A DNA stretch of 64,000 bases, from positions 124,001 to 188,000 of the forward strand of contig NZ_JAGHRE010000008.1 in NCBI RefSeq assembly GCF_017743935.1. The letters run 5' to 3'. This DNA is from Tropicibacter sp. R16_0. Lineage in GTDB: Bacteria; Pseudomonadota; Alphaproteobacteria; Rhodobacterales; Rhodobacteraceae. The position numbers and the translations under genes are program-made. Below are positions 1 to 64,000 of the stretch, in pieces; the stretch's first letter is position 1; each line of letters starts with the position of its first letter. A model generated the notes under the pieces. That model ran no database searches. It saw only the letters and a list, made by a program, of their open reading frames with translations, and had not been told where the DNA came from.

Positions 1-780
1 GGCTGGAAGTTCTGCCAGGACAATCCAGGCCAAAAGAGGCGCCAGTGGCATTTCGAGCGTCGAGATCAACGCGGTTTGCGCGGGCGGCAAGCGCCGCGCG
101 CCTTCCGCCAAAGTGACCGAGGCTACGGCAAAGAAGAGACCAAAGAGCAGCGTTATTCCCACTTCGTAAATCGGCACGGATAGAGGATCGCCAAAGAGCA
201 CGCCAAAGGGAACAAGAAACAACGACGACATCGCGGCCGGGAACCCCGCAGGCGTTTCTGGCCAGATCCGATAGATCACCATCATCCCCGCCATCATGAC
301 TGTCATCCACAAAGCCAACAGATCACCCGTCAAATGGCCGCTGACGCCCGAGCCCCAAAAGATCACGACCACGCCACCACAAGCCATGGCGCTGGCAGCC
401 AGGGTTTTCGGCTCGGGCCGTTCCTTTATGAAGATCCAAGCCAAGGCAGCCGCCACAAACGGCGCCGCGGCATAGATCATCGACACATTGGCAACTGAAC
501 TGAGCTTGAAGGCTGGAATGAAGGCTGCCGTGCCCGCAGCCCCCAACACTGCGACCGCCAGCGACGGACCGCGAAAGCCGCGGGCCTCGTCACGCAGAGT
601 TCCGCGAAAAGCCAGATAGGCAAGCGTGAAACCCGCTGCTGCAAGCCCGCGCCAGAAAACGATCTCCCACGCACCCGCCGAAACGCCCTTGGTGAAAATC
701 CCGGCTGCGCTGAACACGATGGCCGAGACCACGACCAGGCCAACGCCCGTGTTGCGTTGAACTGTCAACTGTTGCGCCAT
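1..780 (-). CDS. EamA/DMT family transporter, 3' end beyond window
   Basis: Read on the minus strand, the frame runs from ATG at 780 through position 1 without a stop, giving 260 codons of a protein usually near 290-300 residues, so only the last part is missing. The translation is a string of hydrophobic helices with the two-fold EamA pattern: an early segment around GLVVVSAIVFSAAGIFTKG and a later one ending with the typical ...PAQTALISTLEMPLAPLLAW motif of the second EamA repeat. It is an inner-membrane metabolite exporter of unknown substrate. A second DMT transporter lies at 21777-22652 and is not a close duplicate by eye. Confidence 0.85.
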   Translation of the reverse strand, partial: MAQQLTVQRNTGVGLVVVSAIVFSAAGIFTKGVSAGAWEIVFWRGLAAAGFTLAYLAFRGTLRDEARGFRGPSLAVAVLGAAGTAAFIPAFKLSSVANVSMIYAAAPFVAAALAWIFIKERPEPKTLAASAMACGGVVVIFWGSGVSGHLTGDLLALWMTVMMAGMMVIYRIWPETPAGFPAAMSSLFLVPFGVLFGDPLSVPIYEVGITLLFGLFFAVASVTLAEGARRLPPAQTALISTLEMPLAPLLAWIVLAELPA

Positions 781-857
781 TCCGCCCTCCGATCCGATAC
801 GGATCAGAAGTAACCCATCGGTCCTGACACCTGTTTGTCAGGGGAGATGTCGATCAA

Positions 858-889
858 ACAAAAAAACCCCGACACATGGGCCGGGGTTT
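858..889 (-). terminator. Rho-independent terminator of trcR
   Basis: On the minus strand AACCCCGG-CCCATGTGT-CGGGGTT forms a short G+C-rich stem followed by a run of T (the A run at 861-866 on the plus strand). It begins 24 nt after the trcR stop codon. The plus-strand reading is followed by a less regular T-rich stretch, so it may also act in the other direction. Confidence 0.8.
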
Positions 890-912
890 GTCTGTTTTTG
901 CTCTGGTTGGGA

Positions 913-1686
913 TCAGTAACGCGGATCGTGCGAGGTATCTTCTTCCTCGTCGTCATCGCCACCCGACGGCAGGTTGAAGAAGCTGTCCGCGTCCACGATT
1001 GCGTCGCTGTCCTTCTCTTCTTCGTCGGTGCTGCCGCTGAGTGTGAAGGTCTCCAGCCCCTCGATCGCCGTCGGGATCTTGGGTTCGGCTTCCATTTCCA
1101 GCGACTGCTCGGTCGACACCAGCTTGCGGCGCTCGTCATCGCTCATCACGCCACCCTCGGCAGCTTTCTTGGCGGCGGCTTTCTGCACGGCCTGGTCCAG
1201 CTCGGACTGTTTACACAGGCCCAGCGCAACCGGGTCGATCGGTTGGATGTTGGCGATGTTCCAGTGGGTGCGCTCGCGGATCGCCTGGATCGTCGGCTTG
1301 GTGGTGCCCACCAGTTTCGAGATCTGACCGTCGCTCAGTTCCGGGTGGAACTTGACCAGCCACAGGATCGAGGCCGGGCGATCCTGACGCTTGGACAGCG
1401 GGGTATAGCGCGGACCACGGCGCTTTTCTTCGCCCGAAGCAGCCGGGTTGAACTTGAGCCGCAGCTTGTGCAACGGGCTGTTCTGCGCCGCGTCGATCTC
1501 TTCCTGAGTCAGCTGGTTGTTGGCGATGGGATCGAACCCTTTTACGCCAGCGGCCACATCGCCGTCTGCGATGCCCTGAACCTCAAGCTCGTGCATGCCA
1601 ACGAAATCCGCAATCTGCTTGAAGCTGATCGTGGTATTGTCGACCAGCCACACGGCGGTCGCCTTGGCCATCAACGGTTTTGCCAT
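913..1686 (-). CDS. trcR: Cell cycle transcriptional regulator TrcR (DUF1013)
   Basis: The 257-residue protein matches the alphaproteobacterial DUF1013 family, called TrcR in current family naming. Residues 14-45 look like a degenerate helix-turn-helix, and residues 117-140 (LSDGQISKLVGTTKPTIQAI) are a clear one, preceded by a basic stretch at 89-103. The C-terminal 40 residues are strongly acidic (DDDEEED near 244-250). It is expected to be a nucleoid or promoter-binding regulator; its targets cannot be read from the sequence. The ATG at 1686 has AAGGAG eight bases upstream, which fixes the start. A second in-frame ATG at residue 6 is less well placed. It is monocistronic and divergent from the T2 ribonuclease. 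Confidence 0.88.
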   Translation of the reverse strand: MAKPLMAKATAVWLVDNTTISFKQIADFVGMHELEVQGIADGDVAAGVKGFDPIANNQLTQEEIDAAQNSPLHKLRLKFNPAASGEEKRRGPRYTPLSKRQDRPASILWLVKFHPELSDGQISKLVGTTKPTIQAIRERTHWNIANIQPIDPVALGLCKQSELDQAVQKAAAKKAAEGGVMSDDERRKLVSTEQSLEMEAEPKIPTAIEGLETFTLSGSTDEEEKDSDAIVDADSFFNLPSGGDDDEEEDTSHDPRY

Positions 1687-1718
1687 GTGAACGTCTCCTT
1701 AAAACACATCTTCCCCGC

Positions 1719-1750
1719 CGCCTGAAACAGGCGCCTTGGCGATCCAAGGC
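1719..1750 (-). promoter_or_regulatory. Two tandem hairpins in the trcR leader
   Basis: Two perfect inverted repeats stand side by side upstream of trcR: GCCTTGG-CGAT-CCAAGGC (1733-1750) and CGCCTG-AAA-CAGGCG (1719-1733). They share one base, so the two hairpins would stack or compete. They lie 33-64 nt before the trcR start and could be leader RNA structure or protein-binding sites serving either divergent gene. No T run follows, so a simple terminator is unlikely. Confidence 0.45.
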
Positions 1751-1814
1751 AGGTTTCCGTTGTCGGGGAACTTCGCCCGTATATAGTCCCGCCAAGGCAA
1801 TAAGGAAAGAGCGA

Positions 1815-2444
1815 ATGCGTTGGTTGGTGTTTTGGACGTTGTCAGCCTTGCCGGTTCTGGCAGATGGGGAAAAAGCCGGAGAGTTCGATTACTACGTGCT
1901 GTCTCTCAGCTGGTCGCCCAATTGGTGCGCAACCACGGGGGATGCACGCGGGTCCGAGCAATGTGACACGCGCCACGACTATGGCTGGATCCTGCACGGG
2001 CTGTGGCCGCAGTATCATCAGGGATGGCCCGCCTATTGCCGCACGCCGCATGCCCCGCCACCGCGCCGCATGACCCGTGAAATGACCGATATTCAGGGCA
2101 GCGCCGGACTGGCCTGGCATCAGTGGAAGAAACACGGCACCTGTTCGGGCCTGAGCGCAGGCGATTATTATGCCCTGTCGCGCGAGGCTTATGGCAAGAT
2201 CACCCGCCCCGAAGTGTTCCGCAAACTGGACCAAAGCGTGAAACTGCCCGCGTCCGTCGTGGAAGAGGCGTTTTTGAAGGCCAACCCGGGACTGGAACCT
2301 GACATGCTGACGATCACCTGTCGCGATGGCTACATCGAAGAGGCGCGCGTTTGTCTGTCAAAGGACCTGAAACCGGTGCCCTGCGGACGGGACGTGGTTC
2401 GGGATTGCACGCTGGAAGGGGCGGTTTTTGATCCGGTTCGTTAG
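1815..2444 (+). CDS. Ribonuclease T2 family protein, exported
   Basis: Secreted or periplasmic endoribonuclease that cleaves RNA through a 2',3'-cyclic phosphate. Both catalytic segments are visible: GWILHGLWPQY (CAS I, catalytic His) and WHQWKKHGTC (CAS II, second His and conserved Cys). In CAS II the residue usually Glu is Gln (HQW for HEW), a substitution that I recall the family signature allows. The ATG at 1815 is preceded by AAGGAAAGAG at 1802-1811 and opens a short signal peptide (LVFWTLSALPVLA), so the 210-residue product is preferred over longer in-frame readings. Several Cys are available for disulfides. It is the only gene in this direction here. Confidence 0.88.
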   Translation: MRWLVFWTLSALPVLADGEKAGEFDYYVLSLSWSPNWCATTGDARGSEQCDTRHDYGWILHGLWPQYHQGWPAYCRTPHAPPPRRMTREMTDIQGSAGLAWHQWKKHGTCSGLSAGDYYALSREAYGKITRPEVFRKLDQSVKLPASVVEEAFLKANPGLEPDMLTITCRDGYIEEARVCLSKDLKPVPCGRDVVRDCTLEGAVFDPVR

Positions 2445-2463
2445 GAGATCAATCAAACCACCA

Positions 2464-2488
2464 GCGGGGCTCAACGTAAAAGCCCCGC
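2464..2488. other. Hairpin between convergent genes
   Basis: GCGGGGCT (2464-2471) pairs with AGCCCCGC (2481-2488) across a nine-base loop, between the convergent T2 ribonuclease and the exported hypothetical. There is no T run on either strand, so it may be a weak bidirectional terminator or an RNA 3' end stabiliser. Confidence 0.5.
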
Positions 2489-2503
2489 GCGGCCTTGGGC
2501 AAA

Positions 2504-3010
2504 TCAGCCACCGCCTGTCATCTCGTTTTGGCACTGCCGCGCGTATTCAATCGCCTTGGACGTGCCTTTGAGGTCGATGGCCATCACTTCTTGCCCGTCT
2601 TGACCAAAGACCGTCATCACCTTGCGCTGAGCGATGGCGTTCACAAAATTTCGGTCGTCAAAGTACAAGATCGCGGCTGATATCTTGCCCTCTTTGATTC
2701 CGGTCGCAATGGCGTCGAACTTTTCGCCATCCATGTCAAAGGTCACAGGGTATTCCTTGCCGTTCTCGATATCTCCCCACGCCTGGTTGAAGATCGTCAG
2801 ATATCCGCGCCCACCAATCATGTCATAGCCCAAACGGACCACCGACAGATCCTGATAGACTGTCTGAATCAGGCAGCCGTCACCAAATTGCGGATCGACC
2901 ATCAGGTTCCAACCATGAACCATTCCCTTGTCGATCAGCTCTTGCGCGGATGCCAGCCCGCCGCCAAGGGTCAATGCGGCCGCAAGGCCAAGGGCGCTCA
3001 GTGTCCTCAT
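2504..3010 (-). CDS. Exported conserved hypothetical protein
   Basis: 168 residues. The N-terminus (MRTLSALGLAAALTLGG...ASA) is a classic Sec signal peptide cleaved near residue 22, so the mature protein should be periplasmic. No recognised catalytic motif is visible; the mature part alternates short beta-like stretches (GRGYLTIFNQAWG, AAILYFDD) with charged turns and carries two Cys (GDGCLIQT and ARQCQNE) that could form a disulfide. I do not recognise the family beyond resemblance to small exported roseobacter proteins. It is monocistronic and convergent with the T2 ribonuclease. Confidence 0.75.
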   Translation of the reverse strand: MRTLSALGLAAALTLGGGLASAQELIDKGMVHGWNLMVDPQFGDGCLIQTVYQDLSVVRLGYDMIGGRGYLTIFNQAWGDIENGKEYPVTFDMDGEKFDAIATGIKEGKISAAILYFDDRNFVNAIAQRKVMTVFGQDGQEVMAIDLKGTSKAIEYARQCQNEMTGGG

Positions 3011-3137
3011 GATCTCTCTCCAATTTCCTGTTCGGTCAATATGTTCCTCTTATTTGAATGTGTACATGAACCACGCCTCAGGCCAAGCTTTATCCCCTGC
3101 CCCTTGCAGAGGCGCCCGGCTCTGCGTACCAAGCGGC

Positions 3138-3521
3138 ATGTTGAATCTGTTGTCCAAAATCCTGGGTCCACACCGTGCTGTATCGGTGTACGCATTCCTT
3201 CAGACCAAGGGGATTGCCATTCTGGGTGTGCTTGCCTTGGTCGGCATCCTGATCGGTCTGCTGCTGATGTCCGGGGACGACACGCACGAGCATGAGGCGT
3301 TCATGACTGTGCCCGTTCTCTCGGCCACCGCAATCAATGGGGATCTGCGCAGCGGCGTGATTGCGTCCGTGCGTTTACCCGATGGATCAGCCACCTCGGT
3401 CACATCGACCGAAGGGCCGGTGGCCAGCACCGTCGGCGAAACCGCCTGTATCGAAAAACGGGTCTATGTCCAAAGCGGCGAGGCCCGGTATCGGATCAAG
3501 CTTCCACGCCATTGCCAATGA
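3138..3521 (+). CDS. Hypothetical single-pass membrane protein
   Basis: 127 residues from the ATG at 3138. Residues 28-45 (GIAILGVLALVGILIGLLLM) form one membrane helix, followed by a soluble domain rich in small and beta-forming residues with a Cys pair (TACIEKR and RHCQ at the extreme C-terminus). The N-terminal 25 residues are basic, which predicts an inside N-terminus and an exported domain. No family recognised. Longer in-frame starts exist (for example 3066), but they lack membrane-protein character. A strong hairpin follows at 3526. Confidence 0.55.
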   Translation: MLNLLSKILGPHRAVSVYAFLQTKGIAILGVLALVGILIGLLLMSGDDTHEHEAFMTVPVLSATAINGDLRSGVIASVRLPDGSATSVTSTEGPVASTVGETACIEKRVYVQSGEARYRIKLPRHCQ

Positions 3522-3525
3522 AAAA

Positions 3526-3547
3526 GGCCGGGCAGAACTGCCCGGCC
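3526..3547. terminator. Bidirectional Rho-independent terminator
   Basis: GGCCGGGCAGAACTGCCCGGCC is a perfect 22-base palindrome between convergent genes. On the minus strand it is followed by TTTTT, making it a good terminator for the permease; on the plus strand CTGGTTTTG follows, adequate for the upstream hypothetical gene. Confidence 0.8.
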
Positions 3548-3570
3548 CTGGTTTTGATTGCTCGGCCGGT

Positions 3571-4599
3571 TCAGATCATCTGAAACAGGATCCCGGCAAT
3601 GATCGCGCCGCTGATCCCCAGACCCAGGTACATTGCAAAGACCCGTGGCTTGACCAGTGACCAGACCGCCGCCATCGCGGGGATCGAGCTGACGGCACCC
3701 GCCACCATAAAGGCCATCGCAGCGCCTGCGCTCATCCCCTGCTCCATCAGCCCTGCCAGCAGCGGCGGCGCGACATAGGAGTTCAGGTAGGCTGGCATTC
3801 CCACCAGAGCAGCCGTTGCAATCGGCACGACCCCTTCGCCGCCCACAAGCTGTGCGATCAGATCGGCAGGGACGTAAAAGACCAACAGCGCTTCAAGCAC
3901 ATAGGCCATCGCCAACCACTTGAAGAGGAAGACCGCGTTCGAGGCGAACTCAGACTTGAACACGGTGCGACGTGCAGGCTCTGTCCAGAATTTCCAGACA
4001 GGTTTTTCTTCTTCCTTCGGTCCGCAGCCGCAGCAACCCGAAGGTTTGTACTGACGCAAAGGCTGTGCAAAGGCACCGCGCGACATCAGCCCCTTGACGA
4101 CAAAGCCACCGAACAACCCCAAGGCAACTGCAGCCACAGCCTTGCCGATGGCAAAGGGCCACCCAAGTGCCCCTGCTGTGATCAGCAAGGTCGGCGGGTC
4201 GATCAATGGAGAGCTGAGCCAAAAGGCCATGACCGCCGACAACGGTGCGCCCAAGGCCAAAAGACCAGCAATGAAGGGAATCACTTCGCATGAGCAGAAG
4301 GGCGCCAAACCGCCGAACATCGCCGCCAGAAAGATCATCCGCGTCTCACGCCCAACAAAGGCCCGCGCCACCATAACCTCGGCGCCGGTGGCCTTGAGGT
4401 AGGCCAACAGCAAAACGGCGAACAGGATGTACTGTCCTGTGTGTGCCAAGGCTTTGACGGCAAACTCCACCACGCCCCGCAGGTTGTCGGGGTCAAGTAC
4501 GGCGACGCCCAACAACGCAACAACAATCACTGCCCAAGGGGTTTTCAGCATCTTGAGCAAGGACGCACTGCGCCCCGGGTTTTGAGTAAGATCAGCCAT
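3571..4599 (-). CDS. ArsP/SO_0444-type permease (metal or metalloid efflux)
   Basis: 342-residue polytopic protein of the DUF318/ArsP_1 permease family, with about eight to ten helices. Two cysteine features stand out: Cys102 and Cys104 inside a membrane segment (FCSCEVIPF), conserved in family efflux pumps, and a cytoplasmic loop Cys189-Cys190-x-Cys192 followed by EEE that looks like a metal- or arsenical-binding tail. Relatives export methylarsenite (ArsP) or Cu/Zn (SO_0444 type); the sequence does not settle which. The ATG at 4599 overlaps the arsR-like stop by 8 nt, so the two genes are translated from one message, with the repressor first. This context supports metal-responsive efflux. 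Confidence 0.82.
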   Translation of the reverse strand: MADLTQNPGRSASLLKMLKTPWAVIVVALLGVAVLDPDNLRGVVEFAVKALAHTGQYILFAVLLLAYLKATGAEVMVARAFVGRETRMIFLAAMFGGLAPFCSCEVIPFIAGLLALGAPLSAVMAFWLSSPLIDPPTLLITAGALGWPFAIGKAVAAVALGLFGGFVVKGLMSRGAFAQPLRQYKPSGCCGCGPKEEEKPVWKFWTEPARRTVFKSEFASNAVFLFKWLAMAYVLEALLVFYVPADLIAQLVGGEGVVPIATAALVGMPAYLNSYVAPPLLAGLMEQGMSAGAAMAFMVAGAVSSIPAMAAVWSLVKPRVFAMYLGLGISGAIIAGILFQMI

Positions 4600-4900
4600 C
4601 GTTTGCTGCCTTTTGAGGCGCGTCAGCACAGCATTCACCAAGAATGAAGTCCGCCAGAACGCGCAGTTGATCGAAATCCGCTCGGTTGATGGTGCTGCGG
4701 CCGGCCTTTTCCTGAACCACCACGCCACCTCCGGCGAGAAATTTGAGGTGATGAGCCAAGGTCGAAGGCGCGATTCCCGTCCGCTCCTGGATCTCGCCGA
4801 CGGTCAGACCCGATTCGCCTGCGCGCACCAGGATCTTCAGAACCTTCAGTCGAGATTCGGATCCCATCGCCGAAAAACCTGCGGCTACTGATTCCCACAT
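4592..4900 (-). CDS. ArsR/SmtB family metalloregulator
   Basis: 102-residue winged-helix repressor. The recognition helix region is GIAPSTLAHHLKFLAGGGVV (residues 42-61), followed by the wing VVQEKAGRSTINR. A vicinal Cys pair (Cys90-Cys91) in the C-terminal helix is a plausible metal or arsenical ligand; the alpha-3 ELCVCDL motif of classical ArsR is absent, so sensing must use other positions. It is the first gene of the operon with the permease and has a perfect AACTAG-CTAGTT palindrome just upstream, consistent with autorepression. Confidence 0.85.
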   Translation of the reverse strand: MWESVAAGFSAMGSESRLKVLKILVRAGESGLTVGEIQERTGIAPSTLAHHLKFLAGGGVVVQEKAGRSTINRADFDQLRVLADFILGECCADAPQKAANDG

Positions 4901-4917
4901 TTCGCTTTTCCTTATTA

Positions 4918-4933
4918 AACTAGGTTTCTAGTT
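4918..4933. promoter_or_regulatory. Candidate ArsR operator
   Basis: AACTAG-GTTT-CTAGTT is a perfect 6+6 inverted repeat 18 nt upstream of the arsR-like start codon, in an A+T-rich stretch that continues TATATAGTTTATT. Position and symmetry fit a repressor site overlapping the promoter of the regulator/permease operon. Confidence 0.55.
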
Positions 4934-5176
4934 ATATAGTTTATTCAGGAACTGCAACAGTTTTCTTGATCGAACGCGCAGAACACTCGCATCACACCAA
5001 GCCGTTGTTATGCTTACCTAATACGGACAATTTTTCCAATAATTGAGCCGAAATGTATCAATATTCAAAGCCGTCACATTCGGCTAGAATGGTACTTGTG
5101 TCGAAGGCATCAGGAAATTTGGCCGCAGGCGTAAGTCCAGATTGCACGCCACTTAAGGCCACACTATGGTGCCGCA

Positions 5177-6637
5177 ATGGGCATCTCGGTCGACACCTTC
5201 TTTCTCAAACCCGACGCACAGGGCACGCTGCAGGCGCAGATCCAGCAAATGATTGCCGAAGGCATCCTGTCAGGGCGCTTTCACGTGGGTGAAAAGCTCC
5301 CCTCGTCGCGCAAGCTGGCCACACATCTGGGTATAAGCCGGATCACGGTGACGCTTGCCTATACCGAGTTGTTGGCAAATGACTATCTGACGTCGCGGGG
5401 CCGGTCTGGATACTATGTGTCGGACAATGCCCCCGTGCCGCCCAGCTATACCCCATTGCAACGGGCAGAAGAGACGGTGGATTGGAACCGGGCGATTGCC
5501 CGACGGTTCACCGGTGGAGATACGTTGCACAAACCCAGCAATTGGCGCGACTACCGCTATCCATTCATCTATGGCCAGGCCGATCCGACACTCTTCGATC
5601 ACGCCAATTGGCGCCTGTGTGCGGTTCGGGCCCTGGGGCAAAAGGATTTTGCCTCGCTTACGGCCGACTACGTCGATCAGGACGACCCGCTGTTGATCGA
5701 GTTCATCGCGCGTCACACTCTGCCACGGCGCGGCATCACCGCCAAACCCGAAGAAATCCTGATCACGCTCGGTGCGCAAAACGCGCTATGGCTGGCAGCC
5801 AGAGTTCTCCTCAATCGCCGCCGCAAGGCCGCGATCGAAGATCCCTGTTACTACGCGTTGCGCGAACTGCTTTTGCAGGCGCGTTGCCAAGTTGCCCCCT
5901 TGCGAGTGGATGTTGACGGTCTGCCACCTGACGCGATCCCTCACGACACCGATGTGATATTCACAACACCCAGCCACCAAAGCCCAACAACGGCAACCAT
6001 GCCGCTGAACCGGCGGCATGATCTGCTGCAACGCGCCCGCGAAATTGACGCCATGATCGTCGAGGATGACTACGAATTCGAGATGGCGTTCCTGGCAGCC
6101 CCCTCGCCCGCGCTGAAGTCTCTGGACCGCGACGGGCGTGTCATCTACGTCGGCAGCTTCTCCAAATCTCTGTTTCCGGGCTTGCGGTTGGGCTACATGG
6201 TCGGCTCTGAAGCGTTCATTCGCGAGGCACGAGCACTGAGGTCGCTGGTCCTAAGGCACCCGCCTGGACATATCCAGCGCACAGCTGCTTACTTCCTGTC
6301 TCTAGGCCACTACGACGCCCAAATCCGACGGGTTTCCGCAGCCCTTCTCGAGCGTCGAAAAGCGATAGAATCGGCCATCACAGACCATGGTCTGACCATC
6401 GCCGGGCGGGGCGCTTATGGCGGGTCATCACTGTGGATGCGTGCGCCAAAAGCCGTGGATACAACGGTTTTGGCAGAAAAACTTCGCGCGCAAAGCGTAC
6501 ACATCGAACCGGGCGAACCGTTCTTTTCCGGCCCTGAAAAGCCGAAAAACTATTTCCGGCTTGGCTATTCCTCTATTCCCGTCAATCGGATCGAGCCAGG
6601 AATCGAAATTCTGGCCCAGTCCATCAACCGCCACTAA
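5177..6637 (+). CDS. tauR: MocR-type regulator of taurine/sulfonate use, TauR
   Basis: 486 residues: a GntR-type winged helix at about 15-80 (GEKLPSSRKLATHLGISRIT...LTSRGRSGYYV) joined to a full class I aminotransferase-like domain from about 110. The PLP-lysine motif is GSFSKSLFPGLRLGY, with Lys330. In Rhodobacter capsulatus TauR activates taurine genes in response to taurine and PLP; this gene occupies the same place, immediately upstream of xsc and in the same direction. The start at 5177 follows a 276-nt region with an inverted repeat AGCCGAA/TTCGGCT (5046-5085) and a loose TTACCTAA match near 5013. No tauABC or tpa lies in the window, so this is probably the downstream half of the regulon. 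Confidence 0.9.
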   Translation: MGISVDTFFLKPDAQGTLQAQIQQMIAEGILSGRFHVGEKLPSSRKLATHLGISRITVTLAYTELLANDYLTSRGRSGYYVSDNAPVPPSYTPLQRAEETVDWNRAIARRFTGGDTLHKPSNWRDYRYPFIYGQADPTLFDHANWRLCAVRALGQKDFASLTADYVDQDDPLLIEFIARHTLPRRGITAKPEEILITLGAQNALWLAARVLLNRRRKAAIEDPCYYALRELLLQARCQVAPLRVDVDGLPPDAIPHDTDVIFTTPSHQSPTTATMPLNRRHDLLQRAREIDAMIVEDDYEFEMAFLAAPSPALKSLDRDGRVIYVGSFSKSLFPGLRLGYMVGSEAFIREARALRSLVLRHPPGHIQRTAAYFLSLGHYDAQIRRVSAALLERRKAIESAITDHGLTIAGRGAYGGSSLWMRAPKAVDTTVLAEKLRAQSVHIEPGEPFFSGPEKPKNYFRLGYSSIPVNRIEPGIEILAQSINRH

Positions 6638-6645
6638 CAGACCAT

Positions 6646-6702
6646 CTGGACCTAAGCGGTTCACTCTTTTGGCCCTAACCCGCAGCGTCCGCTTACGCCT
6701 AA
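6646..6702 (+). promoter_or_regulatory. TauR-type direct repeats in the xsc promoter
   Basis: CTGGACCTAA (6646-6655) is an exact match to the CTGGACYTAA repeat remembered for R. capsulatus TauR. A second copy, TTGGCCCTAA (6669-6678), starts 23 nt later, and a weaker third, TTACGCCTAA (6693-6702), 24 nt after that. Spacing of about two helical turns puts all repeats on one face of the DNA, 68-124 nt upstream of the xsc start. Confidence 0.75.
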
Positions 6703-6769
6703 ACCAGTTCCAAACCGCCGGTACACTCGTGCCGGTCAACGATAATCTATTTCTTTGGAGTGCACTCTC

Positions 6770-8545
6770 ATGAAAATGACCACAGAAGAAGCATTCGTCA
6801 AAACGCTGCAGATGCACGGCATCCAGCACGCGTTTGGCATCATCGGTTCGGCAATGATGCCGATCTCGGACATCTTCCCTGCCGCAGGCATCAAGTTCTG
6901 GGACGTTGCCCACGAGGGTTCGGGCGGCTTCATGGCTGACGGTTACACCCGCGCCACCGGCAAGATGTCGATGATGATCGCGCAGAACGGCCCCGGCATC
7001 ACCAACTTCGTGACCGCCGTGAAAACCGCTTACTGGAACCACACCCCGCTGCTGCTGGTGACCCCGCAGGCCGCGAACAAGACCATTGGTCAGGGTGGCT
7101 TCCAGGAAATGGAACAGATGCGCATGTTCGCTGATTGCGTCTGCTACCAGGAAGAAGTCCGCGACCCCTCGCGCGTTGCCGAAGTTCTGAACCGTGTGAT
7201 CATGAACGCCAAACGCGCCTCGGCTCCGGCTCAGCTGAACATCCCGCGTGACATGTTCACCCAAGTTGTCGACATCGAACTGCCCGCCATCGTTGAATTC
7301 GAACGTCCCTCGGGCGGCGAAGACGCGGTTGCCGCAGCGGCCGAGCTGCTGTCGAACGCAAAGAACCCCGTCATCCTGAACGGTGCGGGCGTTGTTCTGT
7401 CCGCAGGCGGTATCGAAGCCTCCAAAGACCTGGCCGAGCGTCTGACCGCTCCGGTCTGCGTTGGCTACCAGCACAACGACGCCTTCCCCGGCAACCACCC
7501 GCTGTTTGCAGGTCCCCTGGGCTACAACGGCTCGAAGGCCGGTATGGAACTGATCAAAGAAGCTGACGTTGTTCTGGCTCTGGGGACTCGTCTGAACCCG
7601 TTCTCGACCCTGCCCGGTTACGGCATGGAGTACTGGCCCGCAGACGCCAAAATCATCCAGGTCGACATCAACCCCGACCGCATCGGCCTGACCAAGAAGG
7701 TTTCGGTTGGTATCGTGGGTGACGCAGCCAAAGTTGCCAAAGGCATCCTGGCCCGTCTGTCGGACACCGCAGGTGACGAAGGCCGCGAAGCGCGCAAAGA
7801 CAACATCGCGCAGAAGAAATCGGCATGGGCACAGCAGCTGTCCTCGATGACCCACGAAGACGACGATCCGGGCACCACCTGGAACGAGCGTGCACGCGAC
7901 GCCAAGCCCGACTGGATGAGCCCCCGTATGGCGTGGCGCGCGATCCAGCAAGCTCTGCCGCGCGAAGCGATCATCTCGTCCGACATCGGCAACAACTGCG
8001 CCATCGGTAACGCCTATCCGGACTTCGACGAAGGCCGCAAATACCTGGCACCTGGCCTGTTCGGCCCCTGCGGCTATGGTCTGCCTGCCATCGCTGGTGC
8101 GAAAATCGGCCAGCCGGACACTCCGGTTGTTGGTTTCTCGGGTGACGGCGCATTCGGCATCGCGGTGAACGAACTGACCGCAATCGGCCGCGGCGACTGG
8201 CCTGCGATCACACACATCGTGTTCCGCAACTATCAGTGGGGTGCTGAAAAGCGCAACTCGACCCTGTGGTTCGACGACAACTTCGTCGGCACCGAGCTGG
8301 ACGAGCAGGTTTCCTACGCTGGCATCGCCAACGCATGTGGCCTGAAAGGTGTTGTTGCCCGCACTCAGGACGAGCTGACCGCCGCCTTGAACCAGGCGAT
8401 CGAAGACCAGAAGAACGGCATCACCACCCTGATCGAAGCCATGATCAACCAGGAACTGGGTGAGCCCTTCCGCCGTGACGCAATGAAGAAGCCGGTCCGT
8501 GTGGCAGGCATCGACGCTGCCGACATGCGCGAGCAGCAGGTCTAA
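6770..8545 (+). CDS. xsc: Sulfoacetaldehyde acetyltransferase Xsc
   Basis: 591-residue ThDP enzyme converting sulfoacetaldehyde and phosphate to acetyl phosphate and sulfite, the desulfonation step of taurine, isethionate and related C2 sulfonates. The N-terminal PYR domain carries the ThDP-activating Glu49 (HEGSGGFMADGY); the C-terminal PP domain has GDGAFGIAVNELTAIG and the Xsc-typical YQWGAEKRN. The ATG at 6770 has GGAG nine bases upstream; an ATG two codons later is also possible. Codon choice is very uniform (CTG, GGC, AAC, GAC), as in highly expressed genes. It lies downstream of tauR and its binding repeats and leads pta, the exporter and soeABC. Confidence 0.96.
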   Translation: MKMTTEEAFVKTLQMHGIQHAFGIIGSAMMPISDIFPAAGIKFWDVAHEGSGGFMADGYTRATGKMSMMIAQNGPGITNFVTAVKTAYWNHTPLLLVTPQAANKTIGQGGFQEMEQMRMFADCVCYQEEVRDPSRVAEVLNRVIMNAKRASAPAQLNIPRDMFTQVVDIELPAIVEFERPSGGEDAVAAAAELLSNAKNPVILNGAGVVLSAGGIEASKDLAERLTAPVCVGYQHNDAFPGNHPLFAGPLGYNGSKAGMELIKEADVVLALGTRLNPFSTLPGYGMEYWPADAKIIQVDINPDRIGLTKKVSVGIVGDAAKVAKGILARLSDTAGDEGREARKDNIAQKKSAWAQQLSSMTHEDDDPGTTWNERARDAKPDWMSPRMAWRAIQQALPREAIISSDIGNNCAIGNAYPDFDEGRKYLAPGLFGPCGYGLPAIAGAKIGQPDTPVVGFSGDGAFGIAVNELTAIGRGDWPAITHIVFRNYQWGAEKRNSTLWFDDNFVGTELDEQVSYAGIANACGLKGVVARTQDELTAALNQAIEDQKNGITTLIEAMINQELGEPFRRDAMKKPVRVAGIDAADMREQQV

Positions 8546-8573
8546 GAGAAGAAACGAACAGGAGCCGGGACGT

Positions 8574-9581
8574 ATGACCCTAACACCGATCGAGCTGTTG
8601 ACGGCAAACGCCCCGGCAACCCGCCCTGTTGTTTCTCTAAGCGAAGGCAGTGATCCCCGCATCGTCGCGGGGGCACTGGCCGCCCACAAGGCCGGATTGG
8701 CCGATGTCATTCTTGTTGGACCGCAAGCCGAAGTTGAAGCTGCGTTGCAGGCCGAAGGGGCCTCCGCATGCGACGGCGTTGCCATCCACGACCCCGCGAC
8801 CTCGGATCTGACCGATGAGTTCGCGAACGTTTACTATGAGTTGCGCAAGCACAAAGGCGTGGATGAGGCCAAAGCCCGTGCCGCCGCTGAAACCCCGCTG
8901 GTTTATGCCGCGATGTTGGTCCGCACGGGCCGCGCCACGGGGACCGTAGGTGGAGCGGTTCACACCACCGGCGACGTTGTGCGCACCGCGATCCAGGTGA
9001 TCGGCATGGCGCCCGACGCGGGCATGGTGTCGTCCTTTTTCCTGATGTACCCGCCCGAGAATGCCCAGCCTGGCGCACGCGCGATGCTCTATTCCGACTG
9101 CGGGTTGGTCATCGACCCAAGTGCGGCTGAGCTGGCCAAGATCGCAACCGCCTCGGCCACGTCGGCACGCGCTCTGCTGCGCGCCGAGCCCAAGATCGCG
9201 ATGCTATCGTTTTCGACCAAGGGCAGCGCCAAGCATCCCGCTGTCGACAAGGTGATCGAAGCGACCGAAACCCTGCGCGCCGATGCGCCTGACCTTCAGG
9301 TTGACGGTGAGCTACAATTCGATGCCGCCTTTGTTCCGTCTGTCGGCGAGCATAAATCGCCCGGATCTGATGTGGCCGGCCAAGCGAACGTGATGATCTT
9401 CCCCAACTTGGACGCGGGCAACATCAGCTACAAAATCACTCAGCGGATCGGCGGCTATTCCGCCATCGGCCCTGTGATGCAGGGGCTTGCACAGCCCGCC
9501 AATGACCTTTCGCGCGGCTGCAGCGCTGATGACGTGACCCAGATCATTGCGGTCACCATCCTGCAGGCGCAGACCAACTGA
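8574..9581 (+). CDS. pta: Phosphate acetyltransferase (Xsc partner)
   Basis: 335 residues, the short single-domain PTA_PTB form without the regulatory N-terminus of enterobacterial Pta. It transfers the acetyl group of acetyl phosphate made by Xsc to CoA. Family features include the N-terminal PVVSLSEGSDPRI, the central GRATGTVGGAVHTTGDVVRTAIQ and the C-terminal NISYKITQRIGGYSAIGPVMQGL substrate-binding stretch. The ATG at 8574 is 28 nt after the xsc stop with GGAGCCGGG upstream, so the genes are co-transcribed. Pairing with xsc is the standard arrangement in sulfonate users. Confidence 0.94.
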   Translation: MTLTPIELLTANAPATRPVVSLSEGSDPRIVAGALAAHKAGLADVILVGPQAEVEAALQAEGASACDGVAIHDPATSDLTDEFANVYYELRKHKGVDEAKARAAAETPLVYAAMLVRTGRATGTVGGAVHTTGDVVRTAIQVIGMAPDAGMVSSFFLMYPPENAQPGARAMLYSDCGLVIDPSAAELAKIATASATSARALLRAEPKIAMLSFSTKGSAKHPAVDKVIEATETLRADAPDLQVDGELQFDAAFVPSVGEHKSPGSDVAGQANVMIFPNLDAGNISYKITQRIGGYSAIGPVMQGLAQPANDLSRGCSADDVTQIIAVTILQAQTN

Positions 9582-9595
9582 CATCAAGGCAGCTC

Positions 9596-9613
9596 GACCC
9601 CAGAGCTGGGGTC
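9596..9613 (+). other. Hairpin between pta and the exporter gene
   Basis: GACCCCAG-AG-CTGGGGTC is a perfect stem followed only by TTTGCG. It lies in the only sizeable gap (70 nt) between pta and the next gene and could lower read-through or protect the xsc-pta message from 3' decay, separating high xsc-pta expression from downstream genes. Confidence 0.5.
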
Positions 9614-9651
9614 TTTGCGACCCATATACGACAAAGGAAAGAACAATAGAT

Positions 9652-10683
9652 ATGGCGTCCGCAAATCCTGAAACCCTGTCGTTCGTCGAACGGCACATAG
9701 AGCGTGCCCGCGAGCTGTTCCCCGGCATCATGGTCGCCATCATGGTGGCTGTGGCAGCGAAATTCCTGTCCGAGCACTATGCAACTCCGGCGATGCTTCT
9801 TGCCTTGCTTTTGGGCATCGCCATCAGCTTTTTGGGTGAAGAAGGTAAAGCTGTTCAGGGCGTGGCCTTTTCGGCCCGCACCCTGCTGCGCCTCGGCGTC
9901 GCCCTGCTGGGTGTCCGTGTTTCGATGACACTGATGATGGGCCTGGGCTGGGATCTGATCGCCCTTGTTGTTGGCGGCGTTCTGGCCACCATCGCATTCG
10001 GCCTCGCCGTCGCCCGGTTCTTCGGCCACAAATGGCGCTTTGCCTTTCTGACTGCCGGTTCGGTCGCGATCTGTGGCGCGTCTGCTGCCATGGCGATCAG
10101 TGCCATCCTGCCAAAGGATGAACGGTCCGAAGAGCGCCTGATCTTTACCGTTCTGGGTGTCACCGTCCTGTCGACCATTGCCATGATCGCCTATCCGATC
10201 CTGGTGCGCGCACTTGGCATGAACGACGTTGCTGGCGGCGTGTTTCTGGGCGGCACCATTCACGATGTGGCGCAGGTCGTCGGTGCAGGCTTCTCGATCT
10301 CGGAGCAGACTGGCGATACCGCGACCCTGGTCAAACTCTTCCGCGTGGCCATGCTCGCACCGATCGTTCTGGTTGCCTCGCTGCTGATCCGCCGTTTTGC
10401 CGAGGCTGATGTGGATGGCGAGCGCCCTCCGATCCTGCCGGGCTTTGTCGTCGGCTTCCTGGTTCTGGCGGGTGCAAGCTCGTTTGACTTGATCCCGCCC
10501 GTGATCGCCGATTTCATGAGCCAAGCCTCGCGCTGGCTGCTGCTGGTCGCCATCGCGGCGGTCGGAATGAAGACCAACCTCAAACAAGTACTCTCGGTCG
10601 GCGGCGCCGCCATCGCCCTGATCATCGTTGAAACCCTATTCATTGCCGGAGTGATCCTCGGGGGGATGACCTTCCTGACCTGA
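9652..10683 (+). CDS. YeiH/UPF0324 family putative sulfite/sulfate exporter
   Basis: 343-residue polytopic protein of the conserved hypothetical 698 / YeiH family (PSE). About ten helices are visible; typical segments are VAIMVAVAAKFLSEHY, GVALLGVRVSMTLMM, GSVAICGASAAMAISAIL and GGTIHDVAQVVGAGFSIS. Members next to sulfonate genes are proposed exporters of sulfite or sulfate, which suits its place between the sulfite-producing xsc-pta and the sulfite-oxidising soeABC. The start is the ATG at 9652 with AAAGGAAAG upstream. Transport direction and substrate are inferred from context only. Confidence 0.85.
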   Translation: MASANPETLSFVERHIERARELFPGIMVAIMVAVAAKFLSEHYATPAMLLALLLGIAISFLGEEGKAVQGVAFSARTLLRLGVALLGVRVSMTLMMGLGWDLIALVVGGVLATIAFGLAVARFFGHKWRFAFLTAGSVAICGASAAMAISAILPKDERSEERLIFTVLGVTVLSTIAMIAYPILVRALGMNDVAGGVFLGGTIHDVAQVVGAGFSISEQTGDTATLVKLFRVAMLAPIVLVASLLIRRFAEADVDGERPPILPGFVVGFLVLAGASSFDLIPPVIADFMSQASRWLLLVAIAAVGMKTNLKQVLSVGGAAIALIIVETLFIAGVILGGMTFLT

Positions 10684-10709
10684 GACGCCGCCCAACAGAA
10701 GGACGCCAG

Positions 10710-13532
10710 ATGACAATCCAGCAACCTAAGATCGACACCTCGCCCAAGGTCTCGGACGAGATCCGGCAGACCACCTGCTACATGTGCGCGTGTCGATGCG
10801 GCATCAACGTTCACATGAAGGACGGCAAGGTCGCCTATATCGAAGGCAACCGCGATCATCCCGTGAACAAGGGCGTTCTGTGCGCCAAGGGGTCAGCGGG
10901 CATCATGCAGGTGAACGCCCCCTCGCGCCTGAAGGCCCCAATGAAACGGGTTGGTCCACGTGGTTCGGGAGAGTTCGAAGAGATCAGCTGGGACGAGGCG
11001 CTGGATATCGCGGCGGGCTGGCTGGAGCCGATCCGCAAAACCAACCCCGAAAAGCTGGCGTTCTTCACCGGTCGCGACCAGTCGCAGTCTTTCACCAGCT
11101 TCTTTGCTCAGAACTTTGGCACGCCCAACTATGCAGCCCACGGCGGCTTCTGCTCGGTCAACATGGCGGCGGGCGGCATCTACACCATGGGCGGCGCGTT
11201 CTGGGAGTTTGGACAGCCCGACTGGGAACACACCAAGCTGTTCATGCTGTTCGGCGTAGCAGAAGACCACGATTCGAACCCCATCAAGATCGGCATTGGC
11301 AAAATCAAGGCACGCGGCGCGCGGGTGATCGGCGTCAACCCGATCCGCTCCGGCTATAACGCGGTGGCCGACGATTGGGTCGGTATCACGCCTGGCACCG
11401 ATGGGCTGTTCATCCTGTCGATGATCCACGTCCTGATGAAGGCGGGCAAGATCGACCTGGATTACCTCAGCCGCTACACCAACGCGCCGGTCCTGATCGA
11501 TGGCAGCGAAGGCGCCACCAAAGGCCTGTTCCTGCGCGATGCAGACGGCAAGCCGCTGGTCATCGACCGCAACACCGGTGAGCCGACCGCATTCGACAAA
11601 CCGGGCGTCCGCCCCGACCTGTCGGCGACATACGAAAAAGACGGTGTCACGCACCGCCCCGTGTTCCACGGCATGGTCGAGCGGTACCTGTCCGACGAAT
11701 ATGCGCCCGAAGCCGTGGCCGAGCGTTGTGGCATCCCCGCCGAACGCATCCGCGCCATCGCGGGTGAGCTGGCCCGCGTTGCCTTTGACGAAGCGTTCGA
11801 ACTGGACCACGAATGGACCGACTTCCGCGGCGAGAAGCACACCAAGATGATCGGTCGCCCGGTCTCGATGCACTCGATGCGCGGTGTCTCGGCGCACGCC
11901 AACGGATTCCAGACCTGTCGCGCGCTGCACGTGTTGCAGATCATCCTGGGCACGGTCGAGGTTCCCGGCGGCTTCCGCTTTAAACCGCCGTATCCCAAGC
12001 CGGTCGAAGCGCACCCTGCCCCGCACTGTAAAGTGACCCCCGACGCGCCGCTTGATGGCCCGCACCTGGGCTTTGTGCGTGGTCCAGAAAACCTAGCGCT
12101 GAAAGAAGACGGCAGCCCGGCGCGGATCGACAAGGCGTTCACCTGGGAAAACCCGATGTCCAGCCACGGGCTGATGCATATGGTGATCTCAAACGCGCAC
12201 GCGGGTGACCCGTACAAGATCGACACGCTGTTCATGTACATGGCGAACATGTCGTGGAACTCGACCATGAACACCAAGGGTGTCATGGAGATGCTCACCG
12301 ACAAGGATGAAAGCGGCGAATATGTGATCCCGCGCATCATCTATTCCGACGCCTACAGCTCGGAAATGGTGGCCTATGCCGACCTGATCCTGCCCGACAC
12401 CACCTATCTGGAACGGCACGACTGTATCTCGCTACTGGATCGCCCGATTTGTGAGGCGGACGCAGCAGCAGACGCCATCCGTTGGCCGGTGATCGAGCCA
12501 GACCGCGATGTGCGCGGCTTCCAGACCGCTCTGGTGCAGCTGGCCAACAAGATGAAACTGCCGGGTTTCACCAACGAAGACGGCTCTGCCAAGTATCAGG
12601 ATTACGCCGACTACATCGTGAACCACCAGCGCAAGCCGGGCATTGGCCCGCTCGCCGGTTTCCGCGGTGAAAACGGCGACAAGGTTGGCCGCGGCGAAGT
12701 GAACCCCGAGCAGCTGGATCGTTACATCGAGAACGGCGGCTTCTACGTGGCCCACATCCCCGAGGGTGCGGACTATTACAAGCCCTGGAACACCGCGTAT
12801 CAGGATTGGGCTGTGGACATCGGCATCTATGACAAGCCGGAACCCTATCTGTTCCAGCTCTATTCCGAGCCGATGCGCAAGTTCCAGCTGGCTGCCGAAG
12901 GTCACGGCGACCGCCAGCCGCCGGATCACCTGCGCGAGCGGATCAAGGAAAAGCTCGACCCGATGCCGATCTGGTACGAAACCGATCAGCACGGCAACGA
13001 AGGCTTCACCGTCAACGCGCTGACACAGCGTCCGATGGCGATGTACCACTCGTGGGGCACCCAGAACGCCTGGCTGCGTCAGCTGCACGGCCGCAACCCG
13101 CTGTATGTGCCGACCAAGCTGATGCGCGAGAACGGCCTGCAAGACGGCGATTGGGCCAAAGTGACCTCGCCGCACGGTGAAATCACTGTACCGGTGATGG
13201 AAATGGCGGCGCTGAACGACAACACCGTCTGGACCTGGAACGCCATCGGCAAGCGCAAAGGCGCTTGGGCGTTGGAAGAAGACGCGCCCGAAGCCACCAA
13301 AGGTTTCCTGCTGAACCACCTGATCCACGAGTTGCTGCCGCCAAAGGGCGACGGGCTTCGCTGGGCCAATTCGGACCCGATCACCGGTCAGGCCGCTTGG
13401 TTCGACCTGAAGGTCAAGATCGAGAAAGCAGGCGCACCCGAGGATCTGGCGGAAAGCCAGCCGGTCTTTGAACCGATCAAATCACCGGTGGGAACCGGTC
13501 CTAAAAACCTGGCGTGGAAGGTAGGCAAATAA
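10710..13532 (+). CDS. soeA: Sulfite dehydrogenase (quinone) catalytic subunit SoeA
   Basis: 940-residue molybdopterin oxidoreductase of the DMSO-reductase family. An N-terminal [4Fe-4S] site is formed by Cys23-x2-Cys26-x3-Cys30 and Cys58; the molybdopterin domain and the C-terminal molydopterin dinucleotide-binding barrel (from about 770, GRNPLYVPTKLMRENGLQDGDWAKV) follow. There is no twin-arginine signal, so the enzyme is cytoplasmic, as described for Allochromatium SoeABC. With SoeB and SoeC it passes electrons from sulfite oxidation to the quinone pool. The gene begins 27 nt after the exporter and overlaps soeB by one base (TAATG). Position after xsc supports sulfite as substrate; other Psr/Phs-type substrates are less likely. 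Confidence 0.9.
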   Translation: MTIQQPKIDTSPKVSDEIRQTTCYMCACRCGINVHMKDGKVAYIEGNRDHPVNKGVLCAKGSAGIMQVNAPSRLKAPMKRVGPRGSGEFEEISWDEALDIAAGWLEPIRKTNPEKLAFFTGRDQSQSFTSFFAQNFGTPNYAAHGGFCSVNMAAGGIYTMGGAFWEFGQPDWEHTKLFMLFGVAEDHDSNPIKIGIGKIKARGARVIGVNPIRSGYNAVADDWVGITPGTDGLFILSMIHVLMKAGKIDLDYLSRYTNAPVLIDGSEGATKGLFLRDADGKPLVIDRNTGEPTAFDKPGVRPDLSATYEKDGVTHRPVFHGMVERYLSDEYAPEAVAERCGIPAERIRAIAGELARVAFDEAFELDHEWTDFRGEKHTKMIGRPVSMHSMRGVSAHANGFQTCRALHVLQIILGTVEVPGGFRFKPPYPKPVEAHPAPHCKVTPDAPLDGPHLGFVRGPENLALKEDGSPARIDKAFTWENPMSSHGLMHMVISNAHAGDPYKIDTLFMYMANMSWNSTMNTKGVMEMLTDKDESGEYVIPRIIYSDAYSSEMVAYADLILPDTTYLERHDCISLLDRPICEADAAADAIRWPVIEPDRDVRGFQTALVQLANKMKLPGFTNEDGSAKYQDYADYIVNHQRKPGIGPLAGFRGENGDKVGRGEVNPEQLDRYIENGGFYVAHIPEGADYYKPWNTAYQDWAVDIGIYDKPEPYLFQLYSEPMRKFQLAAEGHGDRQPPDHLRERIKEKLDPMPIWYETDQHGNEGFTVNALTQRPMAMYHSWGTQNAWLRQLHGRNPLYVPTKLMRENGLQDGDWAKVTSPHGEITVPVMEMAALNDNTVWTWNAIGKRKGAWALEEDAPEATKGFLLNHLIHELLPPKGDGLRWANSDPITGQAAWFDLKVKIEKAGAPEDLAESQPVFEPIKSPVGTGPKNLAWKVGK

Positions 13533-14296
13533 TGACCCAACTCCCCCAATCCACTGACCGCAAGATGGGTCTGGTGATCGACCTGGATACCTGTGTCGGT
13601 TGCCACGCCTGCGTGATCTCATGCAAAGGCTGGAACACCGAAAACTACGGTGCGCCGCTGTCGGATCAGGATGCTTATGGCGGCAACCCGTCGGGCACCT
13701 TCCTGAACCGAGTCCACAGCTTTGAGGTGCAGCCCGAACAGGGCCACGCGCAGCTGATCCACTTCCCCAAGTCCTGCCTGCACTGCGAGGACGCGCCCTG
13801 CGTCACCGTCTGCCCCACCGGGGCCAGCTACAAGCGGGTCGAGGACGGCATTGTTCTGGTCAACGAAAGCGACTGCATCGGTTGCGGTCTCTGTGCATGG
13901 TCGTGCCCCTATGGCGCGCGCGAGCTGGACGTGACTGAAGGCGTGATGAAGAAATGCACCCTCTGCGTCGACCGGATCTATAACGAAAACCTGCCCGAGG
14001 TGGACCGTGTTCCATCCTGCGTCCGCACCTGCCCCGCAGGCGCGCGGCACTTTGGTGATCTGGGCGATCCGAACAGCGACGTGTCCAAGCTGGTCGAAGA
14101 GCGCGGTGGCATGGACCTGATGCCGGAACAGGGCACTAAACCGGTCAACAAATACCTGCCCCCCCGTCCCAAGGACACGGTAGAAGAGCAAATCGACATC
14201 CTCGCGCCACTGCTGGCCCCCGTCGCCGAAAACCCTGGCGGTTTCATGGGTTGGCTGGACAAGGCTCTGGATAAAATCCCCGGAGGTAACGCCTGA
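13532..14296 (+). CDS. soeB: Sulfite dehydrogenase iron-sulfur subunit SoeB
   Basis: 254-residue ferredoxin-like protein with four cysteine clusters: CVGCHACVISCKGWN, CLHCEDAPCVTVCPTGA, CIGCGLCAWSCPYGA and CTLC...SCVRTCPAGA, the pattern of four [4Fe-4S] centres in DmsB/PsrB-type electron wires. It links the SoeA molybdenum centre to the membrane subunit. The ATG at 13532 shares its A with the soeA stop, and the stop shares a base with the soeC start, so the three subunits are translationally coupled. No export signal, matching cytoplasmic SoeA. Confidence 0.93.
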   Translation: MTQLPQSTDRKMGLVIDLDTCVGCHACVISCKGWNTENYGAPLSDQDAYGGNPSGTFLNRVHSFEVQPEQGHAQLIHFPKSCLHCEDAPCVTVCPTGASYKRVEDGIVLVNESDCIGCGLCAWSCPYGARELDVTEGVMKKCTLCVDRIYNENLPEVDRVPSCVRTCPAGARHFGDLGDPNSDVSKLVEERGGMDLMPEQGTKPVNKYLPPRPKDTVEEQIDILAPLLAPVAENPGGFMGWLDKALDKIPGGNA

Positions 14297-15168
14297 TGCA
14301 TCCCGCACCTTCAGTTATCGTTTTCACCACCCTGTCGGGTCTGGGCTTTGGCCTGCTGATGTTCCTGGGCCTGGGGTTTCCGTCAGTCACCGGCTGGGTC
14401 GCCTTTGTCTTCTTTGCCATCGCATACGCACTGGCGGTTGGTGGGCTGATGGCCTCGACCTTTCACCTGGGCCACCCCGAGCGTGCAATGAAAGCGTTCA
14501 CCCAGTGGAAAACCAGCTGGCTCAGCCGCGAAGGCTGGTGCGCAGTCATCGCGCTGCTGGTCATGGCACCCTATGGCGCGGGTCTGGTGTTCCTGAAAGA
14601 GAACTACACCGCCCTTGGCGTAATCGGCGCGATCTTCAGCCTGCTTACGGTCTTCACCACCTCGATGATCTACACCCAGCTTAAGACCATCCCGCGCTGG
14701 AACATGAAGCTGACCCCAGCGATGTTCCTGTCGTTCTCGATCGCAGGCGGCGCCTTGCTGGCCGGTCAGGTCAATGCGGCCATGATCCTGCTCGCCGTCG
14801 CCGCACTGGTGCAGCTGGCCTATTGGAAACAAGGTGATGAGGCATTCGCCAATTCGGGCACCGATATGGGCACCGCAACGGGTCTGGGCTCGCGCGGAAC
14901 TGTGCGCGCCTTTGAGCCGCCCCACACCGGCACCAACTATCTGCTGCGCGAGTTTGTGCATGTGGTGGGCCGTAAACACGCGGCCAAGCTGCGGGTGATT
15001 TCTTTCACTCTGGCCTTTGTCCTGCCGATCCTGATCCTGCTGATCTCGCCCCACCACTTTGGCGCGCTGATCGCGGTGCTGTCGCACCTGGCGGGCATTG
15101 CCACCTCGCGCTGGCTGTTCTTTGCCCAGGCCGAACATGTGGTTGGCCTCTACTACGGCAAACGCTGA
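14296..15168 (+). CDS. soeC: Sulfite dehydrogenase membrane anchor SoeC
   Basis: 290-residue DmsC-like integral membrane protein with about eight helices, starting PSVIVFTTLSGLGFGLLMF. Conserved segments include STFHLGHPERAMKAFTQWKTSWLSREG, typical of DmsC anchors that hold the quinone site. It ties SoeAB to the inner face of the membrane and delivers electrons to the quinone pool. The ATG overlaps the soeB stop (TGATG). A strong terminator at 15201 closes the xsc-to-soeC run. Confidence 0.92.
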   Translation: MHPAPSVIVFTTLSGLGFGLLMFLGLGFPSVTGWVAFVFFAIAYALAVGGLMASTFHLGHPERAMKAFTQWKTSWLSREGWCAVIALLVMAPYGAGLVFLKENYTALGVIGAIFSLLTVFTTSMIYTQLKTIPRWNMKLTPAMFLSFSIAGGALLAGQVNAAMILLAVAALVQLAYWKQGDEAFANSGTDMGTATGLGSRGTVRAFEPPHTGTNYLLREFVHVVGRKHAAKLRVISFTLAFVLPILILLISPHHFGALIAVLSHLAGIATSRWLFFAQAEHVVGLYYGKR

Positions 15169-15200
15169 TCCTCTTCAGCCTGCTGAAAGCAACCAAGACA

Positions 15201-15235
15201 CGGACACCCGATGCATTTGCATCCGGTGTCCGTTT
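15201..15235 (+). terminator. Terminator of the xsc-pta-soeABC run
   Basis: CGGACACC-C-GATGCA-TT-TGCATC-C-GGTGTCCG forms a 14-pair stem with one C-C mismatch, followed by TTTT. It begins 32 nt after the soeC stop. Confidence 0.88.
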
Positions 15236-15250
15236 TCATTTGACCCGACA

Positions 15251-15739
15251 TCAATCCACTCTCAGCCGATCGGCCAGCGCATCGTTCACACTGGCGTAGG
15301 CCGGTTCGATCCAGGACGAATCCCAGAACCAAAGGTAGATCCCGCGATCCACTTCGTGCTGAGTGACCTTTGTGCCCACTTCGACAGACTCCAGCAGCCA
15401 TTGGTGATCAAAGGTGATGATCCCCGGTATGCCGCCGGTCTGCCGCAGTTGGCGGCGCGGGGACAGAGTTTTCACGGTTGCCGTCATCTCGAGGATCTTG
15501 CCATCAGGATCCACGACGTGGTTCACCACTTGGACTCCATCCTCATAAGTCCCATCTACTTTGACAAATACCGGGTTCCAGTCGGAATAGGCCGACGTTT
15601 CCATCAACACCGCCCAAACTTCGTCCGGTGTAGCCTCAACCACTTGCTCAACGTGAAATGTCTTGCGGGTTTGCGTCCCCACCGCCACCGCAAGAAGCAC
15701 GACGATGGGTAAGCCGAATTTCAGAAGGTTCCAGATCAT
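15251..15739 (-). CDS. SRPBCC family protein, membrane-anchored
   Basis: 162 residues with an N-terminal helix (LLKFGLPIVVLLAVAVG) that is either an uncleaved anchor or signal, followed by a START/Bet-v-1 (SRPBCC) fold: FHVEQVVEATPDEVWAVLMETSAYSDWNPVFVKV is the usual first strand and helix. Such domains bind hydrophobic ligands; no ligand can be named. The upstream hydrolase ends 12 nt before this start codon on the same strand, so the two are probably co-transcribed. The stop is 18 nt from the soeC terminator on the other strand. Confidence 0.78.
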   Translation of the reverse strand: MIWNLLKFGLPIVVLLAVAVGTQTRKTFHVEQVVEATPDEVWAVLMETSAYSDWNPVFVKVDGTYEDGVQVVNHVVDPDGKILEMTATVKTLSPRRQLRQTGGIPGIITFDHQWLLESVEVGTKVTQHEVDRGIYLWFWDSSWIEPAYASVNDALADRLRVD

Positions 15740-15751
15740 GTCGCCCTCAAG

Positions 15752-16681
15752 TCAGACCGCCGCCGACAACGGCGCAGGAGCAGAGTTCTGATCGTACCAG
15801 TCGACCATCTGCTTTGGGTTCTCTGAGAAGTATTGATAGCCCCGGAAACGTTGCGTGGTGTCTTCGATCCAGTAGAGTTTTTTGTCATCGCCCGGAATTG
15901 CATCGTAAATCGCCTGCACGTCCTCTTCGGCATAGGTGAAGGCGTCGTTGCGAACCTGCACAACAAATGTGGGCATGCTGATGAAAGCCGCATCGCGTTG
16001 CGGCGAGGAATCTTCAATCCGATAGCCCCAGATCTCGTTGTAGTGCTTTTCGAACGCCGCATATGCGCGCTTGCCCATACGCAGGTTCTTGACCAGCTTG
16101 CGCACCAGAGCATCGCCGGAAATCGGTTGGATCAGAACCATCGACTGCACGCCCTCAAACGCCTCTGGGTGTTTGCGCATCGCCGCCAGCGTCGCGTTCC
16201 CCCCCAAACACTGGCTGTGCAGATGAATTTCCATGTCCTTGGTGACCGGGTTCGACCTGACATATTCCAGTGATCCAAGAACATCCTTGTACTCAAACAG
16301 ACCCGGATTATAGCCACCATTCTGAGCCGGTGCGCTGAACCCGTGATTGCGCAGATCATACGCCAGCACGTTGTACCCGGCCTCAACCAATGCCTTGTAC
16401 TTTGGCAGGTGGTTCACCTCGAACCCGCCAGCGCGGCGCCAAGGTTTCAGGTGCCCGGCATAACCATAGCGGTTGCCCGGCGAAAAGTGGTTGCAGATGA
16501 CGATCTTGTTCGATGGCGTCTTGGCCGGGATGTACCACCCCTCAAGTGTGATCCCATCAACTGCAGGGAATGAGACATCTTCATAGGCCATCCCAAACTC
16601 ATCCGGACGGCGCAGGATCGGAGTACGCGGCACATCCGCAATCATCTTGGCGACGCGCTTCATCATGAAATCTACAATCAT
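15752..16681 (-). CDS. Alpha/beta hydrolase with Cys at the nucleophile position
   Basis: 309 residues of alpha/beta-hydrolase fold: oxyanion-side NHFSPGNRYGY near 64, YDLRNHGFSAP near 108 and the nucleophile elbow LHSQCLGGN with Cys158 where most members have Ser, reminiscent of dienelactone hydrolases. An acid candidate is in VQVRNDAF. I see no His in the C-terminal 45 residues where the triad base normally sits. The ATG at 16681 has GGAGAAG four bases upstream (as read on the minus strand) and is preferred to a start 20 codons earlier. Divergent from a TetR regulator, with a TTGACA/TGTCAA repeat between them. Confidence 0.8.
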   Translation of the reverse strand: MIVDFMMKRVAKMIADVPRTPILRRPDEFGMAYEDVSFPAVDGITLEGWYIPAKTPSNKIVICNHFSPGNRYGYAGHLKPWRRAGGFEVNHLPKYKALVEAGYNVLAYDLRNHGFSAPAQNGGYNPGLFEYKDVLGSLEYVRSNPVTKDMEIHLHSQCLGGNATLAAMRKHPEAFEGVQSMVLIQPISGDALVRKLVKNLRMGKRAYAAFEKHYNEIWGYRIEDSSPQRDAAFISMPTFVVQVRNDAFTYAEEDVQAIYDAIPGDDKKLYWIEDTTQRFRGYQYFSENPKQMVDWYDQNSAPAPLSAAV

Positions 16682-16747
16682 CGGTCTTCTCCAGGTTCGG
16701 CGACCAGAATCGCACTTTACAACTTTATTTCTCTTGTACATTTGTAT

Positions 16748-16772
16748 TTGACACTTGGAGCATACTTGTCAA
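16748..16772. promoter_or_regulatory. Candidate TetR operator
   Basis: TTGACA (16748-16753) and TGTCAA (16767-16772) form a perfect inverted repeat with a 13-nt spacer, midway between the divergent hydrolase and TetR genes. TTGACA could also be a -35 box for the TetR gene, so the symmetry might be partly chance. Confidence 0.4.
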
Positions 16773-16800
16773 GTCGTAAGCGCCGATTTATCTGTTCCCC

Positions 16801-17373
16801 ATGACAAACACCGATCAGATCCCGATGACCGAAACCAAACAAAAGATCGTCCAAGGCGCGATTGGCTGTTTCGTTCACTATGGCGCGCGCAAGACCTCGA
16901 TGAACGACATCGCGCGCGAGGCAGGCGTGTCGCGCCAGACGCTGTATGATCTGTTTGGGGGAAAGGACGACCTTATCCGTGCCTCAATCCTGCAGATCAC
17001 GGACATGTCCCTGGCGGATATCGAACGACAGCTTCCGGGCTGCTCTTCGCTAGGGGAAAAAATCGACCTCTATTTCCACGAGACGGTCATCAAGTCCTTT
17101 GAACTGCTGCAGATTGCGCGCGAACCCGAGGATCTGATCAGCGGACACAACAAAGCCGGGGCCGATGCCATCAAAGAAGCCCACGCCCGGATGAAAGCGC
17201 TGATCACCCGTGTCCTAACAGAGCATCAAGGCTCGCCGGGCACAGTGAAGACCGAAGACCTGGCAAATTACATCGTCACGGTGTCGATGAGCTTCAAATA
17301 CGTCAAAGACCGAGAGGAACTAGAGGAACTGCTCAACGTGCTAAAGCAGAGCGTCATAAAACTCGCAGGCTAG
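16801..17373 (+). CDS. TetR/AcrR family transcriptional regulator
   Basis: 190 residues. The N-terminal helix-turn-helix is typical: IVQGAIGCFVHYGARKTSMNDIAREAGVSRQTLYDLFGGKDDLIRASI (about residues 17-64). The C-terminal ligand domain is helical with no recognisable ligand signature. It is divergent from the alpha/beta hydrolase, so autoregulation together with control of that gene is the simplest reading. Translation may begin at 16801 or at the in-frame ATG eight codons later; no strong ribosome site separates them. Confidence 0.88.
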   Translation: MTNTDQIPMTETKQKIVQGAIGCFVHYGARKTSMNDIAREAGVSRQTLYDLFGGKDDLIRASILQITDMSLADIERQLPGCSSLGEKIDLYFHETVIKSFELLQIAREPEDLISGHNKAGADAIKEAHARMKALITRVLTEHQGSPGTVKTEDLANYIVTVSMSFKYVKDREELEELLNVLKQSVIKLAG

Positions 17374-17395
17374 GTTCGCATTTTTTCGGCGGCCA

Positions 17396-17422
17396 TGTCA
17401 CAAACACCAGTGCTGCTGCGTC
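17396..17422 (+). promoter_or_regulatory. ECF41-type sigma factor promoter
   Basis: TGTCACA (17396-17402), a 16-nt spacer and CGTC (17419-17422) match the ECF41 promoter consensus as I remember it (TGTCACA in the -35 region, CGTC in the -10 region). It stands 34 nt upstream of the first gene of the operon that ends with an ECF41 sigma factor, so it should be the autoregulated promoter. Confidence 0.8.
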
Positions 17423-17456
17423 CTGTTGGTATTCGACCAAAGAACAGGAGCCAAAC

Positions 17457-17918
17457 ATGAACCCGCGACTGAACCCTTTTGCCGCCGCCCCGAGCTTGAT
17501 GCAGCCCATGCTGGACATGGAAGAAGCGATCAAAGCCTCACCTTTGGGTCACACACTGATCGAACTGATCAAACTCCGCGTCTCGCAAATCAACGGCTGT
17601 GCGTTCTGCATCCACATGCACACCCACGATGCGCGCGCACATGGTGAGAGCGAGGACCGGATGCACCTGCTGAATGCCTGGCGAGAATCTCCGCTCTATT
17701 CCGACAAGGAGCGCGCGGCACTGGCCTGGGCCGAGGATCTGACCCGCATCGACCGGACCGGCGCACCAGATGCGACTTATACTGCCATGACCGCGCATTT
17801 CGACGACGCAGAGCAGGTTGCCCTGACCCTGCTGATCACCACCATCAATGCCTGGAACCGGATTGCCATCGGCTTTGCCACCCCGCATCCTGTCGGAAAG
17901 GAGGCGTCTGCCGCGTGA
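17457..17918 (+). CDS. Carboxymuconolactone decarboxylase/AhpD-like protein of an ECF41 locus
   Basis: 153-residue all-helical AhpD-fold protein with the redox pair Cys48-x2-Cys51 followed by HMHTHDAR, as in alkylhydroperoxidase-like CMD proteins. Its last four bases overlap the following sigma factor gene (GTGA). ECF41 sigma factors are characteristically encoded with such carboxymuconolactone decarboxylases, oxidoreductases or epimerases, which they transcribe, so this is the expected target. The true substrate of these CMD partners is unknown; a peroxide or thiol redox role is the usual guess. AACAGGAGCC precedes the start. Confidence 0.9.
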   Translation: MNPRLNPFAAAPSLMQPMLDMEEAIKASPLGHTLIELIKLRVSQINGCAFCIHMHTHDARAHGESEDRMHLLNAWRESPLYSDKERAALAWAEDLTRIDRTGAPDATYTAMTAHFDDAEQVALTLLITTINAWNRIAIGFATPHPVGKEASAA

Positions 17919-18796
17919 CCCACCCTTTGCCAGATACCCCGGATCAGGCCTTCGTTGATCTGCAACCGCGCTTGTTCGCGGTTGCTTATCGCATGCTGGG
18001 CACGGTCAGTGATGCCGAGGACGTGGTGCAAGAGGCCTACCTTCGCTGGCAACGCGCCGATCGGGAGCGTGTTCAGGACAGCACCGGCTATCTGATACGC
18101 ATCACCACACGGCTTTGTCTGGATCACCTGCGCGTCGCCAAGGCCCGGCGCGAGACCTATACCGGGGAATGGCTGCCCGAACCGCTGGTGACGGATGACA
18201 CAACCGAGCGGCTGGATCGTGATGTCTCGATTGCGCTCCTGTTGTCGCTGGAACGTCTGACGCCACTAGAACGCGCCGCGTTCCTGCTGCACGATGTGTT
18301 CGAACACAGCTATGAGGAGTTGGCGCAGGCCCTGGATCGCAGCGCCTCGTCGTGCAGACAGCTGGTCAGCCGCGCGCGCAAACATGTGCAACAAAACAAG
18401 CCCCGCGCACGGGTCGATGACGCCACAGGGCGGGATCTGGTCAAGGCGTTCTTTTCGGCAGCCAAGAGCGGAGATACGGGCGCTCTGACCAAACTGCTGG
18501 CCCAGGGGGTGCGCCTGCATTCCGATGGTGGCGGCAAGGTTCTGGCCACGCTCAACCCGATCCTTGGGCGGGACAAGGTCATCCGCTTCTTTGCCGGTTT
18601 GGCCCGAAAATCGGCAGGTTATCCGGGGCTGCGCTGGACGTTGTGCGAGTTGAACGGTCAGCCCGCGATTATCAGCAGGGAACCCGGTGGCATTCTGCAA
18701 GCAGCGTCTTTTGAGATCGAAGACGGACGGATTGCCAAGATTTACATGACCCGCAATCCCGACAAGACCCGGCATCTTGCGCGGGTCTTGGAGTGA
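17915..18796 (+). CDS. ECF41 family RNA polymerase sigma factor (SigJ-like)
   Basis: 293 residues starting at GTG 17915. Sigma2 spans about 13-80 (VAYRMLGTVSDAEDVVQEAYLRW), sigma4 about 105-158 (LTPLERAAFLLHDVFEHSYEELAQAL), and a C-terminal SnoaL/NTF2-like extension about 170-290. All three ECF41 signatures are present: WLPEP (86-90) in the linker, DGGGK (204-208) and NPDK (281-284) in the extension. In this group the extension replaces an anti-sigma factor, and its tail modulates activity. It is co-transcribed with the CMD gene from the ECF41-type promoter at 17396, implying positive autoregulation. Confidence 0.93.
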   Translation: MTHPLPDTPDQAFVDLQPRLFAVAYRMLGTVSDAEDVVQEAYLRWQRADRERVQDSTGYLIRITTRLCLDHLRVAKARRETYTGEWLPEPLVTDDTTERLDRDVSIALLLSLERLTPLERAAFLLHDVFEHSYEELAQALDRSASSCRQLVSRARKHVQQNKPRARVDDATGRDLVKAFFSAAKSGDTGALTKLLAQGVRLHSDGGGKVLATLNPILGRDKVIRFFAGLARKSAGYPGLRWTLCELNGQPAIISREPGGILQAASFEIEDGRIAKIYMTRNPDKTRHLARVLE

Positions 18797-18822
18797 CCCC
18801 CGCCGCGACGCGCAGCGGGGGT
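18796..18822. other. Hairpin between convergent ECF41 and dapA
   Basis: ACCCCCGC (18796-18803) pairs with GCGGGGGT (18815-18822), directly at the end of the sigma factor gene and 8 nt from the dapA stop. No T run follows on either strand, so its role as a terminator is uncertain. Confidence 0.5.
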
Positions 18823-18829
18823 AACAGAT

Positions 18830-19702
18830 TTAGAGCAGACCTGCGTGCGCCATGGCCGCGTCGATAGCGGCTTTGGTGCTGTCTTCCAGACCGGTCAGCG
18901 GAGAGCGAACCTCTTCGCTGCACAGGCCCAGTTTCGACAGGCCGTATTTCGCGCCGACCAGACCGGGCTCGATAAAGATCGCCTCGTGCAGCGGCATCAG
19001 CTTATCCTGATACTCAAGCGCCTTGGCATAATCGCCCGCCAAAGTTGCCTGCTGGAACTCGGCGCAGAGTTTCGGTGCCACGTTCGCGGTGACCGAGATG
19101 CAGCCGACACCGCCATGCGCATTGAACCCAAGCGCGGTTGCATCCTCGCCCGACAGCTGGCAGAAATCTGCACCGCAAGTGGCGCGCTGTTGGCTGACAC
19201 GAGCGATGTCGCCAGTGGCATCCTTGACACCCACGATCCGCGGCAACTTGGCCAGCTCACCCATAGTGTCCGGTGTCATGTCGACGATTGAGCGACCGGG
19301 GATGTTGTAGATGATGATCGGGATTTCGGCACAGTCATGGGCTGCGGTGAAATGCGCCACCATGCCGCGCTGCGTCGGCTTGTTGTAATAGGGCGTCACG
19401 ACCAGTGCTGCGTCAGCGCCGACCTTCGCCGCAAACTCGACAAAGCGAATCGTTTCGACGGTGTTGTTCGACCCGGCACCGGCGATAACCGGCACGCGGC
19501 CAGCGGCGGCTTTGACCACCTCGGCAATGACCGCTTCGTGCTCGTCATGGCTCAGCGTCGGGCTTTCGCCAGTGGTGCCGACGGGGACAAGACCGGTCGA
19601 ACCTTCGCTGATCTGCCATTCCACCAGGTGTTTGAGCTTGTCCAGGTCCAACTCACCATTGAGGAACGGGGTGACGAGGGCTGGCATAGAGCCTGTGAAC
19701 AT
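18830..19702 (-). CDS. dapA: 4-hydroxy-tetrahydrodipicolinate synthase
   Basis: 290-residue class I aldolase condensing pyruvate with aspartate semialdehyde in lysine and diaminopimelate synthesis. Key residues can be placed: Schiff-base Lys160 ([11 protein letters not shown]), Tyr132 and Arg137 (IYNIPGRS) and Thr43-Thr44 ([10 protein letters not shown]). The ATG at 19702 has GGGAGC upstream; longer in-frame extensions up to 20137 have no DapA character. Divergent from slt, with a 133-nt shared promoter region. This is the normal length and a complete gene. Confidence 0.95.
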
Positions 19703-19835
19703 TGGGATGCTCCCTGGTTGGCAATGCGGGCAGAGGCCCGCCGAACTTGCATTCTTTCGGGATTGTGTGTTGATCCCGGCCGAACACGGCTTAACGTAAA
19801 AGGCTCTAGCCTTGGTTGATCGGGAAATGCAAGTG

Positions 19836-21818
19836 ATGACACGCGTTCTGGCCGCTGTTATGGCCCTAATCCTGCTTGGCACCGCGATGTTGGGCTCTGC
19901 TGTCGCAGGTCCGGCCAACGATCTGAAGCTGGGCCTCAAGGAAATGCGGGCTGGCGATTGGAACGAGGCGCTGCGCGTATCGGGCCGCCGCGGGTCTGTG
20001 CCGCGCGACATCATCGTCTGGCACTGGTTGCGCAAGGGGTTCGGAACGTCAGGCGATGTGCTGGTGTTTCTGGAACGGCGACCTGATTGGCCAGGCCTGG
20101 ATTTCCTGCGTCGTAAAAGCGAGCCGTCGTTTACCAACGCCGACCCGGATCGGGTCCTGAAATTCTATGCCGAAGTTCCCCCACAAACAGCCGAAGGCGC
20201 GCTGAACTATGCCGCCGCCCTGATGGCCAAGGGGCAGCGTGGCGATGCCGAGGCGGAACTGGTCAAGGCCTGGCGCACCATGCCGATGGGCAGCGGGTTG
20301 CAAAAGGACTATTTGGAAAACTTCGGCAAGCTGCTGAAACCCCATCATGTCGCCCGTCTGGACCGGTTGATCTGGGACGAGCATATGATCAGTTCGAAAC
20401 GCATGCTACCGCTGGTCAGCGAAGGGCAGCGCAAGCTGGCAGAGGCGCGGATTGCCTTGTTCGAAATGGCCCCTGGGGTGGATGCCAAGATCACGGCGAT
20501 CCCAAAAGAGTTGATGGATTCTCCGGGGCTGGCTTATCAACGCTTTGTTTGGCGCGATCGCAAAGAACTGGATGAAAGCGCCGTTGACCTTATGTTGGAA
20601 CGCTCAACCAGCCCCAAGGCTTTGGGCGAGCCTGACAAATGGGCCCCTCGACGTCGCAGGTTGGCGCGTCTGGAAATGCGTCAGGGCAATCACCAGCGCG
20701 CCTATCGCGTGGCCGCGCGCCACCACATGACACCCGAAATGGGCTATGGCTACGCCGACTTGGAATGGCTGGCGGGCTTCATCGCCTTGCGCAAACTGGG
20801 CGATCCAGCGACGGCCGCCAAACACTTTGAAAACTTCGATGCCGCGATTGCTTCGCCCATCTCAAAAGGACGCGGCGGATACTGGAGAGGTCGCGCATAT
20901 GCTGAATTGGGCGACATTGACAAGGCGCAAGCGGCCTATGCGGATGGAGCTAAGTACCAAACGTCCTTTTATGGGCTGTTGGCAGCAGAACAGATCGGGC
21001 GCGAGTTTGATGCGAATCTGGCCACCCCCCCAAAAAACCCACCTTGGCGCGAAGCCCCGTTCATGAAGACCAGCGTTCTCGAGGCCTCTCTTCTGCTTCT
21101 GAGCGCTGGTGAGAAGAACTTGGCAGAGCGGTTTCTGACTCATCTGGTCGAAGATCTGCCGCCCGAGCAGGCCGCACAATTGGGCGATATGGTGATCGAC
21201 ATGGGTCAGCCCCATTTGGCGGTCATGATCGCCAAACGCGCGGCGCGCACAGGCCTTGTGATACCGGCGGCATATTACCCGCTCCATCCCGTTGCCAGCA
21301 AAGAACTGCCCATGGCCGAAGAGATGACATTGGCCATCGCCCGCCGCGAAAGCGAGTTTGATCCGGTGGTGATCAGCGGCGCAGGCGCGCGTGGATTGAT
21401 GCAGGTGATGCCAGCAACGGCCAAGCTTGTGGCAACCGACCTGGGCTTGCTCGGCGGTCACAAGACCGACCGGCTGACGCGAGATTGGGAATACAATGCC
21501 GTGCTTGGGGCCAACTATCTGGCCGGCCTTGCGGGTGATTTCGTTGGCAATGTGGTGATGATGTCGGCCGGCTACAATGCAGGTCCGCGCCGCCCGATTT
21601 CGTGGATGGAACGCTTTGGCGACCCACGAACGGGCACACCGGACATGATCGATTGGATCGAACACATCCCGTTCAACGAAACCCGCAACTATGTCATGCG
21701 GGTCACCGAAAGCCTTCCGGTCTACCGCGCTCGTCTGGGCAAGGATCCCCTGCCCATCCCGTTCTCGAAAGAACTGTCAGGATCGACTTTGCGCGCGTTC
21801 GCGCCAGAGGGTGAATAG
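19836..21818 (+). CDS. Soluble lytic murein transglycosylase (Slt70-like)
   Basis: About 660 residues from the ATG at 19836, which has GGGA ten bases upstream and opens a signal peptide ([22 protein letters not shown]). A long helical superhelix precedes the C-terminal SLT domain, with catalytic Glu505 in [10 protein letters not shown], then [14 protein letters not shown] and the AGYNAGPRR motif. It cleaves peptidoglycan to 1,6-anhydromuramyl products in the periplasm. The last 42 bases overlap the 3' end of the convergent DMT transporter gene. In-frame ATG 19827 and TTG 19812 are alternative starts. Confidence 0.92.
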
Positions 21819-22652
21819 ACCAGCCCCAACGATCAACGCGGTGCCAATGACCACGGCGTCGCGCAACGTCTCGCCAAAGATCGCGATACCCAGCATTGCA
21901 GCCCAGAGCAGGTGGAAATAGGCGAAAGGCTGCACTGCGCTTGCCTCGGCCATTTCATAGCATTTGATCAGCAACCAATGCCCGGACACGCCCGAAATGC
22001 AGAGCAGTGCCATCCACCCCCAATCGGCCGGTTCCATAGGCTCCCAGAACCACATGCCAATCGCAGTCATGACAACGGCACCTGCGATTCCTGTCCAAAA
22101 AAACGACGTTGCTGTGCTGTCTTTGCGCGCGGCATAGCGCGTCAGCAGGCCATAAAGCGCAAACATCAAGGCCGAGACCAGCGGAATAATCGCCGCCGGA
22201 TTGAACACGCCCATCCCCGGTTGCAGAATGATCAGCACTCCAACACAACCAACTCCGATAGCAGCCCATCTGCGCCAGCCGACCTTTTCACCCAGTACTG
22301 GCCCACTCAGCGCCGCCACAAGAAGCGGATAGCAGATGAAAACCGCCTGGCTTTCGATCAAGCCAAGGATGGTAAAGCCGTAGACAGCGACGCAGATTTC
22401 ACCCGCCAACAAAATCCCGCGAAAGATCTGCAACACCAGCTGGTCGGTTCGCGCGGCTTCGCGCACGCCACCAGGCGCCCGCGCAGCCAAAGCCACAACA
22501 AAGGCGGCAAAAAACCAATAGCGGATCATCACCACCATGTAGGTGTTGTAGGTACCCGCCAAATGCCGTGAGATTCCGTCTTGCAACGCAAAAACCACGG
22601 TTGCGCCCAGCATGAGGGCGATGCCCGCAGGGATGTTGTTCTTTTGCGTCAA
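21777..22652 (-). CDS. EamA/DMT family transporter
   Basis: 291 residues, ten predicted helices in two EamA repeats (first around GIALMLGATVVFALQDGISRHLAG, second from about 150 with SALMFALYGLLTRYAAR). Inner-membrane exporter of unknown metabolite. Its ATG overlaps the mnmD stop by four bases (ATGA), so it is the second gene of an mnmD operon, a pairing without an obvious functional link. The 3' end overlaps slt on the opposite strand. Confidence 0.88.
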   Translation of the reverse strand: MTQKNNIPAGIALMLGATVVFALQDGISRHLAGTYNTYMVVMIRYWFFAAFVVALAARAPGGVREAARTDQLVLQIFRGILLAGEICVAVYGFTILGLIESQAVFICYPLLVAALSGPVLGEKVGWRRWAAIGVGCVGVLIILQPGMGVFNPAAIIPLVSALMFALYGLLTRYAARKDSTATSFFWTGIAGAVVMTAIGMWFWEPMEPADWGWMALLCISGVSGHWLLIKCYEMAEASAVQPFAYFHLLWAAMLGIAIFGETLRDAVVIGTALIVGAGLFTLWRERAQSRS

Positions 22653-23314
22653 TCCAAAACTGCCCGTGTCATATGCCGTTTGCGTCCGTATCCGGGGGTG
22701 CGCGTGACGGCGAACCCAGCCGCCTCAAGCCCCCTGCGCACAAAGCCCGCTGCGGTATATGTGGCAGCTGTACCGCCCGGTGCTGTGTGGTTTGCGACAT
22801 GGGCCATCAAATCCGACTCCCAAAGTTCGGGGTTCTTGGCGGGCGAGAAGCCATCAAGGAACCAGGCATTGGCCTTTCCTTCCCACCTCGCCAGGGTTTC
22901 GCGCGCATCCCCTTGGATCACCTCAATCTGCACCGTGCCCAGATCACAAGGCGCACCGGTCCAGGCATCAAGAAACTGCATCGCATAGTCTGACAATTCG
23001 GGAAAAGCTGCCAAGGCCCGTTCCATATCGACGGGCTCCATCGGAAAGGCCTCGAAACTGGTAAAGCGCAGCGGCGTGGATTGGCCCGATTGTTCCCAGG
23101 CGGCCCAAGTGGTCAACATGTTCAACCCGGTGCCGAACCCCAGCTCGGCAATGTGAAACCCCGGTGCAAACCGCGCAGGCAGGTCATTGCCCGCCAGAAA
23201 CACATGTCGCGTCTCCTCTAACCCGTTCTGGAGCGAAAAGTAGGGGTCGTCAAAGCGGTCAGAGACAGGAATGGTCTCGTCCTTCCAACTCAACTGAGCG
23301 TGCTGGTCAGCCAT
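22649..23314 (-). CDS. mnmD: tRNA (5-methylaminomethyl-2-thiouridine)(34)-methyltransferase MnmD
   Basis: 221-residue stand-alone methyltransferase equivalent to the N-terminal half of E. coli MnmC, making mnm5(s2)U34 in tRNA from nm5U. The SAM motif is ELGFGTGLNML near residue 50; the family block WFLDGFSPAKNPELWESDL and the C-terminal GRKRHMTRAVL are present. The start is ATG 23314; the upstream open frame to 23524 overlaps the divergent gene and is rejected. The oxidoreductase half of MnmC is encoded divergently 62 nt away. Confidence 0.92.
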   Translation of the reverse strand: MADQHAQLSWKDETIPVSDRFDDPYFSLQNGLEETRHVFLAGNDLPARFAPGFHIAELGFGTGLNMLTTWAAWEQSGQSTPLRFTSFEAFPMEPVDMERALAAFPELSDYAMQFLDAWTGAPCDLGTVQIEVIQGDARETLARWEGKANAWFLDGFSPAKNPELWESDLMAHVANHTAPGGTAATYTAAGFVRRGLEAAGFAVTRTPGYGRKRHMTRAVLD

Positions 23315-23376
23315 GCTATTATCCCCTAAGTGCTGGTGAAACAGCGCGACACTGACGAAGGCGGCGGGGATTGGCA

Positions 23377-24411
23377 ATGGCAGATGTGACGATACGCGGG
23401 GCCGGGATCTTTGGCCTGTCCATTGCTTGGACCTGTGCGCAACGTGGTGCAAAAGTTCAGGTGATCGACCCATTTGGCCCTGGTGCCGGGTCCAGCGGCG
23501 GGCTGGTCGGGGCGTTGGCTCCACATGTGCCCGAGAATTGGAACGCCAAGAAAGCCTTTCAATTCGACAGCCTGATCATGGCCGAGGAATTTTGGTCTCA
23601 AGTCGAAGCGACTGGCGGTGTCTCACCCGGATATGGGCGCCTTGGACGGCTGCAACCAATTGCGGATGACCGGGCACTGGATCTGGCGCATAGACGTTCT
23701 GAGACGGCCAAGGCGCTGTGGCAAGGCAAGGCGGTTTGGCAAGTCAAGGCGGTGCAGGACATGGGGGGCTGGTGTCCCCCGAGCCCTACGGGCTTTGTCA
23801 TCCATGATACTCTGAGCGCTCGGATGCATCCACGCCAGGCTTGCGCAGCGCTGGTCGCGGCGCTGCAAACTCACGGTGTCGAAATTCAAGCTGAAGGCGC
23901 GGACAAAGGCCGGGTCGTTCATGCGACTGGCGTGGCAGGTTTACAGGAACTGTCTCAGGCTATGGGCAAAACGGTCGGCAATGGCGTCAAGGGACAAGCC
24001 GCGCTGTTGCGATTTGACGCCGGAGAGGTCCCACAGCTCTTTGCGGACGCCCTGCATTTCATCCCGCATGCAAACGGGACACTGGCGATCGGGTCGACCT
24101 CGGAACGGGAGTTTGACGCGCCGGATACGACAGACAAACAGCTGGACGACGTGCTGGACCGCGCCATCCGCATTCTACCGTTGTTGCACGGGGCAGAGGT
24201 TATCGAACGTTGGGCGGGCGTCCGCCCTCGATCCAAAAGCCGGGCGCCGATGCTGGGGGCGCACCCCTTGCACCCCGGTCAGTTCATTGCCAATGGCGGC
24301 TTCAAAATCGGCTTTGGCATGGCCCCCAAAGTGGCCCATGTGATGGCCGATCTGATTTTGGAATCGCGCGACGAGATCCCCGAGGATTTCCGACCAGAAA
24401 AAAGCCTGTGA
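23377..24411 (+). CDS. FAD-dependent oxidoreductase, MnmC C-terminal-like
   Basis: 344-residue DAO-type flavoprotein. The N-terminal dinucleotide fold is VTIRGAGIFGLSIAWTCAQRGAKVQVID; the C-terminal VRPRSKSRAPMLGAHP...NGGFKIGFGMAPKVAH completes the FAD site. It resembles the C-terminal domain of E. coli MnmC, which converts cmnm5U34 to nm5U34. Divergent adjacency to mnmD strongly suggests the bifunctional enzyme is split here into two genes. Glycine/D-amino-acid oxidase activity is the alternative. The start is ATG 23377 with GGGGA upstream; an in-frame TTG two codons before is less likely. Confidence 0.82.
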   Translation: MADVTIRGAGIFGLSIAWTCAQRGAKVQVIDPFGPGAGSSGGLVGALAPHVPENWNAKKAFQFDSLIMAEEFWSQVEATGGVSPGYGRLGRLQPIADDRALDLAHRRSETAKALWQGKAVWQVKAVQDMGGWCPPSPTGFVIHDTLSARMHPRQACAALVAALQTHGVEIQAEGADKGRVVHATGVAGLQELSQAMGKTVGNGVKGQAALLRFDAGEVPQLFADALHFIPHANGTLAIGSTSEREFDAPDTTDKQLDDVLDRAIRILPLLHGAEVIERWAGVRPRSKSRAPMLGAHPLHPGQFIANGGFKIGFGMAPKVAHVMADLILESRDEIPEDFRPEKSL

Positions 24412-24440
24412 CCTGGTAAATTCGAAATGACACCGTGTGA

Positions 24441-24533
24441 GTCCGGGGCGCTCCCGCCCGTCGTCAATTTTTCTGACGAAAAACCTCCTCCCGTTGGACC
24501 AAGCCTCGCTTCGCTCGGCGGTTGGCGAATTTG
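24441..24533 (+). repeat. Two-hairpin intergenic repeat, copy A
   Basis: Copy of the dispersed element. Conserved blocks GCGCTCCCGCCCGTCGTC and CCTCCTCCCGTTGG flank stem 1, TTTTTC-TGAC-GAAAAA (24468-24483). Stem 2 is GCC-TC-GC-TTC-GC-TC-GGC. Stem 1 is A+T-rich here, unlike the G+C-rich stems of other copies, yet pairs perfectly around the same TGAC loop. Confidence 0.75.
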
Positions 24534-24551
24534 GCAAAACCGATGCGCCAG

Positions 24552-24644
24552 GCGGTACCGCGCCGCGCATAGCGCGGCGCCCGGCCCAAGTCCGCTAGCC
24601 GGGCTGACGCAGTCAGGATGGCTCGGGCGCGGGAGCCCCCCGCC
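24552..24644 (-). repeat. Two-hairpin intergenic repeat, copy A', inverted
   Basis: Read on the minus strand this has GGCTCCCGCGCCC, then a diverged first part, then TTGGGCCGGGCGCC...GGCGCGGTACCGC as in the copy at 57.1 kb. Stem 2 is GCGCCGCGC-TAT-GCGCGGCGC (24560-24580), perfect. It lies head to head with copy A between the convergent mnmC-like and dehydratase genes. Confidence 0.7.
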
Positions 24645-24670
24645 GTTGACTTGCTCGCAAGATCCGTGGC

Positions 24671-25492
24671 TCAAGCAACGGGGGCTGCACGGGCCTGCAT
24701 ACATTGGCGTCCGTCCGGTCCCCGAACCCAAAGGTCATTGCCGCTCAGACAAAACTCAGCCTGTTCGAAATGCATCAAAGGGGACGAGGCGCGGAACGAG
24801 AACGTTGCCAGTGGCCCCAAGACCTCGGTCGCAAGCAGCATCAGTTTCTGCGCTAAAAGTGGACCATGCACCACAAGCCCTGAGTAGCCTTCCACATCAC
24901 GAGCATAGTCCAAGTCATAGTGGATCCGATGCCCATTGAAGGTCAGTGCCGAGTAGCGAAACAGGAAAGTTGAATCAAAGCGAGCGGCTTGCATGTCAGT
25001 CTCATCTGTACGCGCTAGAGGTGCGACCGGTTTCGGCGCATTTTCCTGGGGATCTTCGCGATAGACCAGATCTTGCCATTCGCTCAGGCACAACACACCG
25101 TCCTGCCAGATGTCGTGTCGCAGGGTGACAAAGGCCAGCGGCCCTGTACGCCCGACCTTTGACGTGACGCTTTCCAGAACCGATCGCCGTTCTGCCGCCA
25201 CACCCGCCCGCAAAGGCGCCGAAAACGTCAGCCGCCCCCCGGCCCACATCCTTCGCGGCAACCCCATGTCTGGTATCAAACCGCCCCCCACCAGCGGATG
25301 ACCGTCGCGTCCCAAGCCATCAGGTGGACGTGGCGTCCAGAAATAGAGCTGATGAAAGAAAGGAGGCAGAGGTGATCCGGCCACAATTGTGGGGTCCTGC
25401 CCCAAAGCGACCTGAAATGCGGCCGCGCGGGTCGGGTCCATCACGTCGCCTTGGATCTCGGTCCGAGTTTCTGTCTGGTCTGTCGATGTCAT
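24671..25492 (-). CDS. MaoC-like/FAS1-like dehydratase (enoyl-CoA or mesaconyl-CoA hydratase type)
   Basis: 273 residues from the ATG at 25492. Two hot-dog domains are suggested: an N-terminal part with the conserved RMWAGGRLTFSAPLRAGV, and a C-terminal MaoC-type helix and loop FNGHRIHYDLDYARDVEGYSGLVVHGPLLAQ carrying the catalytic Asp/His pattern of hydratase 2. Relatives include mesaconyl-C4-CoA and 3-methylfumaryl-CoA hydratases of C4/C5 dicarboxyl-CoA metabolism, but no such neighbours occur here, so the substrate is open. Divergent from the VOC protein gene. Confidence 0.8.
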   Translation of the reverse strand: MTSTDQTETRTEIQGDVMDPTRAAAFQVALGQDPTIVAGSPLPPFFHQLYFWTPRPPDGLGRDGHPLVGGGLIPDMGLPRRMWAGGRLTFSAPLRAGVAAERRSVLESVTSKVGRTGPLAFVTLRHDIWQDGVLCLSEWQDLVYREDPQENAPKPVAPLARTDETDMQAARFDSTFLFRYSALTFNGHRIHYDLDYARDVEGYSGLVVHGPLLAQKLMLLATEVLGPLATFSFRASSPLMHFEQAEFCLSGNDLWVRGPDGRQCMQARAAPVA

Positions 25493-25530
25493 AGCAGGCA
25501 CTTTAGGCAGATCACCACAAAGGACAATCC

Positions 25531-25926
25531 ATGCCTGACGTTTCCACGCTTGATCACCTGGTTCTGACCGTCGCCGACATTCCTGCAACGGTCGCCTTCT
25601 ATTCGAATATTCTGGGAATGCAGGCCGAAGAGTTTCATCCGGCAGATGGGTCCACGCGCACCGCGCTCAAGTTCGGAACCCAAAAGATCAACCTTCATCC
25701 TGCCAAGCGACCCTTTGAACCAAAGGCGCAGCACCCTGCGCCCGGCTCTGCCGATCTGTGTTTTCTCACGGATCAAACGCTAGAGACCTGGACGCACCAC
25801 CTGTCGCAACTGGGCGTCCCGATCGAAGACGGGCCGGTCGCCCGTACAGGAGCAACCGGCCCGATCATGTCCATTTACATCCGCGATCCCGACGGCAATC
25901 TGATCGAGATCGGAACAGTCGCTTAG
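25531..25926 (+). CDS. VOC family protein (glyoxalase/bleomycin-resistance fold)
   Basis: 131 residues with the paired beta-alpha-beta-beta-beta pattern: LDHLVLTVADIPATVAFYSNILGM at the start and MSIYIRDPDGNLIEIGT at the end. Metal-ligand candidates are His9, His55 and Glu126. Such proteins include glyoxalases, dioxygenases and drug-binding proteins; no more precise call is possible. Its stop overlaps by four bases the stop of the convergent FMN reductase. Confidence 0.85.
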   Translation: MPDVSTLDHLVLTVADIPATVAFYSNILGMQAEEFHPADGSTRTALKFGTQKINLHPAKRPFEPKAQHPAPGSADLCFLTDQTLETWTHHLSQLGVPIEDGPVARTGATGPIMSIYIRDPDGNLIEIGTVA

Positions 25927-26465
25927 CGCGCGACCTCTGCCCGCAGCTTGTCCATCAATGCCTGAAGCGTCTTGGTGTACTGCGCGCTGGTCAGCTGACC
26001 GTTTTCGTCAAATTCGTTCGAGCTGTTTGCCAGATGAACTTCGGGACCTTGCAGAATGCGCGGCTGGAACGGGACCATGAAACCGCGCAAAACCATCTGC
26101 GCGCGCTCACCGCCGGCCCGCCCGGCGGCAGCTGACATAACTGCAACCGGCTTGTCCGCCCAGGGGTTCGACCCGGTGCGGCTGACCCAGTCCAATGCGT
26201 TCTTCAGCACACCAGACGGCCCCTTGTTGTATTCAGGGGTGGAAATCACGACTGCATCGGCGGCTGCGATCTGATCCGCCAACGTTTCAACTGCGGCCGG
26301 AACACCCTCGGCATCCTCAAGGTCTCCGTCATAAAGCGGCAGGTTCAGATCCGCCTCGACATAGGTTTCGGCATCAAACAGGCGCGCGGCCTCACGCAGC
26401 AGCCTGCGGTTGGTTGCATCTTTGCGCAGCGAGCCAGATAGGCCCAAAAGAACTGGTGCGGACAT
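25923..26465 (-). CDS. NADPH-dependent FMN reductase family protein
   Basis: 180-residue flavodoxin-like protein. The FMN phosphate loop is GLSGSLRKDATNRRLLREA (8-26), and STPEYNKGPSGVLKNALDWVSR (about 95-116) is the family signature around the isoalloxazine site. It reduces FMN, quinones or chromate-like acceptors with NAD(P)H in the cytoplasm. Relatives are often annotated ChrR or ArsH-like, but the ArsH N-terminal extension is absent. Monocistronic. Confidence 0.88.
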   Translation of the reverse strand: MSAPVLLGLSGSLRKDATNRRLLREAARLFDAETYVEADLNLPLYDGDLEDAEGVPAAVETLADQIAAADAVVISTPEYNKGPSGVLKNALDWVSRTGSNPWADKPVAVMSAAAGRAGGERAQMVLRGFMVPFQPRILQGPEVHLANSSNEFDENGQLTSAQYTKTLQALMDKLRAEVAR

Positions 26466-26655
26466 CTTGAATAACTCCGGTTTTGTAACTGTGCCCTATG
26501 TAGCAAGCCGTGGTTCAGGACCAACCCCAACCCGCGCGCAGGGGCTGTTCGAAAATTCGCAGGACCAAGGGAACGTAGCGTAATGACAACATTCAAACGC
26601 GCTGAGCGAGACGCGGATTATGCCCGCATCACTGCCTTGAATCTCAATCGGCACA

Positions 26656-26674
26656 ATTTATATGCTGTATAAAT
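26656..26674. promoter_or_regulatory. Palindromic operator of the DHFR-like/tetR operon
   Basis: ATTTATA-TGCTG-TATAAAT is a perfect 7+7 inverted repeat, 19 nt upstream of the first gene of a two-gene operon that ends with a TetR gene. It overlaps the likely -10 region (TATAAAT), suiting autorepression. Confidence 0.6.
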
Positions 26675-26692
26675 ATTGACCATGGAGTTCAC

Positions 26693-27232
26693 ATGACAAC
26701 TGGACACATCATGATGGCGATGACCTTGGACGGGTTTGTCGCACGCAAGGACCACGCACTTGATTGGTTGTTCAAACAACCCTCTGGCAACGAAGATCAT
26801 GGGTTTGTCGATTTCATGAACAGCGTTGATGTGCTGGTGATGGGAACCGGATCGCTTCGTACGGTTCTGGGGTTTGATACGTGGCCCTACGACAAACCCG
26901 TCGTTGTCCTGAGCCGGACCATGACAAAGGATGACCTGCCAAGCGATCTGCGCGACAAGGTCGAATTTTCAACCGCTGCACCAAAAGACCTTTGGGAGAG
27001 CTTTGCCGAACGAGGATTCGAACGGGTCTATGTGGATGGCGGAGCCATCATTCAGTCGTTTCTCAAGGCGGGTCTTATCAACGACATGAAAGTCTCCATG
27101 ATCCCAATTCTGATAGGTGATGGCATCAGGATTTTCGGCGACATAGACCATGATATTGATCTAGAACTGCAATCTGCGACCAGTTTCCCGTCCGGCTTGG
27201 TCGATTTGGTCTATAAGGTCAAAGCTGCATGA
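26693..27232 (+). CDS. Dihydrofolate reductase family protein (RibD C-terminal-like)
   Basis: 179 residues. It begins GHIMMAMTLDGFVARKD, the usual YyaP/RibD-C start, and includes VLVMGTGSLRTVL, VVVLSRTM and GFERVYVDGGAIIQSFLKAGLINDMKVSMIPILIGDGIRIF, which form the NADPH-binding fold. These DHFR-like reductases are distinct from FolA, and their substrates are mostly unknown. GGAG lies five bases before the ATG. It overlaps the TetR gene by four bases (ATGA) and sits behind the ATTTATA palindrome. Confidence 0.85.
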   Translation: MTTGHIMMAMTLDGFVARKDHALDWLFKQPSGNEDHGFVDFMNSVDVLVMGTGSLRTVLGFDTWPYDKPVVVLSRTMTKDDLPSDLRDKVEFSTAAPKDLWESFAERGFERVYVDGGAIIQSFLKAGLINDMKVSMIPILIGDGIRIFGDIDHDIDLELQSATSFPSGLVDLVYKVKAA

Positions 27233-27789
27233 ACGCGCGCCCGACGGTGGGACGTCCGAAAGCTTCGGACCAGAAAATCTCCAAGGCCCGAATTATCGAA
27301 GTCGCTCTGCCAATCGTGCAACGAGACGGCATTGAGGCGCTGAGCTTTCGCACCTTGGCCGATTTGTTGGGCGTCACACCGATGGCCGTCACCTATCATT
27401 CCGGGAGCAGGCAACAGCTTTTGACTGACTTGGTGGCAGCCGCATTCAAAGACACTCTGGTTCCGGTCAAGGGGGCAACGGCCTCGGATCGGGCACGGCA
27501 AATCCTGACCGCATACTGCACCCGGGCGCTTACGAACGCGCATCTGCTGCGCGCAGTTCTAAGTGATCCCTCTTTGATGAGTGCCGATCTGAAACATGTG
27601 ACCGACGCATTGGGAACATGCGCAAAGGACCTGAACGACGGCGATGCAGGCAGTGTTCTGTTGCACCTTCTCATCGACTACACGCATGGATTTGTTCTTT
27701 CGGCGGCAAGCGACGAGACCGACACGTTGACGATTGACGACTATCTGCGCGGGATAGATTGGGTCTTGGGTCGAGCGCAACGCACCTAG
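27229..27789 (+). CDS. TetR/AcrR family transcriptional regulator
   Basis: 186 residues with an N-terminal HTH: KARIIEVALPIVQRDGIEALSFRTLADLLGVTPMAVTYHSGSRQQLLTDLV (19-69). The C-terminal domain is helical and resembles the TetR_C proteins that regulate drug- or xenobiotic-responsive genes. It is translationally coupled to the DHFR-like reductase and probably controls both through the 26656 palindrome. Confidence 0.87.
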   Translation: MNARPTVGRPKASDQKISKARIIEVALPIVQRDGIEALSFRTLADLLGVTPMAVTYHSGSRQQLLTDLVAAAFKDTLVPVKGATASDRARQILTAYCTRALTNAHLLRAVLSDPSLMSADLKHVTDALGTCAKDLNDGDAGSVLLHLLIDYTHGFVLSAASDETDTLTIDDYLRGIDWVLGRAQRT

Positions 27790-27800
27790 TGCTCTCCCCC

Positions 27801-27830
27801 AAAAAACGATCCCGCCGCCAAGGCGACGGG
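27801..27830 (-). terminator. Terminator of the OmpA lipoprotein gene
   Basis: On the minus strand CCCGTCGCC-TT-GGCGGCGGG (one G-T pair) is followed by ATCGTTTTTT. It lies 68 nt after the OmpA stop and 22 nt after the convergent TetR stop, which may also use it weakly. Confidence 0.82.
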
Positions 27831-27897
27831 AAAGTGGCTTATCAGCAATACTGGCTTGTACCGGACCACGTCAGCGCGTGGTCCATCAAGACAAGTG

Positions 27898-28560
27898 TCA
27901 CGCGCTGGTGGGGATGACCACGATTTCGACCCGGCGGTTCTGGGCTTTGCCCACCTCGTTCAGGTTCGACGCAATTGGGTCGTCTTCGCCGCGGCCAATG
28001 GTCGAGATCCGGTTGTAAGGCACACCGCCAGCCTGGATGATATCAGCCACCGCATTGGCGCGACGCACAGACAGGCCTTGGTTATACTCTGCCGCACCGT
28101 CGCTGTCGGTATGGCCGATGATCTGGACGCTGCTTTCGGGATACTTCAACAGGTTCTGCGCGACCTTGTCCAAGTCGGATTGCAAGGCAGGGCGCACCGC
28201 AGAGCTGTCGGTGTCAAAGGTGATGTCATTCGGCACGGATACGATCAGGCGGTCGCCTGTGTTGGTGATGGTGATCCCATCGTTGGCCAGCTCCTGCCGC
28301 AGGTCAGCAGCTTGCTTGTCCAGAACGGAGCCGATTGCACCACCGGCCAAAGCACCAGCGGCGGCGCCAACAATCGCCGATTTGGCGGAGGAACCGGTAA
28401 TGGCACCAATGCCCGCACCCAAAATGCCACCGGCGATCGCCCCCTGTTTGGTGTTCTGCTTGGGATCGGTTTGAACGCCCAATTGCGCCGGATCGGTACA
28501 GGCGGCAAGGGTAACAGCCGCGCCCATCAGCACGGCCAACGAGGTTTTCGAGATCGACAT
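27898..28560 (-). CDS. OmpA family lipoprotein (YiaD-like)
   Basis: 220-residue outer-membrane lipoprotein. The signal peptide ends in the lipobox LAAC (Cys21). Residues 40-80 are a glycine zipper (GAIAGGILGAGIGAITG...GAAAGALAGGAIG) and residues 100-215 the OmpA peptidoglycan-binding domain with IIGHTDSDGAAEYNQGLSVRRANAV and the late NRRVEIVV. It anchors the outer membrane to peptidoglycan. A second, larger OmpA-domain protein is at 42039-42947. Monocistronic with its own terminator. Confidence 0.93.
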   Translation of the reverse strand: MSISKTSLAVLMGAAVTLAACTDPAQLGVQTDPKQNTKQGAIAGGILGAGIGAITGSSAKSAIVGAAAGALAGGAIGSVLDKQAADLRQELANDGITITNTGDRLIVSVPNDITFDTDSSAVRPALQSDLDKVAQNLLKYPESSVQIIGHTDSDGAAEYNQGLSVRRANAVADIIQAGGVPYNRISTIGRGEDDPIASNLNEVGKAQNRRVEIVVIPTSA

Positions 28561-28650
28561 AGGGTCACCTTCTGCTCAACGGCCCTTGTTCACAGGGCTT
28601 TTCCTTACCCCCACTATATCATGCTTTGTTGGCGCGCGCTCAACCGACAA

Positions 28651-29382
28651 TCAATTGACTTCGGCGGTTCCTTGCGCATTGGGCGTCGGATCAAAGGTTC
28701 TGTTACGGTCTTCCCACCGGTTCTGCTGATGCCAGACCTCGCGCAGCGCCGCACCTTGCCCAACGAACCGCTGCTCCAGCCAGTCGCAAGCCCAAATGCG
28801 ATCGGTACGAAAATGGCGGAACCCGCCACGCAGCTCGCACCAGGCAGCCAGCATGGTGCATTCAAGATGATAGATCAGCGCCACGGGACGTACGACACGT
28901 TCCGTTTCCTTGTTTGCCTCGTCCCGGTACGTCAACCGCAGCTTTTGCTCTTGCCGGATTGCTGAACGCAGGCCCGACTTGGACACACAGCCCCGCTCGG
29001 CATCGTCCAAAGGGGCACCCCAGGGCGCCACTTGCAGCCATTCTGCCGGGTCATGCAGATCCTCGATTTTCTGACATATCCGCTTGGCCGCCTGTTGTAA
29101 GGCGCTGTCCCCGGTGCGCTCGAGCATCGACAGACCAACCCGCAACGCTTCCAGCTCTTCCAGATCGAAGTTCAGCGGTGGCAGATCATATCCACGCCGC
29201 ATCAGATAACCCAAACCCGCCTCGCCCTCGATCGGGGTCCGCATCGCCTGAAGCGCTGCAATGTCGCGATAGATCGTGCGAACCGAGACCTCGAGCTGTT
29301 CGGCCAGAGTATCCGCCGTCACCGGCCGAGGCGCGGCGCGCAGGATCTGGATGATTTCGAAAAGGCGGTTGGATCGGTGCAT
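28651..29382 (-). CDS. WYL-domain (YafY/DeoR-type) transcriptional regulator
   Basis: 243 residues. The N-terminal HTH_11 domain is RLFEIIQILRAAPRPVTADTLAEQLEVSVRTIYRDIAAL (6-44); the WYL domain spans about 135-205 (LRLTYRDEANKETERVVRPVALIYHLECTMLAAWCELRGGFRHFRTDRI). WYL regulators sense nucleic acids or small ligands and usually control an adjacent gene. The divergent neighbour is a 65-codon frame, with a CTGACA/TGTCAG repeat between the two. Confidence 0.88.
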   Translation of the reverse strand: MHRSNRLFEIIQILRAAPRPVTADTLAEQLEVSVRTIYRDIAALQAMRTPIEGEAGLGYLMRRGYDLPPLNFDLEELEALRVGLSMLERTGDSALQQAAKRICQKIEDLHDPAEWLQVAPWGAPLDDAERGCVSKSGLRSAIRQEQKLRLTYRDEANKETERVVRPVALIYHLECTMLAAWCELRGGFRHFRTDRIWACDWLEQRFVGQGAALREVWHQQNRWEDRNRTFDPTPNAQGTAEVN

Positions 29383-29422
29383 CTGAGTCTCCGGGATGAT
29401 CCTGACAGCTTAGCACACCCCA

Positions 29423-29440
29423 CTGACAACAGGATGTCAG
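29423..29440. promoter_or_regulatory. Candidate WYL-regulator operator
   Basis: CTGACA-ACAGGA-TGTCAG is a perfect 6+6 inverted repeat between the divergent WYL regulator and the small frame at 29488. A further CTGACA half-site is at 29402. Centre and spacing suit a dimeric repressor. Confidence 0.5.
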
Positions 29441-29487
29441 GAGGCATCTGTTTTTCTAGGTCCCACACGTTTGATTGGAGAGTGCTG

Positions 29488-29685
29488 ATGTCTTCTTATG
29501 ACCACACAACGCTAATGACCCTAGGCCTGGACCGTTGGAGCCGCCCGCGTCCGCCAAAACCCTGGGAAATCGAGCGCGAAGAATTCACCGAACGCAAAGC
29601 GGCCCATCGACCCCGGAAACAGGCCCCCAATCCCCGGATCAGGCTTCGGCTCTGGCGGCCTCATAGGCCAGCATCGCCCGTTTGA
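29488..29685 (+). CDS. Small basic hypothetical protein
   Basis: 65 codons, preceded by GGAG seven bases before the ATG and by the CTGACA/TGTCAG repeat. The product is very basic and Pro/Arg-rich (GLDRWSRPRPPKPWEIEREEFTERKAAHRPRK...), with no membrane helix or known domain. The last 47 bases overlap the end of the Ada-like gene on the other strand, which makes the C-terminus suspect. It may be a genuine small gene controlled by the WYL regulator or a chance frame. Confidence 0.4.
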   Translation: MSSYDHTTLMTLGLDRWSRPRPPKPWEIEREEFTERKAAHRPRKQAPNPRIRLRLWRPHRPASPV

Positions 29686-30493
29686 CGGGCAGACCCCAGT
29701 GATAGCCGCCCAAACCACCAGATTTACGCAGGGCACGATGGCAGGGGATGATCCAGCTGATCGGGTTGCGACCCACAGCTGTACCCACGGCCCGAACTGC
29801 TTTTGGGTTGCCGATGGCCTCGGCGATCTCGGAATAGGTGGTGACCTGACCGGATGGGATGCGCAACAGCGCCTCCCATACCTTGATCTGCAAGGGCGCC
29901 CCGATCAGATAGAGCGGCGTCGGTTCCAGCCGGTCGCTGGCAGCGTTGAAGATGTTCAAGACCCAGGGACGCAGTCTCATCGGGTCTTCGACAAACTCGG
30001 CCTTGGGCCAACGCGACAACAGATCCTCCATTGCTGCTTCGGCCGTGGTTTCGGCCGCAAAGCCAACCCCGCAAATTCCCTTGTCGGTGCCCATGACCAA
30101 CGCCGGACCAAAGGGGCTTTCGAACCAACCCCAATAGATCACAAGGCCCTCGCCCTGTCGGGCATAGTCGCCAGGGCTCATCGCCTCCCACCGGACGAAC
30201 AGATCATGCAGGCGACCGGTGCCGGACAGACCCACGCTGTGCGCGGCCTCAAGCGTGGTAAAATGTTCCTGCAACAGCGCCTTGGCGTGGCCGAGGGTCA
30301 GGTATTGCTGGTACTTCTTGGGTGACACACCGACCCACCGTGAAAACAGGCGCTGAAAATGCGCGGGGCTCATGTTCATCTGACCCGCCAGCTGTTCAAG
30401 CGACAGGTTCCCCTCGTCCTGATCAATCAGTTCGATGGCCCGACGCATGACGCCGTAATGATAGCCTTCTTCTCCGGTGCGCATGTTCATCAC
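29639..30493 (-). CDS. Ada-like AraC/O6-alkylguanine-DNA methyltransferase fusion
   Basis: 284 residues combining an AraC-type HTH (about 18-100, LSLEQLAGQMNMSPAHFQRLFSRWVGVSPKKYQQYL) with a C-terminal MGMT domain whose acceptor is Cys251 in IPCHRAL; RIPSGQVTTYSEIAEAIG precedes it. It repairs O6-alkylguanine by suicide alkyl transfer. Compared with E. coli Ada it lacks the N-terminal zinc domain with the phosphotriester-acceptor Cys, so methylation-triggered activation of ada-type promoters by that route should be absent. The start is 30493 or the adjacent ATG. Confidence 0.9.
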   Translation of the reverse strand: MMNMRTGEEGYHYGVMRRAIELIDQDEGNLSLEQLAGQMNMSPAHFQRLFSRWVGVSPKKYQQYLTLGHAKALLQEHFTTLEAAHSVGLSGTGRLHDLFVRWEAMSPGDYARQGEGLVIYWGWFESPFGPALVMGTDKGICGVGFAAETTAEAAMEDLLSRWPKAEFVEDPMRLRPWVLNIFNAASDRLEPTPLYLIGAPLQIKVWEALLRIPSGQVTTYSEIAEAIGNPKAVRAVGTAVGRNPISWIIPCHRALRKSGGLGGYHWGLPVKRAMLAYEAARAEA

Positions 30494-30569
30494 GATACCC
30501 TTTCACTTACTGACCTCACAGTAGCGAACTCGCCCCGTGCAATGCGACCCGGAACTTGCGCAAGTATTT

Positions 30570-30584
30570 GTCAACTCAGTTGAC
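30570..30584. promoter_or_regulatory. MarR operator palindrome
   Basis: GTCAACT-C-AGTTGAC is a perfect 15-bp palindrome, with further symmetric TT and AA at 30567-30568 and 30586-30587. It is centred 39 nt upstream of the MarR start codon, the usual place for an autoregulatory MarR site, and also lies 77 nt upstream of the divergent Ada-like gene. Confidence 0.65.
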
Positions 30585-30615
30585 GAATCAGATTTAAGTA
30601 ATCTAGGATCCCGAC

Positions 30616-31065
30616 ATGACCCAGACCCTCGATCACCTGTACCAGGCCGTTCAGGCCACCCGCCCGTTGCTGCGCAACATCACGGCGGCTGTCGAGCAAG
30701 GCAGCCGCCGACACGGAGTAACCGTTGGGCAACGCGCCATCCTGGAAGGCCTGTTTTTGCACCCTGATGCCACTGCCCCTGTGTTGGGTTCGGAATTGCA
30801 GATGAAGCGTCAATATGTGGCGCGTGTTCTGCAAGAAGTGATCGCGGCGGAATTGGTCAAAAAGCTGCCCAACCCGGATCGCGCCCGATCATGGCGATAT
30901 CGGCTAACAGCCAAGGGAAAGGATGTCATTTCAGCCATCCGGGCTGATGAAACATCCAAATTGATCGCGTTTGCCGAGGGGCAGACCACCGAAGACCTGG
31001 ACGCATACTGCAGGCTGCAAATCGCCTTAACGCAGTATTTTGCTTTGCTCGCCAAGGAGAGCTGA
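30616..31065 (+). CDS. MarR family transcriptional regulator
   Basis: 149-residue winged-helix protein. The HTH and wing region is TVGQRAILEGLFLHPDATAPVLGSELQMKRQYVARVLQEVIAAELVKKLPNPDRARSWRYRLTAKG (about 37-103). It is followed after one base by an isochorismatase-like hydrolase, its probable target, and preceded by the 30570 palindrome. The ligand is unknown. Confidence 0.88.
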   Translation: MTQTLDHLYQAVQATRPLLRNITAAVEQGSRRHGVTVGQRAILEGLFLHPDATAPVLGSELQMKRQYVARVLQEVIAAELVKKLPNPDRARSWRYRLTAKGKDVISAIRADETSKLIAFAEGQTTEDLDAYCRLQIALTQYFALLAKES

Positions 31066-31066
31066 A

Positions 31067-31699
31067 ATGACAGTCATCTGGATCATAGTCGCCGCACTGA
31101 CAGCCGGTATCCTTTACGTGATCTGGGGCATCTGGAAGATCGGCAAGCCGACAACCGGGCCACAAATCGACCTGTCTGCGCGCACAGAAACAGCTCTTTT
31201 GGTGATAGACATGCAGATGGATTTTACCGCTCTGCCCGCCTGGACAGAGAACGACCTGCAGCAAAGCTTTGCGCAAATCTCAGCTTTGACATCGAATGCA
31301 CAGCGCTCTGGAATGCCAGTCGTCGTAATCCGACACGTGTTCCGGGGGTGGCTGGCCAACCTTTTGAACGGCATGTTCAACAAAGGCCGCGGAAACGAAG
31401 GCTCTGATGGGCTGGCACTTGACCCTAGTCTGAACCTGACACCAAACGCCGAATTCGTGAAATCAGTGGGCGATGCGTTCTCAGTACCTGGGCTGGACCA
31501 ATACCTGGCCGAACAGAATGTCGGTCATTTGATCCTGACGGGGTTGGATGGCTGCCATTGCGTCAACAAGACCGCACAAGGCGCGCGGAACCGCGGGTAT
31601 CAGGTCACGATTGATCCCGCAGCCGTGTTGGCCGCCAACCCGAGGCATTGGTCGAAAGTGAAAGACGATCTTTCGACCGCAGGCGTCAAGTTTACATAG
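31067..31699 (+). CDS. Isochorismatase-like cysteine hydrolase, membrane-anchored
   Basis: 210 residues. An N-terminal helix (VIWIIVAALTAGILYVIWGIW) precedes a cysteine hydrolase domain. The catalytic triad can be placed as Asp48 (VIDMQMDF), Lys132 (EFVKSVGDAF) and Cys165 (GCHCVNKTA); a second Cys at 163 is nearby. The membrane anchor is unusual for this normally cytosolic family. The ATG lies one base after the MarR stop, so the two form an operon. The substrate is not predictable. Confidence 0.85.
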   Translation: MTVIWIIVAALTAGILYVIWGIWKIGKPTTGPQIDLSARTETALLVIDMQMDFTALPAWTENDLQQSFAQISALTSNAQRSGMPVVVIRHVFRGWLANLLNGMFNKGRGNEGSDGLALDPSLNLTPNAEFVKSVGDAFSVPGLDQYLAEQNVGHLILTGLDGCHCVNKTAQGARNRGYQVTIDPAAVLAANPRHWSKVKDDLSTAGVKFT

Positions 31700-31864
31700 T
31701 CGACCCAACCGAAACATCCTGAGCGCCAGAACAGCCCAACACTGTCGGTTCATCATGCAAAGTGAATCAGCCGTGTTCTTCCTGCCGCAGGGTTCCGGGT
31801 TCTTTTGTGCAATGGCCGTGTGAACGGCTTTACCCACGCCCCGCAGCACGGCATTAAGGCCACC

Positions 31865-32509
31865 ATGGCAAAGCAACTTGATTATCACACGATCCGCGAG
31901 ATCTTCTCTCGGTTCCAGGCAGCAGAGCCAGAGCCCAAAGGGGAGCTGGAACATGTGAACGTCTACACTCTGGTCGTCGCCGTCGCGCTGAGTGCGCAGG
32001 CGACCGATGCAGGGGTGAACAAAGCCACGCGCGAACTTTTCAAGATCGCAGACACGCCACAAAAAATGCTTGAGCTGGGCGAAGAGGGGCTGACTGAGCA
32101 CATCAAGACCATTGGGCTGTTCCGCCAGAAAGCCAAGAATGTCATCAAGCTGAGCCGCATCCTGGTCGAGGAATACGGCGGCGAAGTGCCAAATTCCCGT
32201 GCGGCCCTGCAATCCTTGCCTGGCGTGGGTCGCAAGACGGCCAATGTGGTTCTGAACATGTGGTGGCAACAGCCCGCGCAGGCCGTGGACACTCATATCT
32301 TTCGCGTCAGCAATCGATCTGGTATCGCGCCCGGCAAAGACGTCGATGCCGTGGAACGCGCCATCGAAGACAACATTCCTGCTGACTTTCAGCTTCACGC
32401 CCATCACTGGCTGATCCTGCATGGCCGGTATCATTGCAAAGCGCGCAAGCCGATGTGTGGCACATGCCTAATTCGCGACTTGTGCAAATTTGAGGACAAG
32501 AACCTATGA
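31865..32509 (+). CDS. nth: Endonuclease III
   Basis: 214-residue base-excision repair glycosylase/AP lyase for oxidised pyrimidines. The helix-hairpin-helix LPGVGRKTANVVLN contains catalytic Lys124, the general base is Asp142 (VDTHIFRVSNR), and the C-terminal [4Fe-4S] cluster is Cys191-x6-Cys198-x2-Cys201-x5-Cys207. It is full length, and the stop overlaps the adenosine kinase start by four bases. The 165 nt upstream hold no other gene that I can support. Confidence 0.96.
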   Translation: MAKQLDYHTIREIFSRFQAAEPEPKGELEHVNVYTLVVAVALSAQATDAGVNKATRELFKIADTPQKMLELGEEGLTEHIKTIGLFRQKAKNVIKLSRILVEEYGGEVPNSRAALQSLPGVGRKTANVVLNMWWQQPAQAVDTHIFRVSNRSGIAPGKDVDAVERAIEDNIPADFQLHAHHWLILHGRYHCKARKPMCGTCLIRDLCKFEDKNL

Positions 32510-33495
32510 AGACCTATCAACTCGTCGGGATCGGCAATGCCGTTGTGGACGTAATCAGCCAATCCGACGACAGCTTTCTCGATCATATGGGTATCGAGAA
32601 AGGCATCATGCAGCTGATCGAACGCGAGCGCGGCGAGGTGCTCTATGCGGCGATGTCGAACCGGGTGCAGACCCCTGGCGGTTCCGTCGCCAACACCATC
32701 GCGGGCGCCGGTGCGCTTGGACTTGATGCAGCCTTCATTGGTCGGGTGCATGACGATGCTCTGGGGCGTTTCTATGCCGACGCGATGAACGAAGATGGCG
32801 TCGATTTCGTCAACCCGCCGGTGCCAGGCGGTGAATTGCCCACGTCTCGTTCGATGATTTTTGTCTCGCCCGATGGTGAGCGGTCGATGAACACCTATCT
32901 GGGTATCTCGTCCGAGTTGAGCTCGGAAGACGTGTCCAAGGATGTCGCGGGCAACTCCAAGATCATGTTCCTCGAAGGGTACCTGTTCGACAAGGACAAG
33001 GGTAAAACCGCCTTCCTCGAAGCGGCACGGGACTGCCACGAGGGCGGCGGCAAGACGGGCATTGCCATTTCCGATCCCTTCTGCGTCGAACGTCACCGCG
33101 CCGATTTCCTGTCTCTGATCGAAAACGAACTGGATTTCGTGATTGGCAACGAGGACGAGATCAAGTCGCTGTTTGAAACAGACGACCTAGAGGCAGCTTT
33201 GGCCAAGACCGCCGAGATCTGCCCATTGGTTGTCTGCACCCGGTCCGGCGATGGCGTATCGGTGTTGAGCGAAGGTCAACGGATCGACGTGCCAGTTGAG
33301 AAGATCGTTCCTGTCGATGCGACCGGTGCAGGCGATCAGTTTGCGGCCGGGTTCCTGTTCGGCATGGCCACGGGCCGCGATCTGGAAACTTGCGCCAAGA
33401 TCGGCTGCGTCTGCGCGCGCGAAGTCATCAGCCACATCGGCCCTCGCCCCGAAGCCAACATGCAAGACATGTTGCGCGACGCAGGCCTGCTGTAA
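32506..33495 (+). CDS. Adenosine kinase (PfkB family)
   Basis: 329 residues of ribokinase fold. The N-terminal GIGNAVVDVISQSDD and GGSVANTIAGAGALG bind the nucleoside; the C-terminal VDATGAGDQFAAGFLFG carries the catalytic Asp and anion hole. Roseobacter and rhizobial homologues are annotated adenosine kinases, which salvage adenosine to AMP; ribokinase or fructokinase activity is the alternative. Translationally coupled to nth. Repeat copy B begins three bases after the stop codon. Confidence 0.88.
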   Translation: MKTYQLVGIGNAVVDVISQSDDSFLDHMGIEKGIMQLIERERGEVLYAAMSNRVQTPGGSVANTIAGAGALGLDAAFIGRVHDDALGRFYADAMNEDGVDFVNPPVPGGELPTSRSMIFVSPDGERSMNTYLGISSELSSEDVSKDVAGNSKIMFLEGYLFDKDKGKTAFLEAARDCHEGGGKTGIAISDPFCVERHRADFLSLIENELDFVIGNEDEIKSLFETDDLEAALAKTAEICPLVVCTRSGDGVSVLSEGQRIDVPVEKIVPVDATGAGDQFAAGFLFGMATGRDLETCAKIGCVCAREVISHIGPRPEANMQDMLRDAGLL

Positions 33496-33497
33496 CC

Positions 33498-33590
33498 GGG
33501 GGCACTCCCGCCCATCGTCGATGCCCCTCACGGGGCATCTCCTCTGGTTGGGCCGGGCGCTGCGCGGGGCTGACGCCCCCCGCAGCGCGG
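33498..33590 (+). repeat. Two-hairpin intergenic repeat, copy B
   Basis: Begins three bases after the adenosine kinase stop. Stem 1 is GATGCCCC-TCAC-GGGGCATC (33520-33539); the conserved GGTTGGGCCGGGCGC follows, then stem 2, GCGCTGCG...CGCAGCGC, with an inner GGGG/CCCC. The position suggests it serves as the 3' end of the nth-adenosine kinase message. Confidence 0.8.
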
Positions 33591-34008
33591 TTGTTCCCAG
33601 TTGGTGATGTCAGCGAAACGAACTTGTGCCATTTCTTGAAACGCGCCGCTCCGGGGTCCAGCGCGTTCTGTGTGCTGGTTCAAGATTGCGCGCAACACTA
33701 GGTTTGAGCGACAACGTCACCACCTTGAGTCCCTGGGTTGAGGCTCCGCAAAAGACGCCCATATCCAGAACCATGGTCAGCGCCTCGAAACCGCAGATGT
33801 CCCAGATCTGCCCTTGGTCATAGTCGAGACGCAGGATTTGAACCTATAGCCGTGGATCGGATGAGCTGCGACAAGTGTTCTGGCAGAATTTCCTCGCACG
33901 CGGAGGGTTGCCAGGCACCCTCGATTCAGCAGTTTGAATTTGGCGAACGCATACTCAAACACGTTGCCTTCTATCTTTTCTTCGCTGACCTACGCGCATG
34001 TTGCAGCA
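33591..34008. other. Gene-poor spacer with a tRNA T-arm-like remnant
   Basis: About 420 nt between repeat copy B and rppH in which no convincing gene is seen. On the minus strand 33831-33849 reads like a tRNA T-loop region (ATAGG-TTCAAAT-CCTGC), but only three pairs of its stem form cleanly and no acceptor or anticodon arm could be built. A minus-strand open frame of 61 codons (33777-33962) has no recognised similarity. Base use looks less codon-biased than in the neighbours, so this may be decayed foreign DNA. Confidence 0.35.
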
Positions 34009-34494
34009 TCACTTGAGGTGATCTGCAAAGCACTCAAGCACCTTGGCATAGACCTCACGCTTGAACGGCACGATCTCATCAATCAAATGGTCGGGTTCTT
34101 GCCATTTCCATTCGGTGAATTCCGGGTGTTCGGTTTGGATATTGACCTGATCGTCGGTGCCGGTAAAGCGCAGCAGGAACCACTTCTGCTCTTGCCCGCG
34201 ATACTTGCCTTTCCAGATCTTGGGCACGATGTCATGAGGCAGATCATAGGGCAGCCAACCGTCGGTCTCGGACACCACCTCGACCAGATCCGCCGTCACC
34301 CCCGTCTCTTCCCACAGCTCACGCAGGGCCGCATCGCGGGGGTCTTCCCCCTTATCCACACCGCCCTGGGGCATCTGCCAAGCGTCCTTGTAGCGATCGC
34401 TTCGCTGCCCGACAAAGATTTTGCCCTCGACATTCATCAACATCAGCCCGACGCAGGGGCGATAGGGAAGTTTGGCGATCTCGTCGGGGGTCAT
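34009..34494 (-). CDS. rppH: RNA pyrophosphohydrolase
   Basis: 161-residue Nudix hydrolase removing pyrophosphate from mRNA 5' ends. The Nudix box is intact (G-x5-E-x7-REL-x-EE-x-G-V, starting [20 protein letters not shown]), preceded by [11 protein letters not shown] and QMPQ as in RppH/IalA. The ATG at 34494 has AAGGACGAGG upstream, so a 25-codon extension is rejected. Monocistronic and divergent from fadH, with repeat copy C between them. Confidence 0.92.
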
Positions 34495-34567
34495 GGCAGC
34501 CTCGTCCTTGCTCGAAAGTCTGTCTAGCAAATGACCGGGAACGCCGCCAAAGGCAATGCCCTGTCGC

Positions 34568-34657
34568 ACTGCGGTGCCGCGCCGAGCCGCAGGCGAGGCG
34601 CCCGGCCCAACGCCGTGAGGGCCCGTCAGGGCACGAAACGGGGGCGGGAGCGCTTCC
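34568..34657 (-). repeat. Two-hairpin intergenic repeat, copy C
   Basis: Read on the minus strand: GCGCTCCCGCCC, stem 1 GCCC-TGAC-GGGC, GTTGGGCCGGGCGCC, stem 2 GCGCC-TC-GCC-TGC-GGC-TC-GGCGC and GCGGCACCGCAG. It lies between the divergent rppH and fadH genes, the only copy found between two divergent starts, so it may be transcribed in a leader. Confidence 0.78.
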
Positions 34658-34679
34658 GGTTTACGTGGCGGGCGGTTGA

Positions 34680-36776
<2,097 letters not shown>

Positions 36777-36892
36777 CGCGCCAACACATCCATGTGACAC
36801 CTGCCCCGGGACCGACGCTTTGTCGTTTCCGGGACAGAACGGCCACATACATCCCACTCACGGTTTTCAGACCAACAGCCGAGAGAGGGATC

Positions 36893-38413
36893 ATGACTCG
36901 CACAGCCCGTCGCCGCCGCACCCAAAGACCCACAGGCAAAATCGCCCCGCAGATCATCACCGGCGCGCGACGAGAAATCCCTACCTATGACTTGATCAGC
37001 ACCGAAGGCCTGGAAAAGATCGAGGCCCGGTCAGAGCAATTGTTGCAACAGATCGGTGTCCGCTTCGTCGAAGACCCAGAGGCGCTTCGCCTGTTTCACG
37101 AAGCAGGGGCCGAGGTTCACGGCGACCGGGTCCGTTTCCCGCCCGGGCTGCTGCAGAAGGCGTTGGAAACCGCGCCCAAGACCTTTCGCCAACACGCGCG
37201 CAATCCCGCGCGGACAATTGATCTGGGCGGCAAGAACGTCGTCTTTGGCCCTGGCTATGGCATGCCCTTTGTCAGCGATCTGGATGGCGGGCGGCGCTAT
37301 GGCACGATCCGCGATTTCGAAAACCTGACCAAGCTCGTTTACATGTCGCCCTGGTTGCATCATTCCGGCGGCACCACCTGCGAGCCCACCGATCTGCCGG
37401 TGAACAAGCGCCATCTGGACATGGTCTATGCCCATCTGAAGTGGAGCGACAAACCCTTCATGGGTTCGGTCACCGCGCCGGAACGGGCCGAAGACAGCAT
37501 CGAAATGGCTCGCCTTGCCTTTGGGGCGGAGTTCGTCGACCAGAACTGCGTGATCATGGCCAACATCAACATGAACTCACCGCTGGTCTTCGACTATGCC
37601 ATGTCCGGCGCGATCCGAACCTATGCCGCCGCCAATCAATGCCCGGTCATTGTCCCCTTTGTTCTGGGTGGCGCGACGGCACCAGTGTCGATGATCGCTG
37701 CCGTGACGCAAGCCTATTCCGAGGTGCTGGTGGGATGCGCATTGGCCCAATTGGTCAGGCCCGGATCGCCCGTTGTGTTTGGTAACTTCGTGACGACTGT
37801 GGACCTGAAATCCGGCTCGCCCTCATTCGGCACACCGGAATCTGCCCTCGCCTCTTACGTCGCCGGGCAACTGGCGCGCCGGGTCGGGCTGCCGATCCGC
37901 TGCTCAGGCGCCTTCACCAGTTCCAAAGTGCCGGACGGACAAGCCATGATGGAAAGCGTCACCGCCTTACACGCCGCTGTCCTGAGCGGTGCCAACTTTG
38001 TGCTGCAATCGGCGGGCTGGTTGGAAGGCGCGCTGACCATGTCTTACGAAAAACTGGTCATGGACGCGGACTATCTGGGCGCCATGCACCGCTGCTTAGG
38101 TGGCCTGCCGCTGGACGATGAAGCCTTTGCAATGGACGCCTTTGCCGAGGTCGGCCCCGGCGGTCACTTCTTCGGTTGCGGCCACACCATGCGCAACTAT
38201 GAAACCGCGTTCTATGACGCCGAGCTGTCCGACACCCAATCGTTCGAAACGTGGTCAGAACGGGGCAGCCCAGATTCGATGCGACGTGCCAATCGAAAGT
38301 GGAAAGAAGACTTGCAACGGTACGAAGCCCCTCCGCTAGATGCAGCCATAGACGAAAGTCTGAGGGACTTCATGGACCATAAGAAAGCCACCCTACCGGA
38401 CCTTTGGCACTAA
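36893..38413 (+). CDS. Trimethylamine methyltransferase family protein, non-pyrrolysine MttB homologue
   Basis: 506 residues of the MttB superfamily TIM barrel. The frame is uninterrupted and contains no in-frame TAG, so it is a non-pyrrolysine homologue such as those that demethylate glycine betaine or other quaternary amines onto a corrinoid protein. The N-terminus is highly basic (MTRTARRRRTQRP). Central VIMANINMNSPLVFDYAMSGAI and GATAPVSMIAAVTQAYSEVLVG are typical of the family. No corrinoid protein, RamA activator or pyl gene is in the window, so the methyl acceptor must be encoded elsewhere. GAGAGAGGGA precedes the ATG. Confidence 0.85.
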   Translation: MTRTARRRRTQRPTGKIAPQIITGARREIPTYDLISTEGLEKIEARSEQLLQQIGVRFVEDPEALRLFHEAGAEVHGDRVRFPPGLLQKALETAPKTFRQHARNPARTIDLGGKNVVFGPGYGMPFVSDLDGGRRYGTIRDFENLTKLVYMSPWLHHSGGTTCEPTDLPVNKRHLDMVYAHLKWSDKPFMGSVTAPERAEDSIEMARLAFGAEFVDQNCVIMANINMNSPLVFDYAMSGAIRTYAAANQCPVIVPFVLGGATAPVSMIAAVTQAYSEVLVGCALAQLVRPGSPVVFGNFVTTVDLKSGSPSFGTPESALASYVAGQLARRVGLPIRCSGAFTSSKVPDGQAMMESVTALHAAVLSGANFVLQSAGWLEGALTMSYEKLVMDADYLGAMHRCLGGLPLDDEAFAMDAFAEVGPGGHFFGCGHTMRNYETAFYDAELSDTQSFETWSERGSPDSMRRANRKWKEDLQRYEAPPLDAAIDESLRDFMDHKKATLPDLWH

Positions 38414-38430
38414 GCAGCGTGGCTTGCGAA

Positions 38431-38871
38431 TTATTCCACCGTGATGGTGATTACATCGGACACAACCGGTGTGGAATGGGGCACATGTCCATAGTCACCC
38501 AGCACCAGTTGCAGCGTATGTTGTCCGGGCGAAAGATCTAAAGTCACCTCGGTCTGGCCACCGCCAAAGTGAAGATGATTGTCATCCGATGGCAAACCAT
38601 TCGACAGCTCATCAGCGCCATCTTCGCCCTGACCCAAGGGCGGGCGATCAATTAGCAAGTGATGGTGACCGGTGTTTTCCTTTTCGGTCCCGGCTGGCGC
38701 CACGCCCATGCCGCTGAGCCCAAAGACAACGGTCACGGGCGAGGAAACGGTGTCCCCGTCAGACAGGTTCGCAAAGTAAACCCGCGCATCAGGGTTGGAC
38801 GGTGTTTCCCCGCCGGCCCAAACGGGGGTAGCGAGCAAGGTCAGTGCTAGAATGGCAGCAAGGTGTTTCAT
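38431..38871 (-). CDS. DUF4399 domain periplasmic protein
   Basis: 146 residues with a cleavable signal peptide (MKHLAAILALTLLATPVWAGG). The mature domain is beta-rich, with the family's HHHLLIDRPPL and NHLHFGGGQTEVTLDLSPGQHTLQLVLGDYGH motifs, whose clustered His suggest metal binding. The function of DUF4399 is unknown. It is convergent with the MttB-like gene, with 17 nt between stops. Monocistronic. Confidence 0.85.
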   Translation of the reverse strand: MKHLAAILALTLLATPVWAGGETPSNPDARVYFANLSDGDTVSSPVTVVFGLSGMGVAPAGTEKENTGHHHLLIDRPPLGQGEDGADELSNGLPSDDNHLHFGGGQTEVTLDLSPGQHTLQLVLGDYGHVPHSTPVVSDVITITVE

Positions 38872-38969
38872 CTATCTCTCTCCTCCAAAAATGTCTTTCG
38901 ACATCTATGGACGATAGCACAGCGTGCCCAGTTTTCGAATTTGGCCGCGTCAGTCGCCAATACGCCATT

Positions 38970-39302
38970 TCATTCCAAAGTGTGTTTTGCGCCATGCGGG
39001 GTGGAAACACATTTCAACCAAGTGCGATCTTCGCGCAGCAGGAATCTCTCCCGTTGTGCAAATTCATAGTTCTTTTGCCCTAATGGATCTGCTGCCAAGC
39101 GTGCGCGATAGGCCTCGTACTCGGCCAGGTTTGGGATGTTGTAGACCCCATAAGCCAAAGTGGACGACCCCTCGTGCGGGGCAAAATAGCCTATCAGGTC
39201 AGCGCCGCATCTTGGAATGGCTTGCCCCCAGTTGCGCGCATATTCAGCGAATTGTTCGGTCTTGGTCGGGTCGATGTGGTAGCGAATGAAACATGTCAGC
39301 AT
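38970..39302 (-). CDS. NIPSNAP family protein
   Basis: 110-residue dimeric ferredoxin-like barrel: MLTCFIRYHIDPTKTEQFAEYARNWGQAIPRCG...FAPHEGSSTLAYGVYNIPNLAEYEAYRARLAADP is the standard NIPSNAP pattern. The ATG at 39302 has CAGGAGAT upstream. Divergent from an ArsR-family regulator 71 nt away, which probably controls it. The biochemical role of the family is unknown. Confidence 0.88.
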   Translation of the reverse strand: MLTCFIRYHIDPTKTEQFAEYARNWGQAIPRCGADLIGYFAPHEGSSTLAYGVYNIPNLAEYEAYRARLAADPLGQKNYEFAQRERFLLREDRTWLKCVSTPHGAKHTLE

Positions 39303-39373
39303 GTGGATCTCCTGTGTCAGTAGCGAAGGTCTAAACACTTTCACCGCGCTGATGCTTCGAGTAAGATCGAAAT

Positions 39374-40054
39374 ATGAAAAACGGACCCGATATCGCGCGC
39401 GTGGCCGCATTGATCGGCGATCCGGCGCGCGCCAACATTCTGACCGCGCTGATGGCCGGCAAGGCGCTTACCGCGAGCGAGCTTGCGTCCGAGGCCGGTG
39501 TCACCGCGCAAACTGCCAGCTCGCACCTCAAACGACTTTTGGATGGCGGTCTGTTGCGCCTGCGCGGTCAAGGACGCCATCGGTACTATGCGCTATCGGG
39601 GCCCGACGTCGCCGCTACGTTGGAAAGCCTGATGGGATTGGCTGCGGGCCATGGGCACTTGCGAACACGAACCGGCCCCAAGGATGCCAAGTTGCGCGAA
39701 GCCCGCGTTTGCTACAATCACCTGGCCGGAACGCGCGGCGTGCAGATGTATCGCTCGATGATCCAACGGGGGTTTCTGACAGAAGCGGACGATCTGGTGA
39801 AACTGACCGACCAGGGGCGCGCGTTTGTGGCCGAATTCGGGATTGACCTGTCTACCCCTACCCGCAGCAAGGCCCCCTTATGTCTCGGTTGCCTGGATTG
39901 GAGCGCGCGGGAAACCCACCTTGCCGGGCGATTGGGGCGCGCGATGTTTGCGCATATGGAACAGCGGGATTGGATCCAACGCACGTCCGGATCGCGGCAT
40001 GTACAGTTTTCTGCGGCGGGTCATAAAATGTTCGAGCAATGGTTTCCTGTTTGA
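39374..40054 (+). CDS. ArsR family regulator with extended C-terminal domain
   Basis: 226 residues, twice the size of a metal-sensing ArsR. The winged helix is at about 8-75 (RVAALIGDPARANILTALMAGKALTASELASEAGVTAQTASSHLKRLLDGGLL). The C-terminal 130 residues hold a Cys pair (LCLGCLDW) and a second winged-helix-like segment, as in the YdfF/helix-turn-helix group sensing small molecules. Divergent from the NIPSNAP gene, its likely target. Confidence 0.85.
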   Translation: MKNGPDIARVAALIGDPARANILTALMAGKALTASELASEAGVTAQTASSHLKRLLDGGLLRLRGQGRHRYYALSGPDVAATLESLMGLAAGHGHLRTRTGPKDAKLREARVCYNHLAGTRGVQMYRSMIQRGFLTEADDLVKLTDQGRAFVAEFGIDLSTPTRSKAPLCLGCLDWSARETHLAGRLGRAMFAHMEQRDWIQRTSGSRHVQFSAAGHKMFEQWFPV

Positions 40055-40080
40055 GCGGAAGTGACCTGCACGCAAAACCA

Positions 40081-40179
40081 GCCCTCCCGACCATCGTCTA
40101 GGTTCCTGAGCGGAACCTCTCCTCCCGTTGGGCCCGGCAGCGCGCGGGCCTTGCCCGCGCGCTGCCGGGCCCCCGCCGT
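40081..40179 (+). repeat. Two-hairpin intergenic repeat, copy D
   Basis: CCTCCCGACCATCGTC, stem 1 AGGTTCC-TGAGC-GGAACCT (40100-40118), CTCCTCCCGTTGGGCC, then a perfect 14-bp stem 2, GGCAGCGCGCGGGC-CTT-GCCCGCGCGCTGCC. It lies 26 nt after the ArsR-type regulator and is the strongest stem in the set. Confidence 0.8.
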
Positions 40180-40367
40180 CCGCAGGACGCAAGACCGAAG
40201 GTCTCGCAGGAGACTATGAAAGAAGGCCGGAAACGATTGTTTCTTCGTTTCCATGACGCAAACGATCCGCGACAAAACCCTGATATTATCTCACCTCTGC
40301 CCCGTTCTCGCCCAGATTGACCAGCATAACCGATCCTCGAAACGCTGAATAAGCTGAGGAACCGAGC
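40180..40367. other. Spacer upstream of the LysR gene, with hairpins
   Basis: No gene seen. After repeat D come two more hairpins: AGACC-GAA-GGTCT near 40192 and GGAAACGA-TTGTTTCT-TCGTTTCC (40229-40252). With repeat D they fill most of the 313-nt gap between the ArsR-type and LysR genes; the last 100 nt should hold the LysR promoter. Confidence 0.5.
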
Positions 40368-41273
40368 ATGGATCGACTGACCGAAATGGAAGCCTTTGCC
40401 AATGTGGTGGACCAAGGTGGCTTTACCGATGCCGCCAAGAAAATGGGCATCTCAAAATCGGCCGTCTCCAAGCACGTCTCAAGCCTAGAGGCCCGCTTGG
40501 GAGCGCGCCTTTTGAACCGCACGACGCGTCGTGTCAGCCCGACCGAGATTGGCTTGGCCTACTACGACCGTGCCCGTCGTGTTCTGAACGATGCGGGCGA
40601 AGCAGACGCGCTTGTCACTTCGATGCAATCTGCGCCCTCGGGCCTGTTGCGGATCAGCGTGGCCACCGATTTCGGGGTCAATCACCTATCCCCGGTCTTG
40701 TCGGACTTCTTGTCGGATTTCCCGGACATCACGGTGAACATGGTCCTCAACAACCGGTACGTCGAGTTGATTTCCGAAGGTTTCGACATGGCCGTGCGCA
40801 TTGGCGAGCTTGAAGACAGCACCCTGCGCGCTCGCAAACTGACCGAGACCACCAAACGCATGATCGCGAGCCCCGAGTATTTTGAAAAATACGGCCGCCC
40901 GCAAAAGATCGACGATTTGAACGAACACAAGCTTCTGCATTATTCCAACCAATCCAGCGGCAACGTCTGGAAGCTGACCGCCCCTTCGGGTGAAAAGCGT
41001 CAGGTGCGCACCGCCGGCTGGCTGAGTGTCAATGACGGGCAGTCGCTGCTCAACGCCGCAATCTCGGGCCTGGGCATCGCCTACCTGCCCAGCTACCTTT
41101 ATGCAGATGCGCTGGAACAGGGCTTGGTCGAGGACGCGATGCCGTCGCTGCCGGACGAGACCCAAGGCATCTATGCCGTCTACCCGCCCGGACGTTTCAC
41201 GCAGCCGAAAGTCCGTGCCTTCATCGATTTCCTGGTCCACGCCTTTTCCGAAAAGGGCCCAATGGACTGGTAA
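40368..41273 (+). CDS. LysR family transcriptional regulator
   Basis: 301 residues: N-terminal HTH (MDRLTEMEAFANVVDQGGFTDAAKKMGISKSAVSKHVSSLEARLGARLLNRTTRRVSPTEIG, 1-62) and a periplasmic-binding-like effector domain (about 88-295). It resembles the DsdC/AaeR-like group of stand-alone LysR proteins. No divergent gene is adjacent, so its target cannot be read from context. A C+G-rich hairpin followed by CTTTTCC lies 34 nt downstream. Confidence 0.9.
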   Translation: MDRLTEMEAFANVVDQGGFTDAAKKMGISKSAVSKHVSSLEARLGARLLNRTTRRVSPTEIGLAYYDRARRVLNDAGEADALVTSMQSAPSGLLRISVATDFGVNHLSPVLSDFLSDFPDITVNMVLNNRYVELISEGFDMAVRIGELEDSTLRARKLTETTKRMIASPEYFEKYGRPQKIDDLNEHKLLHYSNQSSGNVWKLTAPSGEKRQVRTAGWLSVNDGQSLLNAAISGLGIAYLPSYLYADALEQGLVEDAMPSLPDETQGIYAVYPPGRFTQPKVRAFIDFLVHAFSEKGPMDW

Positions 41274-41307
41274 CCCCAATCTTGCTTCCCTTGGCAGACC
41301 AACTGAA

Positions 41308-41336
41308 CCCCGTGCGCCTCTGGTGTGCGGGGCTTT
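41308..41336 (+). terminator. Probable terminator of the LysR gene
   Basis: CCCCG (41308-41312) pairs with CGGGG (41328-41332) around a loop that can add inner pairs, followed by CTTTT. It is between the LysR stop and the convergent flavoprotein gene. Confidence 0.55.
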
Positions 41337-41349
41337 TCCTTGAGTACCT

Positions 41350-41946
41350 TCAGTACAACGTCTCTTTATAGCGCTGTTCGGTGTAGGATTGATCCGTTGA
41401 CGCAACTTCCATTTCCGAATGGCCCCGCACCATTTCATAAAGCGTTGCGACGGGTCGCTCTGTCGGCCAAGCGTCCGGCTTCCACAACCCCGAACGCAGC
41501 GGTGCCTTGCCACAATGAAGGAAAATCTCCTCAGCCGTGATGCGCAGGACAGTCTTCGGGCTTCGGCCCTTCACTTGAAACTGATCACACAACTCGGGAT
41601 CTTCGTGAATTTCTGCCGTGCCATTCACACGCAGCGTCTCGGACACCGATGGGATCATGAACAGCAGTGCCACTTTGGGATGGGCAAGGATGTTCATGAG
41701 ACCGTCAATGCGGTTGTTGCCAGGGCGATCCGGGATTAGCAGCGTTTTGTCCGTTTCGACCTTTACAAACCCAGCCGGATCACCCTTTGGCGAGACGTCA
41801 AGGTTCGTCCCATCCGAGGTCGCCAGGATCAGGAACGACGCATGCTCCAGGAAACTACGGCAATGGTGGTCGAAATGTGAAATGACCTTTGCCGCAGCAT
41901 GCGGGGATGCATCACCATAAAGTTCTCTGAGCCGTTGAGGGGTCAA
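41350..41946 (-). CDS. PPOX-type FMN-binding flavoprotein (MSMEG_1061-like)
   Basis: 198 residues with a split-barrel pyridoxamine-phosphate-oxidase fold: SFLILATSDGTNLDVSPKGDPAGFVKV, TLLIPDRPGNNRIDGLMNILAHPKVALLFMIP and ETLRVNGTAEIHEDPEL are hallmark blocks. It probably reduces a small substrate using FMN or F420-like chemistry; not a true PdxH. There is no in-frame ATG at the N-terminus; TTG at 41946, preceded by GGAGCAGGAC, is the best start. Monocistronic. Confidence 0.82.
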   Translation of the reverse strand: MTPQRLRELYGDASPHAAAKVISHFDHHCRSFLEHASFLILATSDGTNLDVSPKGDPAGFVKVETDKTLLIPDRPGNNRIDGLMNILAHPKVALLFMIPSVSETLRVNGTAEIHEDPELCDQFQVKGRSPKTVLRITAEEIFLHCGKAPLRSGLWKPDAWPTERPVATLYEMVRGHSEMEVASTDQSYTEQRYKETLY

Positions 41947-42038
41947 AGTCCTGCTCCGTTTTGAGTTCCATAAACATCCGGTTGACGGCAGATCCGCCCC
42001 AACCCTATCAACTTTTCCAACCCGGAAGTGTTGTTGTT

Positions 42039-42947
42039 CTACCGGGCTGGCAGCACAACGGCTTCGACGCGGCGGTTGGCCTCGCGGCCCTCGGGCGTTG
42101 CATTCGAGGCGACTGGCGCCAGATACCCGGCGCCGGCTGTTTCCAGTTGATCGGCGGTCACCCCGAATTCTTCGACCAGGCGGGCCTTGACCGCCTCGGC
42201 CCGGCGTTGTCCCAACGAGATATTGCTTTCCAACACCCCGATGTTGTCCGTATGCCCCACCAGAGCCACGCGGCGCGTGACTTCTTCGTTCAGCCATTCG
42301 GCCAAGACCGACAGCGAGGCAAATGGGCCTGTCCCCAGAGCATCTGCACCAGTTTCAAACTCTAGATCGCCCAGAACCATGTGTCCGGCCACTTCAAGCC
42401 CACCAGCTAGTCCTGATGCCTCAACTGTCGCAGGTTCACTTTCTGGTTCGACCTCCAACGGTTCAGCATCCGGTGAGGTGACTGTGATGATCTGCACGTA
42501 AGCATCCGGCGGATTGCGGCTGACCAACAGGCTGAGCACATCGTCGCCACGGTTGGCAGACAGGAACCGGTAATCGCGGATCGAAACATACATGTCCGGC
42601 GACGGCACCACCTCGGTCCCGAAGCGGAAGTCGAAACCGCCACAAGTCTCGCCCGGGCAATCCAACAGCACGTCATAGCCTTGGGCCTCGATTTGATCCC
42701 GCAAAGAGGCAAAAACCTGCAACGTTGTCTTGGATCCAACCGAGATGCGCCAGGTCTGTTTCACGACTCTGCCCTGCACCTCACGCGTGGGCACCCTTGT
42801 TCCGTCCCAAACCGCAATCGGTACGTCATAGCTGTCCAACGGATTGACTCTGTTGGTCAATTGCCGGGCCTCGGATGGCAAAGCAAGCTCCTGCGCCGTG
42901 GCAGGCACTGCCGCAAGCGCGGCGCAGAAGGCAAGCGTTCTGATCAT
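42039..42947 (-). CDS. OmpA family protein, exported
   Basis: 302 residues. The signal peptide is MIRTLAFCAALAAVPATAQE; a middle domain of about 140 residues with a Cys pair (DCPGETCGGFDF) is followed by an acidic linker (EPLEVEPESEPATVEAS) and a C-terminal OmpA domain (VALVGHTDNIGVLESNISLGQRRAEAVKARL). It should sit in the periplasm bound to peptidoglycan. It is the last gene of an operon, overlapping the peroxidase-related gene by four bases. Confidence 0.9.
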   Translation of the reverse strand: MIRTLAFCAALAAVPATAQELALPSEARQLTNRVNPLDSYDVPIAVWDGTRVPTREVQGRVVKQTWRISVGSKTTLQVFASLRDQIEAQGYDVLLDCPGETCGGFDFRFGTEVVPSPDMYVSIRDYRFLSANRGDDVLSLLVSRNPPDAYVQIITVTSPDAEPLEVEPESEPATVEASGLAGGLEVAGHMVLGDLEFETGADALGTGPFASLSVLAEWLNEEVTRRVALVGHTDNIGVLESNISLGQRRAEAVKARLVEEFGVTADQLETAGAGYLAPVASNATPEGREANRRVEAVVLPAR

Positions 42948-43516
42948 CTGAACTGGCTGTGATACTCGTCGTTGGGCACCATTGCGGTTGCGCTGGCCAC
43001 GCGGTTGGACATGTTGAAGAACCCGATCACGTTGGCCAGGTCCCAGATGTCGCGATCGCTCAATCCCACGTCTCGCAGGTTTTGGCGGTCAGCCTCTTCG
43101 ACGGTGGCGCTCTCTTTTGTGACCTTCTCGGCGAAATCCAGCATCGCGCGCTGGCGTGCATCCAAGGGAGCGACGCGATAGTTCATCACCAACATCTCAC
43201 CCAACTTGGGATCGCCCGACAATTGCCGGACGGCCGCGCCATGCGCCACCAGGCAGTAGAAGCATTTGTTGATCGACGAGACCACGACGGCGACCATCTC
43301 GCGCTCCAGCTTACTCAGCCCGCTGGGGGCCAACATCAGGTCGTTATACATGTTCGTAAACGCGTTCAGCTTGTCGATATCAAAGGCGTTGGCCTTGAGC
43401 ACATTGGGAACCATGCCCAGCTTTTCGACGCAGATGTCGAAATAGCGCTGCGTCTCTTCGGGCAGCGGATCGACCATGGGCAGGTCCAAGGCGGTGGGTT
43501 GGGTTTCGTTGGTCAC
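42944..43516 (-). CDS. Peroxidase-related (AhpD-like/CMD) protein
   Basis: 190 residues of AhpD-like helical fold with redox Cys85-x2-Cys88 and His92 (KCFYCLVAHGAAV), matching uncharacterised peroxidase-related enzymes. It probably acts as a cytosolic alkylhydroperoxidase or thiol oxidoreductase. It is downstream of a GNAT gene by 15 nt and overlaps the OmpA gene by four bases. Not closely similar to the ECF41 partner at 17457 beyond the fold. Confidence 0.88.
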   Translation of the reverse strand: MTNETQPTALDLPMVDPLPEETQRYFDICVEKLGMVPNVLKANAFDIDKLNAFTNMYNDLMLAPSGLSKLEREMVAVVVSSINKCFYCLVAHGAAVRQLSGDPKLGEMLVMNYRVAPLDARQRAMLDFAEKVTKESATVEEADRQNLRDVGLSDRDIWDLANVIGFFNMSNRVASATAMVPNDEYHSQFR

Positions 43517-43531
43517 GTCTGTCTCTCTCCC

Positions 43532-44242
43532 CTAGACAAGATGGCGGTAATGATACTTGCTGACCGGCTGCATTCCCAGCGAGCGGTAGAGCGCGTTGGC
43601 ACCTTCGTTCGCATCGGTGCACATCACGCTCAAGGTGTCGGCGCCGTTTTCCAATGCCCAAAACGCCGCGCCGCGCATGGCCCATTTGCCCAAACCCTGC
43701 TTGCGCTGGAATGGGACGACCTCGACAGCGTGGACCATGGCAACCCCATCATGAATGGCGGCATAGGCGGCCCCACCGGGTTTGTCATTGAAACGCATCA
43801 GGATGCCGGTCTTGGGGCCTTTGGCACGATCCATCACCGCCAGCCGTGCAGGGCCAATGCCCCCTTCGGCCCAGATCTCGCGCATGATCGCCAATGGCTC
43901 CCAGATGGTGAACACGGTGACGCGCGGGATAGCCAAATCAGTCAGCTGCGCCACCGGGCAGGCATAGATCGTGACCGCATCGACAACCTTATACCCACGC
44001 GCATCCAATTGTGCGTCCAATGCCTCATCCCCGGGGCGGATCATGAAGATCTGTTTCTGCCCCAAATCGCGCATTGCATCCTCGACCGTTTCAATCTCTG
44101 CCTCGGTCACAGGTGTATCCGCGGTCGCCGCTGACACTCGGCTGCCCCCGCCTTTCCCTTCGCGCAGGACAAAAGGACCAACGGCATGTCGTGCGGCAGC
44201 GGGCCAGGTCTGATCGATGACGTCAAACCAGTTCGCGGTCAT
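43532..44242 (-). CDS. GNAT family N-acetyltransferase
   Basis: 236 residues. The GNAT acetyl-CoA loop is VEVVPFQRKQGLGKWAMRGAAFWALENGADTLSVMCTDANEGANALYRSLGM in the C-terminal third; the N-terminal half is a diverged, possibly non-catalytic GNAT-like domain. The substrate is unknown. The ATG overlaps the cinA stop by four bases, so it is translationally coupled to the nucleotide-pyrophosphatase-like protein. Confidence 0.85.
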   Translation of the reverse strand: MTANWFDVIDQTWPAAARHAVGPFVLREGKGGGSRVSAATADTPVTEAEIETVEDAMRDLGQKQIFMIRPGDEALDAQLDARGYKVVDAVTIYACPVAQLTDLAIPRVTVFTIWEPLAIMREIWAEGGIGPARLAVMDRAKGPKTGILMRFNDKPGGAAYAAIHDGVAMVHAVEVVPFQRKQGLGKWAMRGAAFWALENGADTLSVMCTDANEGANALYRSLGMQPVSKYHYRHLV

Positions 44243-44961
44243 AGCTCCAACTCCCGCGCCAGACGGGTGACGGCGGCGTCGATACGCGCCCCATCAGTGC
44301 CGCGCACCACCACATTGGCGCCAAACACGCCGTCCTTTTGAAACGGGTAGCAGCCAATCGACAGATCCGCGAAATCCTCGGCCAACGTCGAAAGGGTCGA
44401 GGCGATATCACCCTCGCCGCGATTGACGCGCAGGGTTTGCGACAAAAGCGGCGCACCACCGGTCAATGTGGGCAAGACGCTGGCGACCATGGCGCGGAAC
44501 ACGCTTGGGACGCCGGCCATCACATGGACATTCTCCAGCGTGAATCCGGGCGCGGTCGAAACCGGGTTTTCGATCAAAACGGCGTCGTCCGGGATGCGCG
44601 CCATGCGCAGGCGGGCCTCGTTCAACTCCAGCCCAGTCGCGTCGTAATGCGCCTCGAGCAGAGCTCGCGCATCGGGCCGTACGTCGATGTGTTTGCCAAA
44701 GGCCCGCGCGATACAGTCGGCGGTGATATCGTCATGCGTGGGACCGATTCCGCCGCTGGTGAACACATGGTCATTGGCCGCCGACAGCGCCTTGATTGCC
44801 TGCTCGATGGCCGTTGCATCGTCGCTGACAATGCGCACTTCGCACAGGTCGATACCGTGTTTCGTCAACTCGCCTGCCAGGTGAAACATGTTGGCATCAC
44901 GGGTCCGCCCCGAAAGGATCTCATCCCCGATGACAAGCATGGCAGCCTTTGGGTTCGGCAT
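44239..44961 (-). CDS. CinA N-terminal-like (MoaB/MogA-fold) protein
   Basis: 240 residues containing only the COG1058 domain of CinA: MLVIGDEILSGRTRDANMFHLAGELTKHGIDL, FTSGGIGPTHDDITADCIARAFG and a C-terminal part with GVPSVFRAMV. In full-length CinA this domain is an ADP-ribose/nucleotide pyrophosphatase and the missing C-terminal domain is the NMN deamidase, so deamidase activity must come from another gene. The ATG at 44961 has AGGAGG six bases upstream. First gene of the cinA-GNAT-peroxidase-ompA operon. Confidence 0.9.
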   Translation of the reverse strand: MPNPKAAMLVIGDEILSGRTRDANMFHLAGELTKHGIDLCEVRIVSDDATAIEQAIKALSAANDHVFTSGGIGPTHDDITADCIARAFGKHIDVRPDARALLEAHYDATGLELNEARLRMARIPDDAVLIENPVSTAPGFTLENVHVMAGVPSVFRAMVASVLPTLTGGAPLLSQTLRVNRGEGDIASTLSTLAEDFADLSIGCYPFQKDGVFGANVVVRGTDGARIDAAVTRLARELEL

Positions 44962-45030
44962 GGGTCGGCCTCCTGTGAAACGCGTTTGCAAGATATCTTT
45001 CCTGCCCTGCCCCGCAAGAGCAGAAAGCGT

Positions 45031-45570
45031 CTAAGGCGCAGGTGTCGCAGATATCTGGTCAAAAAGCGCCATGTCGCCCAGGCTGCGTGCCAGGATCATC
45101 GCGCCCTCAAGCTGTGCGATCAAAGCACCTGCCTTGACCCGCGCGTTGGCCGCATCAAGGCCTTTGGCGACATAAACACTACTCAGCCAGTCCATGTTGC
45201 GTTCGAAGAACATACGGGTCTTTGCGGCGACCAGAGCAGGTAGATCGCTGATTTCCGCGCCGAACATACCACACAGGCACATCAGCCCATCATCCAGCAG
45301 TGCACTGCGATAGGCGGCAACGTAGCGTTGGATCATCTCGTCCGGAACTGCGTCTTCCGGCCCGCCCAAAGCAGCCAGGAAGTTCTCTGTATAGCGCTCG
45401 GCTATCGCGGCCCCAAGCGCCTCTTTGTTGGCAAAATGGTAGTGCACGCTGGCAGCCTTGATCCCGATCTCACCCGCGATGTCTCGAAAACTGAACGAGT
45501 TGTATCCGCCCTGCCGCGCCATGCGCTCGGCAATGTCCAGAATGCGGGTCACAGTGTCGGGTTGGGCCAT
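45031..45570 (-). CDS. TetR/AcrR family transcriptional regulator
   Basis: 179 residues. HTH: TRILDIAERMARQGGYNSFSFRDIAGEIGIKAASVHYHFANKEALGAAIAERY (8-60); the C-terminal domain resembles the YxaF/LmrA-like group. Divergent from an SDR oxidoreductase, with two near-identical 19-bp palindromes between them, so it very likely represses both. Confidence 0.9.
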   Translation of the reverse strand: MAQPDTVTRILDIAERMARQGGYNSFSFRDIAGEIGIKAASVHYHFANKEALGAAIAERYTENFLAALGGPEDAVPDEMIQRYVAAYRSALLDDGLMCLCGMFGAEISDLPALVAAKTRMFFERNMDWLSSVYVAKGLDAANARVKAGALIAQLEGAMILARSLGDMALFDQISATPAP

Positions 45571-45588
45571 GTGGTTTCACCAAATTTT

Positions 45589-45658
45589 CTACCTATCAGT
45601 AGATAGGGGTTGAAATCGAAAACGCAATCTACAATCTACCTACCTACTAGTAGATAGG
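45589..45658. promoter_or_regulatory. Twin TetR operators
   Basis: CTACCTATCAGTAGATAGG (45589-45607) and CTACCTACTAGTAGATAGG (45640-45658) differ at two of 19 positions, and each is close to a palindrome. The first lies 19 nt from the tetR start and the second 11 nt from the SDR start; centre-to-centre distance is 51 nt, near five helical turns, which would allow cooperative binding or looping. Confidence 0.82.
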
Positions 45659-45668
45659 GAATCACCTC

Positions 45669-46424
45669 ATGACACAGACAACCACATTCATCATCGGCGG
45701 ATCGAGCGGCATGGGCCTAGCCAGCGCGCGCATTCTGGTCGATGCGGGACAACATGTAACGCTCGTCGGCTCGTCCAAGGACAAGTTGCACGCCGCGCAA
45801 GCCGACTTGGGCGAAGCGGTCGATACACTGCAGGCCGATCTGCGCGACCCGGCACATGTAAGCCGGTTGATCCAAGCCATAGACGCCGATCCTCGGCACA
45901 TCACCGGCTTGGTCAACGCCGCCGGAACCTTTGCCCCCAAACCGTTCCTGGATCATGACGCGCAGGACTATGACAGCTACATGGATCTGAACCGCGCGAC
46001 CTTTTTTGCGACCCAAGCCGTGGCTCGTAACATGGTCAAGCACGGCAGCGGCGCGATTGTGAACATCGGGTCTATGTGGGCGAAACAGGCGATCAAGGCG
46101 ACCCCATCGTCCGCCTATTCCATGGCCAAAGCGGGCCTTCATTCACTGACCCAGCACCTGGCGATGGAACTGGCCCCGCACAACATCCGGGTCAACGCGG
46201 TTTCGCCCGCGGTCGTCGTCACGCCTATATATGGCGCTTTCATCAATCCGGATGAGATCGAGGCGACGCTGACCGACGGGTTCGACGCCTTCCACCCCAT
46301 TGGCCGCGTTGGTCAGGCAGAGGATGTGGCCGAAACGGTCGTGCATCTGCTGTCCGACCGCGCAACCTGGGTCACCGGCGCGATTTGGGACGTGGATGGC
46401 GGTGTGATGGCCGGCGTGGCCTGA
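45669..46424 (+). CDS. SDR family oxidoreductase
   Basis: 251-residue short-chain dehydrogenase. Coenzyme motif [22 protein letters not shown] (TGxxxGxG variant GGSSGMG), NAAG at about 83 (VNAAGTF) and catalytic Ser/Tyr/Lys in [38 protein letters not shown] follows. The substrate is unknown. Expression is probably induced by the ligand of the divergent TetR repressor, whose operator abuts the start codon. Confidence 0.92.
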
Positions 46425-46465
46425 TCCCTCTTTTCCCACGGGCGGGGCTGGGCTAGGCAAGGGGC

Positions 46466-47173
46466 ATGAACTTCCCCACGCCCCTGATCCCCGCCCGCCT
46501 GATCCGCCGCTACAAACGCTTTCTAGCCGATTGCACACTAGAGGACGGGCGCGAAGTGACGGCCCATTGCGCCAACCCCGGCTCGATGATGGGGTTGGCG
46601 GAACCGGGATCGAAAATCTGGCTAGAGCCGAATGACGATCCCAAGAAAAAGCTGAAATACGGCTGGCGCCTCGTCGACCACGAAAACGGGCACTTCACGG
46701 GCGTCGACACCTCGGTCCCCAACCGGGCCTTGCGGGCCACGCTTGAGGCACGGGCGATCCCCGAACTTGCCGCCTATGTCACTGTCCGGGCTGAGGTGAA
46801 GTATGGCGAGAAAAGCCGGATTGACTTTCTGCTCTCAGGTCCCGACTTGCCCGATGCCTATGTCGAAGTCAAAAGTGTGACGCTCTCGCGCCAGCCAGGC
46901 TTGGCCGAGTTTCCCGACAGCGTCACTGCACGCGGCACCAAACACCTGAACGAATTGGCGGCGATGGTCGATCAAGGCCACCGCGCCATCATGCTCTATC
47001 TGGTACAACGCACCGATTGTGATCGATTTTCCCTGGCTGCAGACATTGACCCGGCCTATGCGGCGGCCTTTGATGCCGCGCACCAAAACGGTGTCGAGCG
47101 GCTGATCTATGCGACACAGATCTCTCCCACCGGCGTTACAGTCGACACATCGCGGATTCTGCAACCTGAGTAA
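46466..47173 (+). CDS. sfsA: DNA/RNA nuclease SfsA
   Basis: 235 residues, the normal SfsA length. Family blocks: RFLADCTLEDGREVTAHCANPGSMMGL near the start, SRIDFLLSGPDLPDAYVEVKSVTL in the middle (a PD-(D/E)xK-like nuclease site) and FPDSVTARGTKHLNELAAM. First described as a sugar fermentation stimulation protein; now regarded as a nucleic-acid-processing nuclease. Followed after five bases by a GNAT gene. Confidence 0.94.
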   Translation: MNFPTPLIPARLIRRYKRFLADCTLEDGREVTAHCANPGSMMGLAEPGSKIWLEPNDDPKKKLKYGWRLVDHENGHFTGVDTSVPNRALRATLEARAIPELAAYVTVRAEVKYGEKSRIDFLLSGPDLPDAYVEVKSVTLSRQPGLAEFPDSVTARGTKHLNELAAMVDQGHRAIMLYLVQRTDCDRFSLAADIDPAYAAAFDAAHQNGVERLIYATQISPTGVTVDTSRILQPE

Positions 47174-47178
47174 CTGTC

Positions 47179-47658
47179 ATGAGTATTGAGATTATCGAGC
47201 TTAGCACCGACTTAATCCCGCCGACTGCCGAACTTTGGCATGCAGGCTGGCATGACGCTCATGCCGCCATTGTGCCCGATGAATTGACCGAACTGCGCAC
47301 GCTGGACAGCTTTGCCACACGGCTGAAGAAATACGCCGCAACGACCCGCATCGCGGTTCGTGATGGCCAGGTCTTGGGCCTGTGCGTGGTTCTGAAGGAC
47401 GAGATCAACCAGATGTATGTCTCGGCCCAGGCACGCGGCACAGGCTTGGCAGCTGATCTGATCCAGAACGGAGAGCTGCGCATTCGAGATGCGGGCCACG
47501 AAACTGCCTGGTTGGCTTGTGCTGTCGGCAATGACCGCGCCGCGCGGTTCTACGAAAAGCGTGGCTGGGTGAATGCACGTACCGAAACCTTGCGCTTTGA
47601 GACTCAGGACGGGTCTTATCCGTTGGAAATCTGGCGGTTCGAAAAGACGCTTAACTGA
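47179..47658 (+). CDS. GNAT family N-acetyltransferase
   Basis: 159 residues with a complete GNAT core: INQMYVSAQARGTGLAADLIQNGELRIRDAGHETAWLACAVGNDRAARFYEKRGW spans the acetyl-CoA loop and the asparagine-arginine helix. Substrate unknown. Five bases after sfsA, so probably co-transcribed, although no functional link is known. Convergent with the VOC protein gene. Confidence 0.88.
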   Translation: MSIEIIELSTDLIPPTAELWHAGWHDAHAAIVPDELTELRTLDSFATRLKKYAATTRIAVRDGQVLGLCVVLKDEINQMYVSAQARGTGLAADLIQNGELRIRDAGHETAWLACAVGNDRAARFYEKRGWVNARTETLRFETQDGSYPLEIWRFEKTLN

Positions 47659-47679
47659 ACCGCCAGAAAACCTGTCCCC

Positions 47680-48051
47680 TCAGCCGAAAACGTAGAAGCA
47701 CAGTTTGTTGCCATCGGGATCGCGCACATAGGCACCATAGAACCGGTCAGGAATGCGTTGACCCGGCTCGCCCTCGCAAGTGGCGCCCAGGCTGATTGCC
47801 CGATCATACAGCGCTTTGGCCGAGTCCTTGCTGTCGGCTGCAAAAGCAATCATGCCGCCATTGCCACGGTGGCAGTCCTCGCCGTCATAGGGCGTACAGA
47901 CGGCGACCATAGGCTGCCTGGGATCCGCCCCGATGAATGCGATACGACCTGCATCGATCAAGACCTTTGCACCCTTGTCCGAAAAGAGATCCGTGTAAAA
48001 GCTTTTGGCGCGCTCCATATCCGACACGCCCACGGTGACATAACCGATCAT
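47680..48051 (-). CDS. VOC family protein
   Basis: 123 residues: MIGYVTVGVSDMERAKSFYTDLFSDKGAKVLIDAG...RIAFIGADPRQPMVAVCTPYDGEDCHRGNGGMIAFAADSKDSAKALYDRAISLGA...GAYVRDPDGNKLCFYVFG. This is the glyoxalase-fold pattern with an N-terminal and a C-terminal module. Function unknown. Monocistronic. Confidence 0.87.
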   Translation of the reverse strand: MIGYVTVGVSDMERAKSFYTDLFSDKGAKVLIDAGRIAFIGADPRQPMVAVCTPYDGEDCHRGNGGMIAFAADSKDSAKALYDRAISLGATCEGEPGQRIPDRFYGAYVRDPDGNKLCFYVFG

Positions 48052-48270
48052 TTGAATTTCCTGTTCTGTTAGGGTTCATGGTTGCGCCAAACGCTCGGCC
48101 AAACCCAAGGGATTATCAAATCACGAAACCGATATTTGTTTGGAACCAGCAAAGGACCTTGCGTCTCAATCGAGTATGGGCCAAAGGCCAGCGATCGAAC
48201 GCCCTCTGGTCCTTTCCGCGCAAGAAGACTAAATAAGGGCCAAGCGTGCAACGAATGGAGCCCCACGTTG

Positions 48271-49077
48271 ATGAAAGAACATCGTGGCCGCCTGACCAAG
48301 GACGGCATCCGCATTTACGAAGAAGGTGACTTTGCCGGCATGCACGCGGCAGGGGCGCTTGCGGCACAGATTCTGGATGACATCGCCGAGCATGTGTTTC
48401 CAGGCCAATCCACCGGCGCCATCGACGGTCTGATCACCCAGATGGTCGAGGACGCGGGCGCGACCTCGGCCACCATCGGGTACAAGGGTTATCAACACGC
48501 CAGCTGCATCAGCGTGAACCACGTGGTCTGCCACGGCATCCCCGGCGACAAGCGGCTCAAGGATGGCGACATCCTGAACATCGACGTGACCGTCATTGTT
48601 GACGGATGGTTCGGTGACACCTCGCGGATGTATGTGGCGGGCAAACTGCCACGCAAGGCCGAGCGGTTGATCCAGGTGACCCATGATGCCCTGTTCAAAG
48701 GCATCGAAATGGTCAAACCCGGCAACACCTTTGGCGACATCGGTCACGCCATTCAGGCCTATGTCGAAGCACACCGGATGAGCGTTGTCCGCGATTTCTG
48801 TGGCCATGGGTTGGGACAGGTGTTCCACGCGCCGCCCAATGTCCTGCACTATGGTCGCCCAGGCACCGGCGCGGTTCTGGAAGAAGGCATGTTCTTCACC
48901 ATTGAACCGATGGTGAACCTGGGCCGCCCCGAGACCAAGACACTGTCCGACGACTGGACCGCGGTGACCCGTGACAAATCACTGTCGGCGCAGTTCGAAC
49001 ATTCGGTGGGTGTGACTGCGGATGGGGTCGAGATCTTTACCCTGTCGCCGGGCGGTAAGTTCCACCCGACTTACTGA
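48271..49077 (+). CDS. map: Type I methionine aminopeptidase
   Basis: 268-residue metallopeptidase removing the initiator Met. The five ligands are recognisable: two Asp in DVTVIVDGWFGDTSRMY, His in GHGLGQVFHA, Glu in FTIEPMVNLG and Glu in SAQFEHSVGV; the substrate-side CISVNHVVCHGIP is present. The ATG at 48271 has GGAG ten bases upstream (a TTG one codon earlier is possible). An open frame extends 63 codons further upstream but lacks Map similarity. Monocistronic after a 219-nt spacer with no other gene. Confidence 0.94.
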   Translation: MKEHRGRLTKDGIRIYEEGDFAGMHAAGALAAQILDDIAEHVFPGQSTGAIDGLITQMVEDAGATSATIGYKGYQHASCISVNHVVCHGIPGDKRLKDGDILNIDVTVIVDGWFGDTSRMYVAGKLPRKAERLIQVTHDALFKGIEMVKPGNTFGDIGHAIQAYVEAHRMSVVRDFCGHGLGQVFHAPPNVLHYGRPGTGAVLEEGMFFTIEPMVNLGRPETKTLSDDWTAVTRDKSLSAQFEHSVGVTADGVEIFTLSPGGKFHPTY

Positions 49078-49253
49078 TCGTCTTCCTTGGCTTGCTGATG
49101 CTGCCAAAGTGCCAGCAACAAGGTCGTATCCCCCACGGGTGTCACAGCATCATGGATGAACACGGATGATCGGCGCGGCTTACGCTCCGGTCCCGTTGCT
49201 TCTTTTGTACGCTCAAGCGGCCCCCATAGGCCCGATGTCATCGTGCGATCCAT
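49071..49253 (-). CDS. Possible small hypothetical protein
   Basis: 60 codons in the gap between map and the HAD gene, overlapping the map stop by seven bases. The C-terminal half (SSVFIHDAVTPVGDTTLLLALWQHQQAKEDDQ) looks protein-like, but the start lacks a clear ribosome site and no domain is recognised. Included as a weak candidate; it could be chance. Confidence 0.28.
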   Translation of the reverse strand: MDRTMTSGLWGPLERTKEATGPERKPRRSSVFIHDAVTPVGDTTLLLALWQHQQAKEDDQ

Positions 49254-49277
49254 GCAAAGTACGGTAGCACAATTGCC

Positions 49278-49913
49278 TCACAGCACCAAAAGCGCGGGCA
49301 AGTCGGCCATGTCGTGGAACACCTGCGCGCCATGGGCTGCCAATCGGGCACCATCATCATGCTCGGCATACCCAAAACACCGCATGCTGGCCCGTTGCGC
49401 CGCAAGAGAGCCACTTGGGCTGTCTTCGATCACGGCTGGTGACTTGGCCCCAAAGTGCTGCGCAGCTGCCAGAAACAGATCGGGGTCGGGCTTGCCAACA
49501 CCCAACTCATGCGCCGAGAACATGGCGGGCTCGAACCGTTCCCACAGGCCGTTCTGGCCCAGAGTGATCCGCATTTTCTCGCGGCTGCCGTTTGACGCGA
49601 CGCAACAGGGGATGCCGCTTGCGTCCAGATGTGCGAGCACGTCGGGAATACCCCGCACCGCAGGCACGCCGCCCTTCAGCGCGGCATAGGTCTCGGCATA
49701 GATTTCATCGATCCAGTCGTCCGGCAAATCCGCGCCCATGTCGCGGGCCATCTGCATGCCGCCGGTCATCGTGGTGCCGACGAACTGGCTCATGCATTCT
49801 TGCAGCGTCATCTGCAGGCCATAGCGGGCCAGATTGTCGACCATCACCTGGTTCGACACCACCTCGCTGTCCACAAGCACGCCATCGCAATCGAAAATCA
49901 CCAAATCAAACAC
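49278..49913 (-). CDS. HAD superfamily IA hydrolase (phosphatase)
   Basis: 211 residues. Motif I FDCDGVLVDSE gives the nucleophile Asp and general acid; motif II VASNGSREKM; motif III and IV Lys/Asp in KPDPDLFLAAAQHFG...AVIEDSPSG. The order and cap resemble phosphoglycolate phosphatase or beta-phosphoglucomutase-like enzymes; the substrate is unproven. It is 91 nt downstream of rsmD's stop on the same strand. Confidence 0.9.
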   Translation of the reverse strand: MFDLVIFDCDGVLVDSEVVSNQVMVDNLARYGLQMTLQECMSQFVGTTMTGGMQMARDMGADLPDDWIDEIYAETYAALKGGVPAVRGIPDVLAHLDASGIPCCVASNGSREKMRITLGQNGLWERFEPAMFSAHELGVGKPDPDLFLAAAQHFGAKSPAVIEDSPSGSLAAQRASMRCFGYAEHDDGARLAAHGAQVFHDMADLPALLVL

Positions 49914-50004
49914 GTCTCTGCTCCAAATCGCTTTTGCAGGCAGGAGTATCGGCCAATGTCAGAGGGATCAAATCCAGGTTCGGCGGTCGCCCGCCCGTAT
50001 CATT

Positions 50005-50565
50005 TCAGTCTGAAACAGAGCGCCACAGCAGCGTCACATGTGTATCGCCGTATTTGCGCCGGTCGTGCAACTCGAACCCGTCCGGTGCGTCCATCGGCTG
50101 GCTTTCTTCCCAAACGATCAGGGCGTCGTCGGCGATCCAACCGCCTTGCACGGCCAGCTCCAAAGCCTTTTGCCCAAGATCCTTGCCATAAGGCGGATCA
50201 AGGAACACCAGATCATAAGCCGCGTCCGGATTTGGCCCCAGCCGCGTGGCATCGCGCCGGATCATTGCCGTGCGATCTTTGCTGCGGGTCAGGTCGATGT
50301 TTTTGCGGATAAGCCCCTGCGCCACACGCCCGTCATCGACAAACGAGACATGCGCCGCGCCCCGAGACAGCGCCTCAAGCCCAAGCGCGCCGGTTCCGGC
50401 AAAGAGATCCAGCACGCGCGCGCCGGGAATGGCGCCCGTATGCATCAACACGTTGAAGAGGCTCTCGCGTACCCTGTCGGTGGTGGGGCGCAGGTGCGCG
50501 CCTGCATCCCCCTTACCGACCGAGGCCAGGGCGCGGCCTCGGAAATCACCTGCGATGATCCTCAC
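50005..50565 (-). CDS. rsmD: 16S rRNA (guanine(966)-N(2))-methyltransferase
   Basis: 186 residues. RMRIIAGDFRGRAL-type start, LRPTTDRVRESLFN, SAM motif VLDLFAGTGALGLEALSRGA and the catalytic DLVFLDPPYGKDLG. Modifies G966 in helix 31 of the small subunit. Overlaps the upstream FAD oxidoreductase gene by four bases (ATGA), an unusual partner for rsmD. Confidence 0.94.
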   Translation of the reverse strand: MRIIAGDFRGRALASVGKGDAGAHLRPTTDRVRESLFNVLMHTGAIPGARVLDLFAGTGALGLEALSRGAAHVSFVDDGRVAQGLIRKNIDLTRSKDRTAMIRRDATRLGPNPDAAYDLVFLDPPYGKDLGQKALELAVQGGWIADDALIVWEESQPMDAPDGFELHDRRKYGDTHVTLLWRSVSD

Positions 50566-51773
50566 GCTTTGAGGAGCGGTTTCAGGTCCGCATCGGGATC
50601 GCCCACAACCGCAGGATCAGCCGTCTTGCCCGCATCAATCAGACGCTTGCCGATCATGTAGGCGCGCGGATCGTTCATCGCGTCCACGGCCAGCAGCTGA
50701 TCGCCCTTGTAGTACCAGAACGAATTGGTCAGCCCCTCACCCTTACGGGTCACAACGCGGTCATAGCCGGTGTTCAGACCTGCGATCTGCAGTTTGACGT
50801 CATACTGATCCGACCAGAACCATGGGGTGGCGATGTAGTCCTTGTCCGCGCCCATCATGTTTTGCGCCACAACCTCGGCCTGGTCGATGGCGTTGGGAAC
50901 GCTTTCCAGACGGATGCGCTCACCCTTGTAAGGGAAAGAAGCACAGTCACCAGCCGCCCAGATCGACGGATCAGAGGTCCGGCCGTGCACATCGGTCTTG
51001 ATGCCATTGTCCAGCTCGACCCCAGCCATTTCCGCCAATTGCGTCGCGGGTGCAATGCCTACGCCCACCACAGCAAAGTCGATCTCCAATTCGGTGCCAT
51101 CAGTCAGAACGGCTCCGGTCACCTTACCATCGGTGCCTACGAGGTGATCCAGGCCCACGCCTTCGCGGATGTCAGCACCCTGACTGCTGTGCAGGTTGCG
51201 GAAATAGTCACTGGTCTCGGGTGCTGCGACACGTTGCAGGATACGGTCAGCCATTTCGACCAGCGTGACCTGCACACCGCGCTTGGCACAGACGGCCGCA
51301 GCCTCCAGCCCGATGTAGCCACCGCCGATGATCAGGGCACGCGCACCATCCCTGAACTCGGGCGCCATGGCGTCGGCATCAGCCAGATCGCGAACAAGGA
51401 ACACGTTTTCCAGATCGCCGCCGATCTTGGCAGGCAAACGCCGCGGGTCCGAGCCGGTGGTCAGCGCGAGTTGGTCGTAGCTGATCACCTCGTCACCCAC
51501 AGTCACGGTCTTGGCCGCCGCATCTATTGCCGTCACACGGCTTCCCAGCTTCACGGTGATATTCTGCTCTTCGTAGAAGGACGCAGGCCGCAGGAACAGG
51601 CGTTCCAACTCCATATCGCCCAGCAGGTATGCCTTGGACAGCGGCGGGCGCTGATATGGCAGAACAGGCTCGGCCCCGATCAGGGTGATCTCGCCTTCGA
51701 ACCCATCCTTGCGCAGCTTAGCTACAAGGGACGATCCCGCCTGTCCGGCCCCGATCACGACGATATGGCTCAT
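50562..51773 (-). CDS. FAD-dependent ferredoxin reductase-like oxidoreductase
   Basis: 403 residues, two Rossmann folds: FAD motif VVIGAGQAGSSLVAKLRKDGFEGEITLIG (4-32), NAD motif ALIIGGGYIGLEAAAVCAKRGVQVTLVE (about 145-172) and C-terminal FAD-binding DVHGRTSDPSIWAAGDCASFP. It fits the rhodocoxin/putidaredoxin reductase group, passing electrons from NADH to a [2Fe-2S] ferredoxin, but neither ferredoxin nor P450 is adjacent. First gene of the pair with rsmD; divergent from peroxiredoxin. Confidence 0.9.
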   Translation of the reverse strand: MSHIVVIGAGQAGSSLVAKLRKDGFEGEITLIGAEPVLPYQRPPLSKAYLLGDMELERLFLRPASFYEEQNITVKLGSRVTAIDAAAKTVTVGDEVISYDQLALTTGSDPRRLPAKIGGDLENVFLVRDLADADAMAPEFRDGARALIIGGGYIGLEAAAVCAKRGVQVTLVEMADRILQRVAAPETSDYFRNLHSSQGADIREGVGLDHLVGTDGKVTGAVLTDGTELEIDFAVVGVGIAPATQLAEMAGVELDNGIKTDVHGRTSDPSIWAAGDCASFPYKGERIRLESVPNAIDQAEVVAQNMMGADKDYIATPWFWSDQYDVKLQIAGLNTGYDRVVTRKGEGLTNSFWYYKGDQLLAVDAMNDPRAYMIGKRLIDAGKTADPAVVGDPDADLKPLLKA

Positions 51774-51823
51774 TTTCTTCCTGCCTCACTAAAAAATGAT
51801 GGTCACCTGTCGGCCAACAGCTA

Positions 51824-51839
51824 TATGCCGAAGGGCATA
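51824..51839. promoter_or_regulatory. Small palindrome in the oxidoreductase/peroxiredoxin spacer
   Basis: TATGCC-GAAG-GGCATA is a perfect 6+6 inverted repeat, 33 nt before the peroxiredoxin start and 50 nt from the oxidoreductase start. It could be an operator shared by both genes or a leader hairpin. Confidence 0.35.
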
Positions 51840-51871
51840 GAACCGCAAATCCAACAACGAGGTATCAAAGT

Positions 51872-52357
51872 ATGATTGCAGTTGGCGAACAAATTCCCGA
51901 CGCCACAGTGACGTTTATGGGCGCAGAAGGGCCTGAACAAATCAATATCGCCGACAAGGCCAAGGGGCGCAAAGTTGTGATTTTCGCGGTGCCGGGCGCC
52001 TTCACTCCGACCTGCCATTCCGCGCATGTCCCAAGCTTCATCCGCACCAAGGATCAGTTCGCTGAAAAGGGCGTGGATGAGATCATTTGCGTGTCCGTGA
52101 ACGACCCGTTTGTGATGTCCGCCTGGGGCGAGGCAACGGGTGCATCCGCGGCCGGATTGACCATGATTGCCGACGCAGAGTGCACATTCACCGACGCCAT
52201 CGGTGCCCGTTTTGATGCCCCGCCCGCTGGTCTGATCGCACGTTCGATCCGCTACGCGATGTTGGTCGAAGACGGCAAGGTTGTGGCCGTCAACGTCGAA
52301 GAAAACCCTGGCATGTGCGAGCTGTCGGCGGGCGAAGGTTTGCTGGACGTCATCTGA
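51872..52357 (+). CDS. Peroxiredoxin, Prx5/GrxPrx type
   Basis: 161 residues. The peroxidatic Cys48 lies in the Prx5 motif VPGAFTPTCHSAHVPSF; FEEKGVDEI-like FAEKGVDEIICVSVNDPFVMSAWG and ADAECTFTDAIG follow. It reduces hydroperoxides, probably with glutaredoxin or thioredoxin; a further Cys in ENPGMCEL could be resolving. A strong terminator begins seven bases after the stop. Confidence 0.94.
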   Translation: MIAVGEQIPDATVTFMGAEGPEQINIADKAKGRKVVIFAVPGAFTPTCHSAHVPSFIRTKDQFAEKGVDEIICVSVNDPFVMSAWGEATGASAAGLTMIADAECTFTDAIGARFDAPPAGLIARSIRYAMLVEDGKVVAVNVEENPGMCELSAGEGLLDVI

Positions 52358-52363
52358 GTTTGA

Positions 52364-52397
52364 ACGCCCCGAAGCCGCTGGTTTTGGGGCGTTTTTC
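52364..52397 (+). terminator. Peroxiredoxin terminator
   Basis: ACGCCCC (52364-52370) pairs with GGGGCGT (52386-52392) and is followed by TTTT. The 15-base loop contains inner pairing potential. Confidence 0.82.
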
Positions 52398-52495
52398 TGC
52401 AAGCCAAATTGCTGTCATTTTAGACAAGCAAAAATCCGCCGATGGACCACGCCGTGGCACCCCGCAATCCCGGATTTCATCCCATGTGATTCGGC

Positions 52496-52789
52496 TCAGA
52501 GCAGCGAATCCATCTTGCGCGCCAGCTTGGCATCAAGGGACGACACCCCGTCCACATCATGCGTGGTCAGGACCACCTCGACCGTGCGGTAAACGTTGCT
52601 CCATTCCGGGTGATGGTTCCATTTCTCGGCCCAGATCGCGACGCGGGTCATCCAGCCAAAGGCCTCGACGAAATTGTCGAAGATGAACGTCTTGGTTATC
52701 GCATCGCGCCCCTCGACCATGGTCCAGCCATTGTCGAACAACGGATCCAGCAGCGGTCCACGTGTGGCGTCAGACAGTTTTTCGGTCAT
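52496..52789 (-). CDS. 4a-hydroxytetrahydrobiopterin dehydratase (PCD/DCoH)
   Basis: 97 residues, the full PCD fold. The active-site block [30 protein letters not shown] carries the two catalytic His. It recycles pterin 4a-carbinolamine formed by aromatic amino acid hydroxylases; in bacteria without such a hydroxylase nearby it may instead aid molybdopterin or folate metabolism. Last gene of a run, overlapping the DUF482 gene by four bases. Confidence 0.93.
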
Positions 52790-53973
52790 TGCTGTTCCTC
52801 CACATCCACCTTCTTGAAGGGGCCGTAATCCGTCAACAGCTCAATCTCCTGGTCGATTGCCTCGCGCTCAGCCTCGAGGTATCGCGCGATGGCGTCGGCA
52901 AAACCTGGATCGCCCACCCAATGCAGGCTGTGGGTTTGTGTCGGCATATAGCCACGCGCCAGCTTGTGTTCGCCTTGTGCGCCTGCCTCGACCCGGCGCA
53001 GACCTTCGGCAATCGCAAGGTCGATGGCGCGATAATAGCACAGTTCGAAGTGCAGGCAGGGATGATGTTCGATGCAGCCCCAATAGCGACCAAAAAGCGT
53101 CTCACGCCCGATGAAATTGAGCGCCCCGGCCACATAAACTCCGTTCCGCTCTGCCAGCACCAGCGCCATGTCATCCGCCATCACCTCATGTGCAATCTCA
53201 AAGAACTGCCGTGTCAGGTAGGGCGACCCCCATTTGCGCGCGCCGGTGTCCTGGTAGAACATCCAGAAGGCGTCCCAGTGTTCCGGACGCAACTCATCCC
53301 CCGAGAACGTCTGGATCGTGCCACCAAAGTCGTTGGCTTGTCGCCGTTCCTTACGCAGTGTCTTGCGCTTGCGCGAGGACAGCGCAGCCAGGAAGTCATC
53401 GAAATCCGAATAGCCATCGTTGAGCCAGTGAAACTGCTGCGTGGTGCGGTGCATCAGGCCGATTTCCTGGCCCACTTGGGCCTCGGCCTCGGTGCAAAAG
53501 GTGACATGCACGGTTGAGACGTTGTTGTCGGCGGCCAGCTGCACCATCCCCTGCAGCAGTGCCGATTGACCAACCCCTTCATATCCCGGACGCACCAGAA
53601 ACCGCCGCCCCGTGGCCGGGGTGAACGGCACGGCGACCTGCAGTTTGGGGTAGTAGCGCCCACCGGCGCGCTCATACGCATGGGCCCAATTGTGGTCGAA
53701 GATGTACTCGCCCTGGCTGTGCGACTTGGCATAAAGCGGCGCGGCAGCGATCATCATGCCATCCAGATACGCCGTCAGATACTGCGGCTGCCATCCGGTG
53801 CCTGCCCCAACCGAACCGCTCTCTTCCAGTGCACTCAGAAACCGGTGCGTGGTGAACGGATCCATCGGGCGCCCACCATCTACTGCCTCGGGACAGGCGC
53901 AGGCGTCCCAATCCTGCGCGGATATCTGCGACAGCGATCCCAAAACCTGAATTTCGATCTGCGCCTGATCCAT
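52786..53973 (-). CDS. DUF482/GNAT-like N-acyltransferase
   Basis: 395-residue protein of the COG3146 family (peptidogalycan biosynthesis/recognition, FemAB-like double GNAT). Recognisable blocks: [57 protein letters not shown] and [25 protein letters not shown], and the late [13 protein letters not shown]. The acyl substrate is unknown. Downstream of glpQ-like by 46 nt and coupled to the pterin dehydratase. Confidence 0.88.
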
Positions 53974-54019
53974 GACCCCTCCTGCTTTGCCTCTTTATCT
54001 GTGGTCGGGGGCGCGCGGA

Positions 54020-54790
54020 TCAACCCGGCGCTTGGGCAAGATAGCCTTCGAATGTCACGTTCTGCGCGACCAGCCGCGCTTCGCGATCCTGCTGCGCGGA
54101 CTTGCTGGTCCAGCACAAGATATCCGCGCCCGCGGCTTTGAGCTCGGCCACACGCGGGCGAGTGAGATCCTCGACCTCGTGACTGATGAAACAGGAGCGC
54201 GTTCGGTCGTAGTCGGGAATGTCCCGCAGATGATCACAAACCGCCTGCGACAGGGGCCATTCAGCGGGGTCATAGGCGCTGGTCACGATACCACGCGGAA
54301 CATCGGGCAGAAGATCAGCCAGCAACTCAACGCTGTTTGGGTTGAACGACATCAACGCAACAGGCCCCTGATACCCAGCAAGTGCTGAGGCCGTGGCCTG
54401 CTCCAATGGTCCGATGGCCGTGCCCATTGCTCCGTCCTGGTCCTTGAGCTCGATCAGCAAGGGAGCGCGTCCGCCCACCATTTCGAGCACTTCGGACAGG
54501 CTGGGGATGTACTCATCCTTGCCCCCCAAAAGGGTCGTCGCACGCGCCTGGTCGGACGATACGAGACGAATGGCACCTGGCGTACCAGTGAGCCGCCCCA
54601 TGTCATAGTCATGGAACACCATCGCCTGACTGTCGGATGTCATCTGCAGATCGATCTCGATGCCATACCCCGCATCCATCGCCGCGCGGATGGCCGCGCG
54701 GCTGTTTTCGGGGCGACCGTCGGTCACATCATGCAGGCCACGGTGTGCAATGGGTGCATCCAGAAAGGCCCGGGGCAATCGCGGGATCAT
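54020..54790 (-). CDS. Glycerophosphodiester phosphodiesterase family protein
   Basis: 256-residue TIM-barrel enzyme. The GDPD motif is clear: IAHRGLHDVTDGRPENSRAAIRAAMDAGYGIEIDLQMTSDSQAMVFHDYDMGRLTG supplies the catalytic His, Glu, Asp and second His; LIELKD continues the metal site. No signal peptide, so it is cytosolic, hydrolysing glycerophosphodiesters from lipid turnover to glycerol-3-phosphate. Overlaps ridA by four bases. Confidence 0.92.
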   Translation of the reverse strand: MIPRLPRAFLDAPIAHRGLHDVTDGRPENSRAAIRAAMDAGYGIEIDLQMTSDSQAMVFHDYDMGRLTGTPGAIRLVSSDQARATTLLGGKDEYIPSLSEVLEMVGGRAPLLIELKDQDGAMGTAIGPLEQATASALAGYQGPVALMSFNPNSVELLADLLPDVPRGIVTSAYDPAEWPLSQAVCDHLRDIPDYDRTRSCFISHEVEDLTRPRVAELKAAGADILCWTSKSAQQDREARLVAQNVTFEGYLAQAPG

Positions 54791-55245
54791 TTGATCTGAA
54801 AGAAGCCTTCGATCTCGACTGCAACGCCCAACGGCAGCGCCGCAGCACTGACAGCCGAGCGCGAATGACGACCAGCGTCACCCAAAGCCTCGACCATAAA
54901 GTCGGATGCACCGTTGATGACTTGAGGCTGTGCCGTGAAGTCAGCGGTCGAATTCACAAATCCGGTCAGTTTCACGACGCGCACCAGACGATCCAGATCA
55001 CCGCCACAGGCCGCTTTGACCTGTGCAAGCAGGTTGATGGCGCAACGGCGCGCCGCAGCGGCGCCAGCCTCGACATCCATGTTCTCGCCCAGTTTCCCAA
55101 GAATCAGGCCGTTCTCGTCGTTCGAGATCTGCCCCGACACATAGACCATGTCGCCCACCTGCACGAAGGGCACGTAGTTGGCCGCCGGAGCAGGCGCGTC
55201 CGGCAGGGTCACACCCAGGCTTTCAAGTTTTGCTTCGATGCTCAT
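54787..55245 (-). CDS. RidA family protein
   Basis: 152 residues of the YjgF/RidA long form typical of alphaproteobacteria. SIEAKLESLGVTLPDAPAPAANYVPFVQVGDMVYVSGQIS at the start and VNSTADFTAQPQVINGASDFMVEALGDAGRHSRSAVSAAALPLGVAVEIEG at the end; the Arg in GRHSRSAV is the conserved carboxylate-binding position. Deaminates reactive enamine/imine intermediates. The start at 55245 is preferred over a 17-codon extension. First gene of the ridA-glpQ-DUF482-PCD run. Confidence 0.92.
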   Translation of the reverse strand: MSIEAKLESLGVTLPDAPAPAANYVPFVQVGDMVYVSGQISNDENGLILGKLGENMDVEAGAAAARRCAINLLAQVKAACGGDLDRLVRVVKLTGFVNSTADFTAQPQVINGASDFMVEALGDAGRHSRSAVSAAALPLGVAVEIEGFFQIK

Positions 55246-55562
55246 GGCACGCGTCCTTTCGAAATTCGCAATCGGGGGGACGCTAGCCGGGATCATGAGC
55301 CACGAAAAGCCCGAAACTCAGATTTAGCATGCCAGATCCCCGATCAGTGATCCCGCAGTTGAAGTCCGGCAAATGCTCGCCAACGCGCCGAACACAAGCA
55401 AGACCGCTTTACGCGGTGCACTTAGCAAGCTAAATGCAACCCTGTTCCATAAGTGACACACATCGAATCCGTTGTTCCGCTGCTGGTGTCAGGGACATTG
55501 GTTGCGATTATATCCAAGGCTTGGCAATCTGGCCGGAACTTGTTGAATGGATTACGAATAGA
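55246..55562. other. Divergent spacer between ridA and mlaA
   Basis: 317 nt without a supported gene. It holds the ridA and mlaA promoters, a hairpin ACCGC-TTTAC-GCGGT (55403-55417) and a small palindrome TTAGC-AA-GCTAA (55422-55433) close together. An open frame into mlaA from 55434 has no lipoprotein character and is rejected as a start. Confidence 0.5.
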
Positions 55563-56366
55563 ATGACCAATTTCGCCGGAACCGCTCTGCGCTTGTGCAT
55601 CATGGCTCTGGCCCTGATCGCTGCTGGTTGCGCCCAGACAACAACCGTCGAAAAAGCCAACGGTGCCTTTCATGATCCTTATGAAAACGGCAACCGTTCG
55701 ATTCATTCCTTCAACCGTGGCGTCGACAAATTCCTGTTTCGGCCGGCATCCAAAGGCTATGTCAGCATCATTCCGGATCCGATGGTGACCAGCTTCAACT
55801 CGTTTGCTGAAAACATTTCCCTGCCCGGTCAGGCCGTTGACTATCTGCTGCAAGGCAAGCCCAAGGAAACCGCCATTACGCTCTATCGGTTTCTGATCAA
55901 TTCCACCGTGGGCTTTGCGGGCCTTGCAGACCCGGCCACCGAATTCCAGGTGCCGCAGGTCGATACCGATTTCGGCGAAACCCTGCATGTCTGGGGTGTA
56001 GGAGAAGGGCCTTATTTGGAGCTGCCCCTTTACGGCCCATCGACCACTCGGGATGCCGTGGGAGTTGTTGTCAACCTGTTCACCAATCCCTTGGACTTTG
56101 CCCCGACCCGTCCGATCGACAATCTTGGGCTGTACACCGAAATCGTGCGTCGCATGGGCGATCGGGGTCGGTTCTCGGACACGGTCGATTCGATTTTGTA
56201 TGAAAGCGCCGACAGTTACGCCCAGGCTCGCCTGATTTATCTGCAAAACCGCCGCTTCGAACTGGCAGGCGATGATGAGGACGCCTATCTTGGCCTATAC
56301 GCTGATCCCTACTCGGATCCATATTCAGATGCGTCAGACCCCTACGAGGACCCCTATGCTGAGTGA
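55563..56366 (+). CDS. mlaA: MlaA (VacJ) family phospholipid-retrograde transport lipoprotein
   Basis: 267 residues. Signal peptide with lipobox IAAGC (Cys23). The MlaA domain shows DPYENGNRSIHSFNRGVDKFLFRPASKGY, NSFAENISLPGQAVDYLLQGK, FLINSTVGFAGLADPATEF and DFGETLHVWGVGEGPYLELPLYGPSTTRD. It removes phospholipids from the outer leaflet of the outer membrane and hands them to MlaC. The C-terminus is a run of DPY repeats (ADPYSDPYSDASDPYEDPYAE), not part of the domain. Overlaps mlaC by 11 nt. The inner-membrane mlaFEDB genes are not in the window. Confidence 0.93.
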   Translation: MTNFAGTALRLCIMALALIAAGCAQTTTVEKANGAFHDPYENGNRSIHSFNRGVDKFLFRPASKGYVSIIPDPMVTSFNSFAENISLPGQAVDYLLQGKPKETAITLYRFLINSTVGFAGLADPATEFQVPQVDTDFGETLHVWGVGEGPYLELPLYGPSTTRDAVGVVVNLFTNPLDFAPTRPIDNLGLYTEIVRRMGDRGRFSDTVDSILYESADSYAQARLIYLQNRRFELAGDDEDAYLGLYADPYSDPYSDASDPYEDPYAE

Positions 56367-56964
56367 TTTTTTGAGCCGCCGTAACTTTGTTGCCACCGCC
56401 GTGGCCGGATTTTCGATGACGGCGCTGCCACTGCCAGCCTTTGCCTTGACCGAGGCAGGTGCCCGGAACTTGGTGAACAGTGTTGTCGCCGACATCAACA
56501 AGGTGATCGCATCAGGCAAGTCCGAGTCGGCGATGTTGCGGGATTTCGAGAAGATCTTTGTGCGCTATGCCGATGTGCCGATCATGGCACGCTATGCCTT
56601 GGGTGCCGATGCTCGGTCAGCGTCGCAAGCGCAACTGCGGAACTTCACCAAGGCGTTCCAGGGCTATATCTCGCGCAAGTACGGCCGTCGGTTCCGTGAG
56701 TTCATCGGTGGCGAAGTGACCGTCAGATCGGCCCGCAAAATCAAGGCAGGCTATGAGATCAAGAGCCTGGTCAAACTGCAGGGTTCGGCCCCGTTTGATG
56801 TGACATTCCTGGTCTCGGACAAATCCGGCAAGGACAAGTTCTACAACATGTTCATCGAAGGCGTGAACTTGCTGTTGACCGAACGCACCGAGATCGGTGC
56901 CATGCTGGATCGGCGCAAAGGCGATCTGAACAAGCTGATTTCGGACCTGTCCAAGGCGGGCTGA
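56356..56964 (+). CDS. mlaC: MlaC/Ttg2D family phospholipid-binding protein
   Basis: 202 residues, periplasmic carrier of phospholipid between MlaA and the inner-membrane ABC transporter. The N-terminus has a twin-arginine type signal (SRRNFVATAVAGFSMTALPLPAFA), suggesting export in folded form. The domain shows IFVRYADVPIMARYALG, FTKAFQGYISRKYGRRFREFIGGE and DKFYNMFIEGVNLLLTERTEIGAML. The ATG at 56356 lies inside mlaA's last codons, so translation is coupled. A strong terminator follows 26 nt after the stop. Confidence 0.92.
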   Translation: MLSDFLSRRNFVATAVAGFSMTALPLPAFALTEAGARNLVNSVVADINKVIASGKSESAMLRDFEKIFVRYADVPIMARYALGADARSASQAQLRNFTKAFQGYISRKYGRRFREFIGGEVTVRSARKIKAGYEIKSLVKLQGSAPFDVTFLVSDKSGKDKFYNMFIEGVNLLLTERTEIGAMLDRRKGDLNKLISDLSKAG

Positions 56965-56990
56965 TTTGTTCCAGTAAGAGACTACAAAAG

Positions 56991-57017
56991 GCCGCCCAGA
57001 GTTCGGGCGGCTTTTTT
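56991..57017 (+). terminator. Terminator of mlaA-mlaC
   Basis: GCCGCCC-AGAGTTC-GGGCGGC followed by TTTTTT. Confidence 0.92.
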
Positions 57018-57054
57018 GTATTGAGTGGTCTCCCGTCGCATTGCCAAAGACAGG

Positions 57055-57141
57055 GGTGCTCCCGCCCGTCGTCGATGCCCTGACGGGCACCTCCTCCCGT
57101 TGGGCCGGGCGCCTCGCCTTTGGCTCGGCGCGGTACCGCAG
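57055..57141 (+). repeat. Two-hairpin intergenic repeat, copy E
   Basis: GTGCTCCCGCCCGTCGTCGA, stem 1 TGCCC-TGAC-GGGCA (57076-57089), CTCCTCCCGTTGGGCCGG, stem 2 GCGCC-TC-GCC-TTT-GGC-TC-GGCGC, then GCGGTACCGCAG. Between the mlaC terminator and the convergent PBP gene. This copy best represents the family. Confidence 0.82.
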
Positions 57142-57162
57142 AACGCAGTAACGCGTCGCAGA

Positions 57163-59346
57163 TCAGTTGCGTCCGCCAAAGATATCCTTGAGCAATTTGT
57201 CGACCGCGTCCCCCAAACCGCCACCCTTGTTGCGTTTGGGTTCCGGGATGCGTGTGGGCTGGACCGGCGCGCGCATGGGCAGGGGTTTGGGGGCCAGACC
57301 GTCCTGCACGCGCACCATCGTCTCGTGCCAGATCTCGGCCGGCAGACCACCGCCGGTCACGCCGGACAGGGGCGTATTGTCATCATAGCCCATCCAAACG
57401 CCGGTAACATAATCCGCGGTGAACCCGATGAACCAGGCATCACGCGCGGCTTGGGTCGTACCGGTCTTGCCCGCCGCCTGCCAACCCGGCAGCGCCGCGC
57501 GTCGACCGGAGCCTTCGGAGACGACCTTTTCCATCATCCAAATCAACTGTTCCGCTGCAGCCGTCTGAATGACGCGCTCTCCGATGCCGCCACCGGTGCC
57601 CATCAGCGGCGTGTCATCGCCAAGCAACTGCAGTTCGACCAGACCATAAGGTGTCACCGACGAACCACCGTTCAGGATACCAGCATAGGCACCTGTCATT
57701 TCCAGCAACGTGCTTTCGGACGCACCAAGGGCCAACGCCGGACCCGCCGCCAGATCGCTATCGATGCCAAAATCAGCCGCCACCTTGCGCACCAGATCGC
57801 GCCCCACCGCTTCGGACACTTTGACCGCCGGAATGTTCAGCGAATCCTTGAGCGCCTGTGTCAGCGTCACCTGGCCATAGTGCTTGTTGGTGTAGTTCTT
57901 GGGGCACCATTCGCCCGAGCCCGGAATGTTCAGGCAGTATGGCGCGTCCACCACCGTATCAAGCGGTGAATGCCCCAACTCAAGCGCGGTGGCATAAACA
58001 AAGGGTTTGAAGGCCGAACCGGTCTGGCGCAAAGCCTGCGTCGCCCGATTGAACGCCCCTGTCACACGGGTCTTGCGACCGCCGACCATACCGCGCACGG
58101 CACCATCCGCCGACATCACCACGATCGCGGCCTGCGCTTTGGACCCTTTGCGTACCTTTTCTTGGAACACAAAATTCATCGCCTCTTCGGCCGAGGTCTG
58201 AATGCGCTGATCCAGCGTGGTGCGGATGATCACATCTTCGGTTGTGTTGCGGGTGAAATACTCGGGCCCGCTCGACATCACCCAATCTGCGAAATAGCCC
58301 CCCGCACGCGCGGCCGCCGCAGCAGACAGCTCGGCCGGATTGGCACGCGCACTATCCGCCTCGGCCGTGGTCAGATAGCCTTGGTCCTCCATCAGCCCCA
58401 CAATGACCCGGGCGCGATCCTGCGAGCGTTTCAGATTGTTGGTCGGAGCATAACGCGTCGGTGCCACCAAAAGCCCCGCCAGCATCGCCGCCTGAGCCGG
58501 GTCAACCTCGGCCGCTGATATCCCGAAATAGCGCTGGCTGGCGGCCTCGAACCCACGGGCACCGGCGCCCAGAAACGCGCGGTTCAGATAGATGGTCAGG
58601 ATTTCATCCTTGGAGTATTTCACCTCCATCGCCATCGAATAGACGGCTTCCTTGATCTTGCGCCAGAGCGACCCCTGGCGGCAGTCGTCCTCATAAGCCT
58701 TCTCGGACTCCCACTGCGTCTCGTCATAAGGCACGCCAAGACACAAGAGCTTGGCGGTCTGTTGGGTGATCGTCGAACCACCGTGGCCCGACAACGGCCC
58801 GCGCCCCTCGCTGAGGTTGATGCGCACAGCACTGGCGACACCACGGGGGCTGATGCCAAAGTGGCGATAGAACCGCTTGTCTTCGGTCGCGATGACCGCG
58901 TTTTTCAGATCGGGAGACACAGTCTCGGTCGTCACAACACCGCCAAACTGATCCCCTCGCCAGGCAAAGACGTTTCCGTCCTTGTCCAGCATGGTCACCG
59001 ACCCCCGCGCCCGGCCATCGAGCAATGCGGTCACATCGGGCAGCGTGGTGTACACCAGACCAACCGCCAGTGCGATCAGCAGCGCAACGATCATCCCGAT
59101 GCGCCAGGTAAAGCCCCAAATCAAGCCGAACACCCAACCGATGAACCGGCGCAACGCGCCGATGATCCCACCGCCGCCACCCTTCTTACGGGATGGCTTG
59201 CTGGTCTTGCGACTGGCCGTTCTCTTGGTGGCAGCTTTCTTTTTAGGAGCGGCTTTGGACTTCGGTTTAGTCGCCTTTGTCCGCGTCGCAGACCCGTACC
59301 GTTTGTCTGCAACCAATGGCGGTTTGCGCCGCTTTGAATCACTCAT
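57163..59346 (-). CDS. Class A penicillin-binding protein (PBP1A-like)
   Basis: 727-residue bifunctional peptidoglycan synthase. The N-terminal 65 residues are a very basic Lys/Pro/Ala tail with a GGGGG hinge, then one membrane helix (IGMIVALLIALAVGLVYT). GT51 transglycosylase: Glu155 in ATEDKRFYRHFG and GGSTITQQTAK. Transpeptidase: Ser444-x2-Lys447 (TGSAFKPF), KDSLN and KTGTTQ. No large OB/ODD-domain insertion of E. coli PBP1A is present. The C-terminal tail is again basic and Pro-rich. Divergent from glnK. Confidence 0.93.
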   Translation of the reverse strand: MSDSKRRKPPLVADKRYGSATRTKATKPKSKAAPKKKAATKRTASRKTSKPSRKKGGGGGIIGALRRFIGWVFGLIWGFTWRIGMIVALLIALAVGLVYTTLPDVTALLDGRARGSVTMLDKDGNVFAWRGDQFGGVVTTETVSPDLKNAVIATEDKRFYRHFGISPRGVASAVRINLSEGRGPLSGHGGSTITQQTAKLLCLGVPYDETQWESEKAYEDDCRQGSLWRKIKEAVYSMAMEVKYSKDEILTIYLNRAFLGAGARGFEAASQRYFGISAAEVDPAQAAMLAGLLVAPTRYAPTNNLKRSQDRARVIVGLMEDQGYLTTAEADSARANPAELSAAAAARAGGYFADWVMSSGPEYFTRNTTEDVIIRTTLDQRIQTSAEEAMNFVFQEKVRKGSKAQAAIVVMSADGAVRGMVGGRKTRVTGAFNRATQALRQTGSAFKPFVYATALELGHSPLDTVVDAPYCLNIPGSGEWCPKNYTNKHYGQVTLTQALKDSLNIPAVKVSEAVGRDLVRKVAADFGIDSDLAAGPALALGASESTLLEMTGAYAGILNGGSSVTPYGLVELQLLGDDTPLMGTGGGIGERVIQTAAAEQLIWMMEKVVSEGSGRRAALPGWQAAGKTGTTQAARDAWFIGFTADYVTGVWMGYDDNTPLSGVTGGGLPAEIWHETMVRVQDGLAPKPLPMRAPVQPTRIPEPKRNKGGGLGDAVDKLLKDIFGGRN

Positions 59347-59466
59347 GCTCTACCCTGCCCGGCTCTGGCTTTTGGGGCACAATACCCCGGCGCGCGCCGG
59401 GTGTTGAGGTGTTATTCACATTCAATTCCCCTTTAGCGTTCGCCCAAGATTTAATCAAAAGCGACA

Positions 59467-59488
59467 TTTTGTGCAAAAAATGTGCAAA
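59467..59488 (+). promoter_or_regulatory. TGTGCA repeats in the glnK promoter region
   Basis: TTTTGTGCA (59467-59475), five A, then TGTGCAAA (59481-59488) form a 10-11 nt direct repeat of GTGCAAA, 117-138 nt upstream of glnK and 121 nt upstream of the divergent PBP gene. Half-sites resemble the GTGCA of NtrC boxes, but orientation does not match the inverted consensus. Confidence 0.35.
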
Positions 59489-59604
59489 TCTTCCGGATTT
59501 TCGCATGATTTCCGCTGCGCCACGGTTTCTCTGCATCGCAGCAACGGTCTTGATCACGTCATCAAGACACGCAGGGCACCGCCTGCTCAACCGAGGGGAA
59601 CACA

Positions 59605-59943
59605 GTGAAACTCATCATCGCAACGATTAAGCCGTTCAAGCTGGAGGAGGTCCGCGAAGCGCTGACCGAGGCTGGCATTCGCGGCATGATGGTCACCGAG
59701 ATCAAGGGCTTTGGATCACAATCAGGCCACACCGAAATCTACCGCGGCGCGGAATACGCCGTGAATTTTGTCCCCAAGATCAAACTGGAAATCGTGGTTG
59801 CCGCCTCGATGGTCGACCAGATCGTCGAAACCATTTCCAGCACCGCCCGCACCGGCAAGATCGGTGACGGCAAGATCTTTGTCCTGGACGTCGAACAGGC
59901 CGTGCGCGTGCGCACCGGGGAAACCAACGACGACGCGCTCTAA
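59605..59943 (+). CDS. glnK: Nitrogen regulatory protein P-II
   Basis: 112 residues, the exact P-II length. The T-loop GFGSQSGHTEIYRGAEY contains the uridylylated Tyr51 motif; the C-terminal GDGKIFVLDVEQAVRVRTGETNDDAL is the ATP/2-oxoglutarate site. Pairing with amtB, 34 nt downstream, identifies it as GlnK, which plugs the ammonium channel when nitrogen is plentiful and signals to NtrB/GlnD. Confidence 0.96.
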   Translation: MKLIIATIKPFKLEEVREALTEAGIRGMMVTEIKGFGSQSGHTEIYRGAEYAVNFVPKIKLEIVVAASMVDQIVETISSTARTGKIGDGKIFVLDVEQAVRVRTGETNDDAL

Positions 59944-59977
59944 GCGTCCGCACACTCTTATCCAAGGGAAAATCGAA

Positions 59978-61294
59978 ATGAACCTTCTCAAGACACTTCC
60001 TGCTGCGGCCGCGCTGATTGCCCTGCCGTCGCTGGCCCTGGCGCAGGATGCTGCCGCGCCGGGCTTTGACGAAATCGGCCCCTATATCATGACCACGCTG
60101 CTGTTCTGCATGGCGGGGTTCCTGGTCTTCTTCATGGCGGCAGGCTTTGCCATGCTCGAAGGCGGCCTGGTGCGCTCCAAGAACGTGACCATGCAGATGA
60201 CCAAGAACATCGCGCTCTATTCGATTGCGGCGATCATGTATTGGTTCGTGGGCTTCAACACCATGTACCCCGGCGACTTCAATGGCTTCTTCGCCATCGG
60301 CGGCCCGACCGTGCTGGACGCGGTTGGCGTATCGGCGGCGGACGCGGCTTTGGATTACGCCTCGGTCGGCTCCGACTTCTTCTTCCAGTTGGTGTTCGTG
60401 GCCGCGACCGCGTCGATCGTGTCGGGTGCTCTGGCTGAGCGGATCAAGCTATGGCCCTTCCTGATCTTCGTCGTGGTTCTGACCGGTCTGATGTACCCGA
60501 TTTCCGGTTCGTGGAAATGGGGCGGTGGCTGGCTCGATGCGATGGGCTTCCAGGACTTCGCCGGTTCGACTGTTGTGCACTCGGTCGGTGGCTGGGCTGC
60601 TCTGGCAGGCGCCATCGTGCTGGGCCCGCGTATCGGCAAGTACGGCAAAGACGGCAAGGTCATCCCGATCCCGGGTTCGAACCTGGCGCTGGCCACTCTG
60701 GGTACCTTCATCCTGTGGCTGGGTTGGTTCGGCTTCAACGGCGGCTCGCAGCTGGCCATGGGTACCGTGGGTGACGTGTCGGACGTATCGCGCATCTTTG
60801 CCAACACCAACATGGCTGCGGCCGCTGGCGCCGTGACCGCCCTGATCCTGACCCAGGTGATGTTCAAGAAGCCTGACTTGACCATGGTTCTGAACGGCGC
60901 CCTGGCTGGCCTGGTGTCGATCACCGCTGAACCGCTGGCCCCGACCCTGTTCGGCGCGCTTTGGATCGGTGCTGTGGGTGGCGTGATCGTGGTCTTCGCC
61001 GTGCCCTTCCTGGATAAGCTCAAGATCGACGACGTCGTGGGTGCGATCCCGGTTCACCTCTGTGCCGGTATCTGGGGCACCATCGCGGTGATCTTCTATA
61101 ACTCGGACGCAACCCTCATGACTCAGCTGACTGGTATCGTGGCATATGGTGTCTTCACCTTCGCCGTCAGCCTGGTGCTGTGGTTCATCCTGAAAGCGAC
61201 CCTGGGTATCCGCGTCAGCGAAGAGGATGAGGTCAACGGTCTCGACATGGCAGAACTGGGGATGGAAGCTTATCCCGAATTCTCGCGCGGCTGA
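59978..61294 (+). CDS. amtB: Ammonium transporter
   Basis: 438 residues: signal peptide (LPAAAALIALPSLALAQ), then eleven helices. Conserved features include the channel His in STVVHSVGGWAALAGA and the second His in GAIPVHLCAGIWGT, plus FFFQLVFVATAATIVSGALAER-type and DYASVGSDFFFQ segments. Conducts ammonia/ammonium at low external nitrogen and is gated by GlnK. The start is fixed by the signal peptide and AAGGGAAAAT upstream of ATG 59978. Confidence 0.96.
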   Translation: MNLLKTLPAAAALIALPSLALAQDAAAPGFDEIGPYIMTTLLFCMAGFLVFFMAAGFAMLEGGLVRSKNVTMQMTKNIALYSIAAIMYWFVGFNTMYPGDFNGFFAIGGPTVLDAVGVSAADAALDYASVGSDFFFQLVFVAATASIVSGALAERIKLWPFLIFVVVLTGLMYPISGSWKWGGGWLDAMGFQDFAGSTVVHSVGGWAALAGAIVLGPRIGKYGKDGKVIPIPGSNLALATLGTFILWLGWFGFNGGSQLAMGTVGDVSDVSRIFANTNMAAAAGAVTALILTQVMFKKPDLTMVLNGALAGLVSITAEPLAPTLFGALWIGAVGGVIVVFAVPFLDKLKIDDVVGAIPVHLCAGIWGTIAVIFYNSDATLMTQLTGIVAYGVFTFAVSLVLWFILKATLGIRVSEEDEVNGLDMAELGMEAYPEFSRG

Positions 61295-61316
61295 TCCGTC
61301 ACCGTTCCAAATCAAC

Positions 61317-61345
61317 GGCCCGAGCCTTCTGGCTCGGGCCTTTTT
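61317..61345 (+). terminator. Terminator of glnK-amtB
   Basis: GGCCCGAGCC-TTCT-GGCTCGGGCC followed by TTTTT, 22 nt after the amtB stop. Confidence 0.92.
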
Positions 61346-61353
61346 CATGCGCC

Positions 61354-62547
61354 CTATTCAAAGTCTTCGATCGTCCAGTCCTGAATGCCATACAACCATC
61401 CCTCGGGTGCGCGGCCTGCCGCCAGACCCACCGCAAACAGAGCGCTCATGTAGTCGCGGTCAAAGGGTTCGTTTGGCTTTTGCGTGAATTCACGCGGAAT
61501 ATAGGTGATGTTGGCGGCCAGCCCGTCACGTTTCGCAAGCGACAGAATGCTTTCAATGTTCCCAATGCTCTGCGAGCGGATCAGCATCTCGAACGCGCGA
61601 TCAGCCACCGCAGCGGCGTTACCTGGCAAGGGTTCGAACGTGGGTTCCAGCGTCTTGTTGTGGATCAGCCAAATGGTGTTGTCTCGCCCGTTCAACCCCG
61701 CCTGACGCAGCATCTGCCCCATGGGAAGGCCGGGGGGATAAACAAACACCTCGCGCGTCAGCCCGCCATCCACATGCAACTCTTCGCGGCGGATATCGCC
61801 ATCTGTCACTTCGATGGTGATGGGCGGGAAAACAACCGGGATGGCCGCCGAGGCGAGGATCACATCGCGGATCAGGGTGCGCGCCTGCGGTGTTTCGATC
61901 TGCGCCATCTGCCCAATATCCCAAAGCACGGGCCGTTCGGCGTCGATGTTGGTCGTGCCCACCAACAGGCGGCGCCCCTTGCGGTGCTCGGCACCAATGG
62001 CAGTGATCAGATCATCTGTCAGCTCACGCTCGATCGCCGCGCGCAAGGGGGTCGTCTTGCCCAGGAACCCACGCCCAAAGAGCGCGCCCGCCACATCCAG
62101 CCGGGCCACGTCCCGCGTGGTTGTTTGCGTGTAGAACCGCTTGAGCCGCGCATCGTAACCCGAGCCCAGAAAGGCGAATGGAGCGATCAAAGAACCCGTT
62201 GATATCCCTGTGACAATATCAAAGTCCGGCCGTGTCCCCGAGGCTGTCCAACCGTTCAGCACACCCGCACCGTACGCCCCATGCTGCCCACCCCCCGAAA
62301 GCGCCAAGATGTTCAACCCGCGACCGCCAGGCACCTGAGCCAGTGTCGGTTGCAGATGCTCTTGCAGCACCACCAGCGCCGCGCGACCGCCATCTTCGAA
62401 CTGACGCACATCGGGCGAGGCCGCCGACGGATAGAACCGCTCATAAGTCTCGGCGGTCGGTGTCACTTTTGTACGGTCATAACTGCTTGCGCACGCGACC
62501 AGAACAAGGCTCAAAACAAGCGAAAGGGCAAATCGGATACTGGTCAT
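61354..62547 (-). CDS. Patatin-like phospholipase lipoprotein
   Basis: 397 residues from ATG 62547. The signal peptide ends in the lipobox LVAC (Cys19). Patatin motifs: oxyanion loop LSGGGQHGAYGAGVL (83-97), nucleophile Ser116 in TGISTGS and catalytic Asp260 in HVDGGLTRE. An outer-membrane-associated lipid acyl hydrolase with a Ser-Asp dyad; the lipid substrate is unknown. Convergent with amtB, whose terminator lies between. Confidence 0.9.
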   Translation of the reverse strand: MTSIRFALSLVLSLVLVACASSYDRTKVTPTAETYERFYPSAASPDVRQFEDGGRAALVVLQEHLQPTLAQVPGGRGLNILALSGGGQHGAYGAGVLNGWTASGTRPDFDIVTGISTGSLIAPFAFLGSGYDARLKRFYTQTTTRDVARLDVAGALFGRGFLGKTTPLRAAIERELTDDLITAIGAEHRKGRRLLVGTTNIDAERPVLWDIGQMAQIETPQARTLIRDVILASAAIPVVFPPITIEVTDGDIRREELHVDGGLTREVFVYPPGLPMGQMLRQAGLNGRDNTIWLIHNKTLEPTFEPLPGNAAAVADRAFEMLIRSQSIGNIESILSLAKRDGLAANITYIPREFTQKPNEPFDRDYMSALFAVGLAAGRAPEGWLYGIQDWTIEDFE

Positions 62548-62604
62548 GGCGCGGCAGGTGAAAATCAGGGAGCGATGGCCAGCCGTTGCCATAGATTTGG
62601 GAAC

Positions 62605-62636
62605 AAAAAAAGCCGCCTGATGTAAAAACAGGCGGC
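62605..62636 (-). terminator. Terminator of the aminotransferase gene
   Basis: On the minus strand GCCGCCTG-TTTTTACAT-CAGGCGGC is followed by TTTTTTT, 44 nt after the aminotransferase stop. Confidence 0.9.
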
Positions 62637-62680
62637 TTCTTCATCATTTTTGGCAGATTAATGCCGGTCGTCGCCGAACA

Positions 62681-63865
62681 TCAAACCCCAGCGTCAACAA
62701 TGGCCTTGGCCAGGATCGGTACGGTCTGTGCGTTCAGACCTGCGATGTTCATGCGGCTGTCGCCCACCATGTAGATCGCATGCTCGGCGCGCAGCTTCTC
62801 GACCAACTCGGGCGTGGTGCCCAGACGCGAGAACATGCCACGGTGCTGCGCGATAAAGCTGAAGCGGTCCGAACCGGTCAAACGCTGCAGCTCGTCCGCC
62901 AACTGCTGACGCAGGCCCAGCATCGACACGCGCACGTCTTCCAGCTCGGCCATCCAATCCGCGCGCAGGGCGTCGTCGTTCAGAATGGTGGTCACAATGC
63001 GCGCACCGTGATCGGGCGGGAAGGAGTAGTTCTGGCGGTTCAGGAACGCCAGCGTCGCCTGGTTCAGCGCAGTTTGGCTGCTGTCGTTGGACACCGCCAT
63101 CAACAGGCCAGTACGCTCGCGGTAAACACCGAAGTTCTTGGAGCAGGAGGCTGCGATCAGGCATTCCTTGACCGACGAGGCCACCAGACGCACAGCTTGC
63201 GCATCCTCTTCCAAACCGTCGCCAAAGCCCTGATAGGCGATGTCGACCATCGCAACCAGGTTCTGGGCGTTGATAAGGTCGACGACCTCTTGCCACTGTA
63301 CAAGGTTCAGGTTCGCGCCGGTCGGGTTGTGGCAGCAGCCGTGCAGCAGCACCACATCGCCCGCTTTGGCGGTTTTCAGATCCTCGATCATGCCGTCAAA
63401 ATCGACGCCACGGGTTTCGCTGTCGAAATAGCGGTAAGGCACGGTTTCCATGCCCAGATAGTTCAGGATCGAGATATGATTGGGCCACGTCGGGTTCGAC
63501 ACGAACACGCGCGCCTCTGGCGAGGCCATCTGGATCAACTCAAAGGCCTGACGGCAGGCACCCGTGCCACCGGGGGTCGCTGCAGCGCCCACGTTTTCAC
63601 GCGCAACGGCGTCGCCCAGGATCAGTTTGATCATTGCATCCGAATAGGCCGGATCGCCGACCAGACCGACGTAGGATTTCGATTCCTGCTCCTCCCAGAT
63701 CTTCTGCTCGGCCGCCTTGACCGCACGCATCACCGGGGTCACGCCCTCGGCGTTCTTGTAAACCCCGACACCCAAGTCGATCTTTGTGTCACGCGGGTCT
63801 TCGCGATAGGCTTGCATCAACGCCAGGATCTTGTCTGCTGGCTGCGCTTTGAGGTTTTCGAACAT
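62681..63865 (-). CDS. Aromatic amino acid/aspartate aminotransferase (class Ia)
   Basis: 394 residues, TyrB/AspC type. PLP Lys243 in AASCSKNFGVYRERTG; Asn178/Pro181 region CCHNPTGANLNLVQWQ; Asp208 and Tyr211 in MVDIAYQGFGDG; C-terminal Arg in GDSRMNIAGL binds the alpha-carboxylate. Interconverts aspartate or aromatic amino acids with their keto acids. The ATG at 63865 overlaps the sseA stop by one base (TGATG), suggesting an operon with mercaptopyruvate sulfurtransferase. Cysteine or cysteine-sulfinate transamination upstream of SseA is therefore possible. Confidence 0.93.
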   Translation of the reverse strand: MFENLKAQPADKILALMQAYREDPRDTKIDLGVGVYKNAEGVTPVMRAVKAAEQKIWEEQESKSYVGLVGDPAYSDAMIKLILGDAVARENVGAAATPGGTGACRQAFELIQMASPEARVFVSNPTWPNHISILNYLGMETVPYRYFDSETRGVDFDGMIEDLKTAKAGDVVLLHGCCHNPTGANLNLVQWQEVVDLINAQNLVAMVDIAYQGFGDGLEEDAQAVRLVASSVKECLIAASCSKNFGVYRERTGLLMAVSNDSSQTALNQATLAFLNRQNYSFPPDHGARIVTTILNDDALRADWMAELEDVRVSMLGLRQQLADELQRLTGSDRFSFIAQHRGMFSRLGTTPELVEKLRAEHAIYMVGDSRMNIAGLNAQTVPILAKAIVDAGV

Positions 63866-64000
63866 CAGTTCTCTCCGGTTGCGACGGGCAGGGTTGGGAA
63901 GGCACCCCATTCAGCCCAGGAGCCGTCATAAAGCGAGTAATCGGATTTGCCCAAGCGGTGCAGGGCCAGCGCCAGAACGGCAGCGGTCACGCCTGATCCG
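63865..64000 (-). CDS. sseA: 3-mercaptopyruvate sulfurtransferase, C-terminal fragment
   Basis: The last 44 codons of a gene entering from the right edge. The translation GSGVTAAVLALALHRLGK...YDGSWAEWG is the rhodanese active-site loop and following helix of SseA-type enzymes (C-G-S-G-V-T). The window ends on the third base of what should be the catalytic Cys codon, so that residue is inferred. It transfers sulfur from 3-mercaptopyruvate to thiols or cyanide. The stop overlaps the aminotransferase start. Confidence 0.88.
   Translation of the reverse strand, partial: GSGVTAAVLALALHRLGKSDYSLYDGSWAEWGAFPTLPVATGEN

Follow-up and report, generated by a model that had tools for sequence, protein, structure and literature searches.

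A REP/BIME-like family of dispersed palindromic repeats in Rhodobacterales, with a proposed two-way role at the 3' ends of converging genes

It is a long-standing question whether repeats of the REP/BIME type do work in the genome or are passengers. The question is raised here by a dispersed two-hairpin repeat in the window, the whole 64,000-nt stretch of DNA analysed, from Tropicibacter sp. R16_0. An earlier note had described six copies whose compensatory stems it took to argue for selection on structure, and had suggested either a REP-like element or a structured 3' element. The best explanation as a whole, placed just short of an even chance, is a REP/BIME-like family of dispersed palindromic repeats in Rhodobacterales, built of single units or inverted pairs of units and having a two-way 3'-end role. 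A REP-like or structured 3' element is supported; lack of covariation, confinement to the window and a match to a named repeat family, listed beforehand as contrary outcomes, were none of them found.

All six claimed copies are present. Four are heads matched by model R1 (head and stem 1; E 7.5e-12 to 8.5e-10). The two read as inverted copies, at 24552 and 34568, are matched by model R2 and belong to a second unit type, new here. Window scores of both models are non-independent tests, since the training sets included the 24583 unit and, of the four heads, those at 24451 and 40084. The copies at 24441 and 24552, counted separately before, are best read as halves of one two-unit element. Stems read as described, with the TC/TC internal mismatch in three tails. 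The strand listed for heads is the one on which stems of that unit type fold best. The features are as follows.

24451..24504, minus strand: unit 1 head of a two-unit (A-type) element, R1, with plus-strand boxes CTCCCGCCCGTCG and CCTCCCGTTGGAC; in stem 1, 24468-24473 pairs with 24478-24483
24503..24519, no strand: unit 1 tail hairpin of the same element, with TC/TC mismatch, read from the letters
24560..24580, plus strand: unit 2 tail hairpin of the same element, read from the letters, tail type by comparison of copies
24583..24635, plus strand: unit 2, long rod stem-loop GCCCAA ... GCGGGAG (the former 24552 inverted copy), R2, 75.4 bits
33505..33558, minus strand: unit 1 head, R1, E 5.8e-10
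33557..33589, no strand: tail hairpin of the 33505 copy, read from the letters
34579..34601, plus strand: tail hairpin of the 34604 unit, with TC/TC mismatch, read from the letters
34604..34650, plus strand: diverged single unit in a divergent gap (the former 34568 inverted copy), R2, 29.5 bits, E 8.4e-5
40084..40138, minus strand: unit 1 head of a B-type element, R1, E 8.5e-10
40133..40169, no strand: long hairpin, B tail, read from the letters
40175..40209, no strand: B module, read from the letters, recurring in B copies
57059..57110, minus strand: unit 1 head of a single-unit (C-type) copy, R1, E 7.5e-12
57109..57131, no strand: tail hairpin of the 57059 copy, with TC/TC mismatch, read from the letters

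Units are arranged as A, B and C types. The 33505 head has odd box letters, CCCATCG and CTCTGGTTGG, retained in four species in the alignment. The 34604 unit lies in divergent gap 34570-34748, according to gene calls from a codon-score script of our own rather than a standard gene finder, and occurs also in three relatives. The B module could, from its letters, form a three-way junction of two small hairpins closed by CTGC/GCAG-like ends.

Conserved boxes of the unit are CTCCCGCCCGTCG and CCTCCCGTTGGGC, with two arms per unit. Nearly invariant boxes surround changing, covarying stems. Stems are mostly 6-9 bp, loops mostly 3-5, and the first pairs are non-AT in most stems. Nearly every one of the 82 aligned heads has a CGTC string 5' of stem 1 (80, 81, 82 and 81 of 82 at columns 9-12 of alignment A2), at a varying distance from the stem and predicted to lie within an outer pairing; unit 2 is without the CGTC tag. 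Letters after stem 1 are (C/T)CTCC-, CGCC- or CCCC-like. Unit ends are GGGAG-YRCCCCC, and the GGGAG of unit 2 is followed mostly by C-rich letters, with no U run. Alignment A2 comprises every second of 82 distinct heads of the window's genome and 41 of the 43 heads from elsewhere; the two omitted are short (36-37 letters) and come from genome G018. For alignment A4, of unit 2, 81 units were found, 73 of them of the commonest length; it comprises 70 of those 73 and the window unit, identical in letters to row L135 except for a one-base shift.

Covariation is strong in both unit types and supports the selection on structure claimed earlier. Head stems have 154 cells changed on both sides, against 54.3 +/- 6.5 after shuffling (82 heads; equalled in 0 of 500 shuffles). 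Second-unit stems have 103 against 29.1 +/- 4.1, and 28 further pair types against 21.0 (71 units; 0 of 500 in either case). Stems are partly exchanged between copies as whole classes, so that the copies cannot be counted as independent and the shuffle tests make the result look more certain than it is; the stem-class test left out stems classed as 'other' (six in the window's genome, G000, and six in its relative G001).

Folding is strand-specific. Energies are best when read outward from the centre of the element, in 183 versus 19 of 210 cases for one half and 86 versus 2 of 88 for the other. Mismatch strand bias is opposite in the two halves, which is new here: on the head strand C.A outnumbers G.T by 55 to 4 (117 distinct stems), and on the outward strand of unit 2 G.T outnumbers C.A by 98 to 5, or by 57 to 5 once pair 19-37, itself a prediction made on that strand, is set aside. 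The left half shows the same direction in each of the nine lineage groups, as does the right half in the six groups that have one.

The repeat is not confined to the window. Within the window alone, two 15-mers taken singly (up to 3 mismatches) are weakly above chance, their counts being equalled in 6 and 5 of 100 shuffles, and the case for the repeat therefore rests on genome-wide counts. With up to 2 mismatches allowed, the genome has 141 occurrences of CTCCTCCCGTTGGGC and 19 of the reversed pattern; 90 of the 141 places were taken for analysis. A two-block pattern has at least 109 exact copies, the reversed control none. Of 295 genomes of the window's family, 43 are matched by the head model; in a sample of 289 genomes of the class it matches the window's own genome only; 19 or 20 candidates were scored per genome, and per-genome counts of 18-20 are to be read as at least that number. 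This patchy presence rules out a function needed by all members of the family. A plasmid collection gave no match for the one B-type copy tested, nor viral contigs for the two-block pattern; a plasmid or virus as home was rejected on these results. No Rfam 15 family reached its gathering score in the window, and identity with a known Rfam family was rejected. With laxer Rfam settings, of three stretches one matched SorX (12.4 bits against 46.6), one matched nothing and one matched two snoRNA models at 9.3 bits.

Copies lie mainly between convergent genes and near their stop codons. Among 241 copies, counted without those near locus ends and without the diverged 34604 unit, 150 are in convergent gaps, 84 in tandem gaps, 4 in divergent gaps and 3 inside an ORF call; for comparison, 8 of the 38 window gaps of at least 60 nt are convergent and 15 divergent. 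For two-unit copies in convergent gaps (n=35) the median distances to the two stop codons are 27 and 26 nt; the pair fills its gap symmetrically, an arrangement new here. The element probably serves converging transcripts as a two-way 3'-end element. Whichever gene it starts from, a transcript would pass first through the antisense half, which is C-rich and less stable; in two-unit copies it would then carry the stable stem-loop of the second unit just before the coding region of the neighbour. Such a stem-loop would aid transcription stop or block 3' exonucleases. Copies would be kept alike by gene conversion, with no present drive by a RAYT.

Several observations weigh against this role. In single-unit copies the left gene receives an antisense unit only. 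In tandem gaps single units have no sense preference (antisense 22, sense 16), which a simple mRNA 3' role does not predict. Intrinsic terminators occur at 29 of 138 element-bearing convergent gene ends against 7 of 20 others, not a significant lack (p 0.17), and at 7 of 28 element-bearing tandem ends against 9 of 77 (p 0.12), if anything more with the element; some element gaps also hold a separate ordinary terminator.

The same lack of orientation preference favours selfish or once-mobile hairpin DNA of the REP/MITE kind, a possible though somewhat improbable reading, in which the strand-specific hairpins would be the single-stranded DNA substrate of some enzyme and siting at 3' ends would reflect least-harm insertion. 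Patchy distribution, high copy number in some genomes and near absence from divergent gaps agree with it. As G.T is the better mismatch in single-stranded DNA too, the strand bias cannot tell the two nucleic acids apart. Against the selfish reading, at columns 19-37 of unit 2 G.U is the commonest form of the pair (41 of 71), which is more typical of RNA. RAYT/Y1 proteins (PF01797), proposed for search in the earlier note, have 0 matches in the window's genome and three copy-rich relatives of the same genus (G001-G003), a result new here that also speaks against the selfish reading; a RAYT as present driver was rejected for this genus. Among eight other carriers searched, G010 has one match and G018 five, partial. 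Places and orientation are also shared between species, at 13 of 13 comparable sites in G003, 9 of 11 in G001 and 4 of 4 in G002, so no recent movement is seen, and stems are often swapped in place while sites persist, which is likewise new here. The single clear absence, in G001 at the 40054 gap, is without target duplication; the other apparent absence, in G001 at 7221 of block B1, is seemingly a diverged look-alike in opposite orientation and not a clean empty site. In the blocks compared, picked as copy-rich, heads are more alike than fourfold sites (G003 93.1% v 74.4%, G001 77.4% v 58.3%, G002 77.1% v 61.8%), which, like the persistence of places, favours the two-way 3'-end role. Against that role, element-free intergenic DNA taken overall is conserved no less than the heads (heads v intergenic DNA: G003 93.1% v 89.7%, but G001 77.4% v 79.9% and G002 77.1% v 82.4%).

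A further reading is doubtful: a two-way RNA insulator under selection, made of paired units between converging genes, in which each mRNA, in either direction, would end in a strand-specific stem-loop short of the coding region of its neighbour, and stems would be continually replaced by gene conversion inside fixed boxes, with no dedicated transposase.

A putative double-stranded binding site for a nucleoid or topology protein, where converging transcription would build supercoils, is improbable. Gyrase or IHF at E. coli BIMEs is the model for it, and invariant boxes, convergent location and symmetry agree with it; double-stranded binding alone fails to explain covarying stems with a strand-specific wobble bias. 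A source of CcsR/cuckoo-like small RNAs with an anti-Shine-Dalgarno motif is very improbable: many heads of the window's genus carry CCTCCTCCC or CTCCTCCC beside stem 1 on the head strand, but the motif lies outside that stem, several heads of other genera carry CCCCTCCC or CGCCTCCC instead, and stem 1 folds better on the opposite strand.

For the question of working parts or passengers the family is a clean test, having many copies per genome, shared places and stems swapped in place, with a wobble-pair bias indicating which strand of each half is folded. The two-way 3'-end role, if true, explains why such repeats gather between converging genes, and would give a name and a model to a repeat recurring across the Roseobacter group, including common marine model bacteria.

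The family is seemingly undescribed, built like known REP/BIME repeats with a two-way design; literature searches found no description of this Rhodobacterales repeat. Bidirectional intrinsic terminators are hairpins between convergent genes, as here. Unlike them, the units end in GGGAG-YRCCCCC and not in a run of U; identity with an intrinsic terminator was rejected on the missing U run. CcsR/cuckoo RNAs, in the available text of PMC3927594, have the CCUCCUCCC motif in hairpin loops. A CCUCCUCCC-like motif occurs in many copies of the present repeat, but outside hairpin loops and not conserved across genera; identity was rejected on motif position. CGTC-tagged REPs, as far as described in the available text of Di Nocera et al. 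(2013, PMC3733652), are high-copy intergenic palindromes, mainly of Alphaproteobacteria, forming inverted pairs and placed near ORF 3' ends, chiefly between genes that are convergent or co-directional, with no dedicated transposase, an unpaired CGTC at one palindrome end, a stem of 8-9 bp, a loop of 4-5 nt, complementary AT at the first two stem positions and a short unpaired tail, mostly CCA. The present repeat is like them in copy number, intergenic siting, inverted dimers, gap preference, lack of a dedicated transposase and CGTC 5' of stem 1 in nearly all heads. It differs in having no AT first pairs and no CCA tail, longer boxes (CTCCCGCCCGTCG, CCTCCCGTTGGGC), two arms per unit and a unit 2 without CGTC. 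Ruegeria, Rhodobacter, Silicibacter and Roseo- are absent from the text of that paper, as distinct from its species table, which is a figure. GTAG-tagged REPs/REPINs with their RAYT, and E. coli BIMEs, are composite inverted repeats in high copy near gene 3' ends (PMC2267715, available text), as is the present repeat. Unlike GTAG REPs/REPINs, it has no GTAG tag in the head consensus and no PF01797 protein in the four genomes of the genus. Like BIMEs, it is an extragenic mosaic of inverted palindromic units and linker modules, in A, B and C arrangements.

The repeats form a dispersed family with a definite structure, strand bias, genomic place, persistence and exchange of stems. The six repeat places described in the earlier note are real: four are recovered by R1, a covariance model of the head (the conserved boxes of unit 1 around stem 1), and the two called inverted by R2, a model of unit 2. 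Abundant in G000, the 5.24-Mb genome of the window: 141 sites match a 15-base core with at most 2 mismatches, against 19 for the backwards pattern. G000 has 109 occurrences of the two-block pattern CTCCCGCCCN{18,30}CCTCCCGTTGGGC, and three other genomes of the genus have 73, 84 and 87; its reversed control occurs 0 times in each genome. Of 147 genomes, 12 carry the pattern; these all belong to the window's family (90 searched), and the 57 genomes of other families have none. At E 0.001, R1 has matches in 43 of the 295 family genomes and, across 289 genomes drawn from the class, only in G000, itself part of the draw. R2 matches in 10 of the 295, all ten within the 43. At least 95 stretches match; those listed (80 titles) include Ruegeria, Tropicimonas, Leisingera, Phaeobacter, Pseudophaeobacter, Gemmobacter and other genera, which we take to be Rhodobacterales, and one title gives Alphaproteobacteria only. 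One of the same-genus genomes, G003, is Falsiruegeria mediterranea M17 or very close to it (100% identity across 1200 bases), a member of the Roseobacteraceae, Rhodobacterales, in the NCBI taxonomy. A weak R1 match inside a called gene (30657–30735, 18.7 bits, E 0.11) is probably chance.

Unit 2, in its own sense, consists of a tail hairpin, GGCGCCCGGCCCAA, a rod stem-loop and GGGCGCGGGAG, mostly followed by YRCCCCC. Unit 1 has the same frame, but on the other strand and with a different inner arm; the two-unit element is thus a palindrome with the tails in the middle. By a simple rule, 98 heads (G000 loci and window) were assigned to tail classes A (mostly two-unit elements, 37), B (27), C (single units, 24) and other (10). 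An oppositely oriented second unit is present in most A copies and some others. In B copies, unit 2 is replaced by a long hairpin together with a small module. The GCCGTCCGCAGGACGCAAGRCCGNNAGGYCGCGCAG-like module (40175–40209) recurs as a separate part, could fold as a three-way junction, and has a small stem alternating between GGCC/GGCC and GACC/GGTC.

Pairing is kept through base changes. The head alignment comprises 82 sequences, of which 51 belong to the window's genus and 31 to eight other genera. In stem 1 both partners have changed in 154 cells, compared with 54.3 ± 6.5 after shuffling and 19–65 in slid controls. No excess over shuffles appears in how many pairs show a double change at all, or in how many pair types occur (219 and 208 of 500 shuffles, respectively). 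An outer pairing, GCCCG.CG/CG.TGGGC, is predicted for the head; its columns hardly vary. Across 71 second units, 97.7% of the rod cells are paired. Double changes number 103 (29.1 ± 4.1 in shuffles) and further pair types 28 (21.0 ± 1.4 in shuffles); none of 500 shuffles reached either value.

The imperfect pairs are strand-biased. On the strand read in the earlier note, the cells of 117 distinct stems 1 are Watson-Crick (763), C.A (55), G.T (4) or other (19); a C.A mismatch becomes U.G when the opposite strand is read. On the outward strand, unit 2 (73 sequences) has 1185 Watson-Crick, 98 G.T, 5 C.A and 26 other cells; 41 of the 98 G.T come from one pair predicted on that strand, leaving 57 G.T against 5 C.A without it. 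RNA folding energies favour the minus strand for the left half (unit 1; 183 copies, against 19 favouring the plus strand, n = 210) and the plus strand for the right half (unit 2; 86 copies, against 2 favouring the minus strand, n = 88). The majority direction is constant across the nine lineage groups (left half) and across the six that have a right half. Mismatches and energies together indicate that both units fold best when read from the centre outward. The B module is an exception, 14 of 16 being slightly more stable on the minus strand, opposite to unit 2. RNA folding is the simplest reading of the bias in units 1 and 2, which may instead reflect folding of single-stranded DNA.

Located mainly between convergent genes. 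The 98 heads of G000 lie in convergent (68), co-directional (16 and 12, two senses) and divergent (0) gaps; of the remaining two, one falls within an ORF call and the other at a locus edge. When other genera are included (241 copies), 150 are convergent, 44 and 40 co-directional, 4 divergent and 3 within an ORF call. A 1161-base ORF call encloses one copy (L085, 1466–1705); this may reflect a gene 3' end that extends into the element or an error in gene calling. A diverged single unit (the 34604 unit), outside both counts, occupies a divergent, promoter-side gap (34570–34748) against the family rule, and each of the three same-genus relatives has an alignable copy there. In G000, 35 two-unit copies are convergent; their median distance is 27 nt to the left stop and 26 nt to the right one, and in 23 of them neither distance exceeds 60 nt. 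With such near-symmetry, a transcript from either gene would contain a well-folded distal unit shortly before it enters the opposite gene. Within tandem gaps, 22 single units run antisense and 16 sense; the split is 11 to 19 for two-unit copies and 11 to 5 for B copies.

The elements persist, and their stems are exchanged. For 14 syntenic gaps with an element in G000, it is present at comparable gaps in G003 (13/13), G001 (9/11) and G002 (4/4). In our reading of the synteny table, stem 1 is of a different class in 0 of 12, 4 of 7 and 2 of 3 readable pairs, respectively, and the boxes stay. Stem-class make-up is 19/18/38/18 in G000 against 0/11/7/0 in G001 (p 6e-4). To judge from these sequences, the in-place exchange looks like gene conversion between copies. 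Heads exceed fourfold sites and their own flanks in identity, not element-free gaps as a group.

Identity to G000 (element-free gaps include promoters)
Genome; heads; fourfold sites; rest of element-bearing gaps; element-free gaps
G003; 93.1%; 74.4%; 82.5%; 89.7%
G001; 77.4%; 58.3%; 66.9%; 79.9%
G002; 77.1%; 61.8%; 75.5%; 82.4%

The 33505 copy keeps odd box letters in four species, with hardly alignable DNA beyond, a pattern that speaks for selection at that site, not copying from other sites. In the region beyond this element (33590–34008), the gap measures 513 bases in the window, and its counterparts are longer, at roughly 0.9 kb (G003), 3.3 kb (G002) and 2.8 kb (G001); these apparently hold other genes, a spot of gene gain or loss beside the element.

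For the repeats we infer a function in transcription or at the 3' end. The head strand in the left-gene transcript has C 0.42, G 0.25 and 3.0 YC steps per 10 nt, against C 0.30, G 0.29 and 1.45 in 16 control 3' flanks. Rho loads on C-rich RNA, and transcripts are trimmed back to stem-loops; the C-rich head would suit Rho loading, after which the transcript would be trimmed back to the distal stem-loop. Whether element-bearing gene ends are without ordinary terminators was compared, and the comparison gave no support to this function. A GC hairpin and T run resembling an ordinary intrinsic terminator (56990–57018) separates the 57059 element from the upstream gene, and some copies therefore do not replace a terminator. 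Nearly as likely is the main rival, that the repeat is a REP-like passenger with an unknown enzyme; a Y1 transposase had no match in the four same-genus genomes.

Among the matches listed in the open-licence literature, titles and abstract beginnings hold no description of a REP-like family of Rhodobacterales; one may nevertheless be in print. That REPs undergo gene conversion and that BIMEs attenuate transcription are already known ideas. The systems compared were CGTC-tagged REPs (PMC3733652), REPs and BIMEs (PMC2267715) and CcsR/cuckoo RNAs (PMC3927594).
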